This document shows positions 1 to 64,000 of a stretch of 64,000 nt of DNA, one piece after another; position 1 is the first letter of the stretch; every line of letters begins with the position of its first letter. The notes beneath the pieces are model-generated. The model made no database searches, had not been told where the DNA came from, and was given only the letters and a program-made list of their open reading frames with translations. The stretch is from Hydrogenophaga sp. BPS33 (GTDB lineage Bacteria > Pseudomonadota > Gammaproteobacteria > Burkholderiales > Burkholderiaceae_C), in the NCBI RefSeq assembly GCF_009859475.1, contig NZ_CP044549.1, positions 3,658,001-3,722,000 of the forward strand, given 5' to 3'. A program made the translations under genes and the position numbers.

Positions 1-131
1 AGAACCTGCGCATGCGCGACGGCGAAAACAAGCCGCAAGACATCGAGCGCCACACCGACGCCTGGATCAAGGCGCACCAGAAGACCTTTGACGGCTGGAT
101 CGCGCAGGCCCTGGCCGCCGCGAAGAAGTAA
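1..131 (+). CDS. ProX-type glycine betaine receptor, C-terminal fragment (cut by window start)
   Basis: Only the last 42 residues of the protein are in the window, ending in TAA. They match the C-terminus of the next gene at 37 of 42 positions, including the shared segment DIERHTDAWIKAHQKTFDGW. This is therefore a tandem paralogue of the complete ProX-like receptor that follows 118 bases downstream. In ProX proteins this tail packs against the second lobe of the periplasmic receptor. Whether the upstream copy is intact cannot be judged from this window. The two copies probably arose by local duplication. Confidence 0.85.
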   Translation, partial: NLRMRDGENKPQDIERHTDAWIKAHQKTFDGWIAQALAAAKK

Positions 132-249
132 GCAAAAAAAGCCATCACGCCACCGGCCGCGCCACGCGCCGCCGGTGGTGCTCGCGCGCCGCGCACCGAC
201 TTCACCCAAAACCAGCATAGACCTGAACAGATAGAAAGATCCCGACCGG

Positions 250-1275
250 ATGACGATGACAACGACCACCCGCCACCTCGCGCGCAGCTTCCTGGCCACC
301 GGCCTGCTGGCGTGGGGCCTGGCCAGCGCCCAGGCGGCCAACGACCTGCCCGGCAAAGGCGTGCAAGTGCTGCCGCTGCAAAGCAACCTGAGCGAAGAGA
401 GCTTCCAGACCGTGTTGGTCACCCGGGCCCTGAAGCGGCTGGGGTATGACGTCCAGCCGATCAAGGAAGTCGAATACCCGATGGCGCACATTGCGGTGGC
501 CAATGGCGACGCCACCTTCATGGCCAACCACTGGAACCCGCACCACTCCGAGTTCTACAAATCCGCCGGCGGCGACGACAAGCTCTCACGCAAGGGCGTG
601 TACGCACGCGGCGCGACCCAGGGCTACATGATCGACCGGAAGACCGCCGACCGCTACAAGATCACGCACCTGAGCCAGCTCACCGACCCCAAGCTGGCCA
701 AGCTGTTCGACACCACCGGCGATGGCAAGGCCAACCTGATCGGCCCCAGCGCCGGCTGGGGTGGCGAGGCCGTGGTCAACCACCAGTTGGGCGCGTACAA
801 GCTGCAGGGCACCGTGACCTATACGCAGGGCAACTACCCCGCGCTGATCGCCGACACCGTGGCGCGCTTCAAACAAGGCCAACCCGTGCTGTTCTACGCC
901 TGGACGCCGTACTGGCTCAGCAATGTGCTGCGGCCCGGCATCGACGTGGTCTGGCTGGAAGTGCCCTTCTCCGCCATGCCCGGCGTGCAGGCCGGCACCA
1001 ACACGAAGCAAACCAACGGACGGGACTACGGTTTTCCGGTGAACAACGAATACATCGTGGCCAACAAGGCGTGGGTGGCGAAACACCCGGCGGCGGCCAG
1101 GCTGTTCGAAGTCATGGAGCTACCGGTGGCCGACATCAGCGCGCAGAACCAGCGCATGCGCCAAGGCGAGAACCGCCCGCAGGACATCGAACGCCATACC
1201 GATGCGTGGATCAAGGCGCACCAGAAGACGTTTGATGGGTGGATTGCGCAGGCGCTGGCGGCTGCCGAGCACTGA
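250..1275 (+). CDS. proX: Glycine betaine/proline betaine ABC transporter substrate-binding protein ProX
   Basis: The 341-residue protein is a periplasmic receptor that delivers glycine betaine or proline betaine to a ProVW-type ABC importer for osmoprotection. Its length is close to E. coli ProX (330). Residues 1-29 form a Sec signal peptide (ending near ASAQAA). The mature part opens with PGKGVQVLPLQSNLSEE and contains the family's Trp-rich betaine cage region, seen in NHWNPHHSEF, GPSAGWGGE and FYAWTPYWLS. A second ATG lies two codons downstream and the ribosome site is weak, so the start is approximate. No proV or proW is visible in the window. A nearly identical C-terminus lies just upstream, so this is the second of two tandem receptors. 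Confidence 0.9.
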   Translation: MTMTTTTRHLARSFLATGLLAWGLASAQAANDLPGKGVQVLPLQSNLSEESFQTVLVTRALKRLGYDVQPIKEVEYPMAHIAVANGDATFMANHWNPHHSEFYKSAGGDDKLSRKGVYARGATQGYMIDRKTADRYKITHLSQLTDPKLAKLFDTTGDGKANLIGPSAGWGGEAVVNHQLGAYKLQGTVTYTQGNYPALIADTVARFKQGQPVLFYAWTPYWLSNVLRPGIDVVWLEVPFSAMPGVQAGTNTKQTNGRDYGFPVNNEYIVANKAWVAKHPAAARLFEVMELPVADISAQNQRMRQGENRPQDIERHTDAWIKAHQKTFDGWIAQALAAAEH

Positions 1276-1292
1276 GGTAGTGCTCGGTCAAA

Positions 1293-1340
1293 TGTTCCGT
1301 TTTTTCGTCAAATGTTTGCAATGAACGAAAAAACGGAACA
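1293..1340. terminator. Perfect 16-bp inverted repeat, probable bidirectional terminator
   Basis: Two perfect 16-base arms (1293-1308 and 1325-1340, core TTCCGTTTTTTCG) are separated by a 16-base loop. Each arm carries a T6 or A6 run. The structure lies between the convergent ends of proX and the AbiEii toxin gene, which suits a terminator serving both. The T run is inside the stem rather than after it, so this is not a textbook intrinsic terminator. A protein-binding site or an insertion scar are alternatives. Confidence 0.5.
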
Positions 1341-1373
1341 CTCCGTTCCTTGCGTCGCTCGACATGGCTGAAG

Positions 1374-2216
1374 TCATCTCGCCAAGCTCAGAAATTCGCT
1401 GCGCAACCGCGCGACAACCTCGGATAGAACAAGCTGCTCAAGCCGGTTCCTCTTGAGGAAACCCGCCCACTGGTTTTGCTTCGTCGCGTCCTGTGCAAAT
1501 GCGTCGCTCAAACCAGCGGGAAGCACACTGGGCAGCGCCAGTTGTCGCCGAGAAAAGGTGGCCTCTATTGCACTGCGCAACTCGGCGCGCTCCAGGACGC
1601 CTTCGCTCAGCAGCACCCAGAGATCGAAGTAGTCCTTCATGCGGGTGTTGGCCATGCCCAGCAGACATACTGCATGGAACTTCTCAGCCACCACCGTGTA
1701 TTTCGGATAGGCGCGCAACTGCGGCGCGGGCAGGTCTGAGAGCAGCACAGGGTAGTTCACGGATTCGGGCGCTGGCGTGACCACATCGCCAAAGCCAATA
1801 TCGACCTGCAGCGCCATGCGCGCGCCGTCCAAGCTTGCCAGCAAGTCGACTCGCACCCCCCCATAGCCTGCGTCTTTGCGGATCAGCGATCCCTTGACCG
1901 AGGCCGAATCGAATGCGATGCCATCGTCCACCTGGATCTGGCAGATCTCGCGGAATACCGACACAGCGGTATCGATGCTGTCTGAGCCAAATCCCAGCAG
2001 GTCCGCATCGCGTGTGGGTCGATGCGGCCGGTCGTACCAGAGCGAGAACAGCAGTGCGCCTTTCAGCAGGTAGTTCGCGGCATGCGGTGAGATCGACAAC
2101 CGATACAGAAGTCGCTCCAACCCGTAGTGGGTCAGCGTCAGATCGAAGTCCTGGTTCTTGGTGCTGGCGCTCTGCTTCAAGCGGGCGCGAATGGACGCTG
2201 CGACGTTGCGGGTCAT
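1374..2216 (-). CDS. abiEii: AbiEii/AbiGii-family nucleotidyltransferase toxin
   Basis: This is the toxin of a type IV AbiE toxin-antitoxin system (280 residues). Family members are nucleotidyltransferases; characterised ones modify tRNA or bind GTP and arrest growth, and some give phage resistance. The nucleotidyltransferase core is visible: a Lys-Gly-Ala segment near residue 48 is followed by RPTRDADLLGFG, the usual RxTxDxD signature. A later YTVVAEKFHAV and MKDYFDLW segment is also typical of the family. The chosen ATG overlaps the antitoxin stop as ATGA; the reading frame stays open further upstream but that part is antitoxin shadow. The pair is adjacent to a NYN-domain gene. Confidence 0.88.
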   Translation of the reverse strand: MTRNVAASIRARLKQSASTKNQDFDLTLTHYGLERLLYRLSISPHAANYLLKGALLFSLWYDRPHRPTRDADLLGFGSDSIDTAVSVFREICQIQVDDGIAFDSASVKGSLIRKDAGYGGVRVDLLASLDGARMALQVDIGFGDVVTPAPESVNYPVLLSDLPAPQLRAYPKYTVVAEKFHAVCLLGMANTRMKDYFDLWVLLSEGVLERAELRSAIEATFSRRQLALPSVLPAGLSDAFAQDATKQNQWAGFLKRNRLEQLVLSEVVARLRSEFLSLAR

Positions 2217-2851
2217 GACGTGATGCTCTCCAGATAGGGCCGCATGACGTTGGCAACGCGATCCACCGTCGCGTAGTGCCACAGCGCATCCATGGACAGC
2301 TTGCGTTGCGACCAGCCATCCCGCAGCGCTTCCAGCGCCACGTCCAGGCCGATCTTGTTGCGGTACTTGAAGCAGTCGGCCACCGTCTTGGCCGCATTGA
2401 ACACCGGGACCTTCACGCCGTCGATCGTGAAATGCTCGATGCCATCCGTCAGGGATTCGCCCGACATGCGCACCACGCGCAGTGCCGGCTGGTCGATGCG
2501 GGGCGTGGGCGAGTTGTGGGGAATGGCCACCCACACTTCAAACGGGGCCTGCGTACCTATGCCGTGGACGCGCAAGGCCGACAGCAGGCACACCACACTG
2601 CGCGGCGCGAGCAAGGCCACTTCGGCAAGCGATCGGTGTTCGTGCAGCGAGCGGCCCGGCAGGCTGTACACACCCCGGGCGACACGTTCGAGCTTGCCGG
2701 CCGATACCAGCCGGCTGAGCATCACGCGGGGAAGACCGTGCTCAGCGAGATCTCGCGCACGCAGAAGCGTCTGGTGCTCAGCAAGCGCCAGGACGGCCTG
2801 TTCCAGCGTGGGGTCCGAGGTCGGTGTCATCTCCGCAGTTTGTTTCAACAT
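2213..2851 (-). CDS. abiEi: AbiEi-family antitoxin / winged-helix autorepressor
   Basis: The 212-residue protein precedes and overlaps the AbiEii gene by 4 bases (ATGA), the standard order of AbiE operons. AbiEi proteins have an N-terminal winged-helix DNA-binding domain that represses the operon and a C-terminal domain that neutralises the toxin. The N-terminal part (roughly residues 15-65) has the family pattern with RARDLAEHGLPRVMLSRLV followed by VARGVYSLPG. The C-terminal part contains NAAKTVADCFKYRNKIG, also typical. An alternative ATG lies seven codons in, and neither start has a strong ribosome site. A TTGACA hexamer lies 10-15 bases upstream of the first ATG, so the internal start remains possible. 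Confidence 0.85.
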   Translation of the reverse strand: MLKQTAEMTPTSDPTLEQAVLALAEHQTLLRARDLAEHGLPRVMLSRLVSAGKLERVARGVYSLPGRSLHEHRSLAEVALLAPRSVVCLLSALRVHGIGTQAPFEVWVAIPHNSPTPRIDQPALRVVRMSGESLTDGIEHFTIDGVKVPVFNAAKTVADCFKYRNKIGLDVALEALRDGWSQRKLSMDALWHYATVDRVANVMRPYLESITS

Positions 2852-2881
2852 TTAGGCATTTGTCAACAACTGCATAGAGAT

Positions 2882-2916
2882 TGCATCACGCAAATGACAC
2901 GTGACGTGTTGATGCA
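2882..2916. promoter_or_regulatory. Nested inverted repeats upstream of abiEi, candidate autorepression operator
   Basis: An outer pair TGCATC (2882-2887) / GATGCA (2911-2916) encloses an inner palindrome ACACGT-G-ACGTGT (2897-2909). It lies about 45 bases upstream of the antitoxin start. AbiEi proteins are known to bind inverted repeats in their own promoter, so this is a reasonable operator candidate. It has not been tested. Confidence 0.45.
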
Positions 2917-2964
2917 TCGTGACGTCCTGGCGGCACCACAAAGAAAAGCTGAGGTAAAGTCTGG

Positions 2965-3175
2965 ACCACTCACGACAAAGGTGAGTCGGGCCTGAGAACC
3001 CGCGAAGCGCAGTCCAAGAGGCTGCATCTGTCCGACAGGGAACGCAGCCTTTGTCGTTCTGGCTCCATTTATGGCGGCCCGGACGGGAGGCCGCAAGGCC
3101 TGCCGGTTGCCGCTGCGTTTCCCGGTTCTCAGCCCGTTCGGGCCGCCGCCACTCTGTCACGTGGCGGCGGCGGTC
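2965..3175 (+). ncRNA. Hairpin-rich leader upstream of the NYN gene, candidate structured RNA
   Basis: This 350-base gap between the AbiE promoter and the NYN gene holds at least five stem-loops. They are ACTCAC/GTGAGT (2968-2986), AGGCTGC/GCAGCCT (3019-3050) enclosing CTGT/ACAG, AGGCC-GCAA-GGCCT with a GNRA-type loop (about 3088-3101), GCCCG/CGGGC (3132-3143), and an 11-bp stem GCCGCCGCCAC/GTGGCGGCGGC (3142-3171). The last two share bases and could be alternative pairings. The open frame through it has no coding character. I do not recognise the class. It could be a cis-acting leader of the NYN gene or an independent small RNA. Confidence 0.4.
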
Positions 3176-3206
3176 CATCACACCGAACGATCAGGGAAGG
3201 CGCAGC

Positions 3207-3659
3207 ATGACCCGACTGCAGCACAAGCAACAGAGACTCGCCGTGTTGTTCGACTCGGCCAACATCTCCTACACACTGACCCGCCCCATCCTGCAGCGCG
3301 CCGCCAACTACGGCGTGCTCACCGTGAAGCGCGCGTATGGCGACTGGTCTCTGCCAGGCATGAGCCGCCTGCGCAGCGTGCTGCTGCACAACGCGATCGA
3401 GCCGGTGCAGCTGTTCCCGTACACCAAGGGCAAAAACGCCGCCGACATCCTGCTCAGCCTGGAGGCGATGGCGCTGGTGAACACGGGGCAGTTCGATGGC
3501 GTGTGCATTGCGTCGTCGGACAGCGATCTCACGCCGCTGGCCTACTGCATACGGCGCGAGGGTCTGCGGGTGTATGGCTTCGGCGGGCGGCAGACGCCCA
3601 GGCCCTTCGTGGCGGCCTGCGACAACTTCATCTACACCGAGTCGATCGCGGCAGCGTAA
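3207..3659 (+). CDS. NYN-domain protein (LabA/DUF88 family, PIN-like nuclease fold)
   Basis: The 150-residue protein is essentially one NYN domain, a PIN-like fold found in predicted RNases. The first strand carries LAVLFDSANIS with the acidic residue of the active site. KNAADILLSLEAM and DGVCIASSDSDLTPLA supply the other conserved Asp and Ser-Asp-Ser-Asp residues. The C-terminal part, RREGLRVYGFGG, is typical of LabA-like proteins. The ATG chosen has an AGGGAAGG ribosome site 6 bases upstream; the frame extends further but without coding character. It lies alone, downstream of a hairpin-rich leader and convergent with gltS. Its RNA substrate is unknown. Confidence 0.85.
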   Translation: MTRLQHKQQRLAVLFDSANISYTLTRPILQRAANYGVLTVKRAYGDWSLPGMSRLRSVLLHNAIEPVQLFPYTKGKNAADILLSLEAMALVNTGQFDGVCIASSDSDLTPLAYCIRREGLRVYGFGGRQTPRPFVAACDNFIYTESIAAA

Positions 3660-3687
3660 AGCTGCGTAAGGCTGCGGTACGGCGCGC

Positions 3688-4980
3688 TCAACGCACCAGC
3701 CCGCCGATCACCAGCGCGTTGACCAGGTCGATGAAGAAGCCACACACCAGCGGCACCACGATGAAGGCGCGTGGCGCGGCGCCGTAAGCCCGCACCACCG
3801 CGCTCATGTTGGCGATGGCGGTGGCCGTGGAGCCCAGCGCAATGCCACCGAAACCCGAGCAGATCACCACCGCTTCGTAGTCGCGCCCCATGCAGCGGAA
3901 CACCACGAAGGCGGTGAACACGACAGCCAACAGCACCTGCAGCGCCAGCGCGGTGGCGATGAAGCCCACCACCGGCTCCAGCTCCCACAGGCGCAAGCCC
4001 ATGAGCGCCATGGTGAGAAACAGGCCCAGGCTGATGTCGGAGATGAGTGCCACGCCCAAGCGCATGCGCGGCCAGTTCCACAGCCGCCACGGCTTGGGTG
4101 CCAGCAGTTGCCCCACGCTGCGCAGCGCGATGCCGGCCATAAGACAGCCCAGAAAGGCGGGCAGCGTCAAGCCGGTCAACGCCACCAGGCTGTTCAGGCC
4201 TTCGCCCAGCATCAGGGCGAGGTTGAGCCAGAGCAGCGCCAGCAGCACGCCGTTGTAGTCCAGCCGCAGATGGGCTTCGTCCTCATACCGGGCGCCCACC
4301 TCCACATCGGACTGGCCTGAAGGTGTGATCGCATGCCGCCGCATCAACCAGGCCGCCATGGGGCCCCCTACCAGGCAGGCGGCGATCATGCCCAGCATGT
4401 TGGCGGCCAGGCCGAGTTCACCGGCGTTCGCGATGCCCAGCGTCTCCACGAAATATGGCGTCCACGCCAGGGTGGTGCCCACGCCACCGGTGAGCGAGAT
4501 CGAGCTGGCCATGAGCCCGGCGCGCGGGTCGAGGCCAAAAGCCTCTGCCACCGCCATGCCCAGGCCGTTCTGCAACAGCATGAAGCCACAGGCCAGCACC
4601 AGCAACACCACCAGCGGCCGGCCCCCTTCGCGCAGCGTGCGCACGTCGGTGCCCATGCCGATGGCGGCGAAGAAATACAGCAACAGCATGTCGCGTGCGC
4701 CCAGCTCGAACACCACGCGCAGCCCGACGAGGTAGTAGAGACCGCACACCGCCAGCGCACAGAACATGCCGCCCACCACCGCCTCGGGGATGTTGTAGCG
4801 CTGAAGCCAGCTGTATCGACGGGTCAGCCCTTTGCCGATGAAGAGCAGCAGGATGGCAAGGGTGAAGCTGGTGAAGGGATCGACGTCGAATGACGCGCGC
4901 ATGGGAAGCGGGAACATGCGGGCGATGTTAAGCGGGTACAGCGTCGATAGCGGCGGCGCGAAAAGAGCGATGGTCTGCAT
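3688..4980 (-). CDS. gltS: Sodium/glutamate symporter, GltS family
   Basis: The protein (430 residues from the chosen start) is a polytopic inner-membrane carrier that imports glutamate with sodium. Family features are IPEAVVGGMFCAL in the first half, the reentrant-loop segment SLTGGVGTTLAWTPYF, and the second-half repeat ICSGFGGIALGSTATAIANM. FFIDLVNALVI closes the protein, as in E. coli GltS. The start at 4980 has a GGAGG ribosome site 6 bases upstream. An internal Met 21 codons later would give a length closer to the family's 401 residues but lacks a ribosome site. It is transcribed toward the NYN gene and follows fumC on the same strand, though an 81-base gap separates them. Confidence 0.88.
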   Translation of the reverse strand: MQTIALFAPPLSTLYPLNIARMFPLPMRASFDVDPFTSFTLAILLLFIGKGLTRRYSWLQRYNIPEAVVGGMFCALAVCGLYYLVGLRVVFELGARDMLLLYFFAAIGMGTDVRTLREGGRPLVVLLVLACGFMLLQNGLGMAVAEAFGLDPRAGLMASSISLTGGVGTTLAWTPYFVETLGIANAGELGLAANMLGMIAACLVGGPMAAWLMRRHAITPSGQSDVEVGARYEDEAHLRLDYNGVLLALLWLNLALMLGEGLNSLVALTGLTLPAFLGCLMAGIALRSVGQLLAPKPWRLWNWPRMRLGVALISDISLGLFLTMALMGLRLWELEPVVGFIATALALQVLLAVVFTAFVVFRCMGRDYEAVVICSGFGGIALGSTATAIANMSAVVRAYGAAPRAFIVVPLVCGFFIDLVNALVIGGLVR

Positions 4981-5061
4981 GGCACCCTCCCCCCGCCCCC
5001 AAAACACCCTGCCAAGGGCTCGGCGCCCTCGGGCCAGTGCCCCGAGCCCTTGGCGCGCTCA

Positions 5062-6447
5062 CTACCGTCCCGTCATCTTCTCCGGCACCACCCACTGGTC
5101 GAACTGCTCGCCCGTCACATGGCCCGACGCCACCGCGGCCTCGCGCAAGGTCGTGCCTTCCTTGTGCGCCTTCTTCGCAATGAAGGCTGCCTTGTCGTAG
5201 CCAATGTGTGTGTTCAGCGCCGTCACCAACATCAACGAGCGCTCCACCAGCTCGGTGATGCGCTCGCGGTTGGGCTCGATGCCGACGGCGCAGTGGTCGT
5301 TGAAGCTCTTCATGCCGTCGGCCAGCAGGCGCACGCTCTGCAGGAAGTTGTGCGACACCATGGGACGGAACACGTTGAGCTCGAAGTTGCCCGACGCCCC
5401 ACCGATGTTGATCGCCACGTCGTTGCCGAACACCTGCGCGGCCAGCATCGTGACGGCCTCGCTCTGCGTCGGGTTGACCTTGCCCGGCATGATCGACGAA
5501 CCCGGCTCGTTCTCGGGAATGCTCAGTTCGCCGATGCCGCTGCGCGGGCCGCTGGCAAGCCAGCGCACGTCGTTGGCGATCTTCATCATGCTGGCCGCCA
5601 GCGTCTTGAGCGCGCCGTGCGCGTGCACCAGCGCATCCACGGAAGCCATGGCCTCGAACTTGTTGGGCGCGGTCACGAAGGGCAGGCCCGTGAGCTGCGC
5701 CAGCTCGGCCGCCACCTGCTCCGCATAGCCCTTGGGCGCGTTCAGCCCGGTGCCCACCGCCGTACCGCCCAAGGCCAGTTCGCACAAATGCGGCAATGCC
5801 GCGCGCACATGCGCTTCGCCGTGCGCGAGCTGTGCCACCCAGCCGGAGAACTCCTGGCCCAGCGTGAGCGGCGTGGCGTCTTGCAGATGGGTGCGGCCAA
5901 TCTTCACGATGCCGTCGAAGGCCTGCGCCTTCTGCTCCAGCGTGCCGCGCAGCAGCGCGATGGCCGGCAGCAGGCGGTGCGTGATCGCCTCGACCGCGGC
6001 CACGTGCATGGCGGTCGGGAACACGTCGTTGCTGGACTGGCTGCGGTTCACGTCGTCGTTCGGGTGCACCAAGCGCCCTTCCCCGCGCTCGCCGCCGAGC
6101 AGCTCGCTGGCGCGGTTGGCCAGCACCTCGTTCATGTTCATGTTGGTCTGCGTGCCCGAACCGGTCTGCCAGACCACGAGGGGGAACTCGCCCTCGTGCC
6201 GGCCCGCGATCACCTCGTCGGCCGCCGCCACGATGGCCTGGGTCTTCTTCTCGTCCTGCAAGCCCAAGGCGTGGTTGACCACGGCGGAGGCGCGCTTGAC
6301 CTGTGCCAGCGCACGGATCAGCTCGCGCGGTTGGCGCTCGCCCGAAATATCGAAGTTCTGCAGCGAGCGCTGCGTCTGTGCGCCCCAGAGCCGATCGGCC
6401 GGCACGTTGATGGGCCCGAATGTGTCCTTTTCGGTACGTGTCTTCAT
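5062..6447 (-). CDS. fumC: Class II fumarate hydratase (fumarase C)
   Basis: This 461-residue cytosolic enzyme hydrates fumarate to L-malate in the TCA cycle. It does not need an iron-sulfur cluster and so tolerates oxidative stress. The signature loop [13 protein letters not shown] is present near residue 317. [14 protein letters not shown] and [11 protein letters not shown], also active-site segments of the fumarase/aspartase superfamily, are intact. Length matches E. coli FumC (467). The ATG is preceded by AAGGAGA; the frame is open upstream without coding character. The window also encodes a class I fumarase and a two-subunit fumarase-like enzyme, so this copy is probably one of several isozymes under different control. 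Confidence 0.95.
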
Positions 6448-6801
6448 CACTTCTCCTTGCGGGAAATTTCCCATGGCGGGGACTGCTGCGTCAAATATCG
6501 TGCAGCTGATTACAAATATCGCAAAGCACACAGGTTCTGCTAGATTGGCCCGCGTCACCGGGCGGGTGACTCGAATGTCAACAAGCTCGTCACCAGGCGG
6601 GAGCGCATGATGAGGCACCACCGAGGGCTCCATCTGCAATGGGCTACCTGCGCCGTCAGTACCTGTGTGTGCTGCGCCGTTGCGCTCTGAAGAACGCGAT
6701 GATGACACTGGGTGCCTGTCTGGTGGGAGGCGGGCCCGCACTGGCCGGCATCGTCCCGGATGGTCGCAGCAGCGCCTGGAAGGATGCCCATCGCAAGACG
6801 T
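6448..6801. promoter_or_regulatory. Non-coding region between fumC and the efflux operon
   Basis: This 354-base region holds the fumC promoter side. It contains a GGGAAATTTCCC palindrome (6461-6472), two direct copies of CAAATATCG 21 bases apart (6492-6500 and 6513-6521), and a GTCACC/GGTGAC hairpin (6554-6570). The two direct repeats are spaced by two helical turns, which suits a dimeric regulator. A plus-strand frame here begins with a hydrophobic stretch but runs into the antisense of the efflux channel, so I do not call it. No convincing promoter hexamers were seen. Confidence 0.35.
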
Positions 6802-8214
6802 TCAAGCCGCGTCCCACCCACCACCGATGGCCCGGATCAGCCGCACCGTGGCTTGCTGCTGCGCCGCTTGCACGCGCTGCGCCTGCCGGCGGTTGAGCAG
6901 TTCGTTGCGGCGCGCGTCCAGCAGCTCGAGCTGGCTCACCAAGCCGTTGCGGTAACGCGTTTCCGAGATCGCACTGGCGCGCTGCGCGGCGCTGACCGCG
7001 CGGCCCTGGGCCTGCGACTGGTCTTTCAGCAAACGCAGGGCCGAGAGCTGGTCTTCCACCTCGCGCAAGGCATTCAGCACCTGGCCACGGTAGCTCGCGG
7101 CGGCGGCATCGAGTTGCGCCTGGGCGCCCTCCACGCCAGCCTCGCGCCGTCCACCGTCGAACAGTGGCACGGACAGCAGCGCACCGATGCCCCAGGCGCG
7201 GGCCGACCACTTGAACAGATCGCCGATGTCGGGCGAGGCGTACCCCGCCGCACCGGTGAGCGAGATGCTGGGGAACCACGCGGCCTGGGCCACGCCGACG
7301 CGGGCCTGCGCGGCCAGCAGTGAGGCTTGCGCCGCCGCGACGTCGGGCCGGCGTGCGAGCACCGTGCCCGGTACGCCCGCAGGGATCATGGGCAGGGTGC
7401 TGGCGCTGTCGGCCGAGGCGAGCTCGAAGTTCGATGCCGGCTCGCCCGCCAACACCGCAATCGCGTTCTCCAGCTCGGCGCGGCTGCGGTCCAGCGCAAA
7501 CACCTCGGCCTCGGTGGCGGCGAGTTCGGTCTGAATGCGGATCACATCGAGTTCGGCCACGTCGCCCGCCTCGAAGCGGCGTTGTGTGAGGCGCAGCGTG
7601 TCGCTATAGGCCTTGGCGGTATCCTGCACCAGCGTGCGTTCGGCGTCGACCGCGCGCAGCGCCAAGTAGCTCTGGGCCACCTCGGCCTGTACCAGCAGGC
7701 GCGTGCTTTGCAGCAGCGCTGCGCGCGATTGCGCGTCCAATGTGGCCGCGTCACGCGCGCGGGCCAGGCGTCCGAACAAGTCCACTTCGTACGAGAGGTT
7801 CACGCCGGCTTGCAGCAGCGTGGCCGGCGTGGCGCCGTTGGCGGCGTTGGCGCCGGCACCTCGGGACGCATTGGCGCCCACGCCGATCTGCGGCGCGCGC
7901 TCGGCCTGCGCGCCACGCACCAATGAGCGGGCCTGCGCCAGGCGAGCCGCAGCCTCCTGGATGTTGGTGTTGTTCGCGCCGGCGCGTTCGACCAGATCGT
8001 CGAGCACGGGATCTTCAAACACCTTCCACCAGGTGCCGCGGCTGTGGGCTTCGGCGGGTGCGGCGATGGTCCAGTGCTCGCGACCTTTTTCGTTGTGTTC
8101 CTTGAAATGGAGGGGCGTCTCCAGCGCAGCGGGCAACGGAGGCAGGGCCGTGGCGCAGCCGGCCAGCAAGAGGGCTGAGGCCAGCGGCAACAGGTGGTGG
8201 AGCTTCTTTTTCAT
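6802..8214 (-). CDS. oprC: Outer-membrane efflux channel lipoprotein (OprM/NodT family)
   Basis: The 470-residue protein is the outer-membrane exit duct of a tripartite RND efflux pump. It starts with a lipoprotein signal (lipobox LLLAGC, Cys at about residue 19). Two outer-membrane-factor repeats follow, with conserved segments such as NLSYEVDLFGRLARARDAA near residue 135 and LLSVPLFDGGRREAGVEGAQ near residue 355, typical of the OprM/NodT group. Its start is 11 bases after the RND pump stop, so it is the last gene of the operon. The order lipase-like protein, adaptor, pump, channel equals the llpE-bpeE-bpeF-oprC (ceo) operon of Burkholderia; the symbol is given by that analogy. Confidence 0.9.
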   Translation of the reverse strand: MKKKLHHLLPLASALLLAGCATALPPLPAALETPLHFKEHNEKGREHWTIAAPAEAHSRGTWWKVFEDPVLDDLVERAGANNTNIQEAAARLAQARSLVRGAQAERAPQIGVGANASRGAGANAANGATPATLLQAGVNLSYEVDLFGRLARARDAATLDAQSRAALLQSTRLLVQAEVAQSYLALRAVDAERTLVQDTAKAYSDTLRLTQRRFEAGDVAELDVIRIQTELAATEAEVFALDRSRAELENAIAVLAGEPASNFELASADSASTLPMIPAGVPGTVLARRPDVAAAQASLLAAQARVGVAQAAWFPSISLTGAAGYASPDIGDLFKWSARAWGIGALLSVPLFDGGRREAGVEGAQAQLDAAAASYRGQVLNALREVEDQLSALRLLKDQSQAQGRAVSAAQRASAISETRYRNGLVSQLELLDARRNELLNRRQAQRVQAAQQQATVRLIRAIGGGWDAA

Positions 8215-8225
8215 GGTGTGTGCAT

Positions 8226-11200
8226 TCAGTGGGTCAATGGGGCAGCGGGCATCGCGCGCGCGCTGCCTCCACCGCCAGAGGCAAAGCCTTCGAGATGGGG
8301 CACGGTGCCATGCAGCTTGAGCGCGCGGTTGCCGGCCAGGCGGCGCAGGAGCACATAGAACACCGGCGTGAGGAACAGGCCGAAGGCCGTCACGCCGATC
8401 ATGCCGGCGAACACGGCCACGCCCATGGCCGATCGCATCTCGGCGCCCGCGCCGGTGGCCAGCACCAGCGGCAGCACACCCATCACGAATGCCAGCGAGG
8501 TCATGAGAATCGGGCGCAGGCGCAGGCGGCTGGCTTCGATCGCGGCCTGCACCGGGGACCTGCCCGCAAACTCCAGCTCGCGCGCGAACTCCACGATCAG
8601 GATCGCGTTCTTCGCCGACAAGCCCACCAGCACGATCAGCCCGATCTGCGTGAACACGTTGTTGTCGCCCCCGTCCAGCCAGACCCCGGTCATGGCCGCG
8701 AGCAAGCCCATCGGCACGATCAGGATGATGGACAGCGGCAGCGTCAGGCTTTCGTATTGCGCCGCGAGCACCAGGAACACCAGCAGGATCGCGAGCGGGA
8801 ACACCCACAGCGCGGAGTTGCCGGCCAGGATTTCCTGGTACGTGAGCTCGGTCCATTCGTAGCCAATGCCCTTGGGCAGCGTCTCGGCGGCGATGCGTTC
8901 GATCGCGTCCTGTGCCTGGCCGGACGAGAAGCCGGGCGCGGGGCCGCCATTGATGTCGGCTGCGAGGTAGCCGTTGTAGCGCATGGCGCGCTCGGGGCCG
9001 AAGCTTGAATTGACTTGCATCAGCGCCGACAGTGGCACCATCTCGCCCGAGGTCGAGCGCACCTTGAGCAGGCCCACGTCTTCGGCGCGCGCGCGGTAGG
9101 GCGCATCGGCCTGGGCGCGCACGCTGTAGGTGCGGCCGAACTGGTTGAAGTCGTTCACGTACAGGCTGCCGAGGTAGATCTGCATGGTGTCGAAGATGTC
9201 TGTCACCGGTACGCCGAGCTGGCGTGCCTTGGTGCGGTCGATGTCGGCATACAGCTGCGGCACGTTGACCTGCCAGCTGGTGAACATACCGGCGAGCTCG
9301 GGCGTCTGGTACGCCTTTGCCATGAAGGCTTTCACCGCCGCATCCATCGCTTCGTATCCCAGCGAGGCCTTGTCTTCCAGCTGCAGCTTGAAGCCGCCCG
9401 TGGTGCCCAGGCCCGCTACCGGGGGCGGCGGGAACATCACGATGAACGCGTCCTGGATAGCGCCGTAGGCCTGGTTCAACTGGCCCGCGACCGCGCCGCC
9501 GCTTTGATCGGCGCGCTTGCGTTCGGCAAAGGGCTTGAGCGTGGCGAACACGATGCCGGAGTTGGAGCTGTTGGTGAAGCCGTTGATGGACAGGCCCGGA
9601 AAGGCGATGGCGTCCTCTACGTTCGGGTTCTGTTTGGTGATTTCGCCCATGCGGTGGATCACCTCTTCGGTGCGGTCCAGCGTGGCGCCATCGGGCAACT
9701 GCGCGAAGCCGATCAGGTACTGCTTGTCCTGCGCAGGCACGAAGCCGCCGGGCACGGCCTTGAACAGACCAAAGGTCACGCCCACCAGCACGAGGTAGAT
9801 CACCATCATCAGCGTCTTGCGCGAGATGACGTGCCGCACGCCGCCGCTGTAGGCCTCGGCGCCGCGGTGGAAAAAGCGGTTGAAGCCACGGAACAACGGG
9901 CCGAAGACCCGGTCCATGCCGCGCGTGAGCGCGTCCTTCGGCGCATCGTGGCCGCGCAGCAGCAACGCGGCCAGCGCGGGCGACAGCGTGAGCGAGTTGA
10001 CCGCCGAGATCACGGTAGAGATCGCAATGGTCACGGCGAACTGCTTGTAGAACTGGCCAGTGAGGCCGCTGATGAACGCCAGCGGCACGAACACCGCGAC
10101 CAGCACCAGCGCGATGGCGATGATGGGGCCGGACACCTCCTTCATCGCGCGGTAGGTCGCGTCGCGCGGCGACAAGCCGGCTTCGATGTTGCGTTCCACG
10201 TTCTCCACCACCACGATGGCGTCGTCCACCACGATGCCGATGGCCAGCACGAGGCCGAACAGCGAGAGCGCGTTGATCGAGAAGCCCAGCAGGTGCAGCA
10301 CCGCGAAAGTGCCCACCACCGACACCGGCACCGCCAGCAGCGGAATGATGGAGGCGCGCCAGGTCTGCAGGAACACGATCACCACCAGCACCACCAGCGC
10401 GATGGCTTCCAGCAAGGTGGTGATCACCGACTGGATGGAGGCGCGCACGAACTGCGTGGGGTCGTAGGCGATGCGGAATTCAACGCCCTCGGGCATGTTC
10501 TTCTGCAGCTCGGCCATGGTCGAACGCACCTCCGCCGAAATGTCGAGCGCATTGGAGCCCGGTGCCTGGAACACACCCATGCCGACGGCGGGCTTGTTGT
10601 TGAGCAGCGAACGCAGCGAGTAGTCGGCCGCGCCCATTTCCAGCCGGGCGATGTCGCGCAGCCGGGTCACCGCGCCGTCGCCACCGGTCTTGACGATGAT
10701 GTCGCCGAACTCTTCTTCGGTCTGCAGCCGTCCCTGGGCGTTGATGGACAACTGCATGTCCACGCCGGGCAGGCCCGGCGAAGCGCCGACCACGCCGGCA
10801 GCGGCCTGCACGTTCTGGCCGCGGATCGCGCTCACCACATCGCTGGCCGAGAGGCCGCGTTGCGCCACTTTCTGCGGGTCGAGCCAGACGCGCATGGAAT
10901 AGTCGCCGCCGCCGAAAATCTGCACCTGGCCCACGCCCGGGATGCGGGCAAGCCGGTCTTTCACGTTGAGCACCGCGTAGTTGCGCAGGTAGTTGATGTC
11001 GTAGCGGTCGTTGGGCGAGACCAGATGCACCACCATCGTGATGTCGGGCGCGCTCTTGACCGTGGTCACGCCCAGGCGACGCACTTCCTCGGGCAGGCGC
11101 GGTTCGGCCTGGGAGACGCGGTTCTGCACCAGTTGCTGCGCCTTGTCGGGGTCGGTGCCGAGCTTGAAGGTGACGGTGAGGGTCATCACGCCGTCGGTCG

Positions 11201-11453
11201 TGGCCTGACTGCCCATGTAGAGCATGCCTTCGACGCCGTTGATGGACTCCTCCAGCGGCGTGGCCACGGTTTCGGCGATGACCTTCGGGTTGGCTCCGGG
11301 GTACTGGGCGCGCACCACCACGGAAGGCGGTGCGACTTCGGGGTACTCGGAGATCGGCAGGCCGCGCAACGCCACCAGGCCGGCGATCAGGATCAGCAGC
11401 GAGAGCACGCCCGCGAAGATCGGCCTGTCGATGAAGAATTTCGAGAGATTCAT
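8226..11453 (-). CDS. bpeF: RND multidrug efflux pump, HAE1 family (BpeF/MexF/OqxB-like)
   Basis: This 1,075-residue inner-membrane proton/drug antiporter is full length for the HAE1 family. It starts with MNLSKFFIDRPIFAGVLSLL, the standard first membrane helix. Twelve membrane helices and two large periplasmic loops are evident. The proton-relay Asp pair is in GIVVDDAIVVVENVERN (helix 4). Segments such as GGGDYSMRVWLDPQKVAQRG, KAVPGGFVPAQDKQYL and FPGLSINGFTNSSNSG are those of the MexF/OqxB/BpeF subgroup rather than AcrB. Pumps of this subgroup export chloramphenicol, trimethoprim and quinolones. The gene lies between its adaptor and its channel in one operon, probably controlled by the divergent LysR gene. 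Confidence 0.95.
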   Translation of the reverse strand: MNLSKFFIDRPIFAGVLSLLILIAGLVALRGLPISEYPEVAPPSVVVRAQYPGANPKVIAETVATPLEESINGVEGMLYMGSQATTDGVMTLTVTFKLGTDPDKAQQLVQNRVSQAEPRLPEEVRRLGVTTVKSAPDITMVVHLVSPNDRYDINYLRNYAVLNVKDRLARIPGVGQVQIFGGGDYSMRVWLDPQKVAQRGLSASDVVSAIRGQNVQAAAGVVGASPGLPGVDMQLSINAQGRLQTEEEFGDIIVKTGGDGAVTRLRDIARLEMGAADYSLRSLLNNKPAVGMGVFQAPGSNALDISAEVRSTMAELQKNMPEGVEFRIAYDPTQFVRASIQSVITTLLEAIALVVLVVIVFLQTWRASIIPLLAVPVSVVGTFAVLHLLGFSINALSLFGLVLAIGIVVDDAIVVVENVERNIEAGLSPRDATYRAMKEVSGPIIAIALVLVAVFVPLAFISGLTGQFYKQFAVTIAISTVISAVNSLTLSPALAALLLRGHDAPKDALTRGMDRVFGPLFRGFNRFFHRGAEAYSGGVRHVISRKTLMMVIYLVLVGVTFGLFKAVPGGFVPAQDKQYLIGFAQLPDGATLDRTEEVIHRMGEITKQNPNVEDAIAFPGLSINGFTNSSNSGIVFATLKPFAERKRADQSGGAVAGQLNQAYGAIQDAFIVMFPPPPVAGLGTTGGFKLQLEDKASLGYEAMDAAVKAFMAKAYQTPELAGMFTSWQVNVPQLYADIDRTKARQLGVPVTDIFDTMQIYLGSLYVNDFNQFGRTYSVRAQADAPYRARAEDVGLLKVRSTSGEMVPLSALMQVNSSFGPERAMRYNGYLAADINGGPAPGFSSGQAQDAIERIAAETLPKGIGYEWTELTYQEILAGNSALWVFPLAILLVFLVLAAQYESLTLPLSIILIVPMGLLAAMTGVWLDGGDNNVFTQIGLIVLVGLSAKNAILIVEFARELEFAGRSPVQAAIEASRLRLRPILMTSLAFVMGVLPLVLATGAGAEMRSAMGVAVFAGMIGVTAFGLFLTPVFYVLLRRLAGNRALKLHGTVPHLEGFASGGGGSARAMPAAPLTH

Positions 11454-11479
11454 GGTGTTCTTTTCACGGGCTCGGTGGC

Positions 11480-12691
11480 TCAGGACTTGGCCACGGCCCC
11501 CGCTGAGGTGTCGGCGCGGGCATTCATGGGAACCGTCTGTGGTTGCACCACATCGCCGGGGCGCACGCGCTGCAGGCCATTGACGACAACGCGTTCGCCC
11601 GGCTTCAAACCGCTGAGCACCGTACGCAGGCCATCGACCGGTGCACCCAGCGTGACGGCGCGGTATTCGGTCTTGTCACCGGCGCCCACCACCAGCACGT
11701 ATTTCTTGTCCTGGTCGGTGCCGACGGCGCGTTCGCTCACCAGCAGCGTGCGCGCGGTCTGCGGCTGGCCCATGCGTATGCGCGCGAATTGCCCGGGCAT
11801 GAGGCTTCCGTCCTTGTTCTCAAAGACGGCGCGCACACGCACCGTGCCGCTGCGCGGGTCGACCTGGTTGTCGATCAGCTGCAGTTGGCCGGTGTAGGGT
11901 GTGTCGCTCGTGGCGGAGGTGCCCATCTGCACCGGAATGCGTTCGACTGCCGGACGTGCACCGGCCGTGAGGCCCTTGAGCGCTCCGGCCACGGTTTTCT
12001 CATCGGCGTCGAAGCTGGCGTAGATCGGGCTGACCGAGACCAGCGTGGCAAGCACCGGCGCACCCGGGCCAGCGGCAATCAGGTTGCCCACCGTCACTTC
12101 CAGCCGGCCAATGCGCCCGGCCACGGGTGCCCGCACCTGCGTGTAGCCCAGGCTCAGGCGTGTGGTCTGTAGTTGGGCCTGCGCGGCCTTGAGGTTGGCC
12201 TCGGCCTCGCGCAGCACGTTCTCGCGGTCGTCGAGTTCGCGCTGCGCGATCGCCTTGTCGTCCCACAGGCGGCGTGCCCGCGCGTGTTCGTTGCTCGCAT
12301 GGGTCACACGGGCCTGCGCCGCGACGGTCTGCGCCTCGGCACGTGCGACCTCGGCTTCATAGGGTGCGGGGTCGATAGACACGAGCAAATCGCCCTTGGC
12401 CACCAGCGCGCCTTCGCGGAAATGCGTGGCCTGCACCACACCCGCAACGCGGGAGCGGATATCCACGCGCGCCACGGCTTCAAGGCGGCCCGAGAACTCC
12501 TCCCAGGCGGCGATGTCGCTCTCGGTCACGGTGGCCACCGAGACCGGCATGGGCGGTGGCGCGCTCGCCGGCACGCTGGCGCGGGCCACGCTGGCTTCCT
12601 TCAACAGCAGAACGCCGCCGATGGTGATGGCAGCCAGCACGGCCACGGTGGGCCACCAAAGGCGGCGCTTGGAAGGGGGCAGATGGGACAT
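11480..12691 (-). CDS. bpeE: RND efflux periplasmic adaptor (MexE/BpeE-like)
   Basis: The 403-residue membrane-fusion protein bridges the RND pump and the outer-membrane channel. A single N-terminal hydrophobic helix (about residues 11-30) anchors it. The lipoyl half-motifs are visible: GVVQATHFREGALVAKGDLLVSIDP near residue 85, split by the alpha-hairpin (about 105-175), and YTQVRAPVAGRIGR after it. The beta-barrel and membrane-proximal domains follow. The pump gene starts 26 bases downstream. The gene before it on the same strand, 91 bases away, encodes the lipase-like protein, so all four may be one transcript. Confidence 0.92.
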   Translation of the reverse strand: MSHLPPSKRRLWWPTVAVLAAITIGGVLLLKEASVARASVPASAPPPMPVSVATVTESDIAAWEEFSGRLEAVARVDIRSRVAGVVQATHFREGALVAKGDLLVSIDPAPYEAEVARAEAQTVAAQARVTHASNEHARARRLWDDKAIAQRELDDRENVLREAEANLKAAQAQLQTTRLSLGYTQVRAPVAGRIGRLEVTVGNLIAAGPGAPVLATLVSVSPIYASFDADEKTVAGALKGLTAGARPAVERIPVQMGTSATSDTPYTGQLQLIDNQVDPRSGTVRVRAVFENKDGSLMPGQFARIRMGQPQTARTLLVSERAVGTDQDKKYVLVVGAGDKTEYRAVTLGAPVDGLRTVLSGLKPGERVVVNGLQRVRPGDVVQPQTVPMNARADTSAGAVAKS

Positions 12692-12782
12692 GGTTGTTCC
12701 TATTTCAGGGCGAGCGGGACCGTTCCCGGTGGATCACCGGGTACAGCGTTTCAAAATGGCGGGATAAGGGTTGCGGCGTCCG

Positions 12783-13625
12783 TCAGGACGGTGGCGGTGG
12801 CGGTGGCGTCGCGGCTTGGAAGAAAGCGCGCAATCGGGTGTGTACCTGCGCCGCGCACGGACAATGCCCGGGCGGCTGCACACCCAGCGAGTCGGGCCAG
12901 CCGGTGGCGGTCTGCACCACGCTGCTGCGCACGTCGATGCCGGCATCGCGCAAGCGCTCGGCATAGGCGAGTGCTTCATCGCGCATCGGGTCATCGGCAC
13001 CCGTCAGAATCAAGGTCGGCGGCAAGCCCGCGAGCCGCTGGGCGAGGCCGGGCACTGCGTAAGGGTGCTCCGCGTCCATCGGGCCGCGAAGGTATTGCTG
13101 CCAGCCGTCGCTCCATTTGCAGCCAGTGGCCTCGCCCAAGGACTGGCGCAGCGAGGCGGTGGCGTTGCACGGGTTGAGCATCGGCGCGACCAGGATCTGC
13201 CCGGCCAGCGGCGGATGCGCACGGTCGCGCACCATCAGCGCCACCGCCGCGGCGATATTGCCGCCCGCCTCCTCACCGGCCACGAAGAGCGGCGCGCCAT
13301 TGCCCGCCAAACGGGTGCGTTGCTTGTACAGCCATGCCAGGGCGGCGTAACCCGCCTCCACTGCGTCGGGAAAGCGGTGCGTGGGAGCCAGTGGATAGTC
13401 CAGCGACGCCACCACCGCCCCCGTGCTGGCGATCAACTCGGCCATGCAGGCGCCGCTGTCCAGGTCGCCAGCAACGAAGGCGCCTCCATGGAAGTGCAGC
13501 ACCAGCGGCAAGACGTGACCGCGCGTCTTCTTCCCCCACACGCGCAACGACAGCGGCGGCGTGCCGGGTAACGACACGGTCTGGGTCGGCGCAAGCACGG
13601 CGGAGATGGCGGAAGTTGAAACCAT
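12783..13625 (-). CDS. llpE: Lipase-like alpha/beta-hydrolase fold protein (LlpE type), catalytic residues missing
   Basis: The 280-residue protein has the hormone-sensitive-lipase fold. The oxyanion-hole motif HFHGGAF is near residue 46, and a DDPMRDEALAYAERLRDAG segment corresponds to the region of the acidic residue. The nucleophile elbow, normally GDSAGGN, reads GEEAGGN near residue 120: the catalytic Ser is Glu. The expected His region (usually HGF) reads ATGWPDS. Two of the three triad residues are therefore absent and ordinary esterase activity is unlikely. The position, first in an RND operon and divergent from a LysR gene, matches llpE of the Burkholderia ceo/bpeEF operon. It ends in a Pro tract. 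The ATG chosen leaves 111 bases to the divergent LysR start. Confidence 0.75.
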   Translation of the reverse strand: MVSTSAISAVLAPTQTVSLPGTPPLSLRVWGKKTRGHVLPLVLHFHGGAFVAGDLDSGACMAELIASTGAVVASLDYPLAPTHRFPDAVEAGYAALAWLYKQRTRLAGNGAPLFVAGEEAGGNIAAAVALMVRDRAHPPLAGQILVAPMLNPCNATASLRQSLGEATGCKWSDGWQQYLRGPMDAEHPYAVPGLAQRLAGLPPTLILTGADDPMRDEALAYAERLRDAGIDVRSSVVQTATGWPDSLGVQPPGHCPCAAQVHTRLRAFFQAATPPPPPPS

Positions 13626-13736
13626 GGAACGAACTATAGGCACACCCTTTCTGCGGATAAAGCCACCCTGCACCAGATGTGTGTTTCGAATGCGCGAACA
13701 ATCCGGCCACAAAACAGCACACCGAGGGCCGAGGGC

Positions 13737-14648
13737 ATGGATCAGATTCAATCAATACGCGTGTTCGCGCGGGTGGTGGAGGCCGGCACCTTCACCAAAG
13801 CCGCGGAGTCGCTCGATCTGCCCAAGGGCACCGTGACCAAGCTGGTGCAACACCTGGAGTCGCGACTGAAGGTCAAGCTGCTCAACCGCACCACTCGGCG
13901 CGTCACCGTCACGCCCGACGGCGCGGCGTACTACGAGCGCACCGTGCGCGTACTCAACGATCTGGACGACATCGAAGCCAGCATGACCAATGCCCAGGCC
14001 CGCCCGAGCGGACGCCTGCGCGTAGACGTGGGCACTTCGGTAGCGCGGGAAATCATCATTCCCGCGCTGAGTGATTTCTACCGCCGCTACCCCGACATCC
14101 AGCTTGACCTGGGCGTGACGGACCGTTCGGTGGACCTGCTGGCCGACAACGTGGACTGCGTCATCCGTGGCGGTGAATTGCTCGACCAGTCGCTCGTGGC
14201 ACGGCGCGTGGCGAACGTGCCGCTGGTTGCGGTCGCCTCGCCCGCGTATGTGCGGGCGCACGGCACGCCCACCCACCCGGAGCAGCTGGAGAGTGAGCAC
14301 ACCATCGTGAACTACTTCTCCACGCGCAATGGACGGCCGTTTTCAAACACCTTCACCAAGGACGGACAGACCCTGGAGATCGCCGGTCGGTACAAGCTGG
14401 CGGTGAACGAGAGCAACGCGATGACAGCGGCCGTGCTGGCGGGTCTGGGCGTGGCGCAGGTCGCGGCCCTGACGGCCATGCCGCTGATCGAACGCGGTGA
14501 GCTCGTGCGCGTGTTGAGCGACTGGACCTGCGAGACGATTCCCTTGTACGTGGTCTATCCACCCAACCGGCACCTGAGCGCCAAAGTGCGCGCATTCGTG
14601 GAATGGGTGGCCGAACTGATGGCCTCGCTACCCCACACAACGCGCTAA
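13737..14648 (+). CDS. LysR-family regulator, probable activator of the divergent efflux operon
   Basis: The 303-residue protein has a LysR winged helix-turn-helix at residues 1-60 (FARVVEAGTFTKAAESLDLP, then VTKLVQHLESRLKVKLLNRT). A periplasmic-binding-like effector domain follows from about residue 90 (LRVDVGTSVAREIIIPALSDF). It belongs to the large subgroup that contains BpeT/CeoR-like and many other regulators. It is divergent from the llpE-like gene, so the 111-base intergenic region is the likely operator. By analogy with Burkholderia it would induce the pump; the inducer cannot be read from sequence. The ATG is preceded by a GAGGG ribosome site. Confidence 0.85.
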   Translation: MDQIQSIRVFARVVEAGTFTKAAESLDLPKGTVTKLVQHLESRLKVKLLNRTTRRVTVTPDGAAYYERTVRVLNDLDDIEASMTNAQARPSGRLRVDVGTSVAREIIIPALSDFYRRYPDIQLDLGVTDRSVDLLADNVDCVIRGGELLDQSLVARRVANVPLVAVASPAYVRAHGTPTHPEQLESEHTIVNYFSTRNGRPFSNTFTKDGQTLEIAGRYKLAVNESNAMTAAVLAGLGVAQVAALTAMPLIERGELVRVLSDWTCETIPLYVVYPPNRHLSAKVRAFVEWVAELMASLPHTTR

Positions 14649-14741
14649 CGAGGCGAAACAACGTGCCTTGGGGGCCCAAAGACGGTCTGTCAAAATACCG
14701 TGTTCCCTACCCATGCCTCCAACGCCCCACGAACGCCCGCC

Positions 14742-16292
14742 ATGTCGACCATCAAGCAAGCTGACCTGATTGAATCCATCGCTGCCGCCCTGCAGTACAT
14801 CAGTTACTACCACCCCGCTGACTACATCGCCCACCTGGCCCGTGCCTACGAGCGCGAGCAAAGCGCAGCGGCCAAGGACGCTATTGCGCAGATCCTCACC
14901 AACAGCAAGATGAGCGCCACCGGCCAGCGCCCGATCTGCCAGGACACCGGCATCGTCAACGTCTTCCTCAAGGTCGGCATGAACGTGCGCTGGGAAGGCT
15001 TCACCGGCAGCCTGGAAGACGCCATCAACGAAGGCGTGCGCCAGGGCTACAACCACCCCGACAACACGCTGCGCGCCTCGGTCGTGGCCGATCCGCAGTT
15101 CGCCCGCAAGAACACCAAGGACAACACGCCCGCCGTGATCTTCACCCAGATCGTGCCCGGCGACACGGTGGACATCACCGTCGCCGCCAAGGGCGGTGGC
15201 AGCGAGAACAAGAGCAAGATGGTCATGCTCAACCCCGGCGACTCGGTGGTCGACTGGGTGCTCAAGACCGTGCCGACCATGGGCGCCGGCTGGTGCCCGC
15301 CGGGCATGCTGGGCATCGGCATCGGCGGTACGGCCGAGAAGGCCGTGCTGATGGCCAAGGAAAGCCTGATGGACGACCTCGACATGTACGAGCTGCAGGC
15401 CAAGGCGTCCAAGGGTGAGAAGCTCAGCCAGGTGGAAGCGCTGCGCCTGGAGCTGTATGAGAAGGTCAACGCACTGGGCATCGGCGCGCAAGGCCTGGGG
15501 GGCCTCACCACCGTGCTGGACGTGAAGATCCAGATGTACCCCACCCACGCGGCCAGCAAGCCCGTGGCCATGATCCCCAACTGCGCCGCCACCCGCCACG
15601 CCCACTTCGTGATGGACGGCTCCGGCCCGGTCTACCTCGAAGCGCCCAGCCTGGATCTGTGGCCCAGCGTGAACTGGGTGCCCGACACGCAGAAGAGCCA
15701 GCGCGTGGACCTCAACACGCTCACGCCCGCCGAAGTCGCGAGCTGGAAGCCCGGCCAAACCCTGCTGCTCAACGGCAAGATGCTCACCGGCCGCGACGCC
15801 GCGCACAAGCGCATCCAGGACATGCTGGCCAAGGGCGAGAAGCTGCCGGTGGATTTCACCAACCGCGTCATCTACTACGTCGGCCCGGTCGACCCGGTGC
15901 GCGACGAGGCCGTGGGCCCCGCCGGCCCCACCACCGCCACCCGCATGGACGGCTTCACCGAGATGATGCTGGCCGAGACCGGCCTGATCGCCATGATCGG
16001 CAAGTCCGAGCGCGGCCCGGTCGCCATCGACGCCATCAAGAAACACAAGAGCGCCTACCTGATGGCCGTGGGCGGCGCGGCCTACCTCGTGTCCAAGGCC
16101 ATCAAGCACGCCAAAGTGGTCGGCTTCCAAGACCTGGGCATGGAAGCCATCTACGAATTCGACGTGGTCGACATGCCGGTGACGGTGGCGGTGGACGCCG
16201 GCGGCACCAGCGCGCACATCACCGGCCCGGCCGAGTGGCAGAAGCGCATCGCCACGGGCGAGTTCAAGGGCATCGAGGTGGCGGCCGCTTGA
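14742..16292 (+). CDS. fumA: Class I fumarate hydratase, single-chain [4Fe-4S] type
   Basis: This 516-residue iron-sulfur hydro-lyase converts fumarate to malate. It is the fused alpha-beta form, as in E. coli FumA/FumB (548). Cluster ligands are visible as Cys in RPICQDTGIVNVFLKVG, GAGWCPPGMLGIGIGG and MIPNCAATRHAHF. The beta domain begins near residue 340 and contains GPVDPVRDEAVGPAGPTTATR, the conserved class I segment. The chosen ATG (MSTIKQ) gives a normal N-terminus. The murI start codon overlaps its stop, so the two are co-transcribed. Together with fumC it gives the organism an iron-dependent and an iron-independent fumarase. Confidence 0.95.
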   Translation: MSTIKQADLIESIAAALQYISYYHPADYIAHLARAYEREQSAAAKDAIAQILTNSKMSATGQRPICQDTGIVNVFLKVGMNVRWEGFTGSLEDAINEGVRQGYNHPDNTLRASVVADPQFARKNTKDNTPAVIFTQIVPGDTVDITVAAKGGGSENKSKMVMLNPGDSVVDWVLKTVPTMGAGWCPPGMLGIGIGGTAEKAVLMAKESLMDDLDMYELQAKASKGEKLSQVEALRLELYEKVNALGIGAQGLGGLTTVLDVKIQMYPTHAASKPVAMIPNCAATRHAHFVMDGSGPVYLEAPSLDLWPSVNWVPDTQKSQRVDLNTLTPAEVASWKPGQTLLLNGKMLTGRDAAHKRIQDMLAKGEKLPVDFTNRVIYYVGPVDPVRDEAVGPAGPTTATRMDGFTEMMLAETGLIAMIGKSERGPVAIDAIKKHKSAYLMAVGGAAYLVSKAIKHAKVVGFQDLGMEAIYEFDVVDMPVTVAVDAGGTSAHITGPAEWQKRIATGEFKGIEVAAA

Positions 16293-17104
16293 AAACCATC
16301 GGTGTGTTCGACAGCGGGGTCGGCGGCCTGAGCGTGCTGCGGGCCTTGCTCGCCGAACTGCCCGGGCAGCGCTTCGTCTACGCGGCCGACGGCGGTCACG
16401 CGCCTTACGGCGAGCGCACGCCCGAATTCGTCTCGCAACGCACCCACCTCGTCACGCAGCATCTGCGAGAGACCTATGCGATCGATGCTTTGGTGGTCGC
16501 CTGCAACACCGCCACGGCGCTTGCCATCGACGATCTGCGCCTGCAATACCCGCACATGCCCATCGTGGGCGTGGAGCCGGCCCTCAAGCCCGCCGCGGCA
16601 CTGAGCCGCAATGGCCGCATCGGTGTGCTGGCCACACGCGGCACGCTCGGCAGCGCGCGCGTGGCCGCCTTGCGCGATCGGCTGGTGGCCACCTCGCCCC
16701 GTCCTCTGCATTTCCGGTTCCAGCCGTGCGACGGCCTGGCCGGCGCCATCGAGCGCCACGACACCGCTGCCATCGAGACCTTGAGCGCGCGCTATGTCCA
16801 CGAACTGCTGCACGCCGGCGTGTCCGGAGACGAAGAGCCCATCGACACCGTGGTGCTCGGCTGCACGCACTACCCGTTCGCGGCCGACCTGCTGGGCGAA
16901 TTGAGCGGTCCGGGCGTGATGCTGGTGGAAACCGGCGTGCCAGTGGCGCGCCGCACGCGCGAGGTACTGGGACTGCCGGCGCCGGAAGAAGGCATGACGC
17001 CGGCATCGACCACCCTGCTGTCCACTGGTGACCCGCTGGCGCTGGCCGATGCAGCACACCGCTGGCTGGGGCTGCGCGTGGATGCGCACGCGCTGGCCGT
17101 GTAG
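16289..17104 (+). CDS. murI: Glutamate racemase, TTG start
   Basis: The 271-residue enzyme makes D-glutamate for peptidoglycan. N-terminal residues KTIGVFDSGVGGLSVLRAL and the two catalytic Cys motifs, VVACNTATA (about residue 71) and LGCTHYPF (about residue 190), are intact. The only start that gives the normal N-terminus is TTG, overlapping the fumA stop as TTGA. No ATG exists near this point in frame. A GAGGTGG ribosome site lies inside the end of fumA. Translational coupling to fumA is therefore likely, which may keep racemase levels low. Confidence 0.93.
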   Translation: MKTIGVFDSGVGGLSVLRALLAELPGQRFVYAADGGHAPYGERTPEFVSQRTHLVTQHLRETYAIDALVVACNTATALAIDDLRLQYPHMPIVGVEPALKPAAALSRNGRIGVLATRGTLGSARVAALRDRLVATSPRPLHFRFQPCDGLAGAIERHDTAAIETLSARYVHELLHAGVSGDEEPIDTVVLGCTHYPFAADLLGELSGPGVMLVETGVPVARRTREVLGLPAPEEGMTPASTTLLSTGDPLALADAAHRWLGLRVDAHALAV

Positions 17105-17139
17105 CTTTTAGGTGCGCTCGCTGCCCAAGCCGCATCGGC

Positions 17140-18384
17140 TCAGGTCGCGCTTCGTTGACGAGATTCAGTCTGTGTCGCCAACCAAATGCGGTTGAGCACG
17201 GGATTGCTCAAATCGCTGGTGTCAGACGCAAATGCGGCAGTCACTTTCTCAAACTGCGCCTGTGGCATTGCGGCAAGCTGCCGGTGCAAACACTTGCCGA
17301 AATCCGGGGAAGAAACGGCTTTGCGGACATCATCTTCAGTGAACGCCTCATTCCCGGATCGACCTGAAGCCTGTGCCGCCTTGTTGAAGACATCAACGCT
17401 CGGTAGCACGGTGCTGTCTTCGCCGGACGCCAACGCTTTCAGAACATTCCCCAAGTGGTGGTCCATCGTCTGAAGTTCGGGAGACATTCTCTGCAGCAGG
17501 ACAATGCTGGCGGCCAGGCTCACGTACTGCGCCGTGGCTCCGTCCATATAGGCATGGGGTCTCTCCACGGCCCGCCTTGCAGCCGGGGCCACATCATTCA
17601 GATCCTGCTCTGACAGTTCGCCCAGTCTCATCAACAACCGATCGTTGTAGTTCAAACCAAGCGCCGTCAACGGTCGCAAGATCGCCGAGAACGCCGCGTC
17701 AGGCGCACGCATGTCGGAAAAATTTCCCTTCAAGAGATGTTGGAGAAATTGATCCATGGGACCGTCTGCCGACCGCAAGACAGCATCGCGCCTCGCAATC
17801 TCCATCTGTATGCCGACGCTCAGTACTGCAACAGCCTGAGTGGGCGAGTTGTTTAGAAATGTGTTCGCGGCCTCGCCGAGCGATTTGAGTGCCTTTGAGG
17901 GCACTTCACCCAACTGGGTTTTCAAATGCTCCACGTCCGTTGTGCCGGCAATGTCTGCACTGCTGGACGAGTTCTGTTGCAAAGTTTCCAGGGCCGCGTT
18001 GAACTGCTGGATGATCCGCTGGCAATCGGGGTCCGCGCTCGCTGACAAGGCCACGATGAGCCGCGACATTTCTTTGTCCACTGCTTCTTTGACTTGCGGC
18101 GTACGGGTCGATGCATCGGGTGCTGCCTTGCTTGCGTCGCTCGACCGCCGAGGCACAGGTGCCGTGACGGCTGGTGAACGCGCACCGGGCCTTGGCGCCT
18201 CTTGACGGTTCATCGCCTTCTTTGAATTGGCCTGCGGCGCGTTGTCCCGTCTTGACCGTTTAAGGGATGTGTCAACGATGACCCCCTTGTTCCCCATCGT
18301 GCCCTGATCGGGTGCCTTCTGTGACTTGTCACCCGACTTCAGGTTTGGCAATGCCAGAAGCACCACGTTAGTTAATGCGTGCAT
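17140..18384 (-). CDS. Unknown protein, shorter member of a repeat family, effector-like
   Basis: I do not recognise this 414-residue protein. Residues 1-100 are rich in Ser, Pro, Lys and Arg and look disordered. A predicted helical module follows (about 101-205: an acidic start, MSRLIVAL, then KALKSLGEAANTFL and IQMEIARRDAVL). The same pattern occurs four times in the neighbouring larger protein. Nothing in it looks like a membrane segment or enzyme motif. Base composition is visibly more AT-rich than the flanking housekeeping genes, suggesting transfer. The low-complexity N-terminus and solenoid-like body are reminiscent of type III effectors, but this is inference and no secretion genes are in the window. 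Confidence 0.7.
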   Translation of the reverse strand: MHALTNVVLLALPNLKSGDKSQKAPDQGTMGNKGVIVDTSLKRSRRDNAPQANSKKAMNRQEAPRPGARSPAVTAPVPRRSSDASKAAPDASTRTPQVKEAVDKEMSRLIVALSASADPDCQRIIQQFNAALETLQQNSSSSADIAGTTDVEHLKTQLGEVPSKALKSLGEAANTFLNNSPTQAVAVLSVGIQMEIARRDAVLRSADGPMDQFLQHLLKGNFSDMRAPDAAFSAILRPLTALGLNYNDRLLMRLGELSEQDLNDVAPAARRAVERPHAYMDGATAQYVSLAASIVLLQRMSPELQTMDHHLGNVLKALASGEDSTVLPSVDVFNKAAQASGRSGNEAFTEDDVRKAVSSPDFGKCLHRQLAAMPQAQFEKVTAAFASDTSDLSNPVLNRIWLATQTESRQRSAT

Positions 18385-18527
18385 GTCAGCCCTTTCGCCG
18401 GTTCACCAGACGCGCAGAGATATGGCACCGGACCGACATAATGATTAAGTACCCATTTCAAGCTTCGGGTTTCATCACATACCCCTTTGGGGTGATGGGT
18501 GGCACGACGGCCGGTCCGCAAAGGCCG

Positions 18528-21071
18528 TCAGGAAGACTGACCGCCGTTAAGACCGCCTGGTGAGGTTCGGGCGGGCTGCCGCTGTTTCAGCTGCGCCTCA
18601 ATGGCGAGGCGAATGCCATCGACAACTCGATCTTCCACGTGAAGCAGATAGCCTTTGATCGCCACCGCCAAGGCTTGCAATTCACTGTGCGTCATCCGGA
18701 TCAATCGCTTGTTCAATCTGTCGGCGTATAGACCCAAAGCGGCATCGTCGTCGATGGGGTTGCCGTGGGGGGCTTGCATGGCCTCCACGAAATCCTTAAC
18801 GGCCGTCACCGCATTGAGATTGAAGGGATCTGTCGACAGCAGTGCAGCGAAGATCGCCGCCATTTTCGCGTCCGCTGTCTCAAGCCGTGCCTGCGCTTCG
18901 GTCTGGGCTTCTTGGCGGCGCTGGACCGCGCTGCTCACTGCCCGACCGAGTCGCCCGACGAGCGAATTCCCCTGGTCCACCGCATTCGTCCCCCGTGCCC
19001 TGTGTTGTTCCCCACCCGCGCGATCCGCCAGCACCGCCTTGGCCGCTGCGTGAATGTCTGCGACGACAGCATTTCCGCCTTTCAATTTCGCGGTCGCATC
19101 GACAAGGGCTTCCACGGCTCCCGGGCCTTTCGTTTCCAGTCGCGCCCGCAGGCGACGGATGTAGTTGTTATTCCCAATGGCCTGGACTTGGGACGAATTG
19201 TTTTTCTCCCGATTCTGCGAGGTTAAAAAACGCCGACTCTGTTCTTGAACCTGAGCGGCCGTCGCATCGCCAGACAAGAGGATCGTCAGGAGCGCGCTCA
19301 TTTCTTCGTCTGCAGATTCGAGGGGCTTCTCGGGTTCTTTGCTCATCGGCGTTTGCGTTGCCAAGACACTTTTGCCAAATGCCCTGGTTCGCGTGATCAA
19401 GGGCGGCACGTCCGTCGTGGAAGTGGAGCCGCTCTCCGCTCGATTGGAGGACTGGGCTGCATCGAAAGCCGTGAGGCGTTGTTCCAGCCGCAGCAGTTGT
19501 TGGTTAAACGGGTCCTTTGTGGCAGTCGAAGCATCTTTGTCTACTTCAGGGGCCCGGACATTCCAGCGTCTTGAAAGCCGCACAGCCCACGCGGCGTCGT
19601 CGCGCTCTTCCACCGTCATCCGTTCGATAGACCGCAGGTGATATTCCCTCACGATCCGCATCGCCAAATTTTGGTTCACCACATTGTTGAAGTCGGTGAG
19701 CTCTTGCAGCGTGAAGGAAGCGCCCGGAATTCGCTCCTTGGCATCGGCGTTTGGTGCGCGTTTCTGCGCTGTGTCGAACAGATAGGCAGCCTTCACGGCC
19801 AAGTCGTTCATCTCCACGCGAGACATCTGTGCCAAGACAGCCTCAGGGCCGTTTCTCTGTACGTTGGGCAATCGGCGCCGCAATTCGTCCGCCACGATGG
19901 CGTATTGCAGATGTGCGATGACGGCATCCGCACCCTCTTTTGCATAGGACCATACCGCCTCGCCCAGCTCCACCAAGCTGTTCGTTGACATCGTCTGCAA
20001 TCGCCATTGCAGGCGATCCATATACCCATCAATGGCGAACACGTCACCATGAGCGGATGGAACCTCCCGCGCCACCGTTTCCTGGAAACGCTGAATGCAC
20101 TGTGCAATGTGGAGGCTGTCTCTTGCTGGAAGGACATCCAACAGAGTCCCCAAGACCCTATCGACCCTTGCGAGAGGTGTACTCATGCGCAAGGACGGCG
20201 CCTCGTTCATGACATCCACCAGATCGGCAATCCATGGCTTGCGCCCTCTTTCCATAAAGTCCACGGCCGCGAGACGGGCTGCTTCCAGGTCTTTGCGATT
20301 CCACTTGTCAAAAATCTGGCACCAGAGATCTCGGCAATCGGCGAACGTCCCGACCGACTTCATGGCCGCATCGAACTGGCCAAAGTGGTGCCGAGCCACC
20401 GTGGTGTTTCCAGATACAAGACTGCGGAGGAATTGCATCCCTTCGCGTTCGACAGACTTCAACGCGTCTTCGCGCCTCAATAGCTCTGCTTGAGCAGCCA
20501 CATGGATGCGAGCGACGACTGCATGCACGTCTTGCAGAATCGACGCACTCTTGCTGAGAACATTCAGTTTGTCCCGCGGCATGGTTTCCAGTCTCGCTCG
20601 CAAGAGACCGTCGTACGGCTGGACAGAACTTGCAGACGAGTTCGGATCTGCAGTTGTGAGCGCCTTGACGAAATCTTCGGTCCGGGCCAACACCTTGTCC
20701 GCGGTTCCACCATCCGTGGCATGTCGCCTCAACGCCAGGAAGACCATCGTCATTTTCTGGCTCGCAAGGTCCTTGCCGTCTTTGCGACCGCTTGTGTCAT
20801 CGCCTCGGGCACTCTTGCTCGCGTTCAAGGGATCCGAGGATTTGCGAGTGTTGTGCGCAAGACGGACGTCTCCGGATTCGACGACGGTCGCCGCGCGTAC
20901 GTGCGACGTCGTCGTTCCCCCTTTGTTCGAGCGAGGCTTTTCAGCCTTCTCTACTTCGACCCCCCTGTTGGAGGACGTGTTCGCGGCCGTGTGGCCGCGA
21001 GGGCTTGCGGTTCGGCGATCGGGGACAGACCCGGGCTTTCCCTTTGTGGAGGTGATGTCGATTCGAGACAT
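18528..21071 (-). CDS. Large unknown protein with four helical repeats, effector-like
   Basis: This 847-residue protein has a disordered, Ser/Thr/Arg/Lys-rich N-terminus (about 1-100). Four related modules of roughly 95-100 residues lie at about 105-210, 310-405, 595-700 and 745-840. Their shared pattern is a MxxxxxALLS-type helix, a spacer, then a YxxRLRxRLExM helix, a hydrophobic LxxLxxAxxxL helix and a VVxxIHxAxxAEL helix ending in basic residues. The smaller protein encoded downstream on the same strand has one more copy. Composition is lower in GC than the flanks. No catalytic motif or membrane span was seen. A secreted or scaffold protein is possible; function is unknown. Confidence 0.7.
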   Translation of the reverse strand: MSRIDITSTKGKPGSVPDRRTASPRGHTAANTSSNRGVEVEKAEKPRSNKGGTTTSHVRAATVVESGDVRLAHNTRKSSDPLNASKSARGDDTSGRKDGKDLASQKMTMVFLALRRHATDGGTADKVLARTEDFVKALTTADPNSSASSVQPYDGLLRARLETMPRDKLNVLSKSASILQDVHAVVARIHVAAQAELLRREDALKSVEREGMQFLRSLVSGNTTVARHHFGQFDAAMKSVGTFADCRDLWCQIFDKWNRKDLEAARLAAVDFMERGRKPWIADLVDVMNEAPSLRMSTPLARVDRVLGTLLDVLPARDSLHIAQCIQRFQETVAREVPSAHGDVFAIDGYMDRLQWRLQTMSTNSLVELGEAVWSYAKEGADAVIAHLQYAIVADELRRRLPNVQRNGPEAVLAQMSRVEMNDLAVKAAYLFDTAQKRAPNADAKERIPGASFTLQELTDFNNVVNQNLAMRIVREYHLRSIERMTVEERDDAAWAVRLSRRWNVRAPEVDKDASTATKDPFNQQLLRLEQRLTAFDAAQSSNRAESGSTSTTDVPPLITRTRAFGKSVLATQTPMSKEPEKPLESADEEMSALLTILLSGDATAAQVQEQSRRFLTSQNREKNNSSQVQAIGNNNYIRRLRARLETKGPGAVEALVDATAKLKGGNAVVADIHAAAKAVLADRAGGEQHRARGTNAVDQGNSLVGRLGRAVSSAVQRRQEAQTEAQARLETADAKMAAIFAALLSTDPFNLNAVTAVKDFVEAMQAPHGNPIDDDAALGLYADRLNKRLIRMTHSELQALAVAIKGYLLHVEDRVVDGIRLAIEAQLKQRQPARTSPGGLNGGQSS

Positions 21072-21260
21072 AGGTGGCTTCCCGCCGGATCAACCGCTGC
21101 ACACCGATGTGGCACCGTGCCGACACCCCTGCGTGTAACCGTCGGGGGTATGTGGTTCCCGGACATAGCGGTTGGACCGGTTGCGCGAGCTCGTGTCGAC
21201 AAACACTCGAGCGCAATCACATGGCGAGGCAGCTTCCCGTTATGCCCCGGAGCGAAGACC

Positions 21261-21520
21261 CTATTGACGAATCTTGCCGTCCGGCACTTTGCCCGCGCCA
21301 TCGCGGATCGCTTCAAGCTGCGCCCGAGTGAACGTGGTTCCAGGAATGACGGTTGCCGAGGAGGCCTTTGCGGCAGTATTCGATGGGTGCGCAAGAAGGT
21401 GAGACGCGAAAGCTGTACGCAGATTCCGTTGATCTTTTCGCCAATGATTGCAATCTCGGGATCCTTCGCTTTGCCTTGAAGTTTCCAGCGAATCGCCCCC
21501 GCCATGACCCCGATTCTTTC
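21261..21520 (-). pseudogene. Possible frameshifted gene remnant
   Basis: The 451-base gap before the LysR gene holds protein-like sequence split over two minus-strand frames. One frame reads GNALIERIGVMAGAIRWKLQ (about 21450-21540). A second frame ends at a TAG (21261-21263) after FTRAQLEAIRDGAGKVPDGK. The join lies around 21430. The phrase IPGTTFTRAQL in the second frame resembles IPGASFTLQEL of the 847-residue neighbour, so it may be debris of another family member. Neither frame has a good start. The rest of the gap (21072-21260) is the presumed promoter side of the large gene and shows nothing clear. Confidence 0.3.
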
Positions 21521-21522
21521 GA

Positions 21523-22467
21523 TCAACGCGTTGCCGGCGAAGGGGTCACTACCGTTTTCAGACTGAGCCGATGCCCCCACGCCTCCACCGTCTCGCGCAG
21601 CAGGCGCGCGACGATCTTGCTGGCCGGCGTGAGCTGGCCCTGCCTGGGCAGCGCGAGCGTGACGTGGCGGCGCAGATCGGGGTTGACCACGCGCGCGGCC
21701 TGCAAGTGGCCCGCGCGCAACTCGGCATCGATGGAAAATGGGCCGAGCAGCGAGTACAGGCCCGGCGTGTGCGCCACCAACTCCTTCTGCACGCGCAGCG
21801 AATCCGCCTCCACCTCGGCCTGCAGCACGAAGCCCTTGCTGCGCGCCGTCTCGTCGAGCACGGCGCGCCAGTGCGCGGGCCGGCGTGGCAACACCAGGCG
21901 CAGCCCGGCGAGCCGCGCGAACTCGAACGAATCGTGCTGCGTCAGCGGATCGCCCGGACGCGACACAAGGTAGGTGCCGGCCACCGCGAGCAGTTGCTCG
22001 TCCGCGCCCGTGGGCTTCTGGTAGCGGAACAAAATCGCCATGTCCACGCTGCCCATGTCCAGCAGCGTGTCGAGCTCGCCGCCCTGCCCTTCGCGCACAT
22101 TGAGCTTGATCTTCGGAAACTCTGCCTTGAGACGCAAGAAAACGTGGGTGATCAGCGGGTGCGCCGCCGAGGGCAGGATGCCCAGCCGCACCTCGCCCAT
22201 GGGCTCGCCTGCATCGACGCGGATGTCCGCCAGCAACTGGTCGGTCTCGCGCACCCAGCTGCGCACCCGGGCCTGCACGTGCTGGCCCAGATCGGTCAGC
22301 GTCACACCCCGCCCGGTGCGGCGGAACAGCGCGCCGCCGCATTGTTTTTCCAGGTCGCCGATCTGCCGGCTGATGTGCGACTGCACCGTCTGCCGCAAGG
22401 CGGCGGCCTTGGTGAAGCTGCCCAGTTCGGCCACTTCGAGGAACAGCCGGAAGTCATTGGGGTTCAT
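21523..22467 (-). CDS. LysR-family regulator of the divergent FAH/hydantoinase operon
   Basis: The 314-residue protein has the LysR helix-turn-helix at residues 4-63 (FLEVAELGSFTKAAALRQTV, then HISRQIGDLEKQCGGALFRR) and an effector domain starting near residue 93 (VRLGILPSAAHPL). The ATG is chosen because of a GGAG ribosome site; the frame runs further upstream into the shared promoter. It is divergent from the FAH-HyuAB operon with 145 bases between, where a 16-base interrupted palindrome is a candidate binding site. The natural inducer is unknown. Confidence 0.85.
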   Translation of the reverse strand: MNPNDFRLFLEVAELGSFTKAAALRQTVQSHISRQIGDLEKQCGGALFRRTGRGVTLTDLGQHVQARVRSWVRETDQLLADIRVDAGEPMGEVRLGILPSAAHPLITHVFLRLKAEFPKIKLNVREGQGGELDTLLDMGSVDMAILFRYQKPTGADEQLLAVAGTYLVSRPGDPLTQHDSFEFARLAGLRLVLPRRPAHWRAVLDETARSKGFVLQAEVEADSLRVQKELVAHTPGLYSLLGPFSIDAELRAGHLQAARVVNPDLRRHVTLALPRQGQLTPASKIVARLLRETVEAWGHRLSLKTVVTPSPATR

Positions 22468-22488
22468 GGGACATCTCCATTTTCTGAT

Positions 22489-22504
22489 ATGCCAATCGAG
22501 GCAT
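22489..22504. promoter_or_regulatory. Interrupted palindrome, candidate LysR operator
   Basis: ATGCC-AATCGA-GGCAT is a perfect 5-bp inverted repeat with a 6-base spacer. It lies 21 bases upstream of the LysR start and about 110 bases upstream of the FAH gene. LysR recognition sites are usually interrupted dyads of this size with a T-N11-A core; here the T to A spacing is N12. Confidence 0.4.
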
Positions 22505-22612
22505 GACTGAAATCTGGGTTTGCATTCTATGCAGATGGCAACCGCATTTCTAGACTCCGCTTCCATCACCCCGCGCTGTCCGCAGCGCCTCTTGATCACG
22601 GAGACAAACCGC

Positions 22613-23464
22613 ATGCAACTCGCCAGCTTTGAACACGACGGCCGCGCCAGCTACGGCCTGGTGGGTGCCGATGGCCGCCACCTTCCTGCCCCGGCCGCGT
22701 TCCAGGCGCGCTTCGCCGACCTCAAGGCCGCGATCGCGGCCGGCGAACTTACCGCGCTCAAGACCGCCGCCGAGGCGGCTGGCGTGTCGCTCACCGCCCA
22801 GCAGGTGCGCCTGCTGCCGGTGATCCCCAACCCGGGCAAGCTGATTTGCGTGGGCCTCAACTACAAGACCCACGTGGCCGAAACCAAGCGCGCAGACAGC
22901 GAATTCCCTTCGTTGTTCCTGCGATTCAACGACAGTCTGGCCGCGCACGGCGAGACCGTGCTGCGGCCTTCTTTCTCCGAGCGCTTCGACTGGGAAGGCG
23001 AGCTCGCCTTCGTGATCGGCAAGGGCGGACGCCACATCGCCAAGGAAAACGCCTTCGAGCACATCGCCGGTTATGCCTGCTTCAACGACGTGAGCGTGCG
23101 CGACTGGCAGCGCCACACCCACCAGTTCACGCCCGGCAAGAACTTCCCCGGTACGGGCCCGTTCGGCCCGTTCCTGGCCACGCGCGACGAGGTGCCCGAC
23201 GTGACGGCGCTGCAACTGCAGACCCGCCTGAACGGCCAGGTGGTGCAGAACGCCAGCGTGGGCGACCTGATCTTCGACATTCCGACCATCGTCGCCTACA
23301 TCTCGCGCTTCACGCCGCTCTCGCCCGGCGACGTGATCGCCACCGGCACGCCCGGTGGCGTGGGCGACCGCCGCGAGCCGCCGCTCTACATGAAGGAAGG
23401 CGACGTGGTCGAGGTCGAAATCACCGGCCTGGGCATCCTCCGCAACCCCATCGGCGTCGTATGA
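22613..23464 (+). CDS. Fumarylacetoacetate hydrolase-family protein
   Basis: The 283-residue protein has the FAH C-terminal fold used by hydrolases, hydratases, isomerases and decarboxylases of diketo or oxo acids. The metal-binding acidic residues are in FDWEGELAFVIGKGGRHI (Glu-x-Glu) and in the Asp of ACFNDVSVRDWQ. KNFPGTGPFGPF and GDVIATGTPGGVG are also conserved active-site segments. The start ATG has a GGAGACA ribosome site. It is the first gene of an operon with HyuA/HyuB, so the product likely acts on a ring-opened or oxo-acid intermediate; the substrate cannot be assigned. A GC-rich palindromic repeat lies between it and hyuA. Confidence 0.88.
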   Translation: MQLASFEHDGRASYGLVGADGRHLPAPAAFQARFADLKAAIAAGELTALKTAAEAAGVSLTAQQVRLLPVIPNPGKLICVGLNYKTHVAETKRADSEFPSLFLRFNDSLAAHGETVLRPSFSERFDWEGELAFVIGKGGRHIAKENAFEHIAGYACFNDVSVRDWQRHTHQFTPGKNFPGTGPFGPFLATRDEVPDVTALQLQTRLNGQVVQNASVGDLIFDIPTIVAYISRFTPLSPGDVIATGTPGGVGDRREPPLYMKEGDVVEVEITGLGILRNPIGVV

Positions 23465-23465
23465 G

Positions 23466-23580
23466 GAACACCCCCCTGCGCCGCTGCGCGGCTTCCCCCC
23501 TCCGTGGCGCGCCTGCGGCGCTTCGAGGGGGGACGGCATCTCGGGCCGGCACGGCCGGACCCTTGATGCCCCTGGATCGC
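23466..23580 (+). repeat. GC-rich palindromic intergenic repeat, copy 1
   Basis: A block of about 65 bases runs from a C-rich tract through GCGCGCCTGCGGCGC to a GAGGGGGGACGG tract and continues into a less conserved tail. C and G tracts at the two ends can pair, giving a strong hairpin. Closely related copies occur at 54323-54560 (two, same orientation) and 59990-60255 (two, inverted). This copy sits inside an operon, between the FAH gene and hyuA. Confidence 0.75.
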
Positions 23581-23606
23581 GTCGTCTCCCTAAACAACCC
23601 AACACC

Positions 23607-25703
23607 ATGAGCAACACAAACCTCACCCCGCCCGACGCGCGACTGCGCGTGGCCGTCGACATCGGCGGCACCTTCACCGACATGGCCGCGTTCGATGAGG
23701 TCACCGGCCAGCTGCTGTTCGGCAAGGCCTTGTCCACGCACGGCCAGTTGGTCAACGGCATCCAGGCCACGCTGGACAGCGCCGACATCGACCTGCGCGA
23801 CGGCCACCTGTTCCTGCACGGCTCCACCATCGCCATCAACACGCTGCTGGAACGCAATGGCGCGAAGACCGCGTTGCTGATCACCGAAGGCTTTCGCGAC
23901 ATTTACGAGATCGGCCGCGTCAACCGGCCCGATGCCTACAACCTGTTTTTCAACAAGCACGAACCGCTGGTGAAGCGCTCGCTGCGCTTTGAAGTGGCCG
24001 AGCGCCTGCGCGCCGATGGCAGCACGCACAAGCCGCTGAACGAAGACGCCGTGCGCGAGCTGGCGCGCGAACTCGGTGGCAAGGACATCGAGGCCGTGGC
24101 CGTGCTGCTGCTGCACTCCTACCGCAACCCGGCGCACGAACAGCGCGTGAAGCAGATCCTGCAAGAGGAACTGCCCGCTGCCTTCGTGTGCGCTTCGCAC
24201 GAACTGAGCCAGGAATACCGCGAGTTCGAACGCGTCTCCACCGCCGTGGCCAACGCGTATGTCGGCCCACGCGTGTCGGCCTACCTCGGCCAGCTCGAAG
24301 AACACCTGGGCAACAAGGGCTTCGAAGGCGACTTCTACGTGGTGCAGTCCACCGGCGGCCTGTTCCCCAGCGAGCACGCCCGCCGCGATTGTGTGCGCAT
24401 GCTCGAATCCGGCCCGGCGGCCGGCGTGATCGGCGCGCAGGCCATCTGCGCGCAGCTCGGCATGGGCGATGCGATTGCCTTCGACATGGGCGGCACCACG
24501 GCCAAGGCCGGCGTCATCAGCGAAGGCCGGCCTTTGACCACAGGCAGTGCACTGATCGGCGGCTACGAGCGCGCCCTGCCGATCCAGATTCCGATGATGG
24601 ACATCCACGAAGTCGGCACGGGCGGCGGCTCCATCGCCCGCGTGGAAACCGGCAACGCGCTGCGCGTGGGCCCGCAAAGCGCGGGCTCCATTCCCGGCCC
24701 GGTGGCCTACGGCAGGGGCGGCACCGAACCCACGGTGACCGACGCCAACCTGCTGCTCGGCCGTCTCGATGCGGATCACTTCCTCGGCGGCGAACTCAAA
24801 CTCGACCTGGCCGGCACACAACGCCAGATGGACGAGCGCGTGGCCAAGCCTTTGGGGCTGGACGCCACCGCTGCGGCCGACGGCATCCTGCGCATCGCGG
24901 TGACGCAGATGTCGCACGCGGTGAAGGCCGTGACCACCGAGCGCGGCCTGGACGCCGGCAGCTTCACCATGGTGGTCTACGGAGGCGCAGGCCCGTTGCA
25001 CGCCTCGGCCATCGCCCGCGAAATCGGCATCCGCAAGGTGCTCATTCCGTACGCGCCCGGCTACTTCTCGGCCTACGGCATGTTGTTCTCCGACCTGCGC
25101 TACGACTACGTGCGCTCGGTGTTCCGCAAACTCAACGACGTGTCCTTCGACGAGATCGAGACACTCTACAAGGGCATGGAAGACGAAGGCCGCGCGGCGT
25201 TGGCGCAGTCCGGCATTCAGCCCGACGGCATCGTGATCGAGCGCGCCGCCGACATGCGTTACGTGGGCCAGGAACACGCGGTCACGGTGGACCTGCCTGC
25301 CGCCTTCTTCGCCGACAAGGACCGCTCGGCCATCAAAAACCATTTCGACCAGGTGCACAAGGTGCGCTACGGCACCTCCGCACCGGCCGAACCGGCCGAC
25401 CTGGTGAGCCTGCGCGTGACCGTGCTGGGCACCATGAAGAAGCCACCGCGCCACCACGTGGACGAAGGCGCGGCGCAGCCCGAAGCCGCCGCCCTGCGCG
25501 GCACCAAGGCGGTGTACTTCCGCAGCGGCGGCTGGGCCGACACGCCGGTGTACAAGCGCGATCTGCTGCGCGCCGGCAACCTCATCGCCGGGCCGGCGCT
25601 GATCGAAGAACACGCCTCCACCACCGTGGTCCAGCCCGGCGACGAACTGCGCGTCGATGGCCTGGGCAATCTGCAAATCGCCATTGGGAGCGACCGCTCA
25701 TGA
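23607..25703 (+). CDS. hyuA: Hydantoinase/oxoprolinase subunit A (HyuA family)
   Basis: The 698-residue subunit has the actin-like ATPase fold used by ATP-dependent hydantoinases, 5-oxoprolinases and acetone/acetophenone carboxylases. The N-terminal phosphate-binding motif is VAVDIGGTFTDMAAFDE. A second phosphate loop, AFDMGGTTAKAGVI, lies near residue 294, and VYGGAGPLHASAIA near residue 457. It ends in ATGA overlapping hyuB, so the two subunits are coupled and presumably form one enzyme. ATP-dependent opening or carboxylation of a small ring or ketone fits the family. The substrate is not predictable from sequence. Confidence 0.92.
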   Translation: MSNTNLTPPDARLRVAVDIGGTFTDMAAFDEVTGQLLFGKALSTHGQLVNGIQATLDSADIDLRDGHLFLHGSTIAINTLLERNGAKTALLITEGFRDIYEIGRVNRPDAYNLFFNKHEPLVKRSLRFEVAERLRADGSTHKPLNEDAVRELARELGGKDIEAVAVLLLHSYRNPAHEQRVKQILQEELPAAFVCASHELSQEYREFERVSTAVANAYVGPRVSAYLGQLEEHLGNKGFEGDFYVVQSTGGLFPSEHARRDCVRMLESGPAAGVIGAQAICAQLGMGDAIAFDMGGTTAKAGVISEGRPLTTGSALIGGYERALPIQIPMMDIHEVGTGGGSIARVETGNALRVGPQSAGSIPGPVAYGRGGTEPTVTDANLLLGRLDADHFLGGELKLDLAGTQRQMDERVAKPLGLDATAAADGILRIAVTQMSHAVKAVTTERGLDAGSFTMVVYGGAGPLHASAIAREIGIRKVLIPYAPGYFSAYGMLFSDLRYDYVRSVFRKLNDVSFDEIETLYKGMEDEGRAALAQSGIQPDGIVIERAADMRYVGQEHAVTVDLPAAFFADKDRSAIKNHFDQVHKVRYGTSAPAEPADLVSLRVTVLGTMKKPPRHHVDEGAAQPEAAALRGTKAVYFRSGGWADTPVYKRDLLRAGNLIAGPALIEEHASTTVVQPGDELRVDGLGNLQIAIGSDRS

Positions 25704-27463
25704 ACGCACGAGACATCCAGAACAACACGGCAGCGGTGGTCGACCCCGTCACTGTCGAGATCATCCGCAACGGCCTCTTCGCCGTGACGGAGGAAATGAA
25801 GACCAACCTCACGCGCACCGCGTACAACCTCATCATCTACGAGGCACTGGACTTCACGGTGGGCCTGTTCACCAAGGAAGGCGACACGGTCTCCATCGGC
25901 CTGGGTCTGCCCATGTTCATCCGGGGCATGGCCGAGACGGTGAAGGCGAAGATCCAACACTTCGGCTACGACAACATCAAACCGGGCGACATCCTCGTCA
26001 CCAACGACGCGTACACCACCGGCAGCCACCTGAACCACTTCACCTTCACCATGCCGGTGTTCCACGAAGGCCGGCTCGAAGGCTTCACCTGCTGCATGGC
26101 GCACTGGCTGGACGTGGGCGGCACACTGGGCAACGTGACCACCGACATCTTCAGCGAAGGCATTCAGATCCCGATCGTGAAGTACCAGCGCGAAGGTGTG
26201 GTCAACCAGGACCTGATCGACATCATCGCGATGAACGTGCGCATGCCCGAACGCGCGCTGGGCGACCTGCGCGCGCAGATCACCGCCATCACCACCGGCC
26301 AGCGCCGCTACGTGGAACTGCTGCAGCGCTATGGCGCCGACGCAGTGAACGGCTCCATTCGCCAGATCATGGATTCGAGCGAAGCCGTGGCGCGCAAGAA
26401 CACGCTCTCGATTCCCGATGGCGTGTACGAAGCCGAGTCCTACATGGACGACGACGGCCTGGAGATCGGCAAGCGCATTCCCATCCGCGTGAAGGTCACC
26501 GTGAGCGGCGACGAGATGACGGTCGACCTGTCGGACGTGAGCAAGCAGGTGCGCGGCTTCTACAACTCCGGCTTTACCACCGGCATTGCCTGCGCGCAGG
26601 TGGCCTACAAGTGCCTCACCACGCCCACCGACTACCCGGTGAACGACGGCAGCTTCCGCTCGCTCAAGGTGGTGATGCCCATGGGCACGGTGATCAGCGC
26701 CGAGCGCCCCTACCCGATGCGCGTCTGGATGACCTTCCCGATGACGGTGATCGACACCATCTTCAAGGCCCTAGCGCCGGCCATTCCGGACCGCGCCATC
26801 GCCGGCCACCACGCCGACCTGGTATTCCCCAACATCCACGGCATCTCGCCGGAAGATGGCCGCCTGTTCATCGTCGGCATCGGCCCGCTGGGTGGCGGCT
26901 GGGGTGCGAAGAGCTCGGAAGACGGCGTGTCCGTCACCGTCTGCATCAACGACGGCGACACCCACAACAGCCCGACCGAACAGCTCGAAGCCAAGTACCC
27001 GGTGCTGGTAGAGAAATACGAGATCCGCCAGGACAGCGCGGGCGCCGGCCAGTACCGGGGCGGCCTGGGCGCGGAGATGGTGGTGCAGGCGCTCTCGCCC
27101 TTCACCGTCACCACCCGCATCGACCGCGTGCACTGCAAGCCCTGGGGCCTGGAAGGTGGCGGCGACGCCATGGGCAACGGCCTGGCCGTGCGCCACAAGG
27201 GTGTGTGGAAGGAAGACCACCTCAATGCCAAGATCTTCAACGTGCGGCTGGAACGCGGCGACGCCTACAAGATGCTCTCGGGCGGCGGCGGCGGCTTCGG
27301 CAGCCCGCTGGACCGCGAGGCCGAGAAGGTGGCCGAAGACGTGCGTGAAGGTTATGTGAGCGCCGAGGTGGCGCGCGAGGTCTATCGCGTGGCGCTGAAC
27401 GCGCAGCAACAGGTGGACACCGTCGCCACCGCCCAACTGCGCGCTGCGGCAGCGCAGGCCTGA
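25700..27463 (+). CDS. hyuB: Hydantoinase/oxoprolinase subunit B (HyuB family)
   Basis: This 587-residue catalytic-type subunit pairs with HyuA. It starts with VDPVTVEIIRNGLFAVTEEM, the usual family N-terminus. Conserved segments DILVTNDAYTTGSHLNHFTF (about residue 95) and the Gly-rich C-terminus LSGGGGGFGSPLDRE follow. Its start overlaps the hyuA stop. A 126-residue small protein begins two bases after its stop, and a CobW-type metallochaperone follows. That order suggests the enzyme may need a metal delivered by the GTPase, which is inference. Confidence 0.92.
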   Translation: MNARDIQNNTAAVVDPVTVEIIRNGLFAVTEEMKTNLTRTAYNLIIYEALDFTVGLFTKEGDTVSIGLGLPMFIRGMAETVKAKIQHFGYDNIKPGDILVTNDAYTTGSHLNHFTFTMPVFHEGRLEGFTCCMAHWLDVGGTLGNVTTDIFSEGIQIPIVKYQREGVVNQDLIDIIAMNVRMPERALGDLRAQITAITTGQRRYVELLQRYGADAVNGSIRQIMDSSEAVARKNTLSIPDGVYEAESYMDDDGLEIGKRIPIRVKVTVSGDEMTVDLSDVSKQVRGFYNSGFTTGIACAQVAYKCLTTPTDYPVNDGSFRSLKVVMPMGTVISAERPYPMRVWMTFPMTVIDTIFKALAPAIPDRAIAGHHADLVFPNIHGISPEDGRLFIVGIGPLGGGWGAKSSEDGVSVTVCINDGDTHNSPTEQLEAKYPVLVEKYEIRQDSAGAGQYRGGLGAEMVVQALSPFTVTTRIDRVHCKPWGLEGGGDAMGNGLAVRHKGVWKEDHLNAKIFNVRLERGDAYKMLSGGGGGFGSPLDREAEKVAEDVREGYVSAEVAREVYRVALNAQQQVDTVATAQLRAAAAQA

Positions 27464-27464
27464 C

Positions 27465-27845
27465 ATGGACGCCGTCGCCGTGGCAACCGACCCGCGCGCT
27501 GCCCACCTGCTCGGGCTGTGGAGCCGCCTGAGCGCCCAGCACGTCACGCTGGGTTCGGGCTGCGGCTGTGGTGTGGGTGGCGTGAGCGTGTCGCTGCAGG
27601 ACTTCGAGCTCGACATCGCCGACTACCTCTGGGCCGAAAGCGAACGCCTGGGCGAGAAGAGCGTGGAAGCCTTCCTGCTGCTGCCGGGTCCCATCCACGA
27701 GCAAGGCCAGGCGGTGATGCGCCTGCTCACGCGGCTCGAAGCGGGTGAAGCCGATGAGCGCGACGCCGACTGGTTGCTGACGCGCCTGGCGCGCACGCTC
27801 GAATCGTTTGCCAAATTGCACGGCCCCATGGGCACCGCCGCATGA
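27465..27845 (+). CDS. Small protein of unknown function with a GSGCGCG motif
   Basis: I do not recognise this 126-residue protein. It has one striking motif, LGSGCGCGVGGVSVSLQDFE near residue 31, with two Cys two residues apart; this could bind a metal or be modified. The rest is acidic and helical. It starts 2 bases after hyuB and its stop overlaps the CobW start (ATGA), so it is translated with them. The tight linkage suggests a role as an accessory subunit, maturation factor or metal-site protein of the HyuAB enzyme. No signal peptide or membrane span is present. Confidence 0.75.
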   Translation: MDAVAVATDPRAAHLLGLWSRLSAQHVTLGSGCGCGVGGVSVSLQDFELDIADYLWAESERLGEKSVEAFLLLPGPIHEQGQAVMRLLTRLEAGEADERDADWLLTRLARTLESFAKLHGPMGTAA

Positions 27846-28888
27846 AAACCGTGCCTTCACTGGTCCCGGTGACCGTGCTCACCGGCTTCCTCGGCAGCGG
27901 CAAAACCACCCTGCTCAACCGCCTGCTGCGCGAACCCGGCATGCACGGCACGGCCGTGGTCATCAACGAATTCGGCGCCGTGGGCCTGGACCACGACCTG
28001 ATCGACCACACCGAAGAGAACATGGTCCTGCTGGCCAACGGCTGCATCTGCTGCACCATCCGCGGCGACCTGGTCGAGGCCTTCGAACGCCTGGCACAAA
28101 CGCCCGCCGCGTTGAACGGCGAACTGCGCCATGTGGTGCTGGAGACCACCGGCCTGGCCGACCCCGCGCCCATCCTGCACACGCTGATGGGCGATGCGCG
28201 CCTGCACGGCGCCTGGCGCCTGGCCGGCGTGGCCTGCACGGTGGACTGCTACCACGCCATGGCCACGCTGGACCACCACCCCGAGGCCGTGAAGCAAGTG
28301 GCCGTGGCCGACCGGTTGCTGCTCACCAAGACCGACCTACAGCCCGCGCCCGAGGCACTGCTGAAACGTCTGCAAGACATCAACCCCCTGGCCGAGATCC
28401 GCACCGACGCCGATGGCGCGTTGAGCGCGCTGCAGGCCTTGCTGGTGCGCCCGGCCGCCGCCTTCAACGCCCTGCCCGACGCGGGGGGGCGCTCCAGCTT
28501 CTTCCCCGCGTCGGCGTCCGGCAACGGCGCCGGTGCCAGCCACCACGACGACCGCATCCGCTCGCACGTGATCCTGCGCGAGCGACCCCTCTCGCGCGAA
28601 GGGTTCTTCGCCTGGCTCGACATGATCGCGAAGCTGCGCGGCGACGATCTGCTGCGCGTCAAAGGCATCGTGCACCTGGACGACGACCCCGAGCACCCGT
28701 TGGTGATCCACGGCGTGCAGCACCTGTTCCACCCGCCCGAGACGCTGCCCCATTGGCCCAGCGACGACCGGCGCACGCGCATCGTGTTCATCACGCGCGG
28801 CATCGATGTGGAAGACATCGACGCCACGCTCCGCGTTTTCGAACGGCGCCGCCCGCGCACCGCCGTTCCTTCCCCTCAACCCGATTGA
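27842..28888 (+). CDS. CobW/YjiA-family G3E GTPase, probable metallochaperone
   Basis: The 348-residue protein has the full G3E GTPase set: Walker A GFLGSGKTTLLN near residue 16, INEFGAVGLD, the metal-binding CxCC motif in NGCICCTIRGDL near residue 64, Walker B-type ETTGLADP, and TKTDL in place of NKxD. A C-terminal CobW domain starts near residue 235. Members insert or deliver zinc, cobalt, nickel or iron to partner enzymes. The gene overlaps the small GCGC protein and lies in the HyuAB operon, so these are plausible clients. A His-His-Asp-Asp patch precedes the C-terminal domain. Confidence 0.9.
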   Translation: MKTVPSLVPVTVLTGFLGSGKTTLLNRLLREPGMHGTAVVINEFGAVGLDHDLIDHTEENMVLLANGCICCTIRGDLVEAFERLAQTPAALNGELRHVVLETTGLADPAPILHTLMGDARLHGAWRLAGVACTVDCYHAMATLDHHPEAVKQVAVADRLLLTKTDLQPAPEALLKRLQDINPLAEIRTDADGALSALQALLVRPAAAFNALPDAGGRSSFFPASASGNGAGASHHDDRIRSHVILRERPLSREGFFAWLDMIAKLRGDDLLRVKGIVHLDDDPEHPLVIHGVQHLFHPPETLPHWPSDDRRTRIVFITRGIDVEDIDATLRVFERRRPRTAVPSPQPD

Positions 28889-28912
28889 CCCGAGAACCCA
28901 AAGGAGACAAGC

Positions 28913-29887
28913 ATGAGATTGAAGCACTGGATAACCGGCCTGGCACTCGCGGCCGTGAGCGTGGTACCCGCCCTGGCGCAGGGCGGCGGCAAGTTCCCCG
29001 ACAACATGATCCGGATCGTCGTGCCGTTCGCGGCCGGCGGTGGTGTCGACGCCGCTGCCCGCCTGCTGGCCCGGCAATTGCAGACCGATCTGAACGTGAA
29101 CGTCGTGGTGGACAACCGCACCGGCGGCAGCGGCACCATCGGTGGCAAATCCGTGCAGGTTGCGCCCGCCGATGGCTACACCCTGCTGTTCTCCGCCGCC
29201 ACGCACGTGCTGGCCAGCCACGTGCTCGCCACGCCACCGTATGACCCGGTGACCGATTTCGCGCCCGTGGCGCGCGTGGGCGAAGCGCCGCTGCTCATCG
29301 TGATCCCGCCCAACGCACCGCAGAAGAACCTGCGCGAGGTGGTCGACGCCGCCAGCAAACCCGGTGTCAGCTGGAACGCCGCCATTCCCGCTCTGGGCGC
29401 GCCCAGCCACCTGGCCACGCTGCTGCTGGCCAAACAGGCCAAGCTGAACCTCTCCATGACGCCGTACCGGGGCACTGCACCCGCCGCGACCGACGTGGCC
29501 GGTGGCCATGTGCAGCTGCTGGTCGATTCCATCATCTCGCTGCAACCCATGGCCAAGGGGGGGCGTGTAAAGCCCATCGCGCAAACCTCGGCCAAGCGCA
29601 GCAGCGTGGCGCCCGAAGTGCCCACCGCTGCCGAGAGCGGCTACCCTGGTCTGGTGTATGTGTCGTGGTACGGTCTGTGGGCCCCCAAAGGCACGCCCGA
29701 TGAACGCGTGCAGTTCCTCAACAGGGCGGTGAACAAGGCCGTGTCAGAACTGGCCAAGGCCGGCTCGTTCGCCACCATCGGGGTCGAGCCGGTGACCGAA
29801 TCGGTGGAGCAGTTCCGCAAGTACATCACCGCCGATGTGGCGCAGAGCGCTGAGCTGCTGAAGGGCGCGGGCTTCAAGCCGGAGTGA
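28913..29887 (+). CDS. Bug/TctC-family tripartite tricarboxylate receptor
   Basis: This 324-residue periplasmic receptor has a signal peptide (residues 1-22, ending VPALAQ). The Bug signature is present: IRIVVPFAAGGGVDAAARLL, then VVVDNRTGGSGTIG and VAPADGYTLLF. Bug proteins bind carboxylates or other small acids, usually working with a TctAB membrane pair, which is absent here. AAGGAGA precedes the ATG. It is the last gene of the FAH-HyuAB-CobW operon, so it probably scavenges the operon's substrate. It is one of several Bug receptors in the window. Confidence 0.92.
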   Translation: MRLKHWITGLALAAVSVVPALAQGGGKFPDNMIRIVVPFAAGGGVDAAARLLARQLQTDLNVNVVVDNRTGGSGTIGGKSVQVAPADGYTLLFSAATHVLASHVLATPPYDPVTDFAPVARVGEAPLLIVIPPNAPQKNLREVVDAASKPGVSWNAAIPALGAPSHLATLLLAKQAKLNLSMTPYRGTAPAATDVAGGHVQLLVDSIISLQPMAKGGRVKPIAQTSAKRSSVAPEVPTAAESGYPGLVYVSWYGLWAPKGTPDERVQFLNRAVNKAVSELAKAGSFATIGVEPVTESVEQFRKYITADVAQSAELLKGAGFKPE

Positions 29888-29923
29888 GGCCAACGCGCCC
29901 GGGTCTACAGGCTGTCCCAGGCC

Positions 29924-31235
29924 TTACAGACCCGCGCCCGCCAGCGCCGCCGCGCGCCCACGCTGCATGTTCACCGGCATGAGCAACGCCAACCCGGCGA
30001 CGAACAGCACGGCCGTGAACCCGATCGCCAGACGCTGGTTGCCCCCGGTCATCCAGGTAATGGCGCCGTAGCTCAAAGGGCCCACGATACTCGCCACGCG
30101 CGTGGCAAACGTCCACAAGCCGAAGAACTCAGCCAACTGCGCGGGCGGCGCCAGCATGCCGGCCATCGCACGGCCCGAAGACTGGCTCGCCCCCATGCAC
30201 ACCCCGGCAATTGCGGCGGCGTACCAGAAACCGCCCTTGGTGGTGGTAAGCGCGGCGATGATGCAGGTCGCCACCCAGCCCACCAGGGTGATGCCCAGCG
30301 CCAGCTTGTGGCCCAGGCGGTCCTGCCAATAGCCGAAGGCGAATGCGCCCAGGGCAGCAGCGATGTTGAGCACGAAGATCAGCACCATGGTTTCCTGCTG
30401 CACGAAACCAATCACCTGCTCGGCGTAGATGGCCGCCAGCGTGATCGCCACCGCCACCCCGCCCTGGTAGGCCGCCACGCAGGCCAGCAGCCACATGAAG
30501 TCCTTGTAGCGGCGCGCCTCGAGGAAGGTGTGTTGCAACTGGCGCAGCGACTCGCGCCAGCCCGCCACGCCCGAGGTGTGCGACAAGGGTTGCGCGCGCT
30601 CGCGCAGCAGCGCGAGCGTGAACAAGGCCGCCACCGCAAAGAAAGACGGCCGCCGTGATGAGCATGGTCACCGGTACGAACTGGGCCGCCTTCTGACCCT
30701 GCGCCTGCGCCCACAACACGTAGGCCAGGCTCAGCCCCAAGGCCAGCATGCCGCCCACATAGCCCAGACTCCAGCCCCAACCGCTCACACGGCCCAGGGA
30801 CGCGGGGCGCGCCAGCTCCGGCAGAAAGGCCGCCGCCAGCGACTCGCCCCAGGCAAAAAACACGTTGGAGAGCACGATCAGCAGCATGCCCAGCGCCACC
30901 GCACCCGGCTCCACCAGGCCCAGCGCCGCCGTCGCCAGCACACAGCCCAGGGCGGTCAACATCAGCAGCCGCTTCTTCGCCGCGTGGCGGTCCGCCCAAG
31001 CCCCCATGGCCGGAATGGTGAACATCACGATCAGGTGCGACAGGCTCAGCGCTGCGGTCCACGCAAACGTGGCCCAGTCGGCGCCACCGGCGACCGCCCC
31101 CACGAAGTAAGCCGCGAACACCGCCGTCAGTACCACCGTGGTGTAGCCCGAGTTGGCGAAGTCGAACATCGCCCAGCCAAACACCTCGCGCTTGCGCACG
31201 CCGGGGTTGAGGGCATCGGTGGAGAAAAATGCCAT
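29924..31235 (-). pseudogene. MFS transporter (UMF1-like), frameshifted
   Basis: The gene starts well (ATG with GGGAG ribosome site, then KREVFGWAMFDFANSGYTTV, the UMF1-type N-terminus). It encodes about six membrane helices and then shifts frame at about 30641-30645. There the coding strand reads GTCTTTCTTTGCG, where removing one T restores VFFAVAALFTLALLRERAQ and the rest of a normal 12-helix transporter down to 29924. The two parts together equal one protein of about 436 residues. Either a real inactivating insertion or a one-base sequencing error would explain this. Transport substrate is unknown; the gene faces the HyuAB operon end to end. Confidence 0.8.
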
Positions 31236-31327
31236 GCAGACTCCCAATGGCGGGTCTCGGTCGCCCGCGCTGCCCGGAGTCTAGTCGGTGTGGTCGGCAG
31301 GCCCGAAACGGGCTGCGCAAGCCGGAT

Positions 31328-31951
31328 TCAGTGCAGGTGGCGCGGCTTGCGCGGGCCGCCATGGCCCGACTGCCCGCCGTGGCCACGCGGCGGCTTGCCG
31401 AGTTGCATGGAGTTCACCAGGGCGTCAAAGCGCTGGGTGAAGAGCTTGTCGATCGCGCCGACGACCTCGCCGAGTTCGGTGGCATCGAAATGGCGCTCCA
31501 TGATGTGCATCACGTCCTGCACCAGCAGGTCGCGTTGCACCTGCATGATGGCCGCTGGCGTCGGGCCGACAAAACACATCACGAAGTCGTCGCGCGCCTC
31601 GTCTTCCGCGCTCTCGTCTTCCTCGTCGAACTCGGCATCGTAGAAAGACACTTCCAGCGGTGCGCCGGCCGAGGCGATTTCGTTCAGGCCCATGCAGGCT
31701 TCTTCCATCACCTGGCGGAAGTCTTCATCGCCTGGAACGGTCCAGCAGATCTGCAGCACATGGGCCTCGGCGTCGAAGCGGATGCCCGGTTCGTCTTCGT
31801 AGCTGCTCTCGGCGGCGGCCGCCAGGGAACGGGCGCCCGCGTACTGCCAAACGGGTTTGAGCGCATCCTGGATCTGGGCATAGGCCACGTCCTCGCGCAA
31901 GGGAACGTCTCCATGCACATGGATTTCGAAGGGCGCGTTGAATCGGGTCAT
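31328..31951 (-). CDS. Conserved hypothetical acidic protein (DUF6806-like)
   Basis: The 207-residue protein has no motif I can assign to a reaction. The middle (about residues 100-125) is very acidic, with a run of Glu/Asp around FDEEDESAEDEARDDF. The C-terminus is Gly, His and Arg rich (PRGHGGQSGHGGPRKPRHLH). No signal peptide or membrane span is seen. The internal ATG at 31951 gives a better N-terminus (MTRFNAPFEIHVHGDV) than the upstream one. It is the last host gene before the integrated element. The family assignment is from memory and uncertain. Confidence 0.65.
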   Translation of the reverse strand: MTRFNAPFEIHVHGDVPLREDVAYAQIQDALKPVWQYAGARSLAAAAESSYEDEPGIRFDAEAHVLQICWTVPGDEDFRQVMEEACMGLNEIASAGAPLEVSFYDAEFDEEDESAEDEARDDFVMCFVGPTPAAIMQVQRDLLVQDVMHIMERHFDATELGEVVGAIDKLFTQRFDALVNSMQLGKPPRGHGGQSGHGGPRKPRHLH

Positions 31952-31997
31952 GGGAAACTCACTGTAGCGGCGAACCCGCAAAAATCCTAGGGTGGCG

Positions 31998-32052
31998 TGG
32001 TGCCTCGAGGCGGACTTGAACCGCCAAGTCTTGCGACGGGGGATTTTAAGTC
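31998..32052 (-). pseudogene. 3' half of the host tRNA-Leu(UAA), split by the element
   Basis: Read on the minus strand this holds the 3' anticodon-stem strand, a short variable arm (GTC-GCAA-GAC), the T arm GGCGG-TTCAAGT-CCGCC, the acceptor strand TCGAGGC, discriminator A and CCA. It begins inside the anticodon loop at the 11-bp core shared with the right end of the element. The matching 5' half (acceptor GCCTCGA) is 16.2 kb away at 48241-48281. The sequence on the element side of the core does not supply a replacement 5' half, so this gene is broken. Confidence 0.88.
32042..32052. repeat. Left attachment core (11 bp)
   Basis: GATTTTAAGTC is repeated exactly at 48241-48251. It corresponds to the anticodon loop and part of the stem of the split tRNA-Leu. 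The two copies mark the crossover of the integrase and the limits of the element. Confidence 0.85.
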
Positions 32053-32168
32053 TATATCTAACTCAACCCGGCACCATGGAACACGCGTAAGCACTTGATT
32101 TTGCTAGGTTTCCAGTGTGCAGCGCTGCGCTGCGTGGTGCCGAATTGTCTCACACGGTGGTCACTTGC

Positions 32169-32186
32169 TACGCACGGTTTACGCAC
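32169..32186. repeat. Direct repeats TACGCAC at left end, candidate integrase arm sites
   Basis: TACGCAC occurs at 32169-32175 and 32180-32186, one helical turn apart. The same pair occurs near the right end at 48185-48191 and 48195-48201, next to the integrase gene. Paired short repeats flanking both cores are what tyrosine integrases use as arm-type sites. Confidence 0.5.
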
Positions 32187-32209
32187 CGGGTATCATGCCT
32201 AGCAGCCTT

Positions 32210-32296
32210 GCGCGGGTGGCGAAATCGGTAGACGCCCGAGACTTAAAATCTCGTATCCGTAAGGGTGTGCGGGTTCGATCCCCGCCCCGCGCACCA
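32210..32296 (+). tRNA. tRNA-Leu(UAA), element-borne
   Basis: An intact 87-nt type II tRNA with encoded CCA. The acceptor stem is GCGCGGG/CCCGCGC. The anticodon arm is CGAGA-CTTAAAA-TCTCG, giving anticodon UAA. The long variable arm is typical of Leu, and the T arm is GCGGG-TTCGATC-CCCGC. It lies 158 bases inside the left boundary of the element and reads UUA (and UUG by wobble) codons, the same set as the host tRNA-Leu the element has broken. Its sequence differs clearly from the host gene in stems and variable arm, so it is not a simple duplicate. Confidence 0.96.
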
Positions 32297-32303
32297 TTGA
32301 AAA

Positions 32304-32319
32304 AGGCCCCGAAGGGCCT
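32304..32319 (-). terminator. Intrinsic terminator for the leftmost minus-strand genes
   Basis: Read on the minus strand, AGGCCC-TTCG-GGGCCT is followed by TTTTT. It lies 13 bases beyond the stop of the last minus-strand gene and just past the end of the plus-strand tRNA-Leu. It should stop transcription of the element's small-gene operon before it runs antisense through the tRNA. Confidence 0.75.
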
Positions 32320-32331
32320 CGCCGAGGGGCG

Positions 32332-32661
32332 TCACGCGGCCTCAGGCGCGACAAGCTGTGCGTTGGCAAGATGTAGCAGCACCGATGCCGCATACAACAA
32401 CTGGTCGTCGATGTCGGCATTGACCTTGTCAATGAGGTCGGCCAGGCAGCCAATCCGCACGAAGGCAGCCGATTGCGCATCGCGCGCGCCCTCCTTCATC
32501 GCGGCTTCCGCGTGCGAGAGTAGCCCCTCCGCGGCATGCTGCAACGAAAGGATGACATCGCTGTCTCGCTCGATTGCTGAGGCTTTGAGAGCGGCGATTG
32601 CGTTGTAGATGTTGCTCAGGCTGTCCAAAAGTCCGGCGTGGTCTAGAGTGATCTCAGCCAT
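32332..32661 (-). CDS. Unknown small element protein, 109 residues
   Basis: The protein is helical and rich in Ala and Leu, with no recognised motif. The ATG at 32661 is supported by a GGAGGTG ribosome site. It overlaps the preceding gene by 8 bases, so both are translated from one message, which ends at the hairpin just downstream. No membrane segment or Cys cluster. It may be a satellite accessory protein; there is no sequence basis to say more. Confidence 0.6.
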   Translation of the reverse strand: MAEITLDHAGLLDSLSNIYNAIAALKASAIERDSDVILSLQHAAEGLLSHAEAAMKEGARDAQSAAFVRIGCLADLIDKVNADIDDQLLYAASVLLHLANAQLVAPEAA

Positions 32662-33037
32662 GCTGCACCTCCAACGCTTCTCGGTTGCCCTCAGTGGTGC
32701 TGATCTGTTGCCCCATGGCGTGCAAATGGAGGCGGCACAGGTGCAGCAGGCTCTCGCATGCAAAGGCCAAACTGTCAGCGCATCCCGCGCCACCGCAATA
32801 TTGGGAGACGGAATGCAGCAACGCATCGACGCACTGGCCGGCGCGATCGACTTGTTCGCGGCCGCACTGCGACATTGCCAGATCGACGCTGGTCAGAGTG
32901 GCCTCGGACATGAGGCGCAGTCCCAACAGCTCGGGGCCGCTTTCTGCGTTGGGAGCGTCAATGGCCATGAGACATGCAAGCGCCTGATCGATGCACGAGT
33001 AGGCGTCGCCAAATCGATCCAGATTTTCGATAGCCAT
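32654..33037 (-). CDS. Unknown small element protein, 127 residues
   Basis: A helical protein with seven or more Cys, clustered as CGGAGCADSLAFACESLLHLC in its second half, shortened here to note the spaced Cys pattern near residues 85-105. The start at 33037 has an AGGAGG site. It follows another small gene with one base between and overlaps the next by 8 bases. I do not recognise the family. The Cys residues could bind metal, but they do not form an obvious finger. Confidence 0.6.
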   Translation of the reverse strand: MAIENLDRFGDAYSCIDQALACLMAIDAPNAESGPELLGLRLMSEATLTSVDLAMSQCGREQVDRAGQCVDALLHSVSQYCGGAGCADSLAFACESLLHLCRLHLHAMGQQISTTEGNREALEVQHG

Positions 33038-33038
33038 C

Positions 33039-33350
33039 TCAAGCCTCCTTACCTGCGCCGGCGAAGGCCCGGCCGTAGTTCCAGCAATCGTGATTGCCAA
33101 TGATTGCGCCGCCAGGGCGCGCCGCGTTGTCTGCCATACCGCCGATGTACGTGGCAAGCATTTTCCCGGCGTCGATCAGGTTTGTGACCTGATGCTCTTC
33201 AGCCTCGATCGCCTCAATCAGTACGTTTCTGAGCGTATCGCAGCAGCCGGCGATCCTTTCAAGAACTATTCGGTACTGCTCGGCAGTGAGTGCATTTGAA
33301 TGCCTTGCGAGATCTGCAGGGGTGGCGGGGATAGACTTCAAGGTAGCCAT
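33039..33350 (-). CDS. Unknown small element protein, 103 residues
   Basis: A helical, acidic protein containing IAGCCDTLRNVLIEAIEAEE near residue 34, with adjacent Cys. It is the first of three tightly packed small genes. A long perfect palindrome lies about 90 bases upstream of its start and may control this small operon. It has no membrane span, and no family assignment is possible from sequence alone. Confidence 0.6.
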   Translation of the reverse strand: MATLKSIPATPADLARHSNALTAEQYRIVLERIAGCCDTLRNVLIEAIEAEEHQVTNLIDAGKMLATYIGGMADNAARPGGAIIGNHDCWNYGRAFAGAGKEA

Positions 33351-33437
33351 GATGTGCGGTCCTTTCAGAGTTGCACGTTTTGGTCAGACGGTCCTTGGTG
33401 TTCCCGCACCTTGGGCCGTCGCTTTTTGCCTCAGACA

Positions 33438-33463
33438 AGGATGTGGAAAATTTTCCACATCCT
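33438..33463. promoter_or_regulatory. 26-bp perfect palindrome, candidate operator
   Basis: Each 13-base arm reads AGGATGTGGAAAA followed directly by its complement, with no spacer. It lies between a 63-residue element gene and the three-gene small operon, upstream of the latter. A spacer-free palindrome of this length is more like a protein-binding site than a terminator. The XRE regulator of the element is one candidate binder. Confidence 0.5.
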
Positions 33464-33481
33464 CCGCCCCGAGGCACGGCG

Positions 33482-33673
33482 TTATTCCTTTGGCTCCTTG
33501 GCCTTGTCGATCTTCTCGCGCACCCAGGGCGCGCCGCCCAGCCGCTTCAGCTTGTCGCGCTGCGGCCCGGTCATCTTGATCGAGACGGGGTCCATGGCTT
33601 CACTTTGTTCCTTCGGCTTGCGGCCTGCGCCTGGGCGTGAGCCACCTCTGCCACTTGGTTTGCTGTTTTCCAT
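33482..33673 (-). CDS. Small Gly/Arg-rich element protein with a GGSRPGAGRKPK motif
   Basis: This 63-residue protein starts with MENSKPSGRGGSRPGAGRKP. That Gly-Arg-Pro-rich head occurs in many phage-encoded small DNA-binding proteins and terminase small subunits. The rest contains a MTGPQRDKLKRLGGAPWVRE helix. A second element protein (38324-38644) carries the same motif. DNA binding is likely; the specific role is not known. Confidence 0.6.
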   Translation of the reverse strand: MENSKPSGRGGSRPGAGRKPKEQSEAMDPVSIKMTGPQRDKLKRLGGAPWVREKIDKAKEPKE

Positions 33674-33890
33674 TTGATTAATCGTATTACCAATAATCAA
33701 AAAGCGCAAACTGTTTTTTCGGCGGCCGATGAGCGGGTCCCCATGATCGGCGGTGTTTGAGGCCCACCGTGAAAAACTACGCGGACGGAAGCACCTGCAA
33801 CCGAACAGAATCTCTTCGATGTGAAAGTCTCCGGTGAGACGGGGATCTACCTGCATCGTGTGGGCGGGCCATTCACGACGAGGAAGAGCT

Positions 33891-34448
33891 ATGCGAGTAT
33901 TTTTGCTGCTGGCCGCCATGATGCTCACAGGCTGCGCAACCCCACCCCCGCAGATGGATCGCGCAGCCTGGTTGGAGATGACGACGCGCATCGTGGACGC
34001 GAAGCCGGAGCAGGCTATTTCTACCGCCGAAAAGGTGCTCAAGCTTGCGGACCCAAATGACACACGGTTCAACCACCGCAACGATGGGTTCGACGCCGTG
34101 CGTCACTCAGTGACATGGGTGATATTTGCCTTTATCGACGAGTATTTCCTTTGGACTGTCACGGCAATGCCAGAAGGCCAACGGACTTCTCTGCGGGTGA
34201 ATGCCTCGAGAACGAGTGCGTCCACCACCGCGGCCATGGTCGCGCCTGGTGTCGCAGCGCCGCTGATGACTGGCGCCGCTCCCGGCCACGCGATCCAAGA
34301 CCCCAAGCTATACGCGCTGTTCTGGTCGCGGTTCGATAGCCTCCAAGGCAAAGGAAAGTGGACCACCTGCGATGAGTTCGGGGCGCCGAATACCGGCAGC
34401 ACCGCGCTCGCCCTGTGTGGCATCGGGCGTGAGGACTTCAAGCCGTGA
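33891..34448 (+). CDS. Predicted lipoprotein, first gene of a plus-strand accessory module
   Basis: The 185-residue protein has a lipoprotein signal (MRVFLLLAAMMLTGC, Cys 15). The mature part has no recognised domain. A hydrophobic stretch near residue 120 (TAAMVAPGVAAPLMTGAAPG) may be a loop or short helix. The ATG has an AGGAAGAG site. Its stop overlaps the GTG of the next lipoprotein (GTGA). The set is inverted relative to the structural genes, as expected for lysogenic-conversion cargo. Confidence 0.7.
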   Translation: MRVFLLLAAMMLTGCATPPPQMDRAAWLEMTTRIVDAKPEQAISTAEKVLKLADPNDTRFNHRNDGFDAVRHSVTWVIFAFIDEYFLWTVTAMPEGQRTSLRVNASRTSASTTAAMVAPGVAAPLMTGAAPGHAIQDPKLYALFWSRFDSLQGKGKWTTCDEFGAPNTGSTALALCGIGREDFKP

Positions 34449-34792
34449 AGATCACGCTGGCCGCTCTGATACCCGCTGTGCTCGCGGCTGGATGCATGTC
34501 GCCTGATAGCGAGCATCGCGAGTATGTGAAGCTTTTCCTGAATGACCCCGAGTCGGCGCAGTTCAGGAGCGTCGAGCAATCAAGGCGCCGAGCGTTGGCG
34601 TGGTGCGGCGAGGTGAACGCAAAGAACCGTATGGGCGGCTTGGCCGGCTTCACCCGCTATGTGCTGGTGATGCCGGATGCCGACTTGAAAATCAAGGTCA
34701 AGACAGAGGTGGAGGAAGCCAAAATGTTTGCGGAGTTCACCACCGAAGGCCAATCCGGCTTTGAAGGGAAGTGGTCGATCTGGTGTAGGTAG
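34445..34792 (+). CDS. Small predicted lipoprotein, GTG start
   Basis: The 115-residue protein has a lipoprotein signal ending LAAGC (Cys 17). The mature part begins SPDSEHREYVKLFLNDPESAQF, a pattern common in small phage and plasmid-borne lipoproteins, and ends in KWSIWCR. GTG is the only start that overlaps the upstream stop and keeps the signal intact. Translational coupling to the first lipoprotein is likely. Function unknown. Confidence 0.68.
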   Translation: MKITLAALIPAVLAAGCMSPDSEHREYVKLFLNDPESAQFRSVEQSRRRALAWCGEVNAKNRMGGLAGFTRYVLVMPDADLKIKVKTEVEEAKMFAEFTTEGQSGFEGKWSIWCR

Positions 34793-34827
34793 CCGACACC
34801 CCTCTGACAGCCCGCCACGAGTTCGAC

Positions 34828-35430
34828 ATGATCAAGACCAACGACTTTAAAAGTATCCTCGCCAACAAGTGGAAGGATTTTCTGACGATGTTCGATGGGC
34901 GAGGGCTAGAGGCTGCCGTCTTCGCGGTGTTGCTAGCTGGCGTGATCATCATTGGTGCGTATGTGCTCAACTTTGCTTTTGAGCCAGATACAGTGCTTTC
35001 AAAGGACCCGGGCAAATGGGGTTCGTTCGGTGACTACGTGGGCGGGCTACTGAACCCCATCGTGGCGCTCGCAGCGCTCGGTTTGCTCGCCTACTCTGTT
35101 CGGATTCAGCGGCAAGAATTAGCTGCGACGCGCAAAGCATTGCGAGATCAGGCAGACCATTCACGGGACATGGTGCGCCTCAATGCCATGGTGACGGTGA
35201 TCGACGCGCACGAGAGGCAGATCGCGCAGCTACGCGCGGCTGGACAGCGCGTCCGTGAAACCCGGCACCAGGTGGACCCTGAGGCAGACGCCATCAGTGA
35301 GAATTTGCGAGAGAAGCTGGACAGAGAAGTCAAAGGCCGGGACAAGTGGCTACGCGAAGTCGAGAGCCTGCTCAAATCGAGCTCCATTCAGGACATTGCC
35401 CGGGAATACGCTCGGAGATTTGGACTTTAG
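34828..35430 (+). CDS. Membrane protein resembling putative phage abortive-infection (PutAbiC-type) proteins
   Basis: The 200-residue protein has two membrane helices (about 30-50 and 75-95). Between them is the segment WGSFGDYVGGLLNPIVALAA. After them comes a coiled coil with RIQRQELAATRKALRDQ. The FGDxxGGxLNPxxA pattern followed by a QRQEL coiled coil is what I associate with the N-terminus of putative phage abortive-infection proteins and related prophage cargo. The usual C-terminal region of that family is short or absent here. It lies in the element's inverted accessory module, which suits a defence or superinfection-exclusion role. Confidence 0.5.
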   Translation: MIKTNDFKSILANKWKDFLTMFDGRGLEAAVFAVLLAGVIIIGAYVLNFAFEPDTVLSKDPGKWGSFGDYVGGLLNPIVALAALGLLAYSVRIQRQELAATRKALRDQADHSRDMVRLNAMVTVIDAHERQIAQLRAAGQRVRETRHQVDPEADAISENLREKLDREVKGRDKWLREVESLLKSSSIQDIAREYARRFGL

Positions 35431-35520
35431 AGTCCTGAAAAACACCTTCGCTGAGCTGCGGCGCTTCAACTCATCGCCGGACGCACGCCGTATCCGCCCT
35501 CTAGGACACGCGCCACCGCC

Positions 35521-35715
35521 CTACGGCGAATCGAGTGTGTAAGTCACCTTCACTCCGAGAGCTGAGCACAGCTTCGCCACGGTGGAGGTCCGCAGATCGC
35601 GTTTGTCCTTCTCGAACTCGGCGATGGCGGTTTGGCTGATGCCGGCCTTGGCAGCGAGGTCGGCTTGTGTGATGCCACGAAGGGCGCGGATTTCGCGAAG
35701 TTTTGAGCCGGTCAT
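35521..35715 (-). CDS. XRE-family helix-turn-helix regulator
   Basis: A 64-residue single-domain Cro/CI-type DNA-binding protein. The helix-turn-helix is clear: LREIRALRGITQADLAAKAG followed by ISQTAIAEFEKDKRDLR. The ATG abuts the preceding stop as TGATG; a GTG one codon earlier is possible. It forms a two-gene unit with a 77-residue protein. It could be the element's repressor or an antitoxin-like partner; no known toxin is encoded beside it. Confidence 0.85.
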   Translation of the reverse strand: MTGSKLREIRALRGITQADLAAKAGISQTAIAEFEKDKRDLRTSTVAKLCSALGVKVTYTLDSP

Positions 35716-35948
35716 CACGCCGCTCCTTCAATCTGTTCATGCGATTGCAGCACGCCAAGTTCTCGTCCGAGATCCTGGAGATCTACATGCGTGCTAGTTG
35801 CAATGTTCCGTGCGCTCAAGACGTACCATTCGCCGAGATCGAGTTCCGCGCGAGATCCTGCTCGAGTCCGGCACAGGCGCGACGCGTCCTCTCGGGAGAG
35901 CGCACGAGAAATGCGCCGTGTGAGGGCGCGTTCAGAGATCGTGTTCAT
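35715..35948 (-). CDS. Unknown 77-residue protein coupled to the XRE regulator
   Basis: The protein begins MNTISERALTRRISRALSRE and is rich in Arg, with LGEWYVLSARNIATSTHVDL in the middle. The ATG at 35948 has an AAAGGAC site. Its stop shares a base with the XRE start, so the two are coupled. I do not recognise the family. A toxin or modulator role is possible given the regulator partner, without direct evidence. Confidence 0.6.
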   Translation of the reverse strand: MNTISERALTRRISRALSREDASRLCRTRAGSRAELDLGEWYVLSARNIATSTHVDLQDLGRELGVLQSHEQIEGAA

Positions 35949-36090
35949 GTCGGTCCTTTCGTTGAAAAACAAAAGGGCCTCTGGGGGCCGGGTGGATCGA
36001 GCGCCGTTCCCAGTGGCCCGAAAAGGGGCCGCGCCATTCCGCGAGTCGCATCAAGATTTCTCTTGAAGGCATGAGGGCTCCCCTCACGCA

Positions 36091-36112
36091 CAGCGGGATC
36101 AAAGTCCCGCTG
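36091..36112. terminator. Hairpin downstream of the tape-measure gene
   Basis: CAGCGGGA-TCAAAG-TCCCGCTG is an 8-bp stem with a 6-base loop, 73 bases past the tape-measure stop. A second small stem, GAGGG-CTC-CCCTC, lies just beyond it. There is no T run, so termination is only a suggestion. Confidence 0.35.
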
Positions 36113-36184
36113 AGTCAATCCACGAGAGGATTCTAACGCCCCCACACAGCTGCAGGTAAGCATTCGCGCACCGCCACGCCAAGG

Positions 36185-38281
36185 TCAGCTCACCGCCGTC
36201 CGCAGGCCGAAGCGGTTCTCCATGGCACGCGTCACCGGCCCGCTGCCGTTGCTGATGGTGTCCGCCACTGCAGTCAGAACGAGATCTAGCAGCTGCGTGC
36301 CGTCGGGCGCGGTGCCGCGCTGCTGAACCGACCCCTGCACCTGCGTGCCGGTCTGATTGATGATGGTCAAGGAAACTCCGCCACCAGAACCGCCGGACGT
36401 TACCGAGCCGGCGCCGGTAGGGATCACTGTGCCGCCCTGGTTTCCCATCATCAGGTACTGCTTACCGCCCATGGCGAGCATCTCCGGGCCGTTCTCGTTG
36501 ACCTCGTACAGGCCGCCGGCCATCACACCGCCGCCGTTGGCCTTGCCAGAGGCTCCGGTTATCCATTTCATGAACGTTCCGAAGGCGTCTCCAACTGCAC
36601 CGGATCCTGTCCCGCCTTGCACCATGTCACCGAACAGGTGACGCGCAAGCTTTGCAGCCATTGCCTCCGCGATCATTCGATTGAGCATCTTGGCGAAGCC
36701 TTGAGCAATGTTGTCGTATTCACCGTTCAATATGTCGGCGAGTCCGGAGCCCAGAGCGCCCTGGATGTTCTCCGCCGCGGTCTTTGCGAACTTGTCCATC
36801 TCGTTGACGGTCTTCTTACTTCCGCTGGTTGCAGCTTCGTACGCGTCCTGAGCGCCGAACACCGCACGCGCGTACGTGTCCCAGTCGACAGCACCCTGCG
36901 TCAGCAGATCGTTGAGCTTGGCGAGTTCGACATTCAGCTCTTCAGCCGGCGTGCGCGTCGACTCGTACACAGCCAAGCCGGCGTCCTTCAAGGCCTTCTT
37001 GCGCTCGATGGTCTCCTCGTCGAGCTTCTTGAATTGCTCTGTCGCCGCCAGCAGCTGCTTGTCCAGGTCGAGCTGCTGCGCCAGGGCGACCAGTTGTTCC
37101 TGCGTGACCCCGCCCACAAGCTTTAGGCGCCCCTCCTGGATGTCGCGCAGCACCGTCTCCTCGACACTCAGTTGCTCGGTGGCGCGCAGCTGCTTCTCGA
37201 GGTTTTCAAGGTACGTCTGCGCTTCGCGGATCGCCGGGTCTGCACGAGGTGTCTTGATCGGTTTGACGTCTTCCGGGATGTCGAGCGACGGCAGAGTCGA
37301 CGCGTTGGGCGGGTTGACGAAACCACGGCCGCCGCCGACTTGCTTGGGGCGATTCACGTCGGCAGCGTTGAACTTCGCCCGCGCGGCCTCGAGCTTTCGG
37401 GCCGCCTCTGCAATCTGCGAGTCGAGGTCGGCGGCGAAGTTGAACGGGCTGCCCTTTCGGTCCTGCAGTGCATCGAGTTCCTTCTTGAACTTGCGCACAT
37501 CGGATGCGAGGCCGGCCAGCGCCGCCTTCTCACCGAACGTGGTGATGTCGTCGAACACACGATTGAAAGCAGGCACCAGATAGCTCGCCAGGGACCGCGA
37601 TACATCCTCGATGTTGGACTCGAATTTCGCCAGCTCCTTGTTGAACTTGTCGACCTCGACCGCGGTCTGGGTGGTCACCGACCCGACAAGCTTCTGCTCT
37701 TCGGCCAAGTCGTTCAGGAACGGGATGATGTCCTTCGCCGCCTTGCCAAACAGCTCCTGCGCCGCCCGCGCCTTTGAACCGTCGTCGGCAAAACCTTTCA
37801 TGGCAACCGCCGTCTGGCGTAGTGCCTCTGCCGGGTCCAGGCGCTTGAGTTCCTCGATGTCGAGATTCAGAGCCTTCAGCACGGCGCCGGGCCCCTTGTC
37901 GGGGTCTGCTTCGTTCAGAACCTGATTGAACTTGATCAAGGTGCCGCTGACCTGGTCAAAGCCGTGGCCGGTCCTGCGTGCAACATCGTCGAGCGCGCTG
38001 ATGTTCTCGATCGTGGCGCCGGACACGTCGCGCAAGTCGTTGAACTGATCGATGGCAGTGATCGATCCGCGGATCCAGACGGCGAGCGCAGTGGTGGCCG
38101 CAGTGAAGCCAACGCCTATCGCAGTGCCCGCGTTCGCCCAGGCCTTTTGCGTGTCCTCTGCGCTCTTCTTCTGGTCGCGGGCGATCTGCGCAGCGGTGCG
38201 GCTGGACTTGCGTTCGGCCTGGTCCATGCCGCGTTCGAAGCCGCCGATTTTTGCCAAAATGTCGAGCGTTAAAACGCCCAA
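36185..38281 (-). CDS. Phage tail tape-measure protein
   Basis: The 698-residue protein has the features of a tape-measure protein that sets tail length. The N-terminus LDILAKIGGFERGMDQAERK is followed by a hydrophobic stretch (about 50-72) and long helical, coiled-coil regions (about 270-480). The C-terminal segment GGGVMAGGLYEVNENGPEML is typical of the family. No tail tube, tail terminator, assembly chaperone or baseplate gene is nearby. It is therefore an isolated tail gene in an otherwise head-type element, either retained for a special use or left from a larger prophage. The upstream ribosome site is weak, so the start is uncertain. Confidence 0.85.
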   Translation of the reverse strand: MGVLTLDILAKIGGFERGMDQAERKSSRTAAQIARDQKKSAEDTQKAWANAGTAIGVGFTAATTALAVWIRGSITAIDQFNDLRDVSGATIENISALDDVARRTGHGFDQVSGTLIKFNQVLNEADPDKGPGAVLKALNLDIEELKRLDPAEALRQTAVAMKGFADDGSKARAAQELFGKAAKDIIPFLNDLAEEQKLVGSVTTQTAVEVDKFNKELAKFESNIEDVSRSLASYLVPAFNRVFDDITTFGEKAALAGLASDVRKFKKELDALQDRKGSPFNFAADLDSQIAEAARKLEAARAKFNAADVNRPKQVGGGRGFVNPPNASTLPSLDIPEDVKPIKTPRADPAIREAQTYLENLEKQLRATEQLSVEETVLRDIQEGRLKLVGGVTQEQLVALAQQLDLDKQLLAATEQFKKLDEETIERKKALKDAGLAVYESTRTPAEELNVELAKLNDLLTQGAVDWDTYARAVFGAQDAYEAATSGSKKTVNEMDKFAKTAAENIQGALGSGLADILNGEYDNIAQGFAKMLNRMIAEAMAAKLARHLFGDMVQGGTGSGAVGDAFGTFMKWITGASGKANGGGVMAGGLYEVNENGPEMLAMGGKQYLMMGNQGGTVIPTGAGSVTSGGSGGGVSLTIINQTGTQVQGSVQQRGTAPDGTQLLDLVLTAVADTISNGSGPVTRAMENRFGLRTAVS

Positions 38282-38323
38282 TGATCTGCTTGCGATGATG
38301 TTCTCCTTGGGTTCGTGGGTTGG

Positions 38324-38644
38324 TCAGCGGTTGTTGACCACAAGGCGCGGAGGGGTGGAGGCCTTGAACCTTCCGCTACTCCGCTCCGCCTTGGCTTGCC
38401 GATCTGCCTTCTTGCCGCCGTCGGCTTTCTTCACGTGCGTGTACTGCACCGCCGCAATGGCCGCTCGGACCTGCGTAGGCGACGCGTTGACAACACCCAA
38501 GGCAACGTTTTGAAGGAGGCTGAGCATGTCGGTCTCCGGCACGCGTACGGGTTCCTGCTTGGGTTTGGGCTTCCGCCCCGCACCAGGCCGAGCACCGCCC
38601 GCGTTCGCACGGGGGCCTCCGCTCTTTCCTTTAACTCCGGCCAT
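38324..38644 (-). CDS. Phage protein with GGARPGAGRKPK head, small-terminase-like
   Basis: The 106-residue protein begins with a Gly/Arg/Lys-rich tail (KSGGPRANAGGARPGAGRKP), then a helical middle (MLSLLQNVALGVVNASPTQV) and another basic segment (KKADGGKKADRQAKAERSSG). Such heads occur on small terminase subunits and other phage DNA-binding proteins. It lies between the HNH nuclease and the tape-measure gene. It may assist DNA recognition at packaging; that is inference. A second, better small-terminase candidate lies at 42271-42657. Confidence 0.6.
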   Translation of the reverse strand: MAGVKGKSGGPRANAGGARPGAGRKPKPKQEPVRVPETDMLSLLQNVALGVVNASPTQVRAAIAAVQYTHVKKADGGKKADRQAKAERSSGRFKASTPPRLVVNNR

Positions 38645-38917
38645 TTGCTGATTCCTTTGAAAAGGGGGCTAAGTTCTGCGCGTGCGGGAGGGCGCGGTCA
38701 GAAAAAAACGTTTCCCCTGCCATGGCGCATAGCCCCCCAGGGTTTGCAACCCCCGGTTTTGCACACATCGGATAGAACGAACCAAGGGGCTCGGTCATCG
38801 ATCCCGCGCACGCATGATTGCGGCATGCCCCGCATCCTTCTCGCGCGCGCACACGAGAGGCGAGTTGTGGGATAGCGATGAAGCGAACCTAGAGGCGCGG
38901 TCATGGAGTGGGTCGAG
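38645..38917. other. Non-coding gap beside the HNH gene, possible packaging-site region
   Basis: This 273-base gap has no credible gene. It includes an A7 run, GC-rich tracts and an alternating CGCGCGCGCACAC stretch near 38843. In HK97-type phages the cos site lies close to the HNH and small terminase genes, so this is where one would look. No specific signal was identified. Confidence 0.3.
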
Positions 38918-39370
38918 CTATCCATGGCCTGGTCCCCCCGGGTCTATGCCTCGCTCGCGCAGGTACTCCGCCGTGATCTTGTGGGCCGTGCCTTGCTGGT
39001 AGCTCGGGCCTTCTGGCCATCCGTCAATGCCCACGCGGTGGCGCGCGGTCTTGTCGTTCTCCATCAGGCGCTTGGTGCTGTCGTGACAGGGCTTGCACAA
39101 CGACTGCCAGTTCGATCGATCCCAGAACAGCTTTTGATCGCCTTGGTGCGGGATTACGTGGTCGACCACGTTGGCGACCTCCACCCGCCCATTGCGCGCG
39201 CAGAAGATGCAGAGCGGATTGCGATCGAGGAACACCGCACGCGCCTTCTGCCACCGGCCGCCATAGCCACGCTCAGCAGTGGTGCGGCCATCACGCCAAG
39301 AGCCCGCTGCGGTGCGCAGGGTGGAGGTGGGAAGGGTGCGCACGGTGCTCTTGAGGGTGCGCAGTGTCAC
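38918..39370 (-). CDS. HNH endonuclease (phage packaging type)
   Basis: The 150-residue protein has the HNH core: CIFC and CKPC pairs bind zinc, DHVIPH supplies the catalytic His, and NWQSLCKPCHDSTKR holds the Asn and last His. In HK97-like phages such HNH proteins stimulate cleavage at cos by the terminase. The N-terminus is basic. Its start overlaps the stop of the Cys-rich gene upstream (ATGA), placing it in the same translated chain as the capsid and protease genes. No large terminase is found, so a helper phage would have to supply one. Confidence 0.88.
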   Translation of the reverse strand: MTLRTLKSTVRTLPTSTLRTAAGSWRDGRTTAERGYGGRWQKARAVFLDRNPLCIFCARNGRVEVANVVDHVIPHQGDQKLFWDRSNWQSLCKPCHDSTKRLMENDKTARHRVGIDGWPEGPSYQQGTAHKITAEYLRERGIDPGGPGHG

Positions 39371-39630
39371 GCTTCCACCTCTTCGGGCTCGTCGCCATCG
39401 GCGCAGTCACAGCACATGGCCTGGCCATTGCAGACCGGGCAGCGCTCAACGCAGCAAGTCGGCACGTGCAGCTGGCCGTGGGCGACGCCGCAATCCCGGC
39501 AGGTCGTGGCGCCATTGGGGTAGTCCGTGCCGTATGGGATCCGACGATAGGGAATGCCGCACAAGGTGATGTGCGTGTCGGCTTGGGCCTCAGCGATCCG
39601 GAAGGCCCAGGCTTGGGCATGCGCGGTCAC
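39367..39630 (-). CDS. Cys-rich small element protein, GTG start
   Basis: The 87-residue protein carries eleven Cys, with CRDCG, CCVERCPVCNG and CCDCADG clusters in its second half that look like zinc-binding knuckles. GTG is chosen as the start because AAGGAGA lies at the right distance and the GTG overlaps the stop of a 32-residue upstream gene. The C-terminus is acidic. A role as a small transcription or packaging cofactor is possible, not shown. Confidence 0.6.
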   Translation of the reverse strand: MTAHAQAWAFRIAEAQADTHITLCGIPYRRIPYGTDYPNGATTCRDCGVAHGQLHVPTCCVERCPVCNGQAMCCDCADGDEPEEVEA

Positions 39631-39725
39631 AGGCCGGTCTCCTTGCGGTGTGCGGTGCACAGCCAGCCGACGCACAGGCGTTTGCAGCCTGGCGCGTGGC
39701 AGCGGTAGATCTGGGCCAGAGTCAT
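39627..39725 (-). CDS. Tiny Cys-rich protein (32 residues)
   Basis: The protein begins MTLAQIYRCHAPGCKRLC and continues with a WLCTAHRKE segment, giving four Cys and two His in a zinc-finger-like arrangement. Its ATG overlaps the stop of the upstream 97-residue gene (ATGA) and its stop overlaps the GTG of the next gene (GTGA). This unbroken coupling on both sides is the main reason to call such a short gene. Confidence 0.55.
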   Translation of the reverse strand: MTLAQIYRCHAPGCKRLCVGWLCTAHRKETGL

Positions 39726-40015
39726 CGCTGCGCCACCTCTTCAAGCATCTCGCGCACGGCCGCAATGTCCGGCGGCAGCTTGTGACAGGCCGCCTGCTCC
39801 ATACCGGGATGGCCAGGCACGTCCGCCCAGAGGAAGAGATGCGGCGTGCCATTGAATCGGGGGAACATTGCCGTGCTCACGGCGGTGACCACCTTTCCGT
39901 CCAACTGACGCAGGCAGTCGACGAAAGCCGCAGGCCAGCGCTCGCAAGCTTCAGCCATTGAGATGAATGCCTCGCCATCGGGGCGGGCGGCTTCGGGGAT
40001 GTCATGGAGTTTCAT
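39722..40015 (-). CDS. Unknown element protein, 97 residues
   Basis: A soluble protein without a recognised domain. It begins MKLHDIPEAARPDGEAFISM and contains PHLFLWADVPGHPGMEQAAC. It lies 9 bases after an 86-residue gene and overlaps a 32-residue Cys-rich gene. The chain of overlaps ties it to the head-gene operon. Role unknown. Confidence 0.6.
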   Translation of the reverse strand: MKLHDIPEAARPDGEAFISMAEACERWPAAFVDCLRQLDGKVVTAVSTAMFPRFNGTPHLFLWADVPGHPGMEQAACHKLPPDIAAVREMLEEVAQR

Positions 40016-40024
40016 GTGCTTTCC

Positions 40025-40285
40025 TTAAAGGACTCGTTCCCAGCCGCTGCCCTCGCGTGAGGAGAAGACCGATCCGGCCTTGATGGCCTTCACGGACACG
40101 TATGTCCCACCATCGCGGCGCACAAGTGAGCCAGGGGGGTAGTCGAGTGCTGATTGATGGTCGCCCGCGAAGGTCATGCACTTGTCCAGCTTGGCTTGCA
40201 TGCCGTCGACGCGCTTCTCGAGAGGCTCGACAGCTTCACGGATCAGGTCGCCCATAGCGGCACCGAAGGCTTCGTGATCAAACAT
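40025..40285 (-). CDS. Unknown element protein, 86 residues, coiled-coil N-terminus
   Basis: It starts MFDHEAFGAAMGDLIREAVE and continues with a helical segment likely to form a coiled coil (PLEKRVDGMQAKLDKCM). The second half (LVRRDGGTYVSVKAIKAG) looks like a small beta domain found in other phage proteins. The start at 40285 has an AAGGATC site and overlaps the protease stop by 8 bases. This arrangement is common just after capsid genes, so a virion decoration or accessory role is possible. Confidence 0.6.
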   Translation of the reverse strand: MFDHEAFGAAMGDLIREAVEPLEKRVDGMQAKLDKCMTFAGDHQSALDYPPGSLVRRDGGTYVSVKAIKAGSVFSSREGSGWERVL

Positions 40286-40895
40286 GGGTGATCCTTTGTT
40301 GCTTGTTCCTCTCATAGTCCGGATGGTCTATGAGGAGAACGGCGCCTGCGCGAGGCGGGGAGATGAGGCGAACGGCGCCGAGAGAACGCTGAATGGAAGC
40401 GTCTGGGTTTGCGGGGATGACCACCGCACTGACCTCGTAGAGCTCCCAGTCGGTGTAGCGACGCCCACCGCTTGGCAACGGCTCCCAACTGCGCCCCATG
40501 AAGCCGATAGAAAAGCCAGTCACCAGGCCCGCTTCGACCATGCGCCAAACCTCATCCGCCTGGCCAATGCCCTCGGCGAACTCGGCTTCGATCCACAGTC
40601 CGCGCCCACGCACCTCGACGCTGCGGATCCAACCAATGGGCACATCGTGTTTGTGCTGCCAGAGCATCGGTAGTGGTGTCTTCCACTTGCCGCCTTTGGG
40701 ATCAACGATGTCGCCCACGCGGTCAACCGAATCGGTGGACGCGAAGCCGCGGACGTGACGCGTGCCAGACGCAACGAACTTCTCCACACCACTGAGTTGC
40801 AGGTCGAGGCGCTTGCTCACCAATGGGTCTGCGCTCCACGGCGGACGCTCCAGAGCGTCGATTGCAGCCTTCACGGCTTGCCAGGTGTGGCTCAT
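40278..40895 (-). CDS. HK97-family prohead protease
   Basis: The 205-residue serine protease would mature the capsid shell. It has FASTDSVDRVGDIVDPKGG, the His in LPMLWQHKHDVPIGW, the Ser in LVTGFSIGFMGR and the Glu in WELYEVSAVVIPANPDA, the normal set for the S78 family. Its ATG overlaps the capsid stop (ATGA) and GGAGGG precedes it. The order capsid then protease is reversed relative to the HK97 order portal, protease, capsid. No portal gene is adjacent. Confidence 0.9.
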   Translation of the reverse strand: MSHTWQAVKAAIDALERPPWSADPLVSKRLDLQLSGVEKFVASGTRHVRGFASTDSVDRVGDIVDPKGGKWKTPLPMLWQHKHDVPIGWIRSVEVRGRGLWIEAEFAEGIGQADEVWRMVEAGLVTGFSIGFMGRSWEPLPSGGRRYTDWELYEVSAVVIPANPDASIQRSLGAVRLISPPRAGAVLLIDHPDYERNKQQRITHV

Positions 40896-41914
40896 AGGCC
40901 CTCCAGCACCACCACGGCGCCAGGCCGTTGACGGCTCCAATTCGCTGCCAATTCCACTCTCATCGCAACGCTGTTGGTCTGCCACATGCTCACCGGCAGA
41001 ACGGGCGAGCCGGCGTCATTGGGATCGTCGGACATCTGCAAGGTGACCTCACCAGCCGAATCCACGCTGAATGCGCCAAGCGCAGCTGCAATGCCGGTGG
41101 GGTCGATCAAGGTCAGCGTGCTGCCCGACGTGCTCGCCGTGTCGGCGCGCGACGTCAGCACCGGGATGCCGAGCAGCTCGCCGCCGCGTGGGCCGATGCC
41201 GGGGAACAGGTAGCGGCCGCCCGCGTCGGTCATCGTCGCGATCCCCGTGGCCGTTGCAGGGTCGGTCACGAAATAGGCAGATGCCAGATCGCCGCGGAAG
41301 GCTTGAATCATGGCCTTCAGGTCTGCGCCGAAATCGGTGGTCGCCGACAACTGCGTTGCTCCGAAGGCGATGCTTGCCGGCACCTCACCCGCGACGCCGG
41401 CATTGTCTGGATCGAGCAGCGCTTCGTCCATCACAACCGTCACCGCGCGCAACAGGTCGTCCTGCAGCGTTGCTTCCAGCCCTGGTTCATTCGCGAGGAG
41501 CATTTCCTTCGTCGTGACAATGATCGCTGCGACCTTCAATGGATCAAGCGAACTGCCCGCAAGCGTGGCGCGCGAGAGAGGCTTCGACTTTCCTTGGCTT
41601 ACCCAGTAGCCACGCGCACCGGCCTGTACCGCAAGCATTCGGGTGACGAAGGGGACACGGCGAAGGCCTTCCATGCGACCGAGCACCGATTCATCCCGGG
41701 CCAGGCCGAAGAATTCCCGCGCGTCCAGACCTGTGTCGACTGTCCCCATTGCGCTCACAGCGGCCTTGGTGACGTCGGCGGCGAGACCCTCACCCCAGCG
41801 CGTGCGCGCGAAGGCGTGAATGGCGTCGGCGTCCGTTGAGTTGGTGAGGGTTCGAGCGATCAGGCCGCGCACGTAGTTGCGACCTGGCGTTGCGATTGCG
41901 AGTGATTTGTTCAT
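40892..41914 (-). CDS. HK97-fold major capsid protein
   Basis: The 340-residue protein matches HK97-type capsid proteins: a helical N-terminus (about 1-110) that likely acts as scaffold, the segment KVAAIIVTTKEMLLANEPGL, and a P-domain with FVTDPATATGIATM and LFPGIGPRGGELLGIPVLTS. The protease gene overlaps its stop. The element thus encodes its own shell and protease, the hallmark of capsid-forming satellites, while lacking portal and large terminase. The upstream gene is a small helix-turn-helix protein 88 bases away. Confidence 0.88.
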   Translation of the reverse strand: MNKSLAIATPGRNYVRGLIARTLTNSTDADAIHAFARTRWGEGLAADVTKAAVSAMGTVDTGLDAREFFGLARDESVLGRMEGLRRVPFVTRMLAVQAGARGYWVSQGKSKPLSRATLAGSSLDPLKVAAIIVTTKEMLLANEPGLEATLQDDLLRAVTVVMDEALLDPDNAGVAGEVPASIAFGATQLSATTDFGADLKAMIQAFRGDLASAYFVTDPATATGIATMTDAGGRYLFPGIGPRGGELLGIPVLTSRADTASTSGSTLTLIDPTGIAAALGAFSVDSAGEVTLQMSDDPNDAGSPVLPVSMWQTNSVAMRVELAANWSRQRPGAVVVLEGL

Positions 41915-42001
41915 GCGTTGATCATTGAGCGTGGTGCCGATTCAGCCAATCAGGCTGCGTTGGGATTTGTGGGGTTTCGTGGGCTTTTGTGAGGTGATTT
42001 C

Positions 42002-42262
42002 TCACCAGCCCGAGACGCACCGGCCGCGCTCGATCAACTCGGCGAGACTGCGCAATCTGTAGGTGGGTCGACCGCTCACGCGATAGAACGCCGGCCCGGT
42101 TCCCGCGCGCCGTTGGTTGGCGAGCGTGCCCGGTGCGATGCCCAGCAATGCCGCGGCTATCTCTTCCGTCACGCGACCGTCACCGCTCACGAATGCGCCG
42201 GCGTCCCTGGCCGCGCTGCGAAGGGCCGCCTCGCACGCGTCGATTCGTTCGATCTCGTTCAT
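42002..42262 (-). CDS. Small helix-turn-helix protein (excisionase/MerR-like)
   Basis: The 86-residue protein has a helix-turn-helix of the HTH_17 type: EEIAAALLGIAPGTLANQRR followed by GPAFYRVSGRPTYRLRSLAE, the wing with the GRPxYR pattern. Such proteins act as excisionases or regulators. It lies between the small-terminase-like gene and the capsid gene. It may control late gene expression of the element. Confidence 0.75.
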   Translation of the reverse strand: MNEIERIDACEAALRSAARDAGAFVSGDGRVTEEIAAALLGIAPGTLANQRRAGTGPAFYRVSGRPTYRLRSLAELIERGRCVSGW

Positions 42263-42270
42263 GGTCGGCC

Positions 42271-42657
42271 TCAGTGCGGTTTGCCGAAGAACTCATCGGC
42301 GGCGTCTTCGTCGTCGTCACCGGCATGAGTCACCTTGGACTCATCAACCGGCGTCGCACCGAGCTTTGACAGGAGCGAACTCAGCGCCTTCATCGACTCG
42401 ACTCCGACCTCACCCTCGTCCATCCGTGCGGACAACCGGCAGGCCATGCGAAGCAGCAACCGATGGGCCGAGTGCAGCCATGGCAGGTCCCGCACCAGCT
42501 CATTCCAGGTGGCAATCTCCGCCTCGGTCATGGCGGCGTATGGCTCGCCGATCGATCGCGTGCGCTTCGGGCCTGTTCGGTCTCTGTAGCGCTGCGGATC
42601 GTGGGCAGCCGCGCCGGAAACTGCGGCCTTGGCTTTTGGTGTTCTTGCTCTAGGCAT
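42271..42657 (-). CDS. Terminase small subunit-like protein
   Basis: The 128-residue protein begins with a basic head (PRARTPKAKAAV), then a YRDRTGPKRTRSIGEPYAAM segment and helices (EAEIATWNELVRDLPWLHSA) resembling the P27-type small terminase. The C-terminus is acidic (DDDEDAADEFF). Small terminases bind the packaging site and recruit the large subunit. If correct, the satellite would redirect a helper's large terminase to its own DNA. The match is by pattern only. Confidence 0.6.
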   Translation of the reverse strand: MPRARTPKAKAAVSGAAAHDPQRYRDRTGPKRTRSIGEPYAAMTEAEIATWNELVRDLPWLHSAHRLLLRMACRLSARMDEGEVGVESMKALSSLLSKLGATPVDESKVTHAGDDDEDAADEFFGKPH

Positions 42658-42721
42658 GGGTCAACCTCTGAATTGCGGATGCGCGTACGGACGGTGGGGC
42701 TCGGTCAGCAGGTGGAAAGGG

Positions 42722-42979
42722 CTACACATGACCACTTCCCCCCCGGACCTTCTCCGGCGCCGGCATGAGACGCAACGCCTCGTCGGAATCCCTCACGGCG
42801 AGCCACAGGCTGATGCGGAAGCCACCGGTCTTCAGCTGTCGCATCCTGAGTTCAAGTTCGCCGTTGGTCTGCATCGCAGCGTGGACACGCGCCTTGTCGG
42901 CAAAGGTGGCGCTGGCCAGAAAGGCCTGCATGAGTTGCGCGCCGGGGTCGGGCTTCTTCGGGGCAAATGGGTTTCTCAT
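42722..42979 (-). CDS. Unknown element protein, 85 residues
   Basis: It begins MRNPFAPKKPDPGAQLMQAF and has one likely helix-sheet domain without a recognised motif. Its start overlaps the stop of the 110-residue gene upstream (ATGA). It ends 64 bases before the small-terminase-like gene. Nothing indicates a membrane or metal-binding role. Confidence 0.6.
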   Translation of the reverse strand: MRNPFAPKKPDPGAQLMQAFLASATFADKARVHAAMQTNGELELRMRQLKTGGFRISLWLAVRDSDEALRLMPAPEKVRGGSGHV

Positions 42980-43308
42980 CGTGGTTCCTTTGGGTAAGCC
43001 GACCGCAGGTGATCGAGCAGGTCGGCGCGGAGGTGGGCGGGCGTGTCTTCGATCTCTTGGCGCATCTGCTGGCGCGCGGCTGGGCTGTCACCCCAGTGGT
43101 CGCAGGCGCGTGCTGCGGTTTCGAGTAGCGCCTCCGTGGTGGCATGCGCCTCAAGCAGGAAGTCCAACAGCTCCGGCTTGTGCGCAAGCACGGTAGCGCG
43201 CAATTCAGGCGTAAGGCGTTCGGCGGGCTTCACCACCAGGGCGTCGCCGTCGGCCCGTACCGTCATGCCGGCGGCGTAGATGGCCTGGCAGAGTTCGGCG
43301 GATGTCAT
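42976..43308 (-). CDS. Small TubC-like docking-domain protein linked to the primase genes
   Basis: The 110-residue protein begins with about 50 residues that resemble the TubC N-terminal docking fold (AELCQAIYAAGMTVRADGDA, LRATVLAHKPELLDFLLEAH). This domain often precedes phage primase and polymerase genes. The rest is helical and acidic. It overlaps the DUF3987-type gene (ATGA) and the next gene, so it belongs to the replication module. Confidence 0.6.
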   Translation of the reverse strand: MTSAELCQAIYAAGMTVRADGDALVVKPAERLTPELRATVLAHKPELLDFLLEAHATTEALLETAARACDHWGDSPAARQQMRQEIEDTPAHLRADLLDHLRSAYPKEPR

Positions 43309-44864
43309 AGCCGGGCCTCCGCGTTTTCCTCATCGGCTGGCGAACTATGCGAACTTGGCGAACATTGAGCGTGCGCGCGGTCTCCAGGCGGTTTTTGCTC
43401 TTCGCTAACAATGCGAACTTGCGAACTTACTTCCGTCCCAATGGGCTTTTGTTCGCTTCGTTCGCTTTCTTCGCCGGGGCCTGAATCGGCTTGAACCGCG
43501 CGCCGTTGCTTGTTGTTCGCATAGTTTGCTTTGTTCGCGCTCAGTTCATAGAACTTCGTCGGCCGGCCTGGGCCGCTGCGATCTTCTTCCACCACGATGC
43601 GCGGCGGTGTGGCCGTCAGCAGTTCATCGAGTGCGGCGTCGATCCTCGTCTTGTTGACGTGGCCCCGAAAGCAGTTCACCGTGATCTGCTTTCGCGTCAC
43701 CCTGGTGTTGGCTTCCAGGAACGCCACGATCTTGGCGGCGGTGTCGTTGGTTTCGGCCACTTCGGCCTCGTCGGCTGCGCTCCCAAAAACGAACTTCACC
43801 GACTCGACTGAGTAGCGCACCCATGCGAGGGCGGCGTCGATGTGATCCACCTCGACCGTGGTGGTCAAGTCGCACAGCGCGAACAGCATGGCGATGCGCA
43901 GCAGCATCGGCGCTCGCCGCTCGATCAGGGCGTTGATGCGTTCACCGTTGCTTCGATCGTTCAACTCACCCAAGTAGAGCTTGCGCCATCTGGCCGCAGC
44001 GCCTGGCGACAACTCAATCCGCATGGTGTCGCGCTCTGCCCACCGATCGGCTTGGCAGAACTGCAGCACCTCCAGTACCCGGCCGGCGAGGCGCTCGATC
44101 TCATCCTTGGGTGTCGCCTTGGGGAATGGCAGCATCTTGGTTCGCTCTGCCCAGAAGGGCATGAAGCGATTCATGAAGCCGTTGGTCAAATCCTTGGCCG
44201 CGATGCTGGACATCAGCTCGCTGGGCGTGATGGCCACCGACAGGCATATGTGCGGATGGCTCGCCCAGAGGCGGTTCGTCTTTGTCGCAGGCCTCAGTGA
44301 ACCACCGTCCCACGCATCTCGAAGCGCGGAGGAAAGGGTGTTGCCGTCGCGCTTGCCCTGCGTGAGGATGTTGACGAACTCGGACTCGATCACCAGCAGG
44401 CGCTTATCCAGGATCGGCGGGACTTCCTCCTTGCCTTCGCGGTAGCCGTCATGGATCAGAAACACGAGCCCTTCACGCGAGGACAGTCCACCGGTGTGGA
44501 TCTGCGGCGCGAGTTCGCCATTCATGTCCTGCACAGCGTGGGCAATGCGCTTGATGATCGAAACGCTGTCGCCTTTCCGACCCTCCCCGGATCGGCCGAC
44601 GTGCATCGTGAATAGCCGGGCGTGGTGCCAGGTGTTGCCCACGGGCATGTACGGGCCTCGACCCACTGCGCAGCTTAGGTACGCCATGGCGTTGGCCGCG
44701 ATGGCATAAGGGTTGGCTTCTGTGGTTTCACCGCCTGCACGGGCGATTTCGCCCACCAAGCCGTACAGACAGGATGCTGACGGGCGCGGGGCGTTGCGGT
44801 GGTTGTCAGGCGCGTCATCGTCGATCGGGAACGCCGCCTCGACACTCTCAAGTACCGGCTTCAA
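43305..44864 (-). CDS. DUF3987-type replication protein (primase-associated ATPase/helicase-like)
   Basis: The 519-residue protein fits the DUF3987 family that accompanies satellite and phage primases. A P-loop-like stretch is in FTMHVGRSGEGRKGDSVSII (near residue 90), followed by an acidic ESEFVNILTQGKRDGNTLSS segment. The C-terminal 120 residues hold a winged-helix-like part and then a low-complexity tail rich in Ser and Gln. It overlaps the Toprim primase gene upstream (ATGA). Together they should form the element's initiation module. Confidence 0.75.
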   Translation of the reverse strand: MKPVLESVEAAFPIDDDAPDNHRNAPRPSASCLYGLVGEIARAGGETTEANPYAIAANAMAYLSCAVGRGPYMPVGNTWHHARLFTMHVGRSGEGRKGDSVSIIKRIAHAVQDMNGELAPQIHTGGLSSREGLVFLIHDGYREGKEEVPPILDKRLLVIESEFVNILTQGKRDGNTLSSALRDAWDGGSLRPATKTNRLWASHPHICLSVAITPSELMSSIAAKDLTNGFMNRFMPFWAERTKMLPFPKATPKDEIERLAGRVLEVLQFCQADRWAERDTMRIELSPGAAARWRKLYLGELNDRSNGERINALIERRAPMLLRIAMLFALCDLTTTVEVDHIDAALAWVRYSVESVKFVFGSAADEAEVAETNDTAAKIVAFLEANTRVTRKQITVNCFRGHVNKTRIDAALDELLTATPPRIVVEEDRSGPGRPTKFYELSANKANYANNKQRRAVQADSGPGEESERSEQKPIGTEVSSQVRIVSEEQKPPGDRAHAQCSPSSHSSPADEENAEARL

Positions 44865-45691
44865 GATTGCACCTCCACGGCGGCGCCGAGCCGATGCAGA
44901 TCATTGAAGTCCGTGTCTTTGGCACCCCTCGGCAGATCACCGAATTGCGGCAGCGCCAGCAGGCCCCCGACAGCGCGAGCGGCCTCGGTTGCGGCGGTGA
45001 GGCCGGGATTGCCATCAGTCGTCCAATCGTCGTCTGCGGCCACTACCAAGATGAGGCTTGGAAACTTGCTGCGCAGGGCCGCGGCGACCGGCAATAGGTT
45101 CCCTGCATTGAAGGCGACGGCGACGGCCAGGTCGGTGACTTCGTGGAGGGTGGCGCCGGTTGCGTATCCCTCGCACACGATCAAGCGGCCAGAGGGCTTT
45201 CCAATGGGGTGATAGCACCCCTTGACACGGCCGCCCGGCATAAAGCGCTTGGAGCCGTCCGCGGCGATGCTTTGGAGGCTGTGCAGGTTGCCAGCGGCAT
45301 CGCGCAAAGGAATCAGCAAGTTGTTGCAGGCATCGACGCGCAAGCCGTGAGCCTGGACACCCTTGGCTTGAAGGTAAGGGTGATCCCCCACCGGGGTAGC
45401 AGTTGCCCAGCGCCGGGCCGACGCATCAGCCGCTTGAGCCTGGCGGCGCAGCTGCTCAGCGGCATGCTGGCGCCGCAGTTCGTTCATGCGGTTGGAAAAC
45501 GCTTTGCGCTCCGCCGGGCTCAGTTCCCGATCCTCGCGGCGATTCAGAACGATGCCGCATTTGAAGCAGTGCGCGACGCCATGCGAGTCGTCGAGGATCG
45601 TGATGCCCATGTCCTTGACGCTCGGCTTCTTGCCGCAGGCCGGGCACATGATGCGATGGTCGCCGGGCGCGTGGTCAGTCCAGACAATCAT
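44861..45691 (-). CDS. Zinc-ribbon/Toprim primase
   Basis: The 276-residue protein starts with a zinc-ribbon (CPAC near residue 16, CFKC near residue 42) like P4-type primases. A Toprim-type domain follows: RLIVCEGYATGATLHEVT supplies the catalytic Glu and LILVVAADDDWTTDGNPGL the DxD. KDTDFNDLHRLGA closes it. It would make primers for element replication. It overlaps the genes on either side by 4 bases. Confidence 0.85.
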   Translation of the reverse strand: MIVWTDHAPGDHRIMCPACGKKPSVKDMGITILDDSHGVAHCFKCGIVLNRREDRELSPAERKAFSNRMNELRRQHAAEQLRRQAQAADASARRWATATPVGDHPYLQAKGVQAHGLRVDACNNLLIPLRDAAGNLHSLQSIAADGSKRFMPGGRVKGCYHPIGKPSGRLIVCEGYATGATLHEVTDLAVAVAFNAGNLLPVAAALRSKFPSLILVVAADDDWTTDGNPGLTAATEAARAVGGLLALPQFGDLPRGAKDTDFNDLHRLGAAVEVQS

Positions 45692-45966
45692 TGCGCACCT
45701 CCGGCTTGGCTGAGGTGCGCAAGCACGTCGTTCCAGTGGCCGAACGTGTGTGCTTCGTTCCAGCGGCTCACGGTCCAGATGTGTCGACCATCACCGGCAC
45801 GGCGACTCAGGGTGAGCGCGCGGCCAAGAATGGCAAATTCAGCGCGCGCCGTGTCGAATGCCTTGCGGTCGGGGACGTCTTGCGCGAAAATCGAGGCCTC
45901 AGCTTTTTGGTCTTCTTCCTGCGTCACCCAGCCCGCCAGCTGGGTTTCGCTTTTGTGGGGGGCCAT
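45688..45966 (-). CDS. Unknown element protein, 92 residues
   Basis: The protein begins MAPHKSETQLAGWVTQEEDQ. The start at 45966 shares a base with the stop of the AlpA-like gene and it ends by overlapping the primase. A longer open frame extends upstream through the G run, but that part is a poly-proline artefact of the homopolymer. The sequence RKAFDTARAEFAILGRALTL suggests a helical domain. Function unknown. Confidence 0.62.
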   Translation of the reverse strand: MAPHKSETQLAGWVTQEEDQKAEASIFAQDVPDRKAFDTARAEFAILGRALTLSRRAGDGRHIWTVSRWNEAHTFGHWNDVLAHLSQAGGAQ

Positions 45967-46090
45967 CAGATTGCACCTCCACGCGTCGGCAGCCACCTCT
46001 CGTAGCTGGGTCGATGGATCAGCAGCTTTTTGCCGACGCGCACGCACGCATGGCCAAGGCCATTGGTGTCGCGGTGGCGGAGCTGCCACC

Positions 46091-46329
<239 letters not shown>

Positions 46330-46457
46330 CGGGTCGTTCTGTTGCTTCGCCGTAGTTGGCATGTGGCACCTTTCGGATGGTGCGCGGCGCCACGACGATT
46401 GTTTGTGCGGCACCGCGCTGGGTTGCGGTGCTGCAATGAAACCAATGGCGTGTCGTG

Positions 46458-47051
46458 TTAACCCGGTTTCTTTTTGAGCGAATTCAGCTTTTTCAGATCA
46501 CTGATGCCATCCCGCACGCCGGTCCAGATCAACTTTTTGGCCCGCCCCTCTTCGACCCACTCCGCCGCAATGTCTTCATAGCACTCCCGCTTTGAGAGCG
46601 TGGGCCGATGCTTTTGCTTGTACTCCAGCCTACGCTTCCATTCCATCCATGCGACTTCTGCAAGTGGTCGGCCTCCGCCACCTTCCCTACTACGCATTGA
46701 AGCGATCAACATTTCGACGGGTGCAAGAATGTCTTCGATGGGTTCTCCCGGTTCGCTCGCACTGATCGCGTCACGCAGGATGTTGGCAAGAGTTATGAGC
46801 GCGGGCGACTTGATCAGCAGCGGGTCAACACATGCCAAGTTCAGGATCTCGAAGAACCTGGCATGCGCACGGCCTTCGTCGCTATTTCGGCTCGCTACGC
46901 CGTACGCGATTACCCCTTTCGTCGACAGCACCAATGGCCACCGTGGCCGGTTTCGTTGAATGTAGGAACCATGCTCACCATGCACCACCACGGTGAGCGG
47001 CTTCTTCGCTGACTTGGAAGCTTTCGGAGCAGACTTCTTCTTTGCGACCAT
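46458..47051 (-). CDS. Unknown element protein, 197 residues, Lys-rich N-terminus
   Basis: It begins with a basic tail (MVAKKKSAPKASKSAKKPLT) and a beta-rich part (VVVHGEHGSYIQRNRPRWPL). The C-terminal helical half contains LEYKQKHRPTLSKRECYEDI and ends in Lys-rich LKKLNSLKKKPG. The basic ends suggest nucleic-acid binding. It starts one base after the integrase stop with a GGAAGGG site, so it is probably co-transcribed with the integrase. The family is not recognised. Confidence 0.65.
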   Translation of the reverse strand: MVAKKKSAPKASKSAKKPLTVVVHGEHGSYIQRNRPRWPLVLSTKGVIAYGVASRNSDEGRAHARFFEILNLACVDPLLIKSPALITLANILRDAISASEPGEPIEDILAPVEMLIASMRSREGGGGRPLAEVAWMEWKRRLEYKQKHRPTLSKRECYEDIAAEWVEEGRAKKLIWTGVRDGISDLKKLNSLKKKPG

Positions 47052-47052
47052 G

Positions 47053-48159
47053 TCAGCCCTTCCCTTCCAGATGCTGCTCGGCGATCGCGACAGCATCCGC
47101 GGCCGCAAGGTGCTCGTACCGCTTGAGCATGGCCAGGGTCTGGTGACCACTGACGACGGCCGCCTGAGCCAGATTGGCGCCACCTCGGAGCATCTTCGTC
47201 ACGCTGGTGTGCCTCGTGGTGTGCAGCACAACACGGTCAAGTGGATCGTCGCGATCGGCCCAAAGGCCGGCATCAATGCGGCACTGCTTCCACGCGGCGT
47301 CGGGGTTGAACACCTTGGATGGGTCGCGCGGATTGAAGAACACGAAGTCGCTCTTCAGGGGCTTCACCTTCTGGGCCTCCGAAAGCGCGGCGCGCACGCT
47401 GGTGACCAACGGCAGTGCCCGGGCCTTCCCATTCTTGGTCTTTCCGAGGATGGCCACCGACTCGTCAAAGTTCACGTCTTTCCAACGAAGGTTCAGCACC
47501 TCCGAGCGGCGTGCAGCCGTCGTCAGACACATGCGAACAAACAGCCCCAGCATGGGCCAGGTGCTGCGATCAGCCTGCTCGAGCAGCTCGCCCTCCTCTT
47601 TCGCAGTCAGGATGCGCGTGCGGCCTGTGCCCTCCGTGAGCTTCTTCACCTTGCCGCCCTTCATGGGATGCGCGTCGATGATCTCGTGCTCCATGGCGTA
47701 GTTCAGAACGCTTGAAAGCGATGCCAGGTAGCGATTGACTGTTGCGGGCGTGACCTTGGCAGTGGTCGCGATTGAGCCGCCCGGGACGCTGCGGTATGCA
47801 GCCTTGTTCTGGAGCTTGGCCTTCGCCGCGTTGATGTCTTTGCGCGAGATCTCGCCGATGCGCATCAGCCCCATGTGAGCTATCCAAAAATCGAGGTGCG
47901 ATGCGGACCAGTACTTGGTGCCCTTCATTGCCGGCGCGCTGGTGAAGTCTTCGATCACCGACGCAAGTGTGGTGCCGCTTACGGCCTTTTCCTGAACGGC
48001 ATCGGCGTCGTTATTGCGGATCCATTCCTTTGCCTCGCGCTCGGTGTCGCAGACCTTCGACTTGCTTGCGAAACCTTGGCGGCGAACGTAGGCCCGGAAC
48101 TTCGCGACGGGCTTGCCTGACGACTTGTCGACCTTCATGGTCTTGGTGATTGAACCCAT
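47053..48159 (-). CDS. int: Tyrosine-recombinase integrase
   Basis: The 368-residue protein integrates the element. An N-terminal arm-binding domain (about 1-60) and a core-binding SAM-like domain (about 65-165) precede the catalytic domain. Catalytic residues are visible: Arg in CLTTAARRSEVLNLRW, His-x-x-Arg in HTTRHTSVTKML, His in SGHQTLAML, and the nucleophile Tyr in KRYEHL. It lies 81 bases from the right core and is oriented away from it, the usual layout. Its crossover site is the anticodon loop of tRNA-Leu, and paired TACGCAC repeats near both ends are its likely arm sites. Confidence 0.93.
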   Translation of the reverse strand: MGSITKTMKVDKSSGKPVAKFRAYVRRQGFASKSKVCDTEREAKEWIRNNDADAVQEKAVSGTTLASVIEDFTSAPAMKGTKYWSASHLDFWIAHMGLMRIGEISRKDINAAKAKLQNKAAYRSVPGGSIATTAKVTPATVNRYLASLSSVLNYAMEHEIIDAHPMKGGKVKKLTEGTGRTRILTAKEEGELLEQADRSTWPMLGLFVRMCLTTAARRSEVLNLRWKDVNFDESVAILGKTKNGKARALPLVTSVRAALSEAQKVKPLKSDFVFFNPRDPSKVFNPDAAWKQCRIDAGLWADRDDPLDRVVLHTTRHTSVTKMLRGGANLAQAAVVSGHQTLAMLKRYEHLAAADAVAIAEQHLEGKG

Positions 48160-48184
48160 GGTGCGCTCCAGATTGAGACGTCGT

Positions 48185-48201
48185 TACGCACAATTACGCA
48201 C
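48185..48201. repeat. Direct repeats TACGCAC at right end, candidate integrase arm sites
   Basis: TACGCAC at 48185-48191 and 48195-48201 repeats the pair found near the left end. It lies between the integrase start and the right attachment core. Confidence 0.5.
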
Positions 48202-48240
48202 ATCACCGCTCAAACCCGCATCAAATATACACCTTCAGAT

Positions 48241-48251
48241 GATTTTAAGTC
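48241..48251. repeat. Right attachment core (11 bp)
   Basis: GATTTTAAGTC, identical to 32042-32052. To its right the sequence continues as the 5' half of the split tRNA-Leu; to its left it is element DNA. Confidence 0.85.
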
Positions 48252-48281
48252 CCCTGTGTTTACCGATTTCACCATCGAGGC
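48241..48281 (-). pseudogene. 5' half of the host tRNA-Leu(UAA), split by the element
   Basis: On the minus strand this reads acceptor GCCTCGA, a D arm with GGTGAAATCGGTAAAC, and the anticodon stem GGGGA leading into CTTAAAA. Joining it at the core to the fragment at 31998-32052 restores a 7-bp acceptor (GCCTCGA/TCGAGGC) and a 5-bp anticodon stem (GGGGA/TCCCC). Beyond the core, element sequence does not provide a substitute 3' half. The promoter of this tRNA is presumably still to the right, so a 5' fragment fused to element RNA may be made. From here to 48494 no gene is seen. Confidence 0.88.
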
Positions 48282-48494
48282 CCGGAGGGAGATTGTCGCA
48301 GCTTACAAATCGGCCGCTGGCCGGTGTCGCCGGCCCGTGGAAGGCACCGTCCGGCCCATGGTTTAGCGCCTCGAACACGCACGGCCCATGCGGCTGGCGT
48401 CAACTTTTCATTCAGTGAAAACTTGAAGAATTCGGCTTGTGGCACGCCCCTTGGCGGCGCATGATCGGCACCAAACAAGGACATTCCCCACGCC

Positions 48495-49367
48495 ATGCCC
48501 ATTTCCAGTGCAACCATCCGGGCGGTCACCGCGTCGTTGTACGAACGCTCGCTCAAGAAAATCCCCGACGACACGCGCGCCGTGCTCGGCAAGGCGAGCG
48601 AGCGCGAGACCGATGCCACCGCACGCCGCACCTTCACCATGATGCTGGAGAGCGCCGACAGCGCCGCGCGCAACGGCCAGTTGGTGTGCAGCGACGTGGG
48701 CATTCCGACCTACAGCGTGAAGATCGGCACCCGGGTGCAGTTCGAGGGCCCGGTGCGCCAGGCCATGGTCGACGGGCTGGCCGACATGGCCGCCAACATC
48801 GACCCCCCCATCCTCAAGATGGTCACGCACCCGCTGACGCACGAGCGCAGCTACGCGGGCAAGGACATCCCTATCGTCAGCTTCGACGTGATCGACGATG
48901 CCGACTACGTGGACATGGTCTGCGCGCCCAAGGCCATGGGCACGGGCCGCTGGGAAGCCGTGGAAGCCTTCGTCTACCCCACCGTCGAGGACGTGGAGAA
49001 GTACGTGCTCGACGTGATCCTGCGCGCCGGCTCGCAACCCTGCCTGCCGATCGTGGTGGGCGTGGGCATCGGCGGCACCTTCGACCAGGCCACGCGCCTG
49101 GCCAAGGAGGCGGTGCTGCGCCCCCACGGCAAACCGCAGCCCGATCCGCTGCTGGCCGGCATGGAGCAACGCCTGCTCGACGCGATCAACCAGATGGGCT
49201 TCGGCGCCATGGGCACCGGTGGCGACTGCAGCGCCATGGCGGTCAACATCGACTACTCGGCCAGCCACGGCTTCGTGCCCGTGGCCGTGTGCCTGAACTG
49301 CTGGATCAACCGCCGCACCGCTGCGCGCATCCACGGCGATGGCCGCGTGGAAATGCTCTACGAGTGA
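48495..49367 (+). CDS. Fumarase/tartrate dehydratase-type hydro-lyase, alpha subunit
   Basis: The 290-residue protein is the alpha subunit of a two-subunit class I fumarase-type [4Fe-4S] hydro-lyase (TtdA-like). Cluster Cys are in QLVCSDVGIPTYSVKIG, SQPCLPIVVGVGIGG and AVCLNCWINRR. MVTHPLTHERSYAG and MGTGGDCSAMAVNIDYSASH are conserved family segments. It pairs with the beta subunit 10 bases downstream. The window already has fumA and fumC, and this pair lies in a catabolic operon, so another C4 or branched dicarboxylate, for example tartrate or a mesaconate-like acid, is a likelier substrate than fumarate. Confidence 0.88.
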   Translation: MPISSATIRAVTASLYERSLKKIPDDTRAVLGKASERETDATARRTFTMMLESADSAARNGQLVCSDVGIPTYSVKIGTRVQFEGPVRQAMVDGLADMAANIDPPILKMVTHPLTHERSYAGKDIPIVSFDVIDDADYVDMVCAPKAMGTGRWEAVEAFVYPTVEDVEKYVLDVILRAGSQPCLPIVVGVGIGGTFDQATRLAKEAVLRPHGKPQPDPLLAGMEQRLLDAINQMGFGAMGTGGDCSAMAVNIDYSASHGFVPVAVCLNCWINRRTAARIHGDGRVEMLYE

Positions 49368-49377
49368 GGCCTGCACG

Positions 49378-49998
49378 ATGAGCCGCCTGCACGAACTGAC
49401 CCTGCCCCTGTCCGAAGAACGCGTGCGCGACCTGCGCGTGGGCGACATGGTGACCCTCACCGGCGCGGTGACGGTGAGCATCGGCATTCCCACCCACAAG
49501 CGCATGGCCGAAGCGGTTCGCAAGGGCGAGGCCCTGCCCGTGGACCTGAACGGGGGCGCCTTCTTCCACCTCAGCACCTATGTGCGCGAGCAGGACGGCA
49601 TCTCGGTGCCGCTCTATCTGAACCCGAGCACCAGCACGCGCTACAACGCCTGGATGCCCGACATCGTGCGAGGCCTGGGCCTGCGCCTCGTGGGCGGCAA
49701 AGGCGGGCTGGACGACGCCAGCGTGGCCGCGCTGCGCGAATGCGGCTGCGCCTACCTGTCGTTCCTGGGCGGCGGCCTGCCGCTGCTCTCGCGTGCGCTG
49801 CGCGGCGTGCGCAGCTCGCACTGGAACGAATACATCTCGCAATTCCGCCTGCTCACGCTGGACGTGGCGGCGCTCGGCCCTTGCACCGTGGCGATCGATG
49901 CCCACGGCGCGAGCATCTACGACAACCTGCGCGAACGCGCACAAGGGCGCATGCCCGACATCCTCGATCGGCTGCGCCGCGCGCGGCAAGCGACCTGA
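49378..49998 (+). CDS. Fumarase/tartrate dehydratase-type hydro-lyase, beta subunit
   Basis: The 206-residue protein matches the beta domain of class I fumarases and TtdB. It has LRVGDMVTLTGAVTVSIGIP, then THKRMAEAVRKGEALPVDL in place of the usual arrangement, and VGGKGGLDDASVAALRECGC. It starts 10 bases after the alpha subunit and they should form one enzyme. Length is normal for TtdB-type subunits. A Bug receptor gene follows in the same direction 58 bases on. Confidence 0.87.
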   Translation: MSRLHELTLPLSEERVRDLRVGDMVTLTGAVTVSIGIPTHKRMAEAVRKGEALPVDLNGGAFFHLSTYVREQDGISVPLYLNPSTSTRYNAWMPDIVRGLGLRLVGGKGGLDDASVAALRECGCAYLSFLGGGLPLLSRALRGVRSSHWNEYISQFRLLTLDVAALGPCTVAIDAHGASIYDNLRERAQGRMPDILDRLRRARQAT

Positions 49999-50056
49999 AC
50001 GCCGGGTCGCGACAGCGGTCACCTTTTCCCCACTCCCCTTCTCTCCAGGAAACACC

Positions 50057-51049
50057 ATGATGATGAAACGCAGAACCTTCCAGACCGCCGTGGCCGCCGC
50101 TTGCCTGGCCGCTGGTTTCGCCGCCAGCGCCCCGGCACTGGCCCAGACCGGTGGCTGGCCCAACAAGCCGGTGCGCCTGGTCGTCCCCTTCCCGGCCGGC
50201 GGCAGCACCGACGTGGTGGCGCGCTTCATCGCACAAGGCCTGAGCGACAAGTTCGGCCAGTCCTTCGTGGTCGACAACCGCGGCGGCGCGGGCGGCAACA
50301 TCGGCACCGACGCCGTGGCCAAGGCCGCGCCCGACGGCTACACGATCGGCCTGTCCACCTCCGGCCCGCTGGTGAACAACAAGTTCCTCTACAAGAACAT
50401 GCCGTTCGACTCGGACAAGGACCTCGCGCCCATCGCACTGGTTTGCGAAATCCCGCTGGTGATCGCGAGCACCCCCAAGGTGTCGGCGAAGAACCTCAAG
50501 GAATTCATCCAGCAAGCCAAAGCCAAACCCGACGCCTACACCGTGGGCCAGCCGGGCAACGGCACCATCGGCCACCTGGCGCTGGAACAACTCTCGATGG
50601 TGACCAACACCAAGCTGTCCACGGTGGCCTACCGGGGCGACACGCCTCTCATGACCGACCTGCTGGGCGCCAACATCCAGGGTCTTTCGGCGCCGATCAC
50701 GGCGTTCATTCCCAACCTCGCTTCGGGCAAGCTCAACGGTCTGGCCGTGACCTCGGCCACGCGCTTCCCTGGTCTGCCGAACATTCCGACCGCCAAGGAG
50801 CAAGGCATCGACATGGTCGCCACGGTGTGGTTCGCGGTCGTCGGCCCGGCCGGCACGCCGCCCGAGGTCATCAAGGCGCTCAACACCGAGATCAACAACA
50901 TCGTCAGCTCCACGTATGGCAAGGCCAAGCTGCAGACCTACGGCGCCGTCGTCAACGTGGGCGCGCCCGACCTGCTGCGCAAGATGATCAACGAAGACTC
51001 CAAGAAGTGGCAGAAGGTCATCTCCACCGCCAACGTCAAGCTGGACTGA
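50057..51049 (+). CDS. Bug/TctC-family tripartite tricarboxylate receptor
   Basis: This 330-residue periplasmic receptor has a signal peptide (about 1-30, ending APALAQ). Bug-family motifs are NKPVRLVVPFPAGGSTDVVA, VVDNRGGAGGNIGTDAVA and AAPDGYTIGL. Three consecutive Met codons precede KRRTFQ; the first is taken, with AGGAAAC upstream. Neighbouring enzymes act on carboxylic acids, so it probably captures the operon's substrate. There is no TctAB membrane pair here. Confidence 0.93.
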   Translation: MMMKRRTFQTAVAAACLAAGFAASAPALAQTGGWPNKPVRLVVPFPAGGSTDVVARFIAQGLSDKFGQSFVVDNRGGAGGNIGTDAVAKAAPDGYTIGLSTSGPLVNNKFLYKNMPFDSDKDLAPIALVCEIPLVIASTPKVSAKNLKEFIQQAKAKPDAYTVGQPGNGTIGHLALEQLSMVTNTKLSTVAYRGDTPLMTDLLGANIQGLSAPITAFIPNLASGKLNGLAVTSATRFPGLPNIPTAKEQGIDMVATVWFAVVGPAGTPPEVIKALNTEINNIVSSTYGKAKLQTYGAVVNVGAPDLLRKMINEDSKKWQKVISTANVKLD

Positions 51050-51098
51050 CCCGACACCCTTTCAACCGTGGCCCCCAGGGGCCACCCTTCACGACCCG

Positions 51099-52049
51099 AT
51101 GCCCATGAGCGCTTCTGCCCGCCCCCTCTTGTTCGACGCCCACGCCCACCTGGTCGCCGACGACCAGACCGCCTACCCGCGCAAGCCGATGCAGCGCGCG
51201 GCCAACGCGCCGCCGCGCATGCCCGGCGTGATCGGCACGCCCGGTGGCCACCACGGTCCCAACCCCATCAATGAAGTGCCCGACGTGGCGCGCATGCTGG
51301 AGTGGATGAAAGAAGAAAACGTCGACGGCGCGGTGGCGGTGCAAAAGCGCATGATCTACCGCTACGACAACAGCTACATCCTGGACTCGTCGGACAAGCA
51401 CCCCGAGATCTTTTCCGCCGTGGTGATCCTCGATGCGGAAGATGCGGGCACCGCGCCCCTGGTGCGCCAATACATCCAGAACCACGGCCTGGCCGGTGTG
51501 CGCCTCTTTGGTGGCCGCGAGCCCGATGGCAGCATGCCCTGGCTCAACTCGCCCATGGCGCTCAAGACCTGGGAAGTGGCCAACGAGTTCGGCCTGGTGA
51601 TGAACCTGGAGGTGTTGTCCGTCGGCGGTGGCGGCCCGTCGGTCCCGGCGCTGATCGAGCTGACGAAGCAGTACCCCAACGTGAACATCGCGATCGACCA
51701 CCTGCTCGAACCCGAGATGGAAAAAAGCGGGCACTACGGCCTGGACGAGAACTTCGAAGCCCTCGTGCCCTGGAAGAACATCTCGTTCAAGTGGACGTCG
51801 ATCAACCTCGACATCTGCCGCGAGGAAGGCATTCCGGCCGACAAGGTGCTGCGCCGCGCGATCGACCTCTACGGCGCGGACCGCCTGATGTGGGGCTCGG
51901 ACATCGGCACCTCTTCCGGCACCTACAAGGACATGGTGCAGCGCGCGCTCGACTCCGCCGTGCTGCTCAACGATGACGAAAAGCGCGCCCTGTTCCACGA
52001 CACCGGCCGCCGCATCTTCCAGAAGGGCGGCAGCGGCCGCCGCGCCTGA
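51099..52049 (+). CDS. Amidohydrolase-family (amidohydrolase_2) hydrolase or decarboxylase
   Basis: The 316-residue protein has the metal-dependent TIM-barrel features of amidohydrolase 2: FDAHAHLVAD at the N-terminus (first metal His pair), AIDHLLEPEM in the middle and RLMWGSDIGTSSG near the C-terminus with the catalytic Asp. This group includes hydratases and decarboxylases of aromatic meta-cleavage pathways as well as lactonases. With a fumarase-type hydratase and an HpcH-type aldolase beside it, a role in opening or hydrating an unsaturated dicarboxylate is plausible. A second ATG two codons in is possible. Confidence 0.85.
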   Translation: MPMSASARPLLFDAHAHLVADDQTAYPRKPMQRAANAPPRMPGVIGTPGGHHGPNPINEVPDVARMLEWMKEENVDGAVAVQKRMIYRYDNSYILDSSDKHPEIFSAVVILDAEDAGTAPLVRQYIQNHGLAGVRLFGGREPDGSMPWLNSPMALKTWEVANEFGLVMNLEVLSVGGGGPSVPALIELTKQYPNVNIAIDHLLEPEMEKSGHYGLDENFEALVPWKNISFKWTSINLDICREEGIPADKVLRRAIDLYGADRLMWGSDIGTSSGTYKDMVQRALDSAVLLNDDEKRALFHDTGRRIFQKGGSGRRA

Positions 52050-52073
52050 AGGCAGGAAGCAGGACCCGCGACG

Positions 52074-52700
52074 ATGTCTGCAACCGGCTTCACCACCCTG
52101 GACGCCACCACCATGGACACGGCCACGGCCTACCGGCTGCTGGTCGGCGCCGTGGTGCCGCGCCCGGTGGCCTGGATCACCACGCGCGGCAAGGACGGCG
52201 TGGTCAACGCCGCGCCCTTCAGCTCCTACAACTACGTGGCCCACAGCCCGCCCATGGTGGCGGTGAACATCGGCACCAAGGACGGCCAGCTCAAGGACAC
52301 GGCGCGCAACATCGTTGAGACCGGCGAGTTCGTGGTCAACGTGGCCACGCTGGACACCATGGACCTGATGCACGGCTGCAGCGCCGATTACCCGTCAGAG
52401 ACCAGCGAGATCGAGGCCCTGGGCATCGAATTGCTGCCGGGCGAGCGCATCGCCGTGCCGCGCGTGGCGGCCTCACCGATCCAGATGGAATGCCGGCTCG
52501 AACGCGCCCTCACGCTCGGGCGTGGCCTGAACACGCTCTACATCGGTGAAGTGCTGCTGTTCCACCTCTCCTCCACCGTGTTCGACGGCCGCTACGTCGA
52601 CAGCGTGAAGATGCGCCCGATCTCGCGCCTGGGCGGCCCGCTCTACGCCGAGCTGGGCGAGCTGCACAACCGACCGCAACTGCAGAAGCCTCCGAAATAA
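52074..52700 (+). CDS. Flavin reductase-like FMN-binding protein
   Basis: The 208-residue protein has the flavin-reductase-like split barrel: VVPRPVAWITTRGKDGVVN followed by AAPFSSYNYVAHSPPMVAVN, the FMN-binding region, then GEFVVNVATLDTMDLMHGCS. Such proteins supply reduced flavin to monooxygenases or act on their own as reductases. No oxygenase partner gene is adjacent. It lies 24 bases after the amidohydrolase gene in the same operon. Confidence 0.85.
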   Translation: MSATGFTTLDATTMDTATAYRLLVGAVVPRPVAWITTRGKDGVVNAAPFSSYNYVAHSPPMVAVNIGTKDGQLKDTARNIVETGEFVVNVATLDTMDLMHGCSADYPSETSEIEALGIELLPGERIAVPRVAASPIQMECRLERALTLGRGLNTLYIGEVLLFHLSSTVFDGRYVDSVKMRPISRLGGPLYAELGELHNRPQLQKPPK

Positions 52701-52723
52701 CACCGCACCTCAGTGCCTCGACC

Positions 52724-53443
52724 ATGACCCAAGCCTACCAACTCGGCACCTTCGTCAAGACCGCCTCGCCTCACATCATCGAAGTGCTGGGCACCACGAA
52801 GCTGGACTTCGTGTGCATCGATGCCGAACACGCCCCCTTCGACCGCGCCACGCTCGATCTGATGGTGCTGGCCACGCGCGCCACCCACCTCAAGGCCTTC
52901 ATCCGCATCGCCGAGGTCAACCCGGCCGTGATCCTCTCGGCACTGGACATCGGCGCCGCCGGCATTCTGGTGCCCCACGTCGACAGCGCCGACGACGCGC
53001 GCAACGTGGTGGCCATGGCGCGCTACAAGGGTGGCGCGCGCGGCTACTCCAGTTCGCCCCGCTTCGCCGGTTACGGCAGCCTGGGCATGAAGGAGGCGCT
53101 GCGCATCGGTGACGAGGCGCAGGTGATCTGCCAGATCGAATCCGACGCCGCCGTGAAAGACGCCGAAGCCATCGCCGCCGTGCCCGGCGTGGGCGGCCTC
53201 TTCGTCGGCCGCGCCGACCTGGCCCTCTCCATGGGGCTGGACAACCCGCGCGAGCCGCGCGTGCTCGAAGCCACGCGCCATGTGCTCGCCGTCGCCCGCA
53301 AGGCCGGCATACGCGCGGGCATGTTCGTGGCCGGCAACGCCGAGCGCGACGAATTCGCCGCGCTCGGTGCCGACTGGTTCATCGTGTCGTCCGACCAGAC
53401 CCTGCTGCGCCAGGGCGCACAGGCGATCGCCCACGCGGCCTGA
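52724..53443 (+). CDS. HpcH/HpaI-family aldolase
   Basis: The 239-residue class II aldolase cleaves 2-oxo-4-hydroxy acids to pyruvate or a related oxo acid and an aldehyde. It has DFVCIDAEHAPFDRATLDLM (base and substrate site), LDIGAAGILVPHVDSADDAR, the metal-binding Glu in VICQIESDAAV and Asp in LFVGRADLALSMG. The position after a hydratase and amidohydrolase fits the last carbon-carbon cleavage of a catabolic pathway. Confidence 0.9.
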   Translation: MTQAYQLGTFVKTASPHIIEVLGTTKLDFVCIDAEHAPFDRATLDLMVLATRATHLKAFIRIAEVNPAVILSALDIGAAGILVPHVDSADDARNVVAMARYKGGARGYSSSPRFAGYGSLGMKEALRIGDEAQVICQIESDAAVKDAEAIAAVPGVGGLFVGRADLALSMGLDNPREPRVLEATRHVLAVARKAGIRAGMFVAGNAERDEFAALGADWFIVSSDQTLLRQGAQAIAHAA

Positions 53444-53465
53444 CCCACTTCATTCAGGAAACGCC

Positions 53466-54320
53466 ATGTCCTTGCTGCCTTCCCAACTCGCCACCTACGC
53501 CCGCCACCACGAGCAAACGCCGCGCGCCGTGCCGGGCGACAGCGCACCGGCGTGGATCACGCGCGGCGCCAACTTCGTCGTCGTGGTCTCGCGCGTGCAA
53601 ACGGGCGACACGCTGCAACGCGACAACCTCGACGAGTACGTGCTGCTGGTGCCCGACACCGCCGGCCTGTCGCTGCAGGTACAGGCCGGCGCCGAGTCGC
53701 TGCAGGCCGGCCCCGACAGCCTGACCATCGTGCCGCCCGGCCCGAGCACGCTGCGCGTACAAGGCGCGGGTCTGGTGGTGCGCATCTTCTCCAGCGATGT
53801 GAGCGACCTGGCGGCGCTGGCCGACAACCAGGCCACCTACGCCACGCCCAACCCCGATGCCGCGCCCCTGGTGGCCTGGCCCGAGCCCGTGGGCGGCTAC
53901 AAGCTGCGCCACTACCGCCTGGCCGACTACGTTGCAGAAGGCAGCCAGATGCGCATCTTCCGCACCCGCAAGCTGATGGTGAACCCGCTGCTCAAGCGCC
54001 CGGTGGCGCGCGACGTGCGCAAGCTCAGCCCGCACAGCCACACCGATTTCGAACAGGGATCGCTGGCACTGTCGGGCACCTATGTGCACCACCTGCGCTA
54101 CCCGTGGGGCCCGGACATGACCTTGTGGCAAGAAGACCAGGCCGAGGAAATGGGCAGTCCATCGCTGCTCGTGGTGCCGCCCAAGGTCGTGCACACCAGC
54201 CGCAACATTGATGCGCCCGGTGTGCTGGTGGACATCTTCGCGCCACCGCGTTGGGACTTCTCGAAGAAGGGTGTGGTCTGCAACGGCGACGAGTACCCGA
54301 TGCCGGCGGAGCAGGAGTGA
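53466..54320 (+). CDS. Cupin-like protein of unknown function
   Basis: The 284-residue protein appears to have two cupin-like barrels. The C-terminal one contains SPHSHTDFEQGSLALSGTYV with possible metal ligands and a second His in PPKVVHTSRN, while the N-terminal one lacks clear ligands. It starts with a CAGGAAAC site 22 bases after the aldolase stop and is the last gene of the operon. It may be an isomerase or dioxygenase-like enzyme, or an inactive sensor; sequence does not decide. Confidence 0.65.
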   Translation: MSLLPSQLATYARHHEQTPRAVPGDSAPAWITRGANFVVVVSRVQTGDTLQRDNLDEYVLLVPDTAGLSLQVQAGAESLQAGPDSLTIVPPGPSTLRVQGAGLVVRIFSSDVSDLAALADNQATYATPNPDAAPLVAWPEPVGGYKLRHYRLADYVAEGSQMRIFRTRKLMVNPLLKRPVARDVRKLSPHSHTDFEQGSLALSGTYVHHLRYPWGPDMTLWQEDQAEEMGSPSLLVVPPKVVHTSRNIDAPGVLVDIFAPPRWDFSKKGVVCNGDEYPMPAEQE

Positions 54321-54322
54321 AC

Positions 54323-54560
54323 ACCCCCTGCGCCGCTGACGCGGCTTCCCCTCTCTCTGGCGCGCCTTCGGCGCTTGGAGGGGGGACGACACCTTGGGCC
54401 GTCGTGCATGGGGAGCCCCCCCCCTGCGCTGCTCCGCAGCTTCCCCCCTCTCTGACGCGCCTTCGGCGCTTGGAGGGGGGACGACACCTTGGGCCGGCGG
54501 AGCCGTCCCTTGGTGTCTCTGGATGAAGGCACGTCTCGCCGGAGCCGTGCCTTAGCTCCC
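54323..54560 (+). repeat. GC-rich palindromic intergenic repeats, copies 2 and 3
   Basis: Two copies in tandem fill the gap between convergent genes. Each has the C-rich start, GCGCGCCTTCGGCGCTTGGA core and GGGGGGACGACACC tail; the second continues into a longer conserved tail with GGGCCGGCGGAGCCGTCCC. They match copies at 23466-23580 and, inverted, at 59990-60255. At this convergent point they could act as a bidirectional terminator. Nothing else is seen between 54321 and 54628. Confidence 0.78.
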
Positions 54561-54628
54561 TCGCCCCTCTGGGGAGAGGGCTGGGGTGAGGGGCACGCCA
54601 GAGACAATGCCCCTTTTCCCCCACGAAA

Positions 54629-55606
54629 TCACTCCACCTTGAACCCCGAAGCCTTGATCGGCGCTTCCCAGCGCTTGAGCTGAGCCGCCTGCACACTGGC
54701 CAGTTCCTGCGGACCGCCATGGTCCGTCACCAGCCCGGCGGCCTGAATCTTCTCGCGCACATCCGGCTGCGCCAGAACCTGCCCCACCGCGCGATCGATG
54801 CGGTTGACCGTGTCGACCGGCATGCCCGCCGGGCCGTACAGGCCGAAGAAGTTGTCGATCGCCAGGTTCACGCCGGCTTCCTGCAACGTCGGCACATCCG
54901 GCAATGCGGGCAGGCGTGTCTTGCCGGTCACCGCGACGATGCGCAGCTTGCCGGTGCGGTGCAGGTCGATGGTGGTGCTGGTGGGGCTGTCGATCATCAT
55001 CGGCACGTGCCCGCCAATCAGTTCCTGCTCGGCCTGCGGCCCGCCTTTGTAGGCCACGTGGGTGAGTTGCAGACCCAAGGTCTGCGCCAGCAGCAGGCCG
55101 GAGAAATGCGGCACCGAACCCGCACCCGAGGTGGCGTACATCGCCTTGCCCGGATTCGCCTTGGCCCAGGCGATCAAGCCCTTGAGGTCGGTCACCGGCG
55201 CGGCCGGGCCGACCGAGATCACGAAGCCCAGCGAAGTAACGCGAGACACCGGCGAGAAGTCCTTCACCGGGTTGTAGCCCAGCGTGCCCGGGTACAGCCA
55301 GGGAAAGATCACCATGGCGCCGCCAGCGGCCAGCACCAGCGTGCGGCCATCGGGCCGCGCGCGCTGCACCTCACCCAGCGCCACACGCCCGGTCGCGCCG
55401 GGCTTGTTCTCCACGATCACGTTCATGCCCAGCGGCTCCTTCAGCCGCTCGGCCAACAAGCGCGCCACCGCGTCCACCGAGCCACCGGGCGAGAAGCCCA
55501 CGAGGATGCGCATCGGCGCGCCGTCCTGCGCCAGCACAGGCAGGCTGCTCACGCTGGCGGCGGCCAGCGCCGCAAGGCGGGTGTTGAAGTGTCGTCGTTG
55601 CATCAT
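54629..55606 (-). CDS. Bug/TctC-family tripartite tricarboxylate receptor
   Basis: This 325-residue periplasmic receptor has a signal peptide of about 27 residues (ending LPVLAQ). Bug motifs are MRILVGFSPGGSVDAVARLL, VIVENKPGATGRVALGEV and ARPDGRTLVL. Two Met codons start the gene; the first overlaps the lyase stop. The gene follows a HAL/PAL-family lyase on the same strand, so it probably imports the lyase's substrate or a relative. The frame is open far upstream through the lyase gene, which is shadow only. Confidence 0.92.
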   Translation of the reverse strand: MMQRRHFNTRLAALAAASVSSLPVLAQDGAPMRILVGFSPGGSVDAVARLLAERLKEPLGMNVIVENKPGATGRVALGEVQRARPDGRTLVLAAGGAMVIFPWLYPGTLGYNPVKDFSPVSRVTSLGFVISVGPAAPVTDLKGLIAWAKANPGKAMYATSGAGSVPHFSGLLLAQTLGLQLTHVAYKGGPQAEQELIGGHVPMMIDSPTSTTIDLHRTGKLRIVAVTGKTRLPALPDVPTLQEAGVNLAIDNFFGLYGPAGMPVDTVNRIDRAVGQVLAQPDVREKIQAAGLVTDHGGPQELASVQAAQLKRWEAPIKASGFKVE

Positions 55607-57078
55607 CGTGCGTCTCCGGTAGTGGTTGGGGGAATTGAATCGAGTTGCCAGTCCAGCCTTTCCAGCGCCTCCAGCACCGGAGCGGGATGCGGCACGCGCT
55701 GCGCGCCGCCTGCGTGCGGCACGAGGCCCCGCACGAAGCCGTGCAGCTTCGAGGTGCCCGCGCCCAAACGCGGCGGCTGCCGCAGGTCCACGGCCTGCGC
55801 GGCCACCACGAGCTCGACCGCCAGGATGGACTTGCACAGCTGCGCCAGTTCCAACGTGCGGCGTGCGGCCAGGCTGGCCATGCTCACGCGGTCGAGATTG
55901 CCGTTGGAATGGCTGGAGCTGGGCAACTCGGTGACCACGGGTGCCGCGAGCAGACGCGCTTCGGCGGTGATGCCCTTGTGCACTTGGGCCATGCCGTTGA
56001 AACCAGGCAAGCCCACGTCGTCCTGCGCCAGAAGGCCCGAGTCCAGTCCGGACCAGAACGAGTCGACCAGCTTGGCCACGCGCTCGGTTGAACTGGTGAC
56101 CAGCGGCGCGATGCCCAGCCGCAACGTGTCGAGCGCCATCGAGAGCGCCAGCAGGTCGAAGTTGGCCACCGACACCAGGCGCTGCTCTTCGATGGACACC
56201 ACCGGGTTGTTCTGGCTCGCATTGAGCTCGATCGCGAACTGACCGGCCGCGAAGTCGTGGCTGTCGAAGGCATTGCCCAGCGTGATCGGCAGCGAGCGGA
56301 AGGCCAGCGGGTCCTGCAGGTGCCGGGGGCCGCCAGCGCTCATCAGGTGGCTGCCGTGCAACTGTGCGGCGATGGCTTGCGCCGCGCGCTGGAGCCCTTT
56401 GAATGGCCGCGAGCGCACGGCCACGTCGGACACGGGGGACGGGTTGGCGCCATAGCCCTCCATGCTGAGCGCCGCCGCCAGCGGCCACGACGCCAGGATG
56501 TTCCCAAGGTCGGCCATGGCCAAAGCCGCCAGTCCGATGGAAACAGGGCTGGAGTTGATCAGCGCAATGGTCTCGCCGGCGGCCAGTTCGGTGCCTGCAT
56601 ACAGATCGAGTGCGATGTTGGCCACCGCCGCCATGTCGCTCTCGCCGGTCGAGCCCCACAGGTGGACCTTGAATTCGCGCTGCGTGTTGAGCGCGTCGAC
56701 CAGAAGGTTCGCCAGCACAGGCCGAACACCCAGGCGGCCCGACGCCATGTTGTTGAGCATGACCACCAGCATGGCGCGCACCATCTCGCGCGAAGCCAGC
56801 GGCCCCATGCCCATGTCGTGCGTCTCCAGCAGGCGGCGGTTGAATTCCCCATAGCGGCGCGGATCGAGCGGCGTGCCGGTCTTGGTGGCGACGCTGCTGG
56901 TGACACCGTAGACCAGCTCGCCGCTGGCCACGATACGCTCGACCACGGCGCGAGACGCCTCCATGCGTGCGAGCGCGGCGGGCGCCAAGGCCACCGCCGC
57001 GCCATGACGGGCGATCTGCACGACATCGCGTGCGCTGAGGGTCTGGCCGTCGAGTTCGATCTGAGGAAGCGTCACCAT
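55603..57078 (-). CDS. HAL/PAL-family ammonia-lyase homologue with an altered MIO motif
   Basis: The 491-residue protein aligns with histidine and phenylalanine ammonia-lyases: YGVTSSVATKTGTPLDPRRY near residue 55, QNNPVVSIEEQRLVSVANFD near residue 305 and a family-like length. In true ammonia-lyases an Ala-Ser-Gly triad makes the MIO cofactor, within GSxGASGDL. Here that site reads GSTGESDMAAVA (near residue 145), so Ala and Gly are replaced by Glu and Asp. MIO formation by the known route is unlikely, so the protein may catalyse a different reaction or be inactive. It overlaps a Bug receptor gene and is divergent from a LysR-Bug fusion regulator. Confidence 0.8.
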   Translation of the reverse strand: MVTLPQIELDGQTLSARDVVQIARHGAAVALAPAALARMEASRAVVERIVASGELVYGVTSSVATKTGTPLDPRRYGEFNRRLLETHDMGMGPLASREMVRAMLVVMLNNMASGRLGVRPVLANLLVDALNTQREFKVHLWGSTGESDMAAVANIALDLYAGTELAAGETIALINSSPVSIGLAALAMADLGNILASWPLAAALSMEGYGANPSPVSDVAVRSRPFKGLQRAAQAIAAQLHGSHLMSAGGPRHLQDPLAFRSLPITLGNAFDSHDFAAGQFAIELNASQNNPVVSIEEQRLVSVANFDLLALSMALDTLRLGIAPLVTSSTERVAKLVDSFWSGLDSGLLAQDDVGLPGFNGMAQVHKGITAEARLLAAPVVTELPSSSHSNGNLDRVSMASLAARRTLELAQLCKSILAVELVVAAQAVDLRQPPRLGAGTSKLHGFVRGLVPHAGGAQRVPHPAPVLEALERLDWQLDSIPPTTTGDAR

Positions 57079-57153
57079 AAGTGGACGGCATTGGACACAC
57101 AATCCAGCGGTCTGCGAAGCAACTTTTCTTTGGCGATTTATTAGAAGAAGTTC

Positions 57154-58953
57154 ATGACCATTGCGTCTCAATACGTCTCTCTGCGCCAACTGCGCGTGCT
57201 GCTCTCGGTCGGCGAAACCGGCAGCTTCAGTGCCACGGCCAACGCCATCGGCCTGACGCAGTCGGCCGTCAGCCAGTCGTTGCGCACCCTGGAAGAAGCG
57301 CTGGAGATCCCGTTGGTGGACCGGACCACGCGGCAAGTGGTGCTGAGCGATGCGGGTCGGCGGCTGGTCGGGCCGCTGCGCGAGGCGCTCGACCATCTGG
57401 AGCGTGTGCTGTCACAAGCCAAGACCGAAGCCTCGGCCACGCGCGGCGTGGTGCGGCTGGCATGCAGCCAATCGGTCGGCGGCGACTTCCTGCCCGGGCG
57501 CATCACGGCGATGCAGCGCGCGTGGCCCGACATCCGGTTGCAGCTGCGCGAGCAGCCGCATGCCGATGTGCTGGAGGGCGTCATGCGCGGCACGGCCGAG
57601 CTCGGCCTCGTCGTGGGCGACGGCCTGCCCAGCGAGCTCAGCGGCACCGCCCTGCTCACCGAGCCCTACTTCGTGTATTGCAGCCTGCAGCACCCGTTCG
57701 CGCGCCGGTCGTATGTGAGCGCCGCATCGCTGCGCTACGAGAAATTGGTCCTTCTCGACGCATCGGCCGGGGGCCGGTTCCAGTTGGACCGCTTTCTGCA
57801 CACGCACGACGTCGCGACGGCAGAGGCGCAGGAGGTGACGCAAGTCGCGATGGCGATGGCCCTGGTGTCCGGGCAAGTCGGCGTGGCCGTGCTGCCCGGC
57901 GGCGACCATGCCACGTTGGCGCGCGCGGACGGGCCCGGCGTGAAAGCGATCCCGCTCACGCCTGGCTTCGAGCGCACGGTCTCGCTGGTCACGCGGCGCA
58001 ACACAGCGCTGTCTCCCGTGGTCGAACGGGCGGCGGGCGCGCTGGTCGACCCGAACGGGGGAACGAGCACCTCGTCGCGCCAGCGCACGACGCTGGTCGT
58101 TCCCTTCCATTCCAGCGGGCCGGCCGACCGCTTCGGCCGCAGCTTCGCCGTGGCGCTGGCCAAGGTGATGGGGCAGCCCGTGGATGTCGAAAATGTGATC
58201 GGCCTGGGCGGTGTGCTCGGGGTGCACCGGGTCACGCGTTCGGTGGCCGATGGCTGCACCATTGGCCTGGCCGGCACTGGCGCGACGGTGTTTGACCGCC
58301 TGCTGAACCAAGACGAATTGTTCGATGTCTTCAGCGACATCACGTGCCTGAGTGGCCTGGTCCGAATCCCCAACGTGCTGCTGGTGGGAAAACACGTGGC
58401 GGCCAGCACGCTCGCCGAACTCATCGCGCAGGTCCGGCTGCGCCCCGACGGTTTCACCACCGCGGCCATTGCCCGTGGGCCGCTCGCCGTGCTGCCCGAG
58501 CTGTTCCAGAAGCGCACCGAAACGCGCATGCTGTCGCGCCACTACGACGGACTGGTGCCTGCAATGGTCGACCTGGTGCGCGGCCGGCTCGACGTGTTGT
58601 TCGCGGAAGTGGGCGGAAGCGTGATGGACGCCATCCGCAGCCATGCCGTACAACCCTTGATGATCGCCGGCCACGACCGCGCCCACGGCCTGCCCGATGT
58701 GCCGACGGCGCCCGAGTGCGGCCTGCCCGACGTCGTGGCGGACGGCGGCTACTGTGTGGTGGCGCCGGCATCGTTCCCGGCCAGCAGGCAGAAGGCGCTG
58801 CAGGCGCAGATTCATGCGGCGCTGCGCTCGCCGGCCATCGTGGAAGGTTTCCTCAGCCAAGGGGGAACGCCCGACCTGCGAACGGGCGCCGAGTACATCG
58901 CCTATGTCAGGCACGAGCAGGAGCGCTGGGCGGCATTGCTCGGGAAAGCCTGA
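57154..58953 (+). CDS. LysR regulator fused to a Bug/TctC-type domain
   Basis: This 599-residue protein has two complete parts. Residues 1-295 are a LysR regulator: helix-turn-helix LLSVGETGSFSATANAIGLT then SQSLRTLEEALEIPLVDRTT, and an effector domain from about residue 98. Residues about 312-599 resemble Bug receptors: RTTLVVPFHSSGPADRFGRS, then GVHRVTRSVADGCTIGLAGT and HGLPDVPTAPECGLPDVVAD, without a signal peptide. The whole is one uninterrupted frame with even coding character, so it is not a sequencing join. It is divergent (75 bases) from the lyase-Bug receptor pair and presumably controls it. The Bug part may sense the imported ligand in the cytoplasm. Confidence 0.88.
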   Translation: MTIASQYVSLRQLRVLLSVGETGSFSATANAIGLTQSAVSQSLRTLEEALEIPLVDRTTRQVVLSDAGRRLVGPLREALDHLERVLSQAKTEASATRGVVRLACSQSVGGDFLPGRITAMQRAWPDIRLQLREQPHADVLEGVMRGTAELGLVVGDGLPSELSGTALLTEPYFVYCSLQHPFARRSYVSAASLRYEKLVLLDASAGGRFQLDRFLHTHDVATAEAQEVTQVAMAMALVSGQVGVAVLPGGDHATLARADGPGVKAIPLTPGFERTVSLVTRRNTALSPVVERAAGALVDPNGGTSTSSRQRTTLVVPFHSSGPADRFGRSFAVALAKVMGQPVDVENVIGLGGVLGVHRVTRSVADGCTIGLAGTGATVFDRLLNQDELFDVFSDITCLSGLVRIPNVLLVGKHVAASTLAELIAQVRLRPDGFTTAAIARGPLAVLPELFQKRTETRMLSRHYDGLVPAMVDLVRGRLDVLFAEVGGSVMDAIRSHAVQPLMIAGHDRAHGLPDVPTAPECGLPDVVADGGYCVVAPASFPASRQKALQAQIHAALRSPAIVEGFLSQGGTPDLRTGAEYIAYVRHEQERWAALLGKA

Positions 58954-58963
58954 GACAGGCGCT

Positions 58964-59971
58964 TCAGGGGTACAGGCCGGCGCCCTCTGCCCGCAAACAA
59001 GCCAGCGCAAACACCTCCTGCAGGCGCGGCACCGGTTGGCCCACCGCTTGCGCGCACTCGATCGGCGCGCCAAGAATGGCGTCGAGCTCCACGCTGCGAC
59101 CGGCCTCCAGGTCCTGCAGCATGGAGCTGCGGATGGCGCCGAGCTGGCGCGTCTGCGCCATGCGCTGTTCGGTCGTGGTGTCCAGCGTCAGGCCGAGGCG
59201 GCGGCCCAGCGCGATGCACTCCTCCATCATGGCCGCGAACAGGCTGCGCACGCCCGGGTCGTCGATCATGCGGTCGGTGGTCACGCCGGTCAGCAGGCTC
59301 AATGGGTTCGCGCAGATGTTGCCCAGCAGCTTGAGCCAGATGTCGACGCGGATCTGCGGGCTGGCCACCGCGCCCAGGCCCGCGTCGGCCAGCACACCGC
59401 TCCACAACGCGGCGCGTTCGCTCAAACCGCCACCGGGCTCGCCCAGTGCGAGGCGCGCGCCCGCGCTGTGCACCACCACCCCAGGCTCGGGGCAATGGCA
59501 CGAGGTCATGATCGTGCCGCCCAGCACGCGCGAGATGTCCACGGCGCGCTCGGTCTCGCCCAACGGGTCCACGCGCGCGAGACGCTGTCCTTCGAGGGCC
59601 TGCCCCGGCACCAGGAAGTACCACCAGGGCAAGCCGTTGTTCAGGGTCAGCACGGGTGTGTCGGCAGCGAGCATGGGGCCAAGCGTAGGCACCACCGTGG
59701 GCAAGGCCTGTGACTTCAGCGCGAGGATCACGAGATCTTGAGCGCCCATGGCCTGCGGCGTCGCTTCGGCGCGCACCTCGACACGTTGGGAGGCCTGGCC
59801 GCCCGTGGCATAGCGCAGGCCATGCGCACGCACCGCCTCCAGGGTAGCGCCGCGCGCCAGCAGCGTGACCTGGTGCCCCGCGAGCGCCAGGCGGGCCGCC
59901 ACATGGCCGCCGACCGCGCCGGCACCGACGATGCCGATGCGGCGGGGATGTGAGGTTGAGACGGAGTTCAT
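58964..59971 (-). CDS. Ketopantoate reductase-family (ApbA/PanE) NAD(P)-dependent reductase
   Basis: The 335-residue protein has an N-terminal Rossmann motif, RRIGIVGAGAVGGHVAARLA, then LVILALKSQALPTVVPTLGP and a C-terminal helical domain with DIWLKLLGNICANPLSLLTG, which carries the catalytic Lys of the family. PanE makes pantoate for coenzyme A, but paralogues within catabolic regions reduce other 2-oxo acids. Given its setting, the latter is more likely than housekeeping PanE. It converges on the LysR-Bug fusion gene with a 10-base gap. Confidence 0.85.
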   Translation of the reverse strand: MNSVSTSHPRRIGIVGAGAVGGHVAARLALAGHQVTLLARGATLEAVRAHGLRYATGGQASQRVEVRAEATPQAMGAQDLVILALKSQALPTVVPTLGPMLAADTPVLTLNNGLPWWYFLVPGQALEGQRLARVDPLGETERAVDISRVLGGTIMTSCHCPEPGVVVHSAGARLALGEPGGGLSERAALWSGVLADAGLGAVASPQIRVDIWLKLLGNICANPLSLLTGVTTDRMIDDPGVRSLFAAMMEECIALGRRLGLTLDTTTEQRMAQTRQLGAIRSSMLQDLEAGRSVELDAILGAPIECAQAVGQPVPRLQEVFALACLRAEGAGLYP

Positions 59972-59989
59972 GGATGAGGACTTTCAATG

Positions 59990-60255
59990 TTTCGGCGAGC
60001 GTGCCTTGTTCCAGAGATGCCGAGGAACCGGCTTTGCCGGGCCTCTGGCATCGTCCCCCCCTCCAAGCGCCGAAGGCGCGCCAGAGAGGAGGGAAGCCGC
60101 GAGCGGCGCAGGGGGGAGCTTCGAATGCTCCGGCGAGCATGCCCCCATCCAGAGGCATCGAGGGACGGCTGCGCCGGCCCAAGATGCCGTCCCCCCTCCA
60201 AGCGCCGAAGGCGCGCAAGAGAGGGGGGAAGCCGCGCAGCGGCGCAGGGGGGTGT
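59990..60255 (-). repeat. GC-rich palindromic intergenic repeats, copies 4 and 5
   Basis: Two copies lie between the IclR gene and the reductase gene, inverted relative to those at 23.5 and 54.4 kb. Cores are at about 60052-60116 and 60187-60253 (CCCCCTCCAAGCGCCGAAGG and complement-related ends). The spacer between them also matches the tails of copies 2 and 3, giving an extended unit of about 140 bases. Hairpin formation is strong. The 283-base gap holds no gene. Confidence 0.78.
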
Positions 60256-61022
60256 CATAGATTCACCAGCCGCGTGCTGATGAGGCGCGACAAGCCCTGC
60301 AGCGGCTCCAGGTAACGCTCCACCGCCTGCTCGTTGCTGACCGCGGAGGCGATCCAGGTCATGCCCAGGGTCGCGACCACGCGCTGCCCCTCCATCACCG
60401 GCACGGCCAGCGTGCCCGAGACCGGTCGGATGCCCGGCGCACGCAGCGCATAGCCCTGCTGGCGGATCTTCTTCAAGGTGGCGAGCATGGCAGGCCGGTC
60501 CTTCGCCGAAGCATCTTCCTCGCTGCTGGAGAGGTTCAGGATGTCGAGCAGCGCACGCCGCTCCTCGCGTCCGCAAAACGCCAGGTAGGCGCGGCCCATG
60601 GCGCGCCCCACGAGCGAGAGGCGCATGTTGATGGTCGAGTGCAGCAGCGACAGCGGCGAATCGGGGATGGTGCTGTAGCGCACCACCACCGCGTCGTAGT
60701 CGGGCACCGCCACCGCCAGCGGCCACTTGATCTTGCGCGTGAGCGCGTTGGCCGGCGCGGCGGCCGCTTCCACGATGCGTGGCTCGCCGTGGTAACCCGC
60801 GGACAGCATCTTCACGCCCGACGACAGGCTGTACGCGCCGTACTGCGGCGCGCGCGCCACCATGCCCCGCTTCTGCAAGGTCTCCAGCAGCCGCACCAAC
60901 GTCGGCTTGGGAATGCGCGTCTGCTGGTACAGCTGGTCGAGCGTGCTGATCGGGCCGCGGTTCAAGGCCAGCAGCACGTCGAGCGCGCGCTCGACCGAAC
61001 GGATGGGCGCGAACGAGGCCAT
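60255..61022 (-). CDS. IclR-family transcriptional regulator
   Basis: The 255-residue protein has an IclR winged helix at residues 5-65 (SVERALDVLLALNRGPISTL, then RIPKPTLVRLLETLQKRGMV) and an effector-binding domain with RLSLVGRAMGRAYLAFCGRE and PGIRPVSGTLAVPVMEGQRV. The ATG at 61022 restores the family N-terminus; the open frame extends upstream as shadow. It lies 38 bases after pcaF on the same strand and ahead of the reductase gene. Its target could be either neighbour. Confidence 0.87.
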   Translation of the reverse strand: MASFAPIRSVERALDVLLALNRGPISTLDQLYQQTRIPKPTLVRLLETLQKRGMVARAPQYGAYSLSSGVKMLSAGYHGEPRIVEAAAAPANALTRKIKWPLAVAVPDYDAVVVRYSTIPDSPLSLLHSTINMRLSLVGRAMGRAYLAFCGREERRALLDILNLSSSEEDASAKDRPAMLATLKKIRQQGYALRAPGIRPVSGTLAVPVMEGQRVVATLGMTWIASAVSNEQAVERYLEPLQGLSRLISTRLVNL

Positions 61023-61060
61023 GACGGATCCGTGCGCTCGGTGCGGCCCGGTCCTCCCGC

Positions 61061-62269
61061 TTAGACCTTTTCCAGGATCACCGCGATGCCCTGCCCCACG
61101 CCGATGCACATCGTGCACAGCGCATAGCGGCCACCGATGCGGTGCAGCTGGCTGGTCGCAGTGGTGGCCAGGCGCGCACCGCTGGCACCCAGCGGATGTC
61201 CCAGCGCGATGGCGCCTCCCCATTGGTTCACGCGGGCATCGTCGTCCTTCAAGCCGAGATCGCGCAAGACCGCCAGACCTTGGGCGGCAAAAGCTTCGTT
61301 GAGTTCGATCACGTCCATTTGCGCCAGCGACAGGCCGGTGAGTTCCAACACCTTGCGCGTGGCCGGCGCCGGGCCCATGCCCATGATGCGCGGCGCCAGA
61401 CCGGCGGTGGCCATGCCCACCACTCGGGCCTTGGGCGTGAGACCGTGTTTCGCGGCCGTGGCTTCATCGGCCAGTAGCAGCGCACAAGCGCCGTCGTTCA
61501 CGCCGCTGGCGTTGCCGGCCGTCACCGTGCCATCGGGGCGCACCACACCCTTCAACTTCGCCAGCGCTTCCAGGCTGGTTTCGCGCGGGTGCTCGTCCTT
61601 GTCCACCACGATCGCATCGCCCTTCTTCTGCGGAATGGTCACGGGCGTGATCTCGGCGGCCAGATGGCCGGCCTTCTGCGCGGCCACGGCCTTGAGCTGG
61701 CTGGCCATGGCCATGCGGTCCTGTGCCTCGCGCTCGATCTTGAAGTCGGTCGCCACGTTCTCGGCGGTTTCGGGCATCGCGTCCACGCCGTACTGCGCCT
61801 TCATCAGCGGGTTGACGAAACGCCAGCCGATCGTGGTGTCGTACACCGCGTTGTTGCGGCTGAAGGCGCTCTCGGCCTTGGGCATGACGAAGGGCGCGCG
61901 GCTCATGCTCTCCACGCCACCGGCGATCATCAACGTGGCTTCGCCCGACTTGATGGCGCGCGCGGCGGTACCCAGCGCATCCAGACCCGAGCCGCAGAGG
62001 CGGTTGATGGTGGCGCCCGGCACATCCATCGGCAGGCCCGCGAGCAGCGCGGCCATGCGCGCGACGTTGCGGTTGTCTTCACCGGCCTGGTTGGCGCAAC
62101 CGTAGATCACGTCGGTGATCGCGGCCCAGTCCACGCCGGGGTTGCGCGCCATCAGCGCCTTGAGCGGCACGGCACCGAGGTTGTCGGTGCGCACGCTGCT
62201 GAGCGCGCCGCCGTAGCGGCCGAAGGGGGTGCGGATGGCGTCGCAGATGAAGGCTTGGCGTTGGGTCAT
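61061..62269 (-). CDS. pcaF: 3-oxoadipyl-CoA thiolase / acetyl-CoA acyltransferase
   Basis: The 402-residue thiolase cleaves 3-oxoadipyl-CoA to succinyl-CoA and acetyl-CoA, the final step of the beta-ketoadipate route. Active-site segments are NRLCGSGLDALGTAARAIKS (nucleophile Cys), VIELNEAFAAQ, WGGAIALGHPLGASGAR (His) and CTMCIGVGQG (second Cys). The N-terminus (AFICDAIRTPFGRYGGALSS) is that of PcaF. It lies downstream of both CoA-transferase subunits. Confidence 0.92.
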   Translation of the reverse strand: MTQRQAFICDAIRTPFGRYGGALSSVRTDNLGAVPLKALMARNPGVDWAAITDVIYGCANQAGEDNRNVARMAALLAGLPMDVPGATINRLCGSGLDALGTAARAIKSGEATLMIAGGVESMSRAPFVMPKAESAFSRNNAVYDTTIGWRFVNPLMKAQYGVDAMPETAENVATDFKIEREAQDRMAMASQLKAVAAQKAGHLAAEITPVTIPQKKGDAIVVDKDEHPRETSLEALAKLKGVVRPDGTVTAGNASGVNDGACALLLADEATAAKHGLTPKARVVGMATAGLAPRIMGMGPAPATRKVLELTGLSLAQMDVIELNEAFAAQGLAVLRDLGLKDDDARVNQWGGAIALGHPLGASGARLATTATSQLHRIGGRYALCTMCIGVGQGIAVILEKV

Positions 62270-62312
62270 GTCGTCTCCGGGGTTGCTGCAAAGGTTGAGA
62301 GGTGTGTTTGGG

Positions 62313-62954
62313 TCAAGCTGCCACGGGCAGGCCGATCAGACGTTCGAGTTCTGCGCGATCCAGGCCGTCCACCGTGTCGATCAGGCGCAGGCCCTGAGGC
62401 GTGCATTCGAGCGTGGCCAGGTCGGAATACACGCGCTTGACGCAGGCCACGCCGGTGAGCGGGTAACTGCACTGCTGCACCAACTTGCTCTGGCCCTGCT
62501 TGGTGAGCAGGTCCATCATGACCCAGGTCTGGCGCGCGCCCACGGCAAGGTCCATGGCGCCGCCGACGGCGGGAATCGCGTCGGGTTCGCCCGTGCTCCA
62601 GTTGGCCAGATCGCCCGTGGCAGACACCTGGAAGGCGCCGAGCACACAGATGTCGATATGGCCACCGCGCATCATGCCGAAGCTGTCGGCATGGTGAAAG
62701 AAGCTGCCGCCAGGCAGCAAGGTCACCGGCTGCTTGCCGGCGTTGATGAGGTCGTAATCCTCTTCGCCAGCGGCTGGCGCGGGCCCCATGCCGAGGATGC
62801 CGTTCTCGCTGTGCAACACCACCTCGATGCCAGGTGGAAGATGGTTGGCCACCAGCGTGGGTTGGCCGATGCCCAGATTGACGTAGGCGCCGTCGTGGAT
62901 GTCGCGCGCCACGCGTTGGGCCAGCTCGACTTTGGTGCGTCGTGTGTAAGTCAT
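62313..62954 (-). CDS. pcaJ: 3-oxoacid (3-oxoadipate) CoA-transferase, subunit B
   Basis: The 213-residue beta subunit carries the catalytic Glu in LHSENGILGMGPAPA (near residue 50), which forms the CoA thioester. It begins AQRVARDIHDGAYVNLGIGQ, typical of PcaJ/ScoB. With subunit A it moves CoA from succinyl-CoA to 3-oxoadipate. The A-subunit stop is 14 bases upstream. Substrate could also be acetoacetate, but linkage to pcaF favours 3-oxoadipate. Confidence 0.92.
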   Translation of the reverse strand: MTYTRRTKVELAQRVARDIHDGAYVNLGIGQPTLVANHLPPGIEVVLHSENGILGMGPAPAAGEEDYDLINAGKQPVTLLPGGSFFHHADSFGMMRGGHIDICVLGAFQVSATGDLANWSTGEPDAIPAVGGAMDLAVGARQTWVMMDLLTKQGQSKLVQQCSYPLTGVACVKRVYSDLATLECTPQGLRLIDTVDGLDRAELERLIGLPVAA

Positions 62955-62968
62955 GGGAAGGTCCTCGT

Positions 62969-63670
62969 TCAGGCTGCGGCCTTGAAGCCGCCGGCGCGCG
63001 TGACCGTGCGTTCGATGCGCACGACCTGGCTCACGTGAATGCCGGGGGTGATGACGATTTCAGGATCGAGCTCGCCGAGTTCGGCGATCTCGTGCACGGT
63101 GGCCACCGTCTTGCGCGCGGCCATGGCCATCACCGGGCCGAAGTTGCGCGCGGCCTTGCGGTACGTGAGGTTGCCCCAGCGGTCGCCACGTTCGGCCTTG
63201 ATGAGCGCGAGGTCGCCATGGATCGGCGTTTCGAACACATAGCCTTTGCCATCGATGATGCGCGTTTCCTTGCCCTTGGCCAGCTCGGTGCCATAGCCCG
63301 TGGGCGTGAAGAAGCCGCCGATGCCGGCACCCGCAGCGCGCAAGCGCTCGGCCAGGTTGCCTTGCGGCACCAGTTCGAGTTCGAGCGCGCCGCTGCGGTA
63401 GAGGCCGTCGAACACGTGGCTGTCCACCTGGCGCGGAAAACTGCAGATCACCTTGCGCACGCGGCCGGCCTTGAGCAACGCGGCCAAGCCCGTGTCGCCA
63501 TTGCCGGCGTTGTTGTTCACCACGGTCAGGTCGCGCGCGCCATGGGCGATCAGGCCATCGATGAGTTCATTGGGAATGCCCGACGTACCAAAGCCGCCAA
63601 TGAGCACGGTCGCGCCGTCGGCGGTGTCTGCCAAAGCCGTCTCGATCGAGTCGGCCAGTTTGTTGATCAT
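62969..63670 (-). CDS. pcaI: 3-oxoacid (3-oxoadipate) CoA-transferase, subunit A
   Basis: The 233-residue alpha subunit has the CoA-binding Gly motif VLIGGFGTSGIPNELIDGLI and NNNAGNGDTGLAALL near the N-terminus, and later GYGTELAKGKETRIIDGKGY. It is first in the pcaI-pcaJ-pcaF set. The upstream region contains inverted and direct TGTTCG repeats shared with the divergent IclR regulator gene, which should control the operon. Confidence 0.92.
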   Translation of the reverse strand: MINKLADSIETALADTADGATVLIGGFGTSGIPNELIDGLIAHGARDLTVVNNNAGNGDTGLAALLKAGRVRKVICSFPRQVDSHVFDGLYRSGALELELVPQGNLAERLRAAGAGIGGFFTPTGYGTELAKGKETRIIDGKGYVFETPIHGDLALIKAERGDRWGNLTYRKAARNFGPVMAMAARKTVATVHEIAELGELDPEIVITPGIHVSQVVRIERTVTRAGGFKAAA

Positions 63671-63700
63671 CGGGAGTCCTTTCTAGGCGTCACGGGCATC

Positions 63701-63737
63701 TGTTCGCAGTCTGTTCGTACAGCGAACATTTGTTCAT
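63701..63737. promoter_or_regulatory. Repeated TGTTCG sites, candidate IclR (PcaR-type) operator
   Basis: TGTTCG occurs at 63701-63706 and again at 63712-63717 with its inverted partner CGAACA at 63723-63728 (5-base spacer); TGTTCAT follows at 63731-63737. The cluster lies between divergent pcaI and an IclR-family gene. IclR-type regulators of pca genes bind repeated short sites of this kind. Confidence 0.55.
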
Positions 63738-63772
63738 AATAAGAATTATAGAAAACTTCCCGTCTCCTGACC

Positions 63773-64000
63773 ATGCCCTCTTCCTCCAAAGCCGCACCAC
63801 CCCGTCCCGGCGACACCTATGTCCAGTCTTTTGCGCGCGGTCTGCAGGTGGTGCGCAGCTTCAGCGCAAACGCGCCCGAGCAGACCTTGAGCGAAGTGGC
63901 CGAGCGCTCGGGCCTCACGCGCGCGGGCGCGCGGCGCATCCTGCTCACGCTGCAAACCCTGGGCTACGTCGAGGGCGATGGCAAATGGTTTCGCCTGACA
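63773..64000 (+). CDS. IclR-family regulator (PcaR/PcaU-like), 5' part, cut by window end
   Basis: Only 76 residues are present. They contain the IclR DNA-binding domain: YVQSFARGLQVVRSFSANAP, then TLSEVAERSGLTRAGARRIL and LQTLGYVEGDGKWFRL. The pattern FARGLxVxxxF is typical of the PcaR/PcaU/PobR subgroup. It is divergent from pcaIJF and shares its 102-base promoter region, so it is the probable regulator responding to a protocatechuate-pathway intermediate. Confidence 0.88.
   Translation, partial: MPSSSKAAPPRPGDTYVQSFARGLQVVRSFSANAPEQTLSEVAERSGLTRAGARRILLTLQTLGYVEGDGKWFRLT

Follow-up and report, generated by a model that had tools for sequence, protein, structure and literature searches.

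tRNA-dependent lysogeny has been described in mycobacteriophages (Guerrero-Bustamante & Hatfull 2024; PMC10865867), and the examples among actinobacteriophages quoted in that paper include Fionnbharth, cluster L and Gaia. In Sinorhizobium meliloti, islands described in PMC11476347 knock out tRNA-Leu(UAG) and supply a substitute for it. Anticodon-centred sites are common among the Islander tRNA-targeting islands (PMC4383910), and canonical islands, as that source presents them, carry a copied fragment with which the tRNA is made whole again.

Here we describe a locus in a 64,000-nucleotide stretch of the Hydrogenophaga sp. BPS33 genome (the window), where an element breaks a host tRNA-Leu(UAA) gene and very probably substitutes its own tRNA-Leu(UAA), as in tRNA-dependent lysogeny. 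It shares with the cases quoted in PMC10865867 a tyrosine integrase, an attB site in a tRNA gene, a short core that does not rebuild the tRNA (8–17 bp in those cases, 11 bp here) and an element-borne tRNA of the same isotype. It differs from them in that the tRNA is tRNA-Leu(UAA), the host belongs to the Burkholderiales, the carrier is satellite-like and the system is described from its sequence; moreover, the tRNA is built onto attP in the orientation opposite to the host gene, and relatives carry intron-bearing versions of it. Like the S. meliloti islands of PMC11476347, the element disables a leucine tRNA gene and contains a foreign tRNA of the same isoacceptor type, but the anticodon and the bacterial class are different. 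As in the canonical islands of PMC4383910, a tyrosine integrase is paired with a tRNA gene as attachment site, but the fragment that restores the tRNA in those islands has no counterpart here.

A split host gene and a complete cargo tRNA

An element of about 16.2 kb, which lies between two copies of an 11-bp core, interrupts the host tRNA-Leu(UAA) gene at this core, within the anticodon loop. The features of the locus are as follows (window coordinates).

31998–32052, minus strand: 3′ half of the host tRNA-Leu(UAA), attL side (55 nt including CCA; counterpart intact in G025 and G012)
32042–32052, minus strand: attachment core copy GACTTAAAATC
32168–32186, minus strand: putative arm-type integrase sites, two TGCGTA (GTGCGTAA at 32179–32186)
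32210–32296, plus strand: cargo tRNA-Leu(UAA), complete
36185–38281, minus strand: tape measure-like protein (PHROGs)
38324–38644, minus strand: small terminase-like protein (PHROGs)
38918–39370, minus strand: HNH nuclease
40278–40985, minus strand: prohead protease
40892–41914, minus strand: major capsid protein (HK97 type)
42271–42657, minus strand: small terminase-like protein (phrog_83)
43305–44864, minus strand: DUF3987 helicase/primase-like protein
44861–45691, minus strand: Toprim primase
47053–48159, minus strand: tyrosine integrase (PF00589)
48184–48201, minus strand: putative arm-type integrase sites, two GTGCGTAA
48241–48251, minus strand: attachment core copy GACTTAAAATC
48241–48281, minus strand: 5′ half of the host tRNA-Leu(UAA), attR side (41 nt)

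The sequence GATTTTAAGTC is found exactly at both 32042–32052 and 48241–48251. An earlier note on this DNA had proposed that the two fragments, joined at their shared core, restore a complete tRNA-Leu, and the joined sequence is indeed an 85-nt gene that ARAGORN identifies as tRNA-Leu(taa). Rebuilding of the host tRNA by an end of the element is ruled out, as the same note had held: the missing half is absent from both ends, and ARAGORN calls no tRNA at either end alone. Since the core is identical and intact at both ends, precise excision would leave behind a whole host tRNA gene. We also considered whether a group I intron interrupts the split gene of the window itself, but the insert is the 16 kb element, and an Rfam scan of the window gave no intron at the gathering score.

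The complete tRNA-Leu(UAA) at 32210–32296, which had been described as clearly different from the host gene, is confirmed as such. It starts 157 bp inside the element, and its anticodon arm contains the same 11 bp (32240–32250), inverted relative to attL and attR. Its identity is 97% to the tRNA found where the site is split in another genome (G019) and at most 68% to any of 19 native genes from the genus. A search of viral contigs for the exact cargo pattern gave no match.

The split gene appears to be the host's only tRNA-Leu(UAA) gene, to judge from several searches of the 6.77 Mb genome, in which no copy other than the cargo was detected. An RF00005 search found 41 tRNAs and no additional tRNA-Leu(UAA), in a list that is an incomplete inventory, lacking tRNA-Ile(GAU) and tRNA-Ala(UGC). 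A loose pattern for leucine 5′ halves matched the cargo and the split half but nothing else, and each genome of the genus with an intact site has one such half. An intron-bearing probe, of low sensitivity since it missed the cargo too, had no match apart from the split half and part of a tRNA-Leu(CAA). In relatives, many second matches to the probe used on those genomes span only the tRNA part (75–84% identity); the six that we fetched as candidate second tRNA-Leu(UAA) genes (L088, L090, L092, L095, L096 and L097) are all tRNA-Leu(CAA).

A satellite-like carrier

Capsid-forming PICI-type satellites are small elements with an integrase, primase, HNH nuclease, small terminase, capsid and protease, and they have a packaging set of their own that includes a portal and a large terminase. 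The element resembles them in its small size and in having all six of these genes. It differs in having a tape measure-like gene and in the absence of portal and large terminase among the 20 ORFs that we scanned with PHROGs, where the set of virion genes is partial. The packaging set of these satellites is thus missing among the scanned ORFs and the element is not assigned to them, but its gene content points to a satellite-like, small phage-like element of Burkholderiales. An 87-bp repeat with a poly-G/C run lies at 46099–46333.

No phage parent was found. Capsid relatives from the phage collection all fall below 60% identity (31–34% for the best matches), and in viral contigs the capsid matches nothing but the record of the element itself. 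A TBLASTN search of the phage collection with the tape measure-like protein gave no match, while viral contigs gave weak or partial ones, and every match of the integrase among plasmids and phages is below 60% identity. The IMG/VR record of the element corresponds to positions 32332–48159 of the window. Neither the tRNA nor either attachment site is included, so that surveys based on such records may miss this strategy.

Empty sites and related elements

In the closest relatives the empty site is present, as the earlier note had suggested looking for: the gene is uninterrupted at the same place in G025 (91% identity) and G012 (90%). The site is split or its gene replaced in 9 of 67 genomes of the genus, and 8 of these 9 have an intact tRNA-Leu(UAA) of the incoming type. 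In G043, an assembly of 180 contigs, no intact tRNA-Leu(UAA) was detected. In G064 and G046 the site retains only an inverted tRNA of the incoming type.

The integrase has 273 relatives at E ≤ 1e-60. Wherever both ends of an element of this integrase family are visible (nine cases), the integrase is paired with a tRNA-Leu near the core. In all nine, this is a tRNA-Leu(UAA) that adjoins attP and runs opposite to the host gene. Eight of them have host halves that can be rejoined; the ninth is truncated by the end of a contig. In every one of the nine, both arms of attP have YGCGTA repeats on one and the same strand (34 copies, compared to 2 on the opposite strand). The other gene content is mostly dissimilar among the nine, in a protein comparison that took in the far part of the G547 element. 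Two integrase relatives (L072 and L074, the latter the same as L107) gave no split tRNA. Among 80 viral-contig loci, 18 were scanned for tRNAs in intronless mode and none had one; 17 of the 18 have distant integrases (27–31%).

Proposed function of the cargo tRNA

We propose that the tyrosine integrase inserts the element into the anticodon loop of the host tRNA-Leu(UAA) gene, that the 11-bp core would be too short to restore this gene, and that a tRNA-Leu(UAA) of other origin, built onto the element's own attP, would keep UUA decoding going. The cargo tRNA would then be expressed and charged, and needed for as long as the element stays integrated, and precise excision would restore the host gene. 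The earlier note had gone further, suggesting that the host depends on keeping the element. The replacement itself fits the split host gene, the complete tRNA with the same anticodon, the lack of any other detected copy and the pairing in 9 of 9 elements, but dependence on keeping the element does not follow, since the host tRNA would come back with precise excision. The cell probably relies on the tRNA of the element, and this reliance should be confined to the integrated state and to cells that have lost the element imprecisely.

Phage tRNAs are often explained by the phage's own translation or by resistance to tRNA-cutting defences, according to the discussion in PMC10865867, in which case the match to the broken host gene would be incidental or secondary. 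We think this improbable for the cargo tRNA, because in 9 of 9 elements it has the anticodon of the gene that was broken, it always adjoins attP and never lies in a tRNA cluster, and the element's 16 ORFs have merely 2 TTA codons in 3,883.

The rarity of TTA (5 of 13,454 codons in 30 mechanically defined ORFs) counts against a need for tRNA-Leu(UAA), and would suit a host tRNA that was already dispensable or redundant, whose breakage the element merely tolerates. A dispensable tRNA-Leu(UAA) is known in Streptomyces (bldA). Even so, TTA occurs in 5 of 30 ORFs outside the element, and the intact incoming-type tRNA kept by all but one of the nine affected genomes of the genus makes this explanation very unlikely. 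An assembly artefact, at which the repeat and poly-G/C run might hint as signs of local trouble, is scarcely credible, because the window lies on one 6.3 Mb contig and the same anatomy is seen in 8 other records, including the single-contig genomes G453 and G547. Replacement of the host tRNA by the cargo is thus the reading that we favour.

Group I introns in related cargo tRNAs

In five elements the incoming tRNA has a group I intron after U34, within the attachment core. These five probably represent two lineages. A literature search, which is weak evidence of absence, did not turn up any account of an element-borne tRNA-Leu(UAA) with a group I intron. We suggest tentatively, as a possibility that we hold to be doubtful, that the integrase, attP and replacement tRNA form a self-contained module moving among satellites and prophages of differing content; that in some lineages the intron splits the core in DNA, so that the integrase could not target the cargo gene while splicing would restore the tRNA; and that repeated capture and decay may permanently swap the host tRNA-Leu(UAA) for a foreign one.

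The principle of tRNA-dependent integration is already published. What is added here is the satellite-like carrier, its occurrence in Burkholderiales, the inverted attP–tRNA arrangement in 9 of 9 elements, the frequency of 9 in 67 genomes and the intron-bearing cargos. With these findings, tRNA-dependent integration reaches beyond actinobacteriophages to satellite-like elements in Burkholderiales and their relatives, at what looks like the sole tRNA-Leu(UAA) gene. They also suggest a route by which a core tRNA gene may be swapped against a foreign one. If true, the shielding of a gene from the integrase would give group I introns in tRNA anticodon loops a testable role.

Split host gene and cargo tRNA

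The earlier note held that the element divides a tRNA-Leu(UAA) gene at a shared 11-bp core, that neither element end makes good the missing half, and that a complete, clearly different tRNA-Leu(UAA) lies inside the element. Each of these points held up.

Host and cargo tRNA genes in the window
32052-31998, minus strand: 3' half of host tRNA-Leu(UAA), sharing GACTTAAAATC with the 5' half
48281-48241, minus strand: 5' half of host tRNA-Leu(UAA), sharing GACTTAAAATC with the 3' half
32210-32296, strand opposite to the split halves: complete cargo tRNA-Leu(taa)

The rejoined host halves form an 85-nt gene that ARAGORN reads as Leu(taa), and ARAGORN recognised no tRNA at either element end alone. 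The cargo is at best 68% identical to native genes of the genus, versus 97% to the tRNA that another genome, G019, has at its split site. Its anticodon arm contains the identical 11 bp, inverted relative to both attachment cores. The rejoined tRNA and the cargo outfold their shuffles, with z-scores of -2.38 and -3.26; for the rejoined tRNA, the fold of lowest energy differs from the full cloverleaf.

From core to core the element is about 16.2 kb long. Reading leftward from its right end, it encodes a tyrosine integrase, a Toprim primase, a DUF3987 protein, a small terminase-like protein, a capsid and a prohead protease, followed by an HNH nuclease, a second small terminase-like protein, a tape measure-like protein, small genes and the tRNA. 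PHROGs scans of 20 ORFs identified neither a portal nor a large terminase. We call the element satellite-like; a decayed prophage is possible. IMG/VR records it as viral (15,828 bp, 32332-48159), excluding the tRNA and the attachment sites. A probable regulatory gene contains an 87-bp near-perfect repeat (46099-46185 and 46247-46333) whose copies flank a poly-G/C run, which may be a recent duplication or local assembly trouble. Near the window's start, a C4 antisense RNA (RF01695, 59.7 bits; 3067-3153, plus strand), of a kind known from phage P1/P7 relatives, overlaps an NYN-domain ORF (3051-3659).

The 64 kb contain three copies of the word GTGCGTAA (32179-32186, 48184-48191 and 48194-48201), all of them within the two attachment arms, versus 0.64 copies expected; 3 of 100 shuffles had at least three. 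The left arm site is 23 bases from the start of the cargo tRNA.

Copy number and codon use

A genome-wide count bears on the earlier proposal that the host depends on keeping the element. In the 6.77-Mb genome (three contigs; window at C1:3658001-3722000), the cargo is the only UAA among 41 tRNAs found with RF00005, a list that is incomplete because tRNA-Ile(GAU) and tRNA-Ala(UGC) are absent from it; the other leucine anticodons are CAA, CAG, UAG and GAG. Genome-wide, a loose leucine 5'-half pattern had two matches, the cargo and the split half. An intron-bearing probe matched the split half, part of tRNA-Leu(CAA) and nothing else, and is of limited sensitivity because the cargo gave no match. 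Decoding of UUA should require a UAA anticodon. TTA is a rare codon, making up 5 of 13,454 codons, spread over 5 of 30 mechanical ORFs (at least 150 amino acids, outside the element). tRNA-Leu(UAA) is likely to be essential.

The site across the genus

We searched 67 genomes of the genus, including this one, with a 321-nt probe built from the rejoined site. The match spans the core in 53 genomes, and the empty site sought by the earlier note exists in the closest relatives, G025 (91%) and G012 (90%), whose gene is intact. The site is split or replaced in nine (G000, the window's own, and G006, G019, G035, G043, G044, G046, G064 and G065); five were not assignable (G034, G036, G038, G039 and G048, the last truncated by a contig end). 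The native genes (19, out of 20 loci examined) are at least 75% identical to one another (mean 86%), and one of them is 96% identical to the rejoined window gene. In many relatives tRNA Gly-Cys-Gly lies directly upstream of the tRNA-Leu; here it lies just past the window's end (G000:C1:3722806-3723126), separated from the split gene downstream by about 16.5 kb, a gap that may reflect another insertion or a rearrangement.

Eight of the nine split or replaced genomes have an intact tRNA-Leu(UAA) of the incoming type; none was found in G043. G064 and G046 carry it inverted near tRNA-Cys, and BLASTN with a native gene found no leftover host half in either. The tRNA of G046 may instead be a native gene inverted locally, because that assembly is 59% complete and the tRNA shares 81% identity with its nearest native gene versus 85% with its nearest cargo. 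G019 retains the 3' half and the cargo, with neither the 5' half nor any window-element protein detected nearby. In G035 the halves are 1.8 kb apart, the core of the 5' half is altered, and an intron-bearing cargo is retained. The states of these four genomes fit a lasting replacement of the host gene.

Recurrence in the integrase family

Integrase relatives were found at eight loci on genome contigs, in 4 of 399 genomes at the level of the order and 4 of 399 at that of the family (own included in both), and on one viral contig at 52% beside the element's own record. Genome searches scored the best five or fewer candidates per genome, and these counts are lower bounds. A protein search put the number of relatives at 273 (E ≤ 1e-60), of which 120 were listed. 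With duplicates removed (G468 = G111, G466 = G222), at least 14 integrases, own included, share about 50% identity or more. Both element ends are visible in nine of the 14: the window's and the following loci.

Other two-ended elements
L078: Rhodocyclaceae MAG
L102: G453
L103: G111
L104: Azonexus MAG
L105: Magnetospirillum aberrantis
L108: Betaproteobacteria MAG
L198: G776
L199/L200: G547

The pairing of an integrase with a tRNA-Leu near the core, for which the earlier note had suggested searching, recurs throughout: in all nine, the 5' half adjoins the integrase and an inverted tRNA-Leu(UAA) adjoins the 3' half. The host halves rejoin into Leu(taa) in eight (L108 is cut by a contig end), where cargo and host gene are 65-88% identical; in L104 and L078 a foreign origin of the cargo is not evident because this identity is 87-88%. 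In all nine, the two attP arms carry the motif [TC]GCGTA on one and the same strand (34 copies, versus 2 on the opposite strand). A test for words common to both arms gave a strong signal in L102, L103 and L104 and a weak one in the window, L078 and L200.

At L079, L115 and L197 the integrase end alone is visible, and it adjoins a split 5' half; L072 and L074 (= L107) yielded no split tRNA. At L072 (8370-8462), a 62% identical integrase has GACTTAAA upstream but no tRNA half, and the site may be a secondary one within a protein gene. At L105 (1130-2600) the same tRNA-Leu 5' half recurs after 1.4 kb, and a different integrase occupies the interval: a tandem insertion at one site, in which one insertion has a copied 5' half.

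The nine elements span 10 to 35 kb. TBLASTN of 17 window proteins (E ≤ 1e-4) against the other eight matched only the integrase, plus the Toprim primase in G547. Content scans of chosen ORFs identified a small terminase and capsid/protease in L078, a primase and large terminase in L108, a large terminase in L102, and internal-virion-type proteins in L103 and L105. L078 also contains an int-alpA RNA (5308-5376, plus strand; RF02996, 65.6 bits).

Group I introns in cargo tRNAs

A group I intron follows U34 in five cargo tRNAs, all Leu(taa) by ARAGORN in intron mode: L083 (G006), L082 (G035), L085 (G044), L103 and L104. Rfam group I scores for L083, L103, L104 and L085 (34.4, 37.2, 39.9 and 33.9 bits; E = 4e-7 to 6e-9) are all below the gathering score of 50. 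In G006, G044 and G035 the cargo is found at the end with the 5' half and is directly oriented. In G006, G044 and G043 the split 3' half has a different integrase (25-28% identical to the window's) close by. The two ends sit on different contigs in G006 and in G044, and we infer that they belong to one element in each. L103 and L104, whose cargos share 98% identity, belong to the integrase family of the window, so the intron-bearing cargos probably form two lineages. Across the genus, the L083 intron matched strongly only in G006, G035 and G044; weak partial matches occur at G060:C66:7483-7581 and G015:C1:3171727-3171776.

The intron lies within the attachment core, a position suggesting that it may prevent the integrase from using the cargo gene as a target. 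Against this, seven of the nine two-ended elements, including the window's, have no intron. Their inverted orientation may limit harm, because recombination between cores in opposite orientation flips the DNA between them instead of deleting it.

Relation to tRNA-dependent lysogeny

One paper describes the experimental demonstration of tRNA-dependent lysogeny in mycobacteriophages, names a Lactobacillus prophage as a likely further case and says that its prevalence elsewhere needs study (PMC10865867). Another reports Sinorhizobium islands that replace a leucine tRNA (PMC11476347), and the authors of a later paper did not observe the feature in another prophage group (PMC12429752). The window's element is a real and well-supported variant of this known kind, with a putative requirement of the host for the cargo tRNA.
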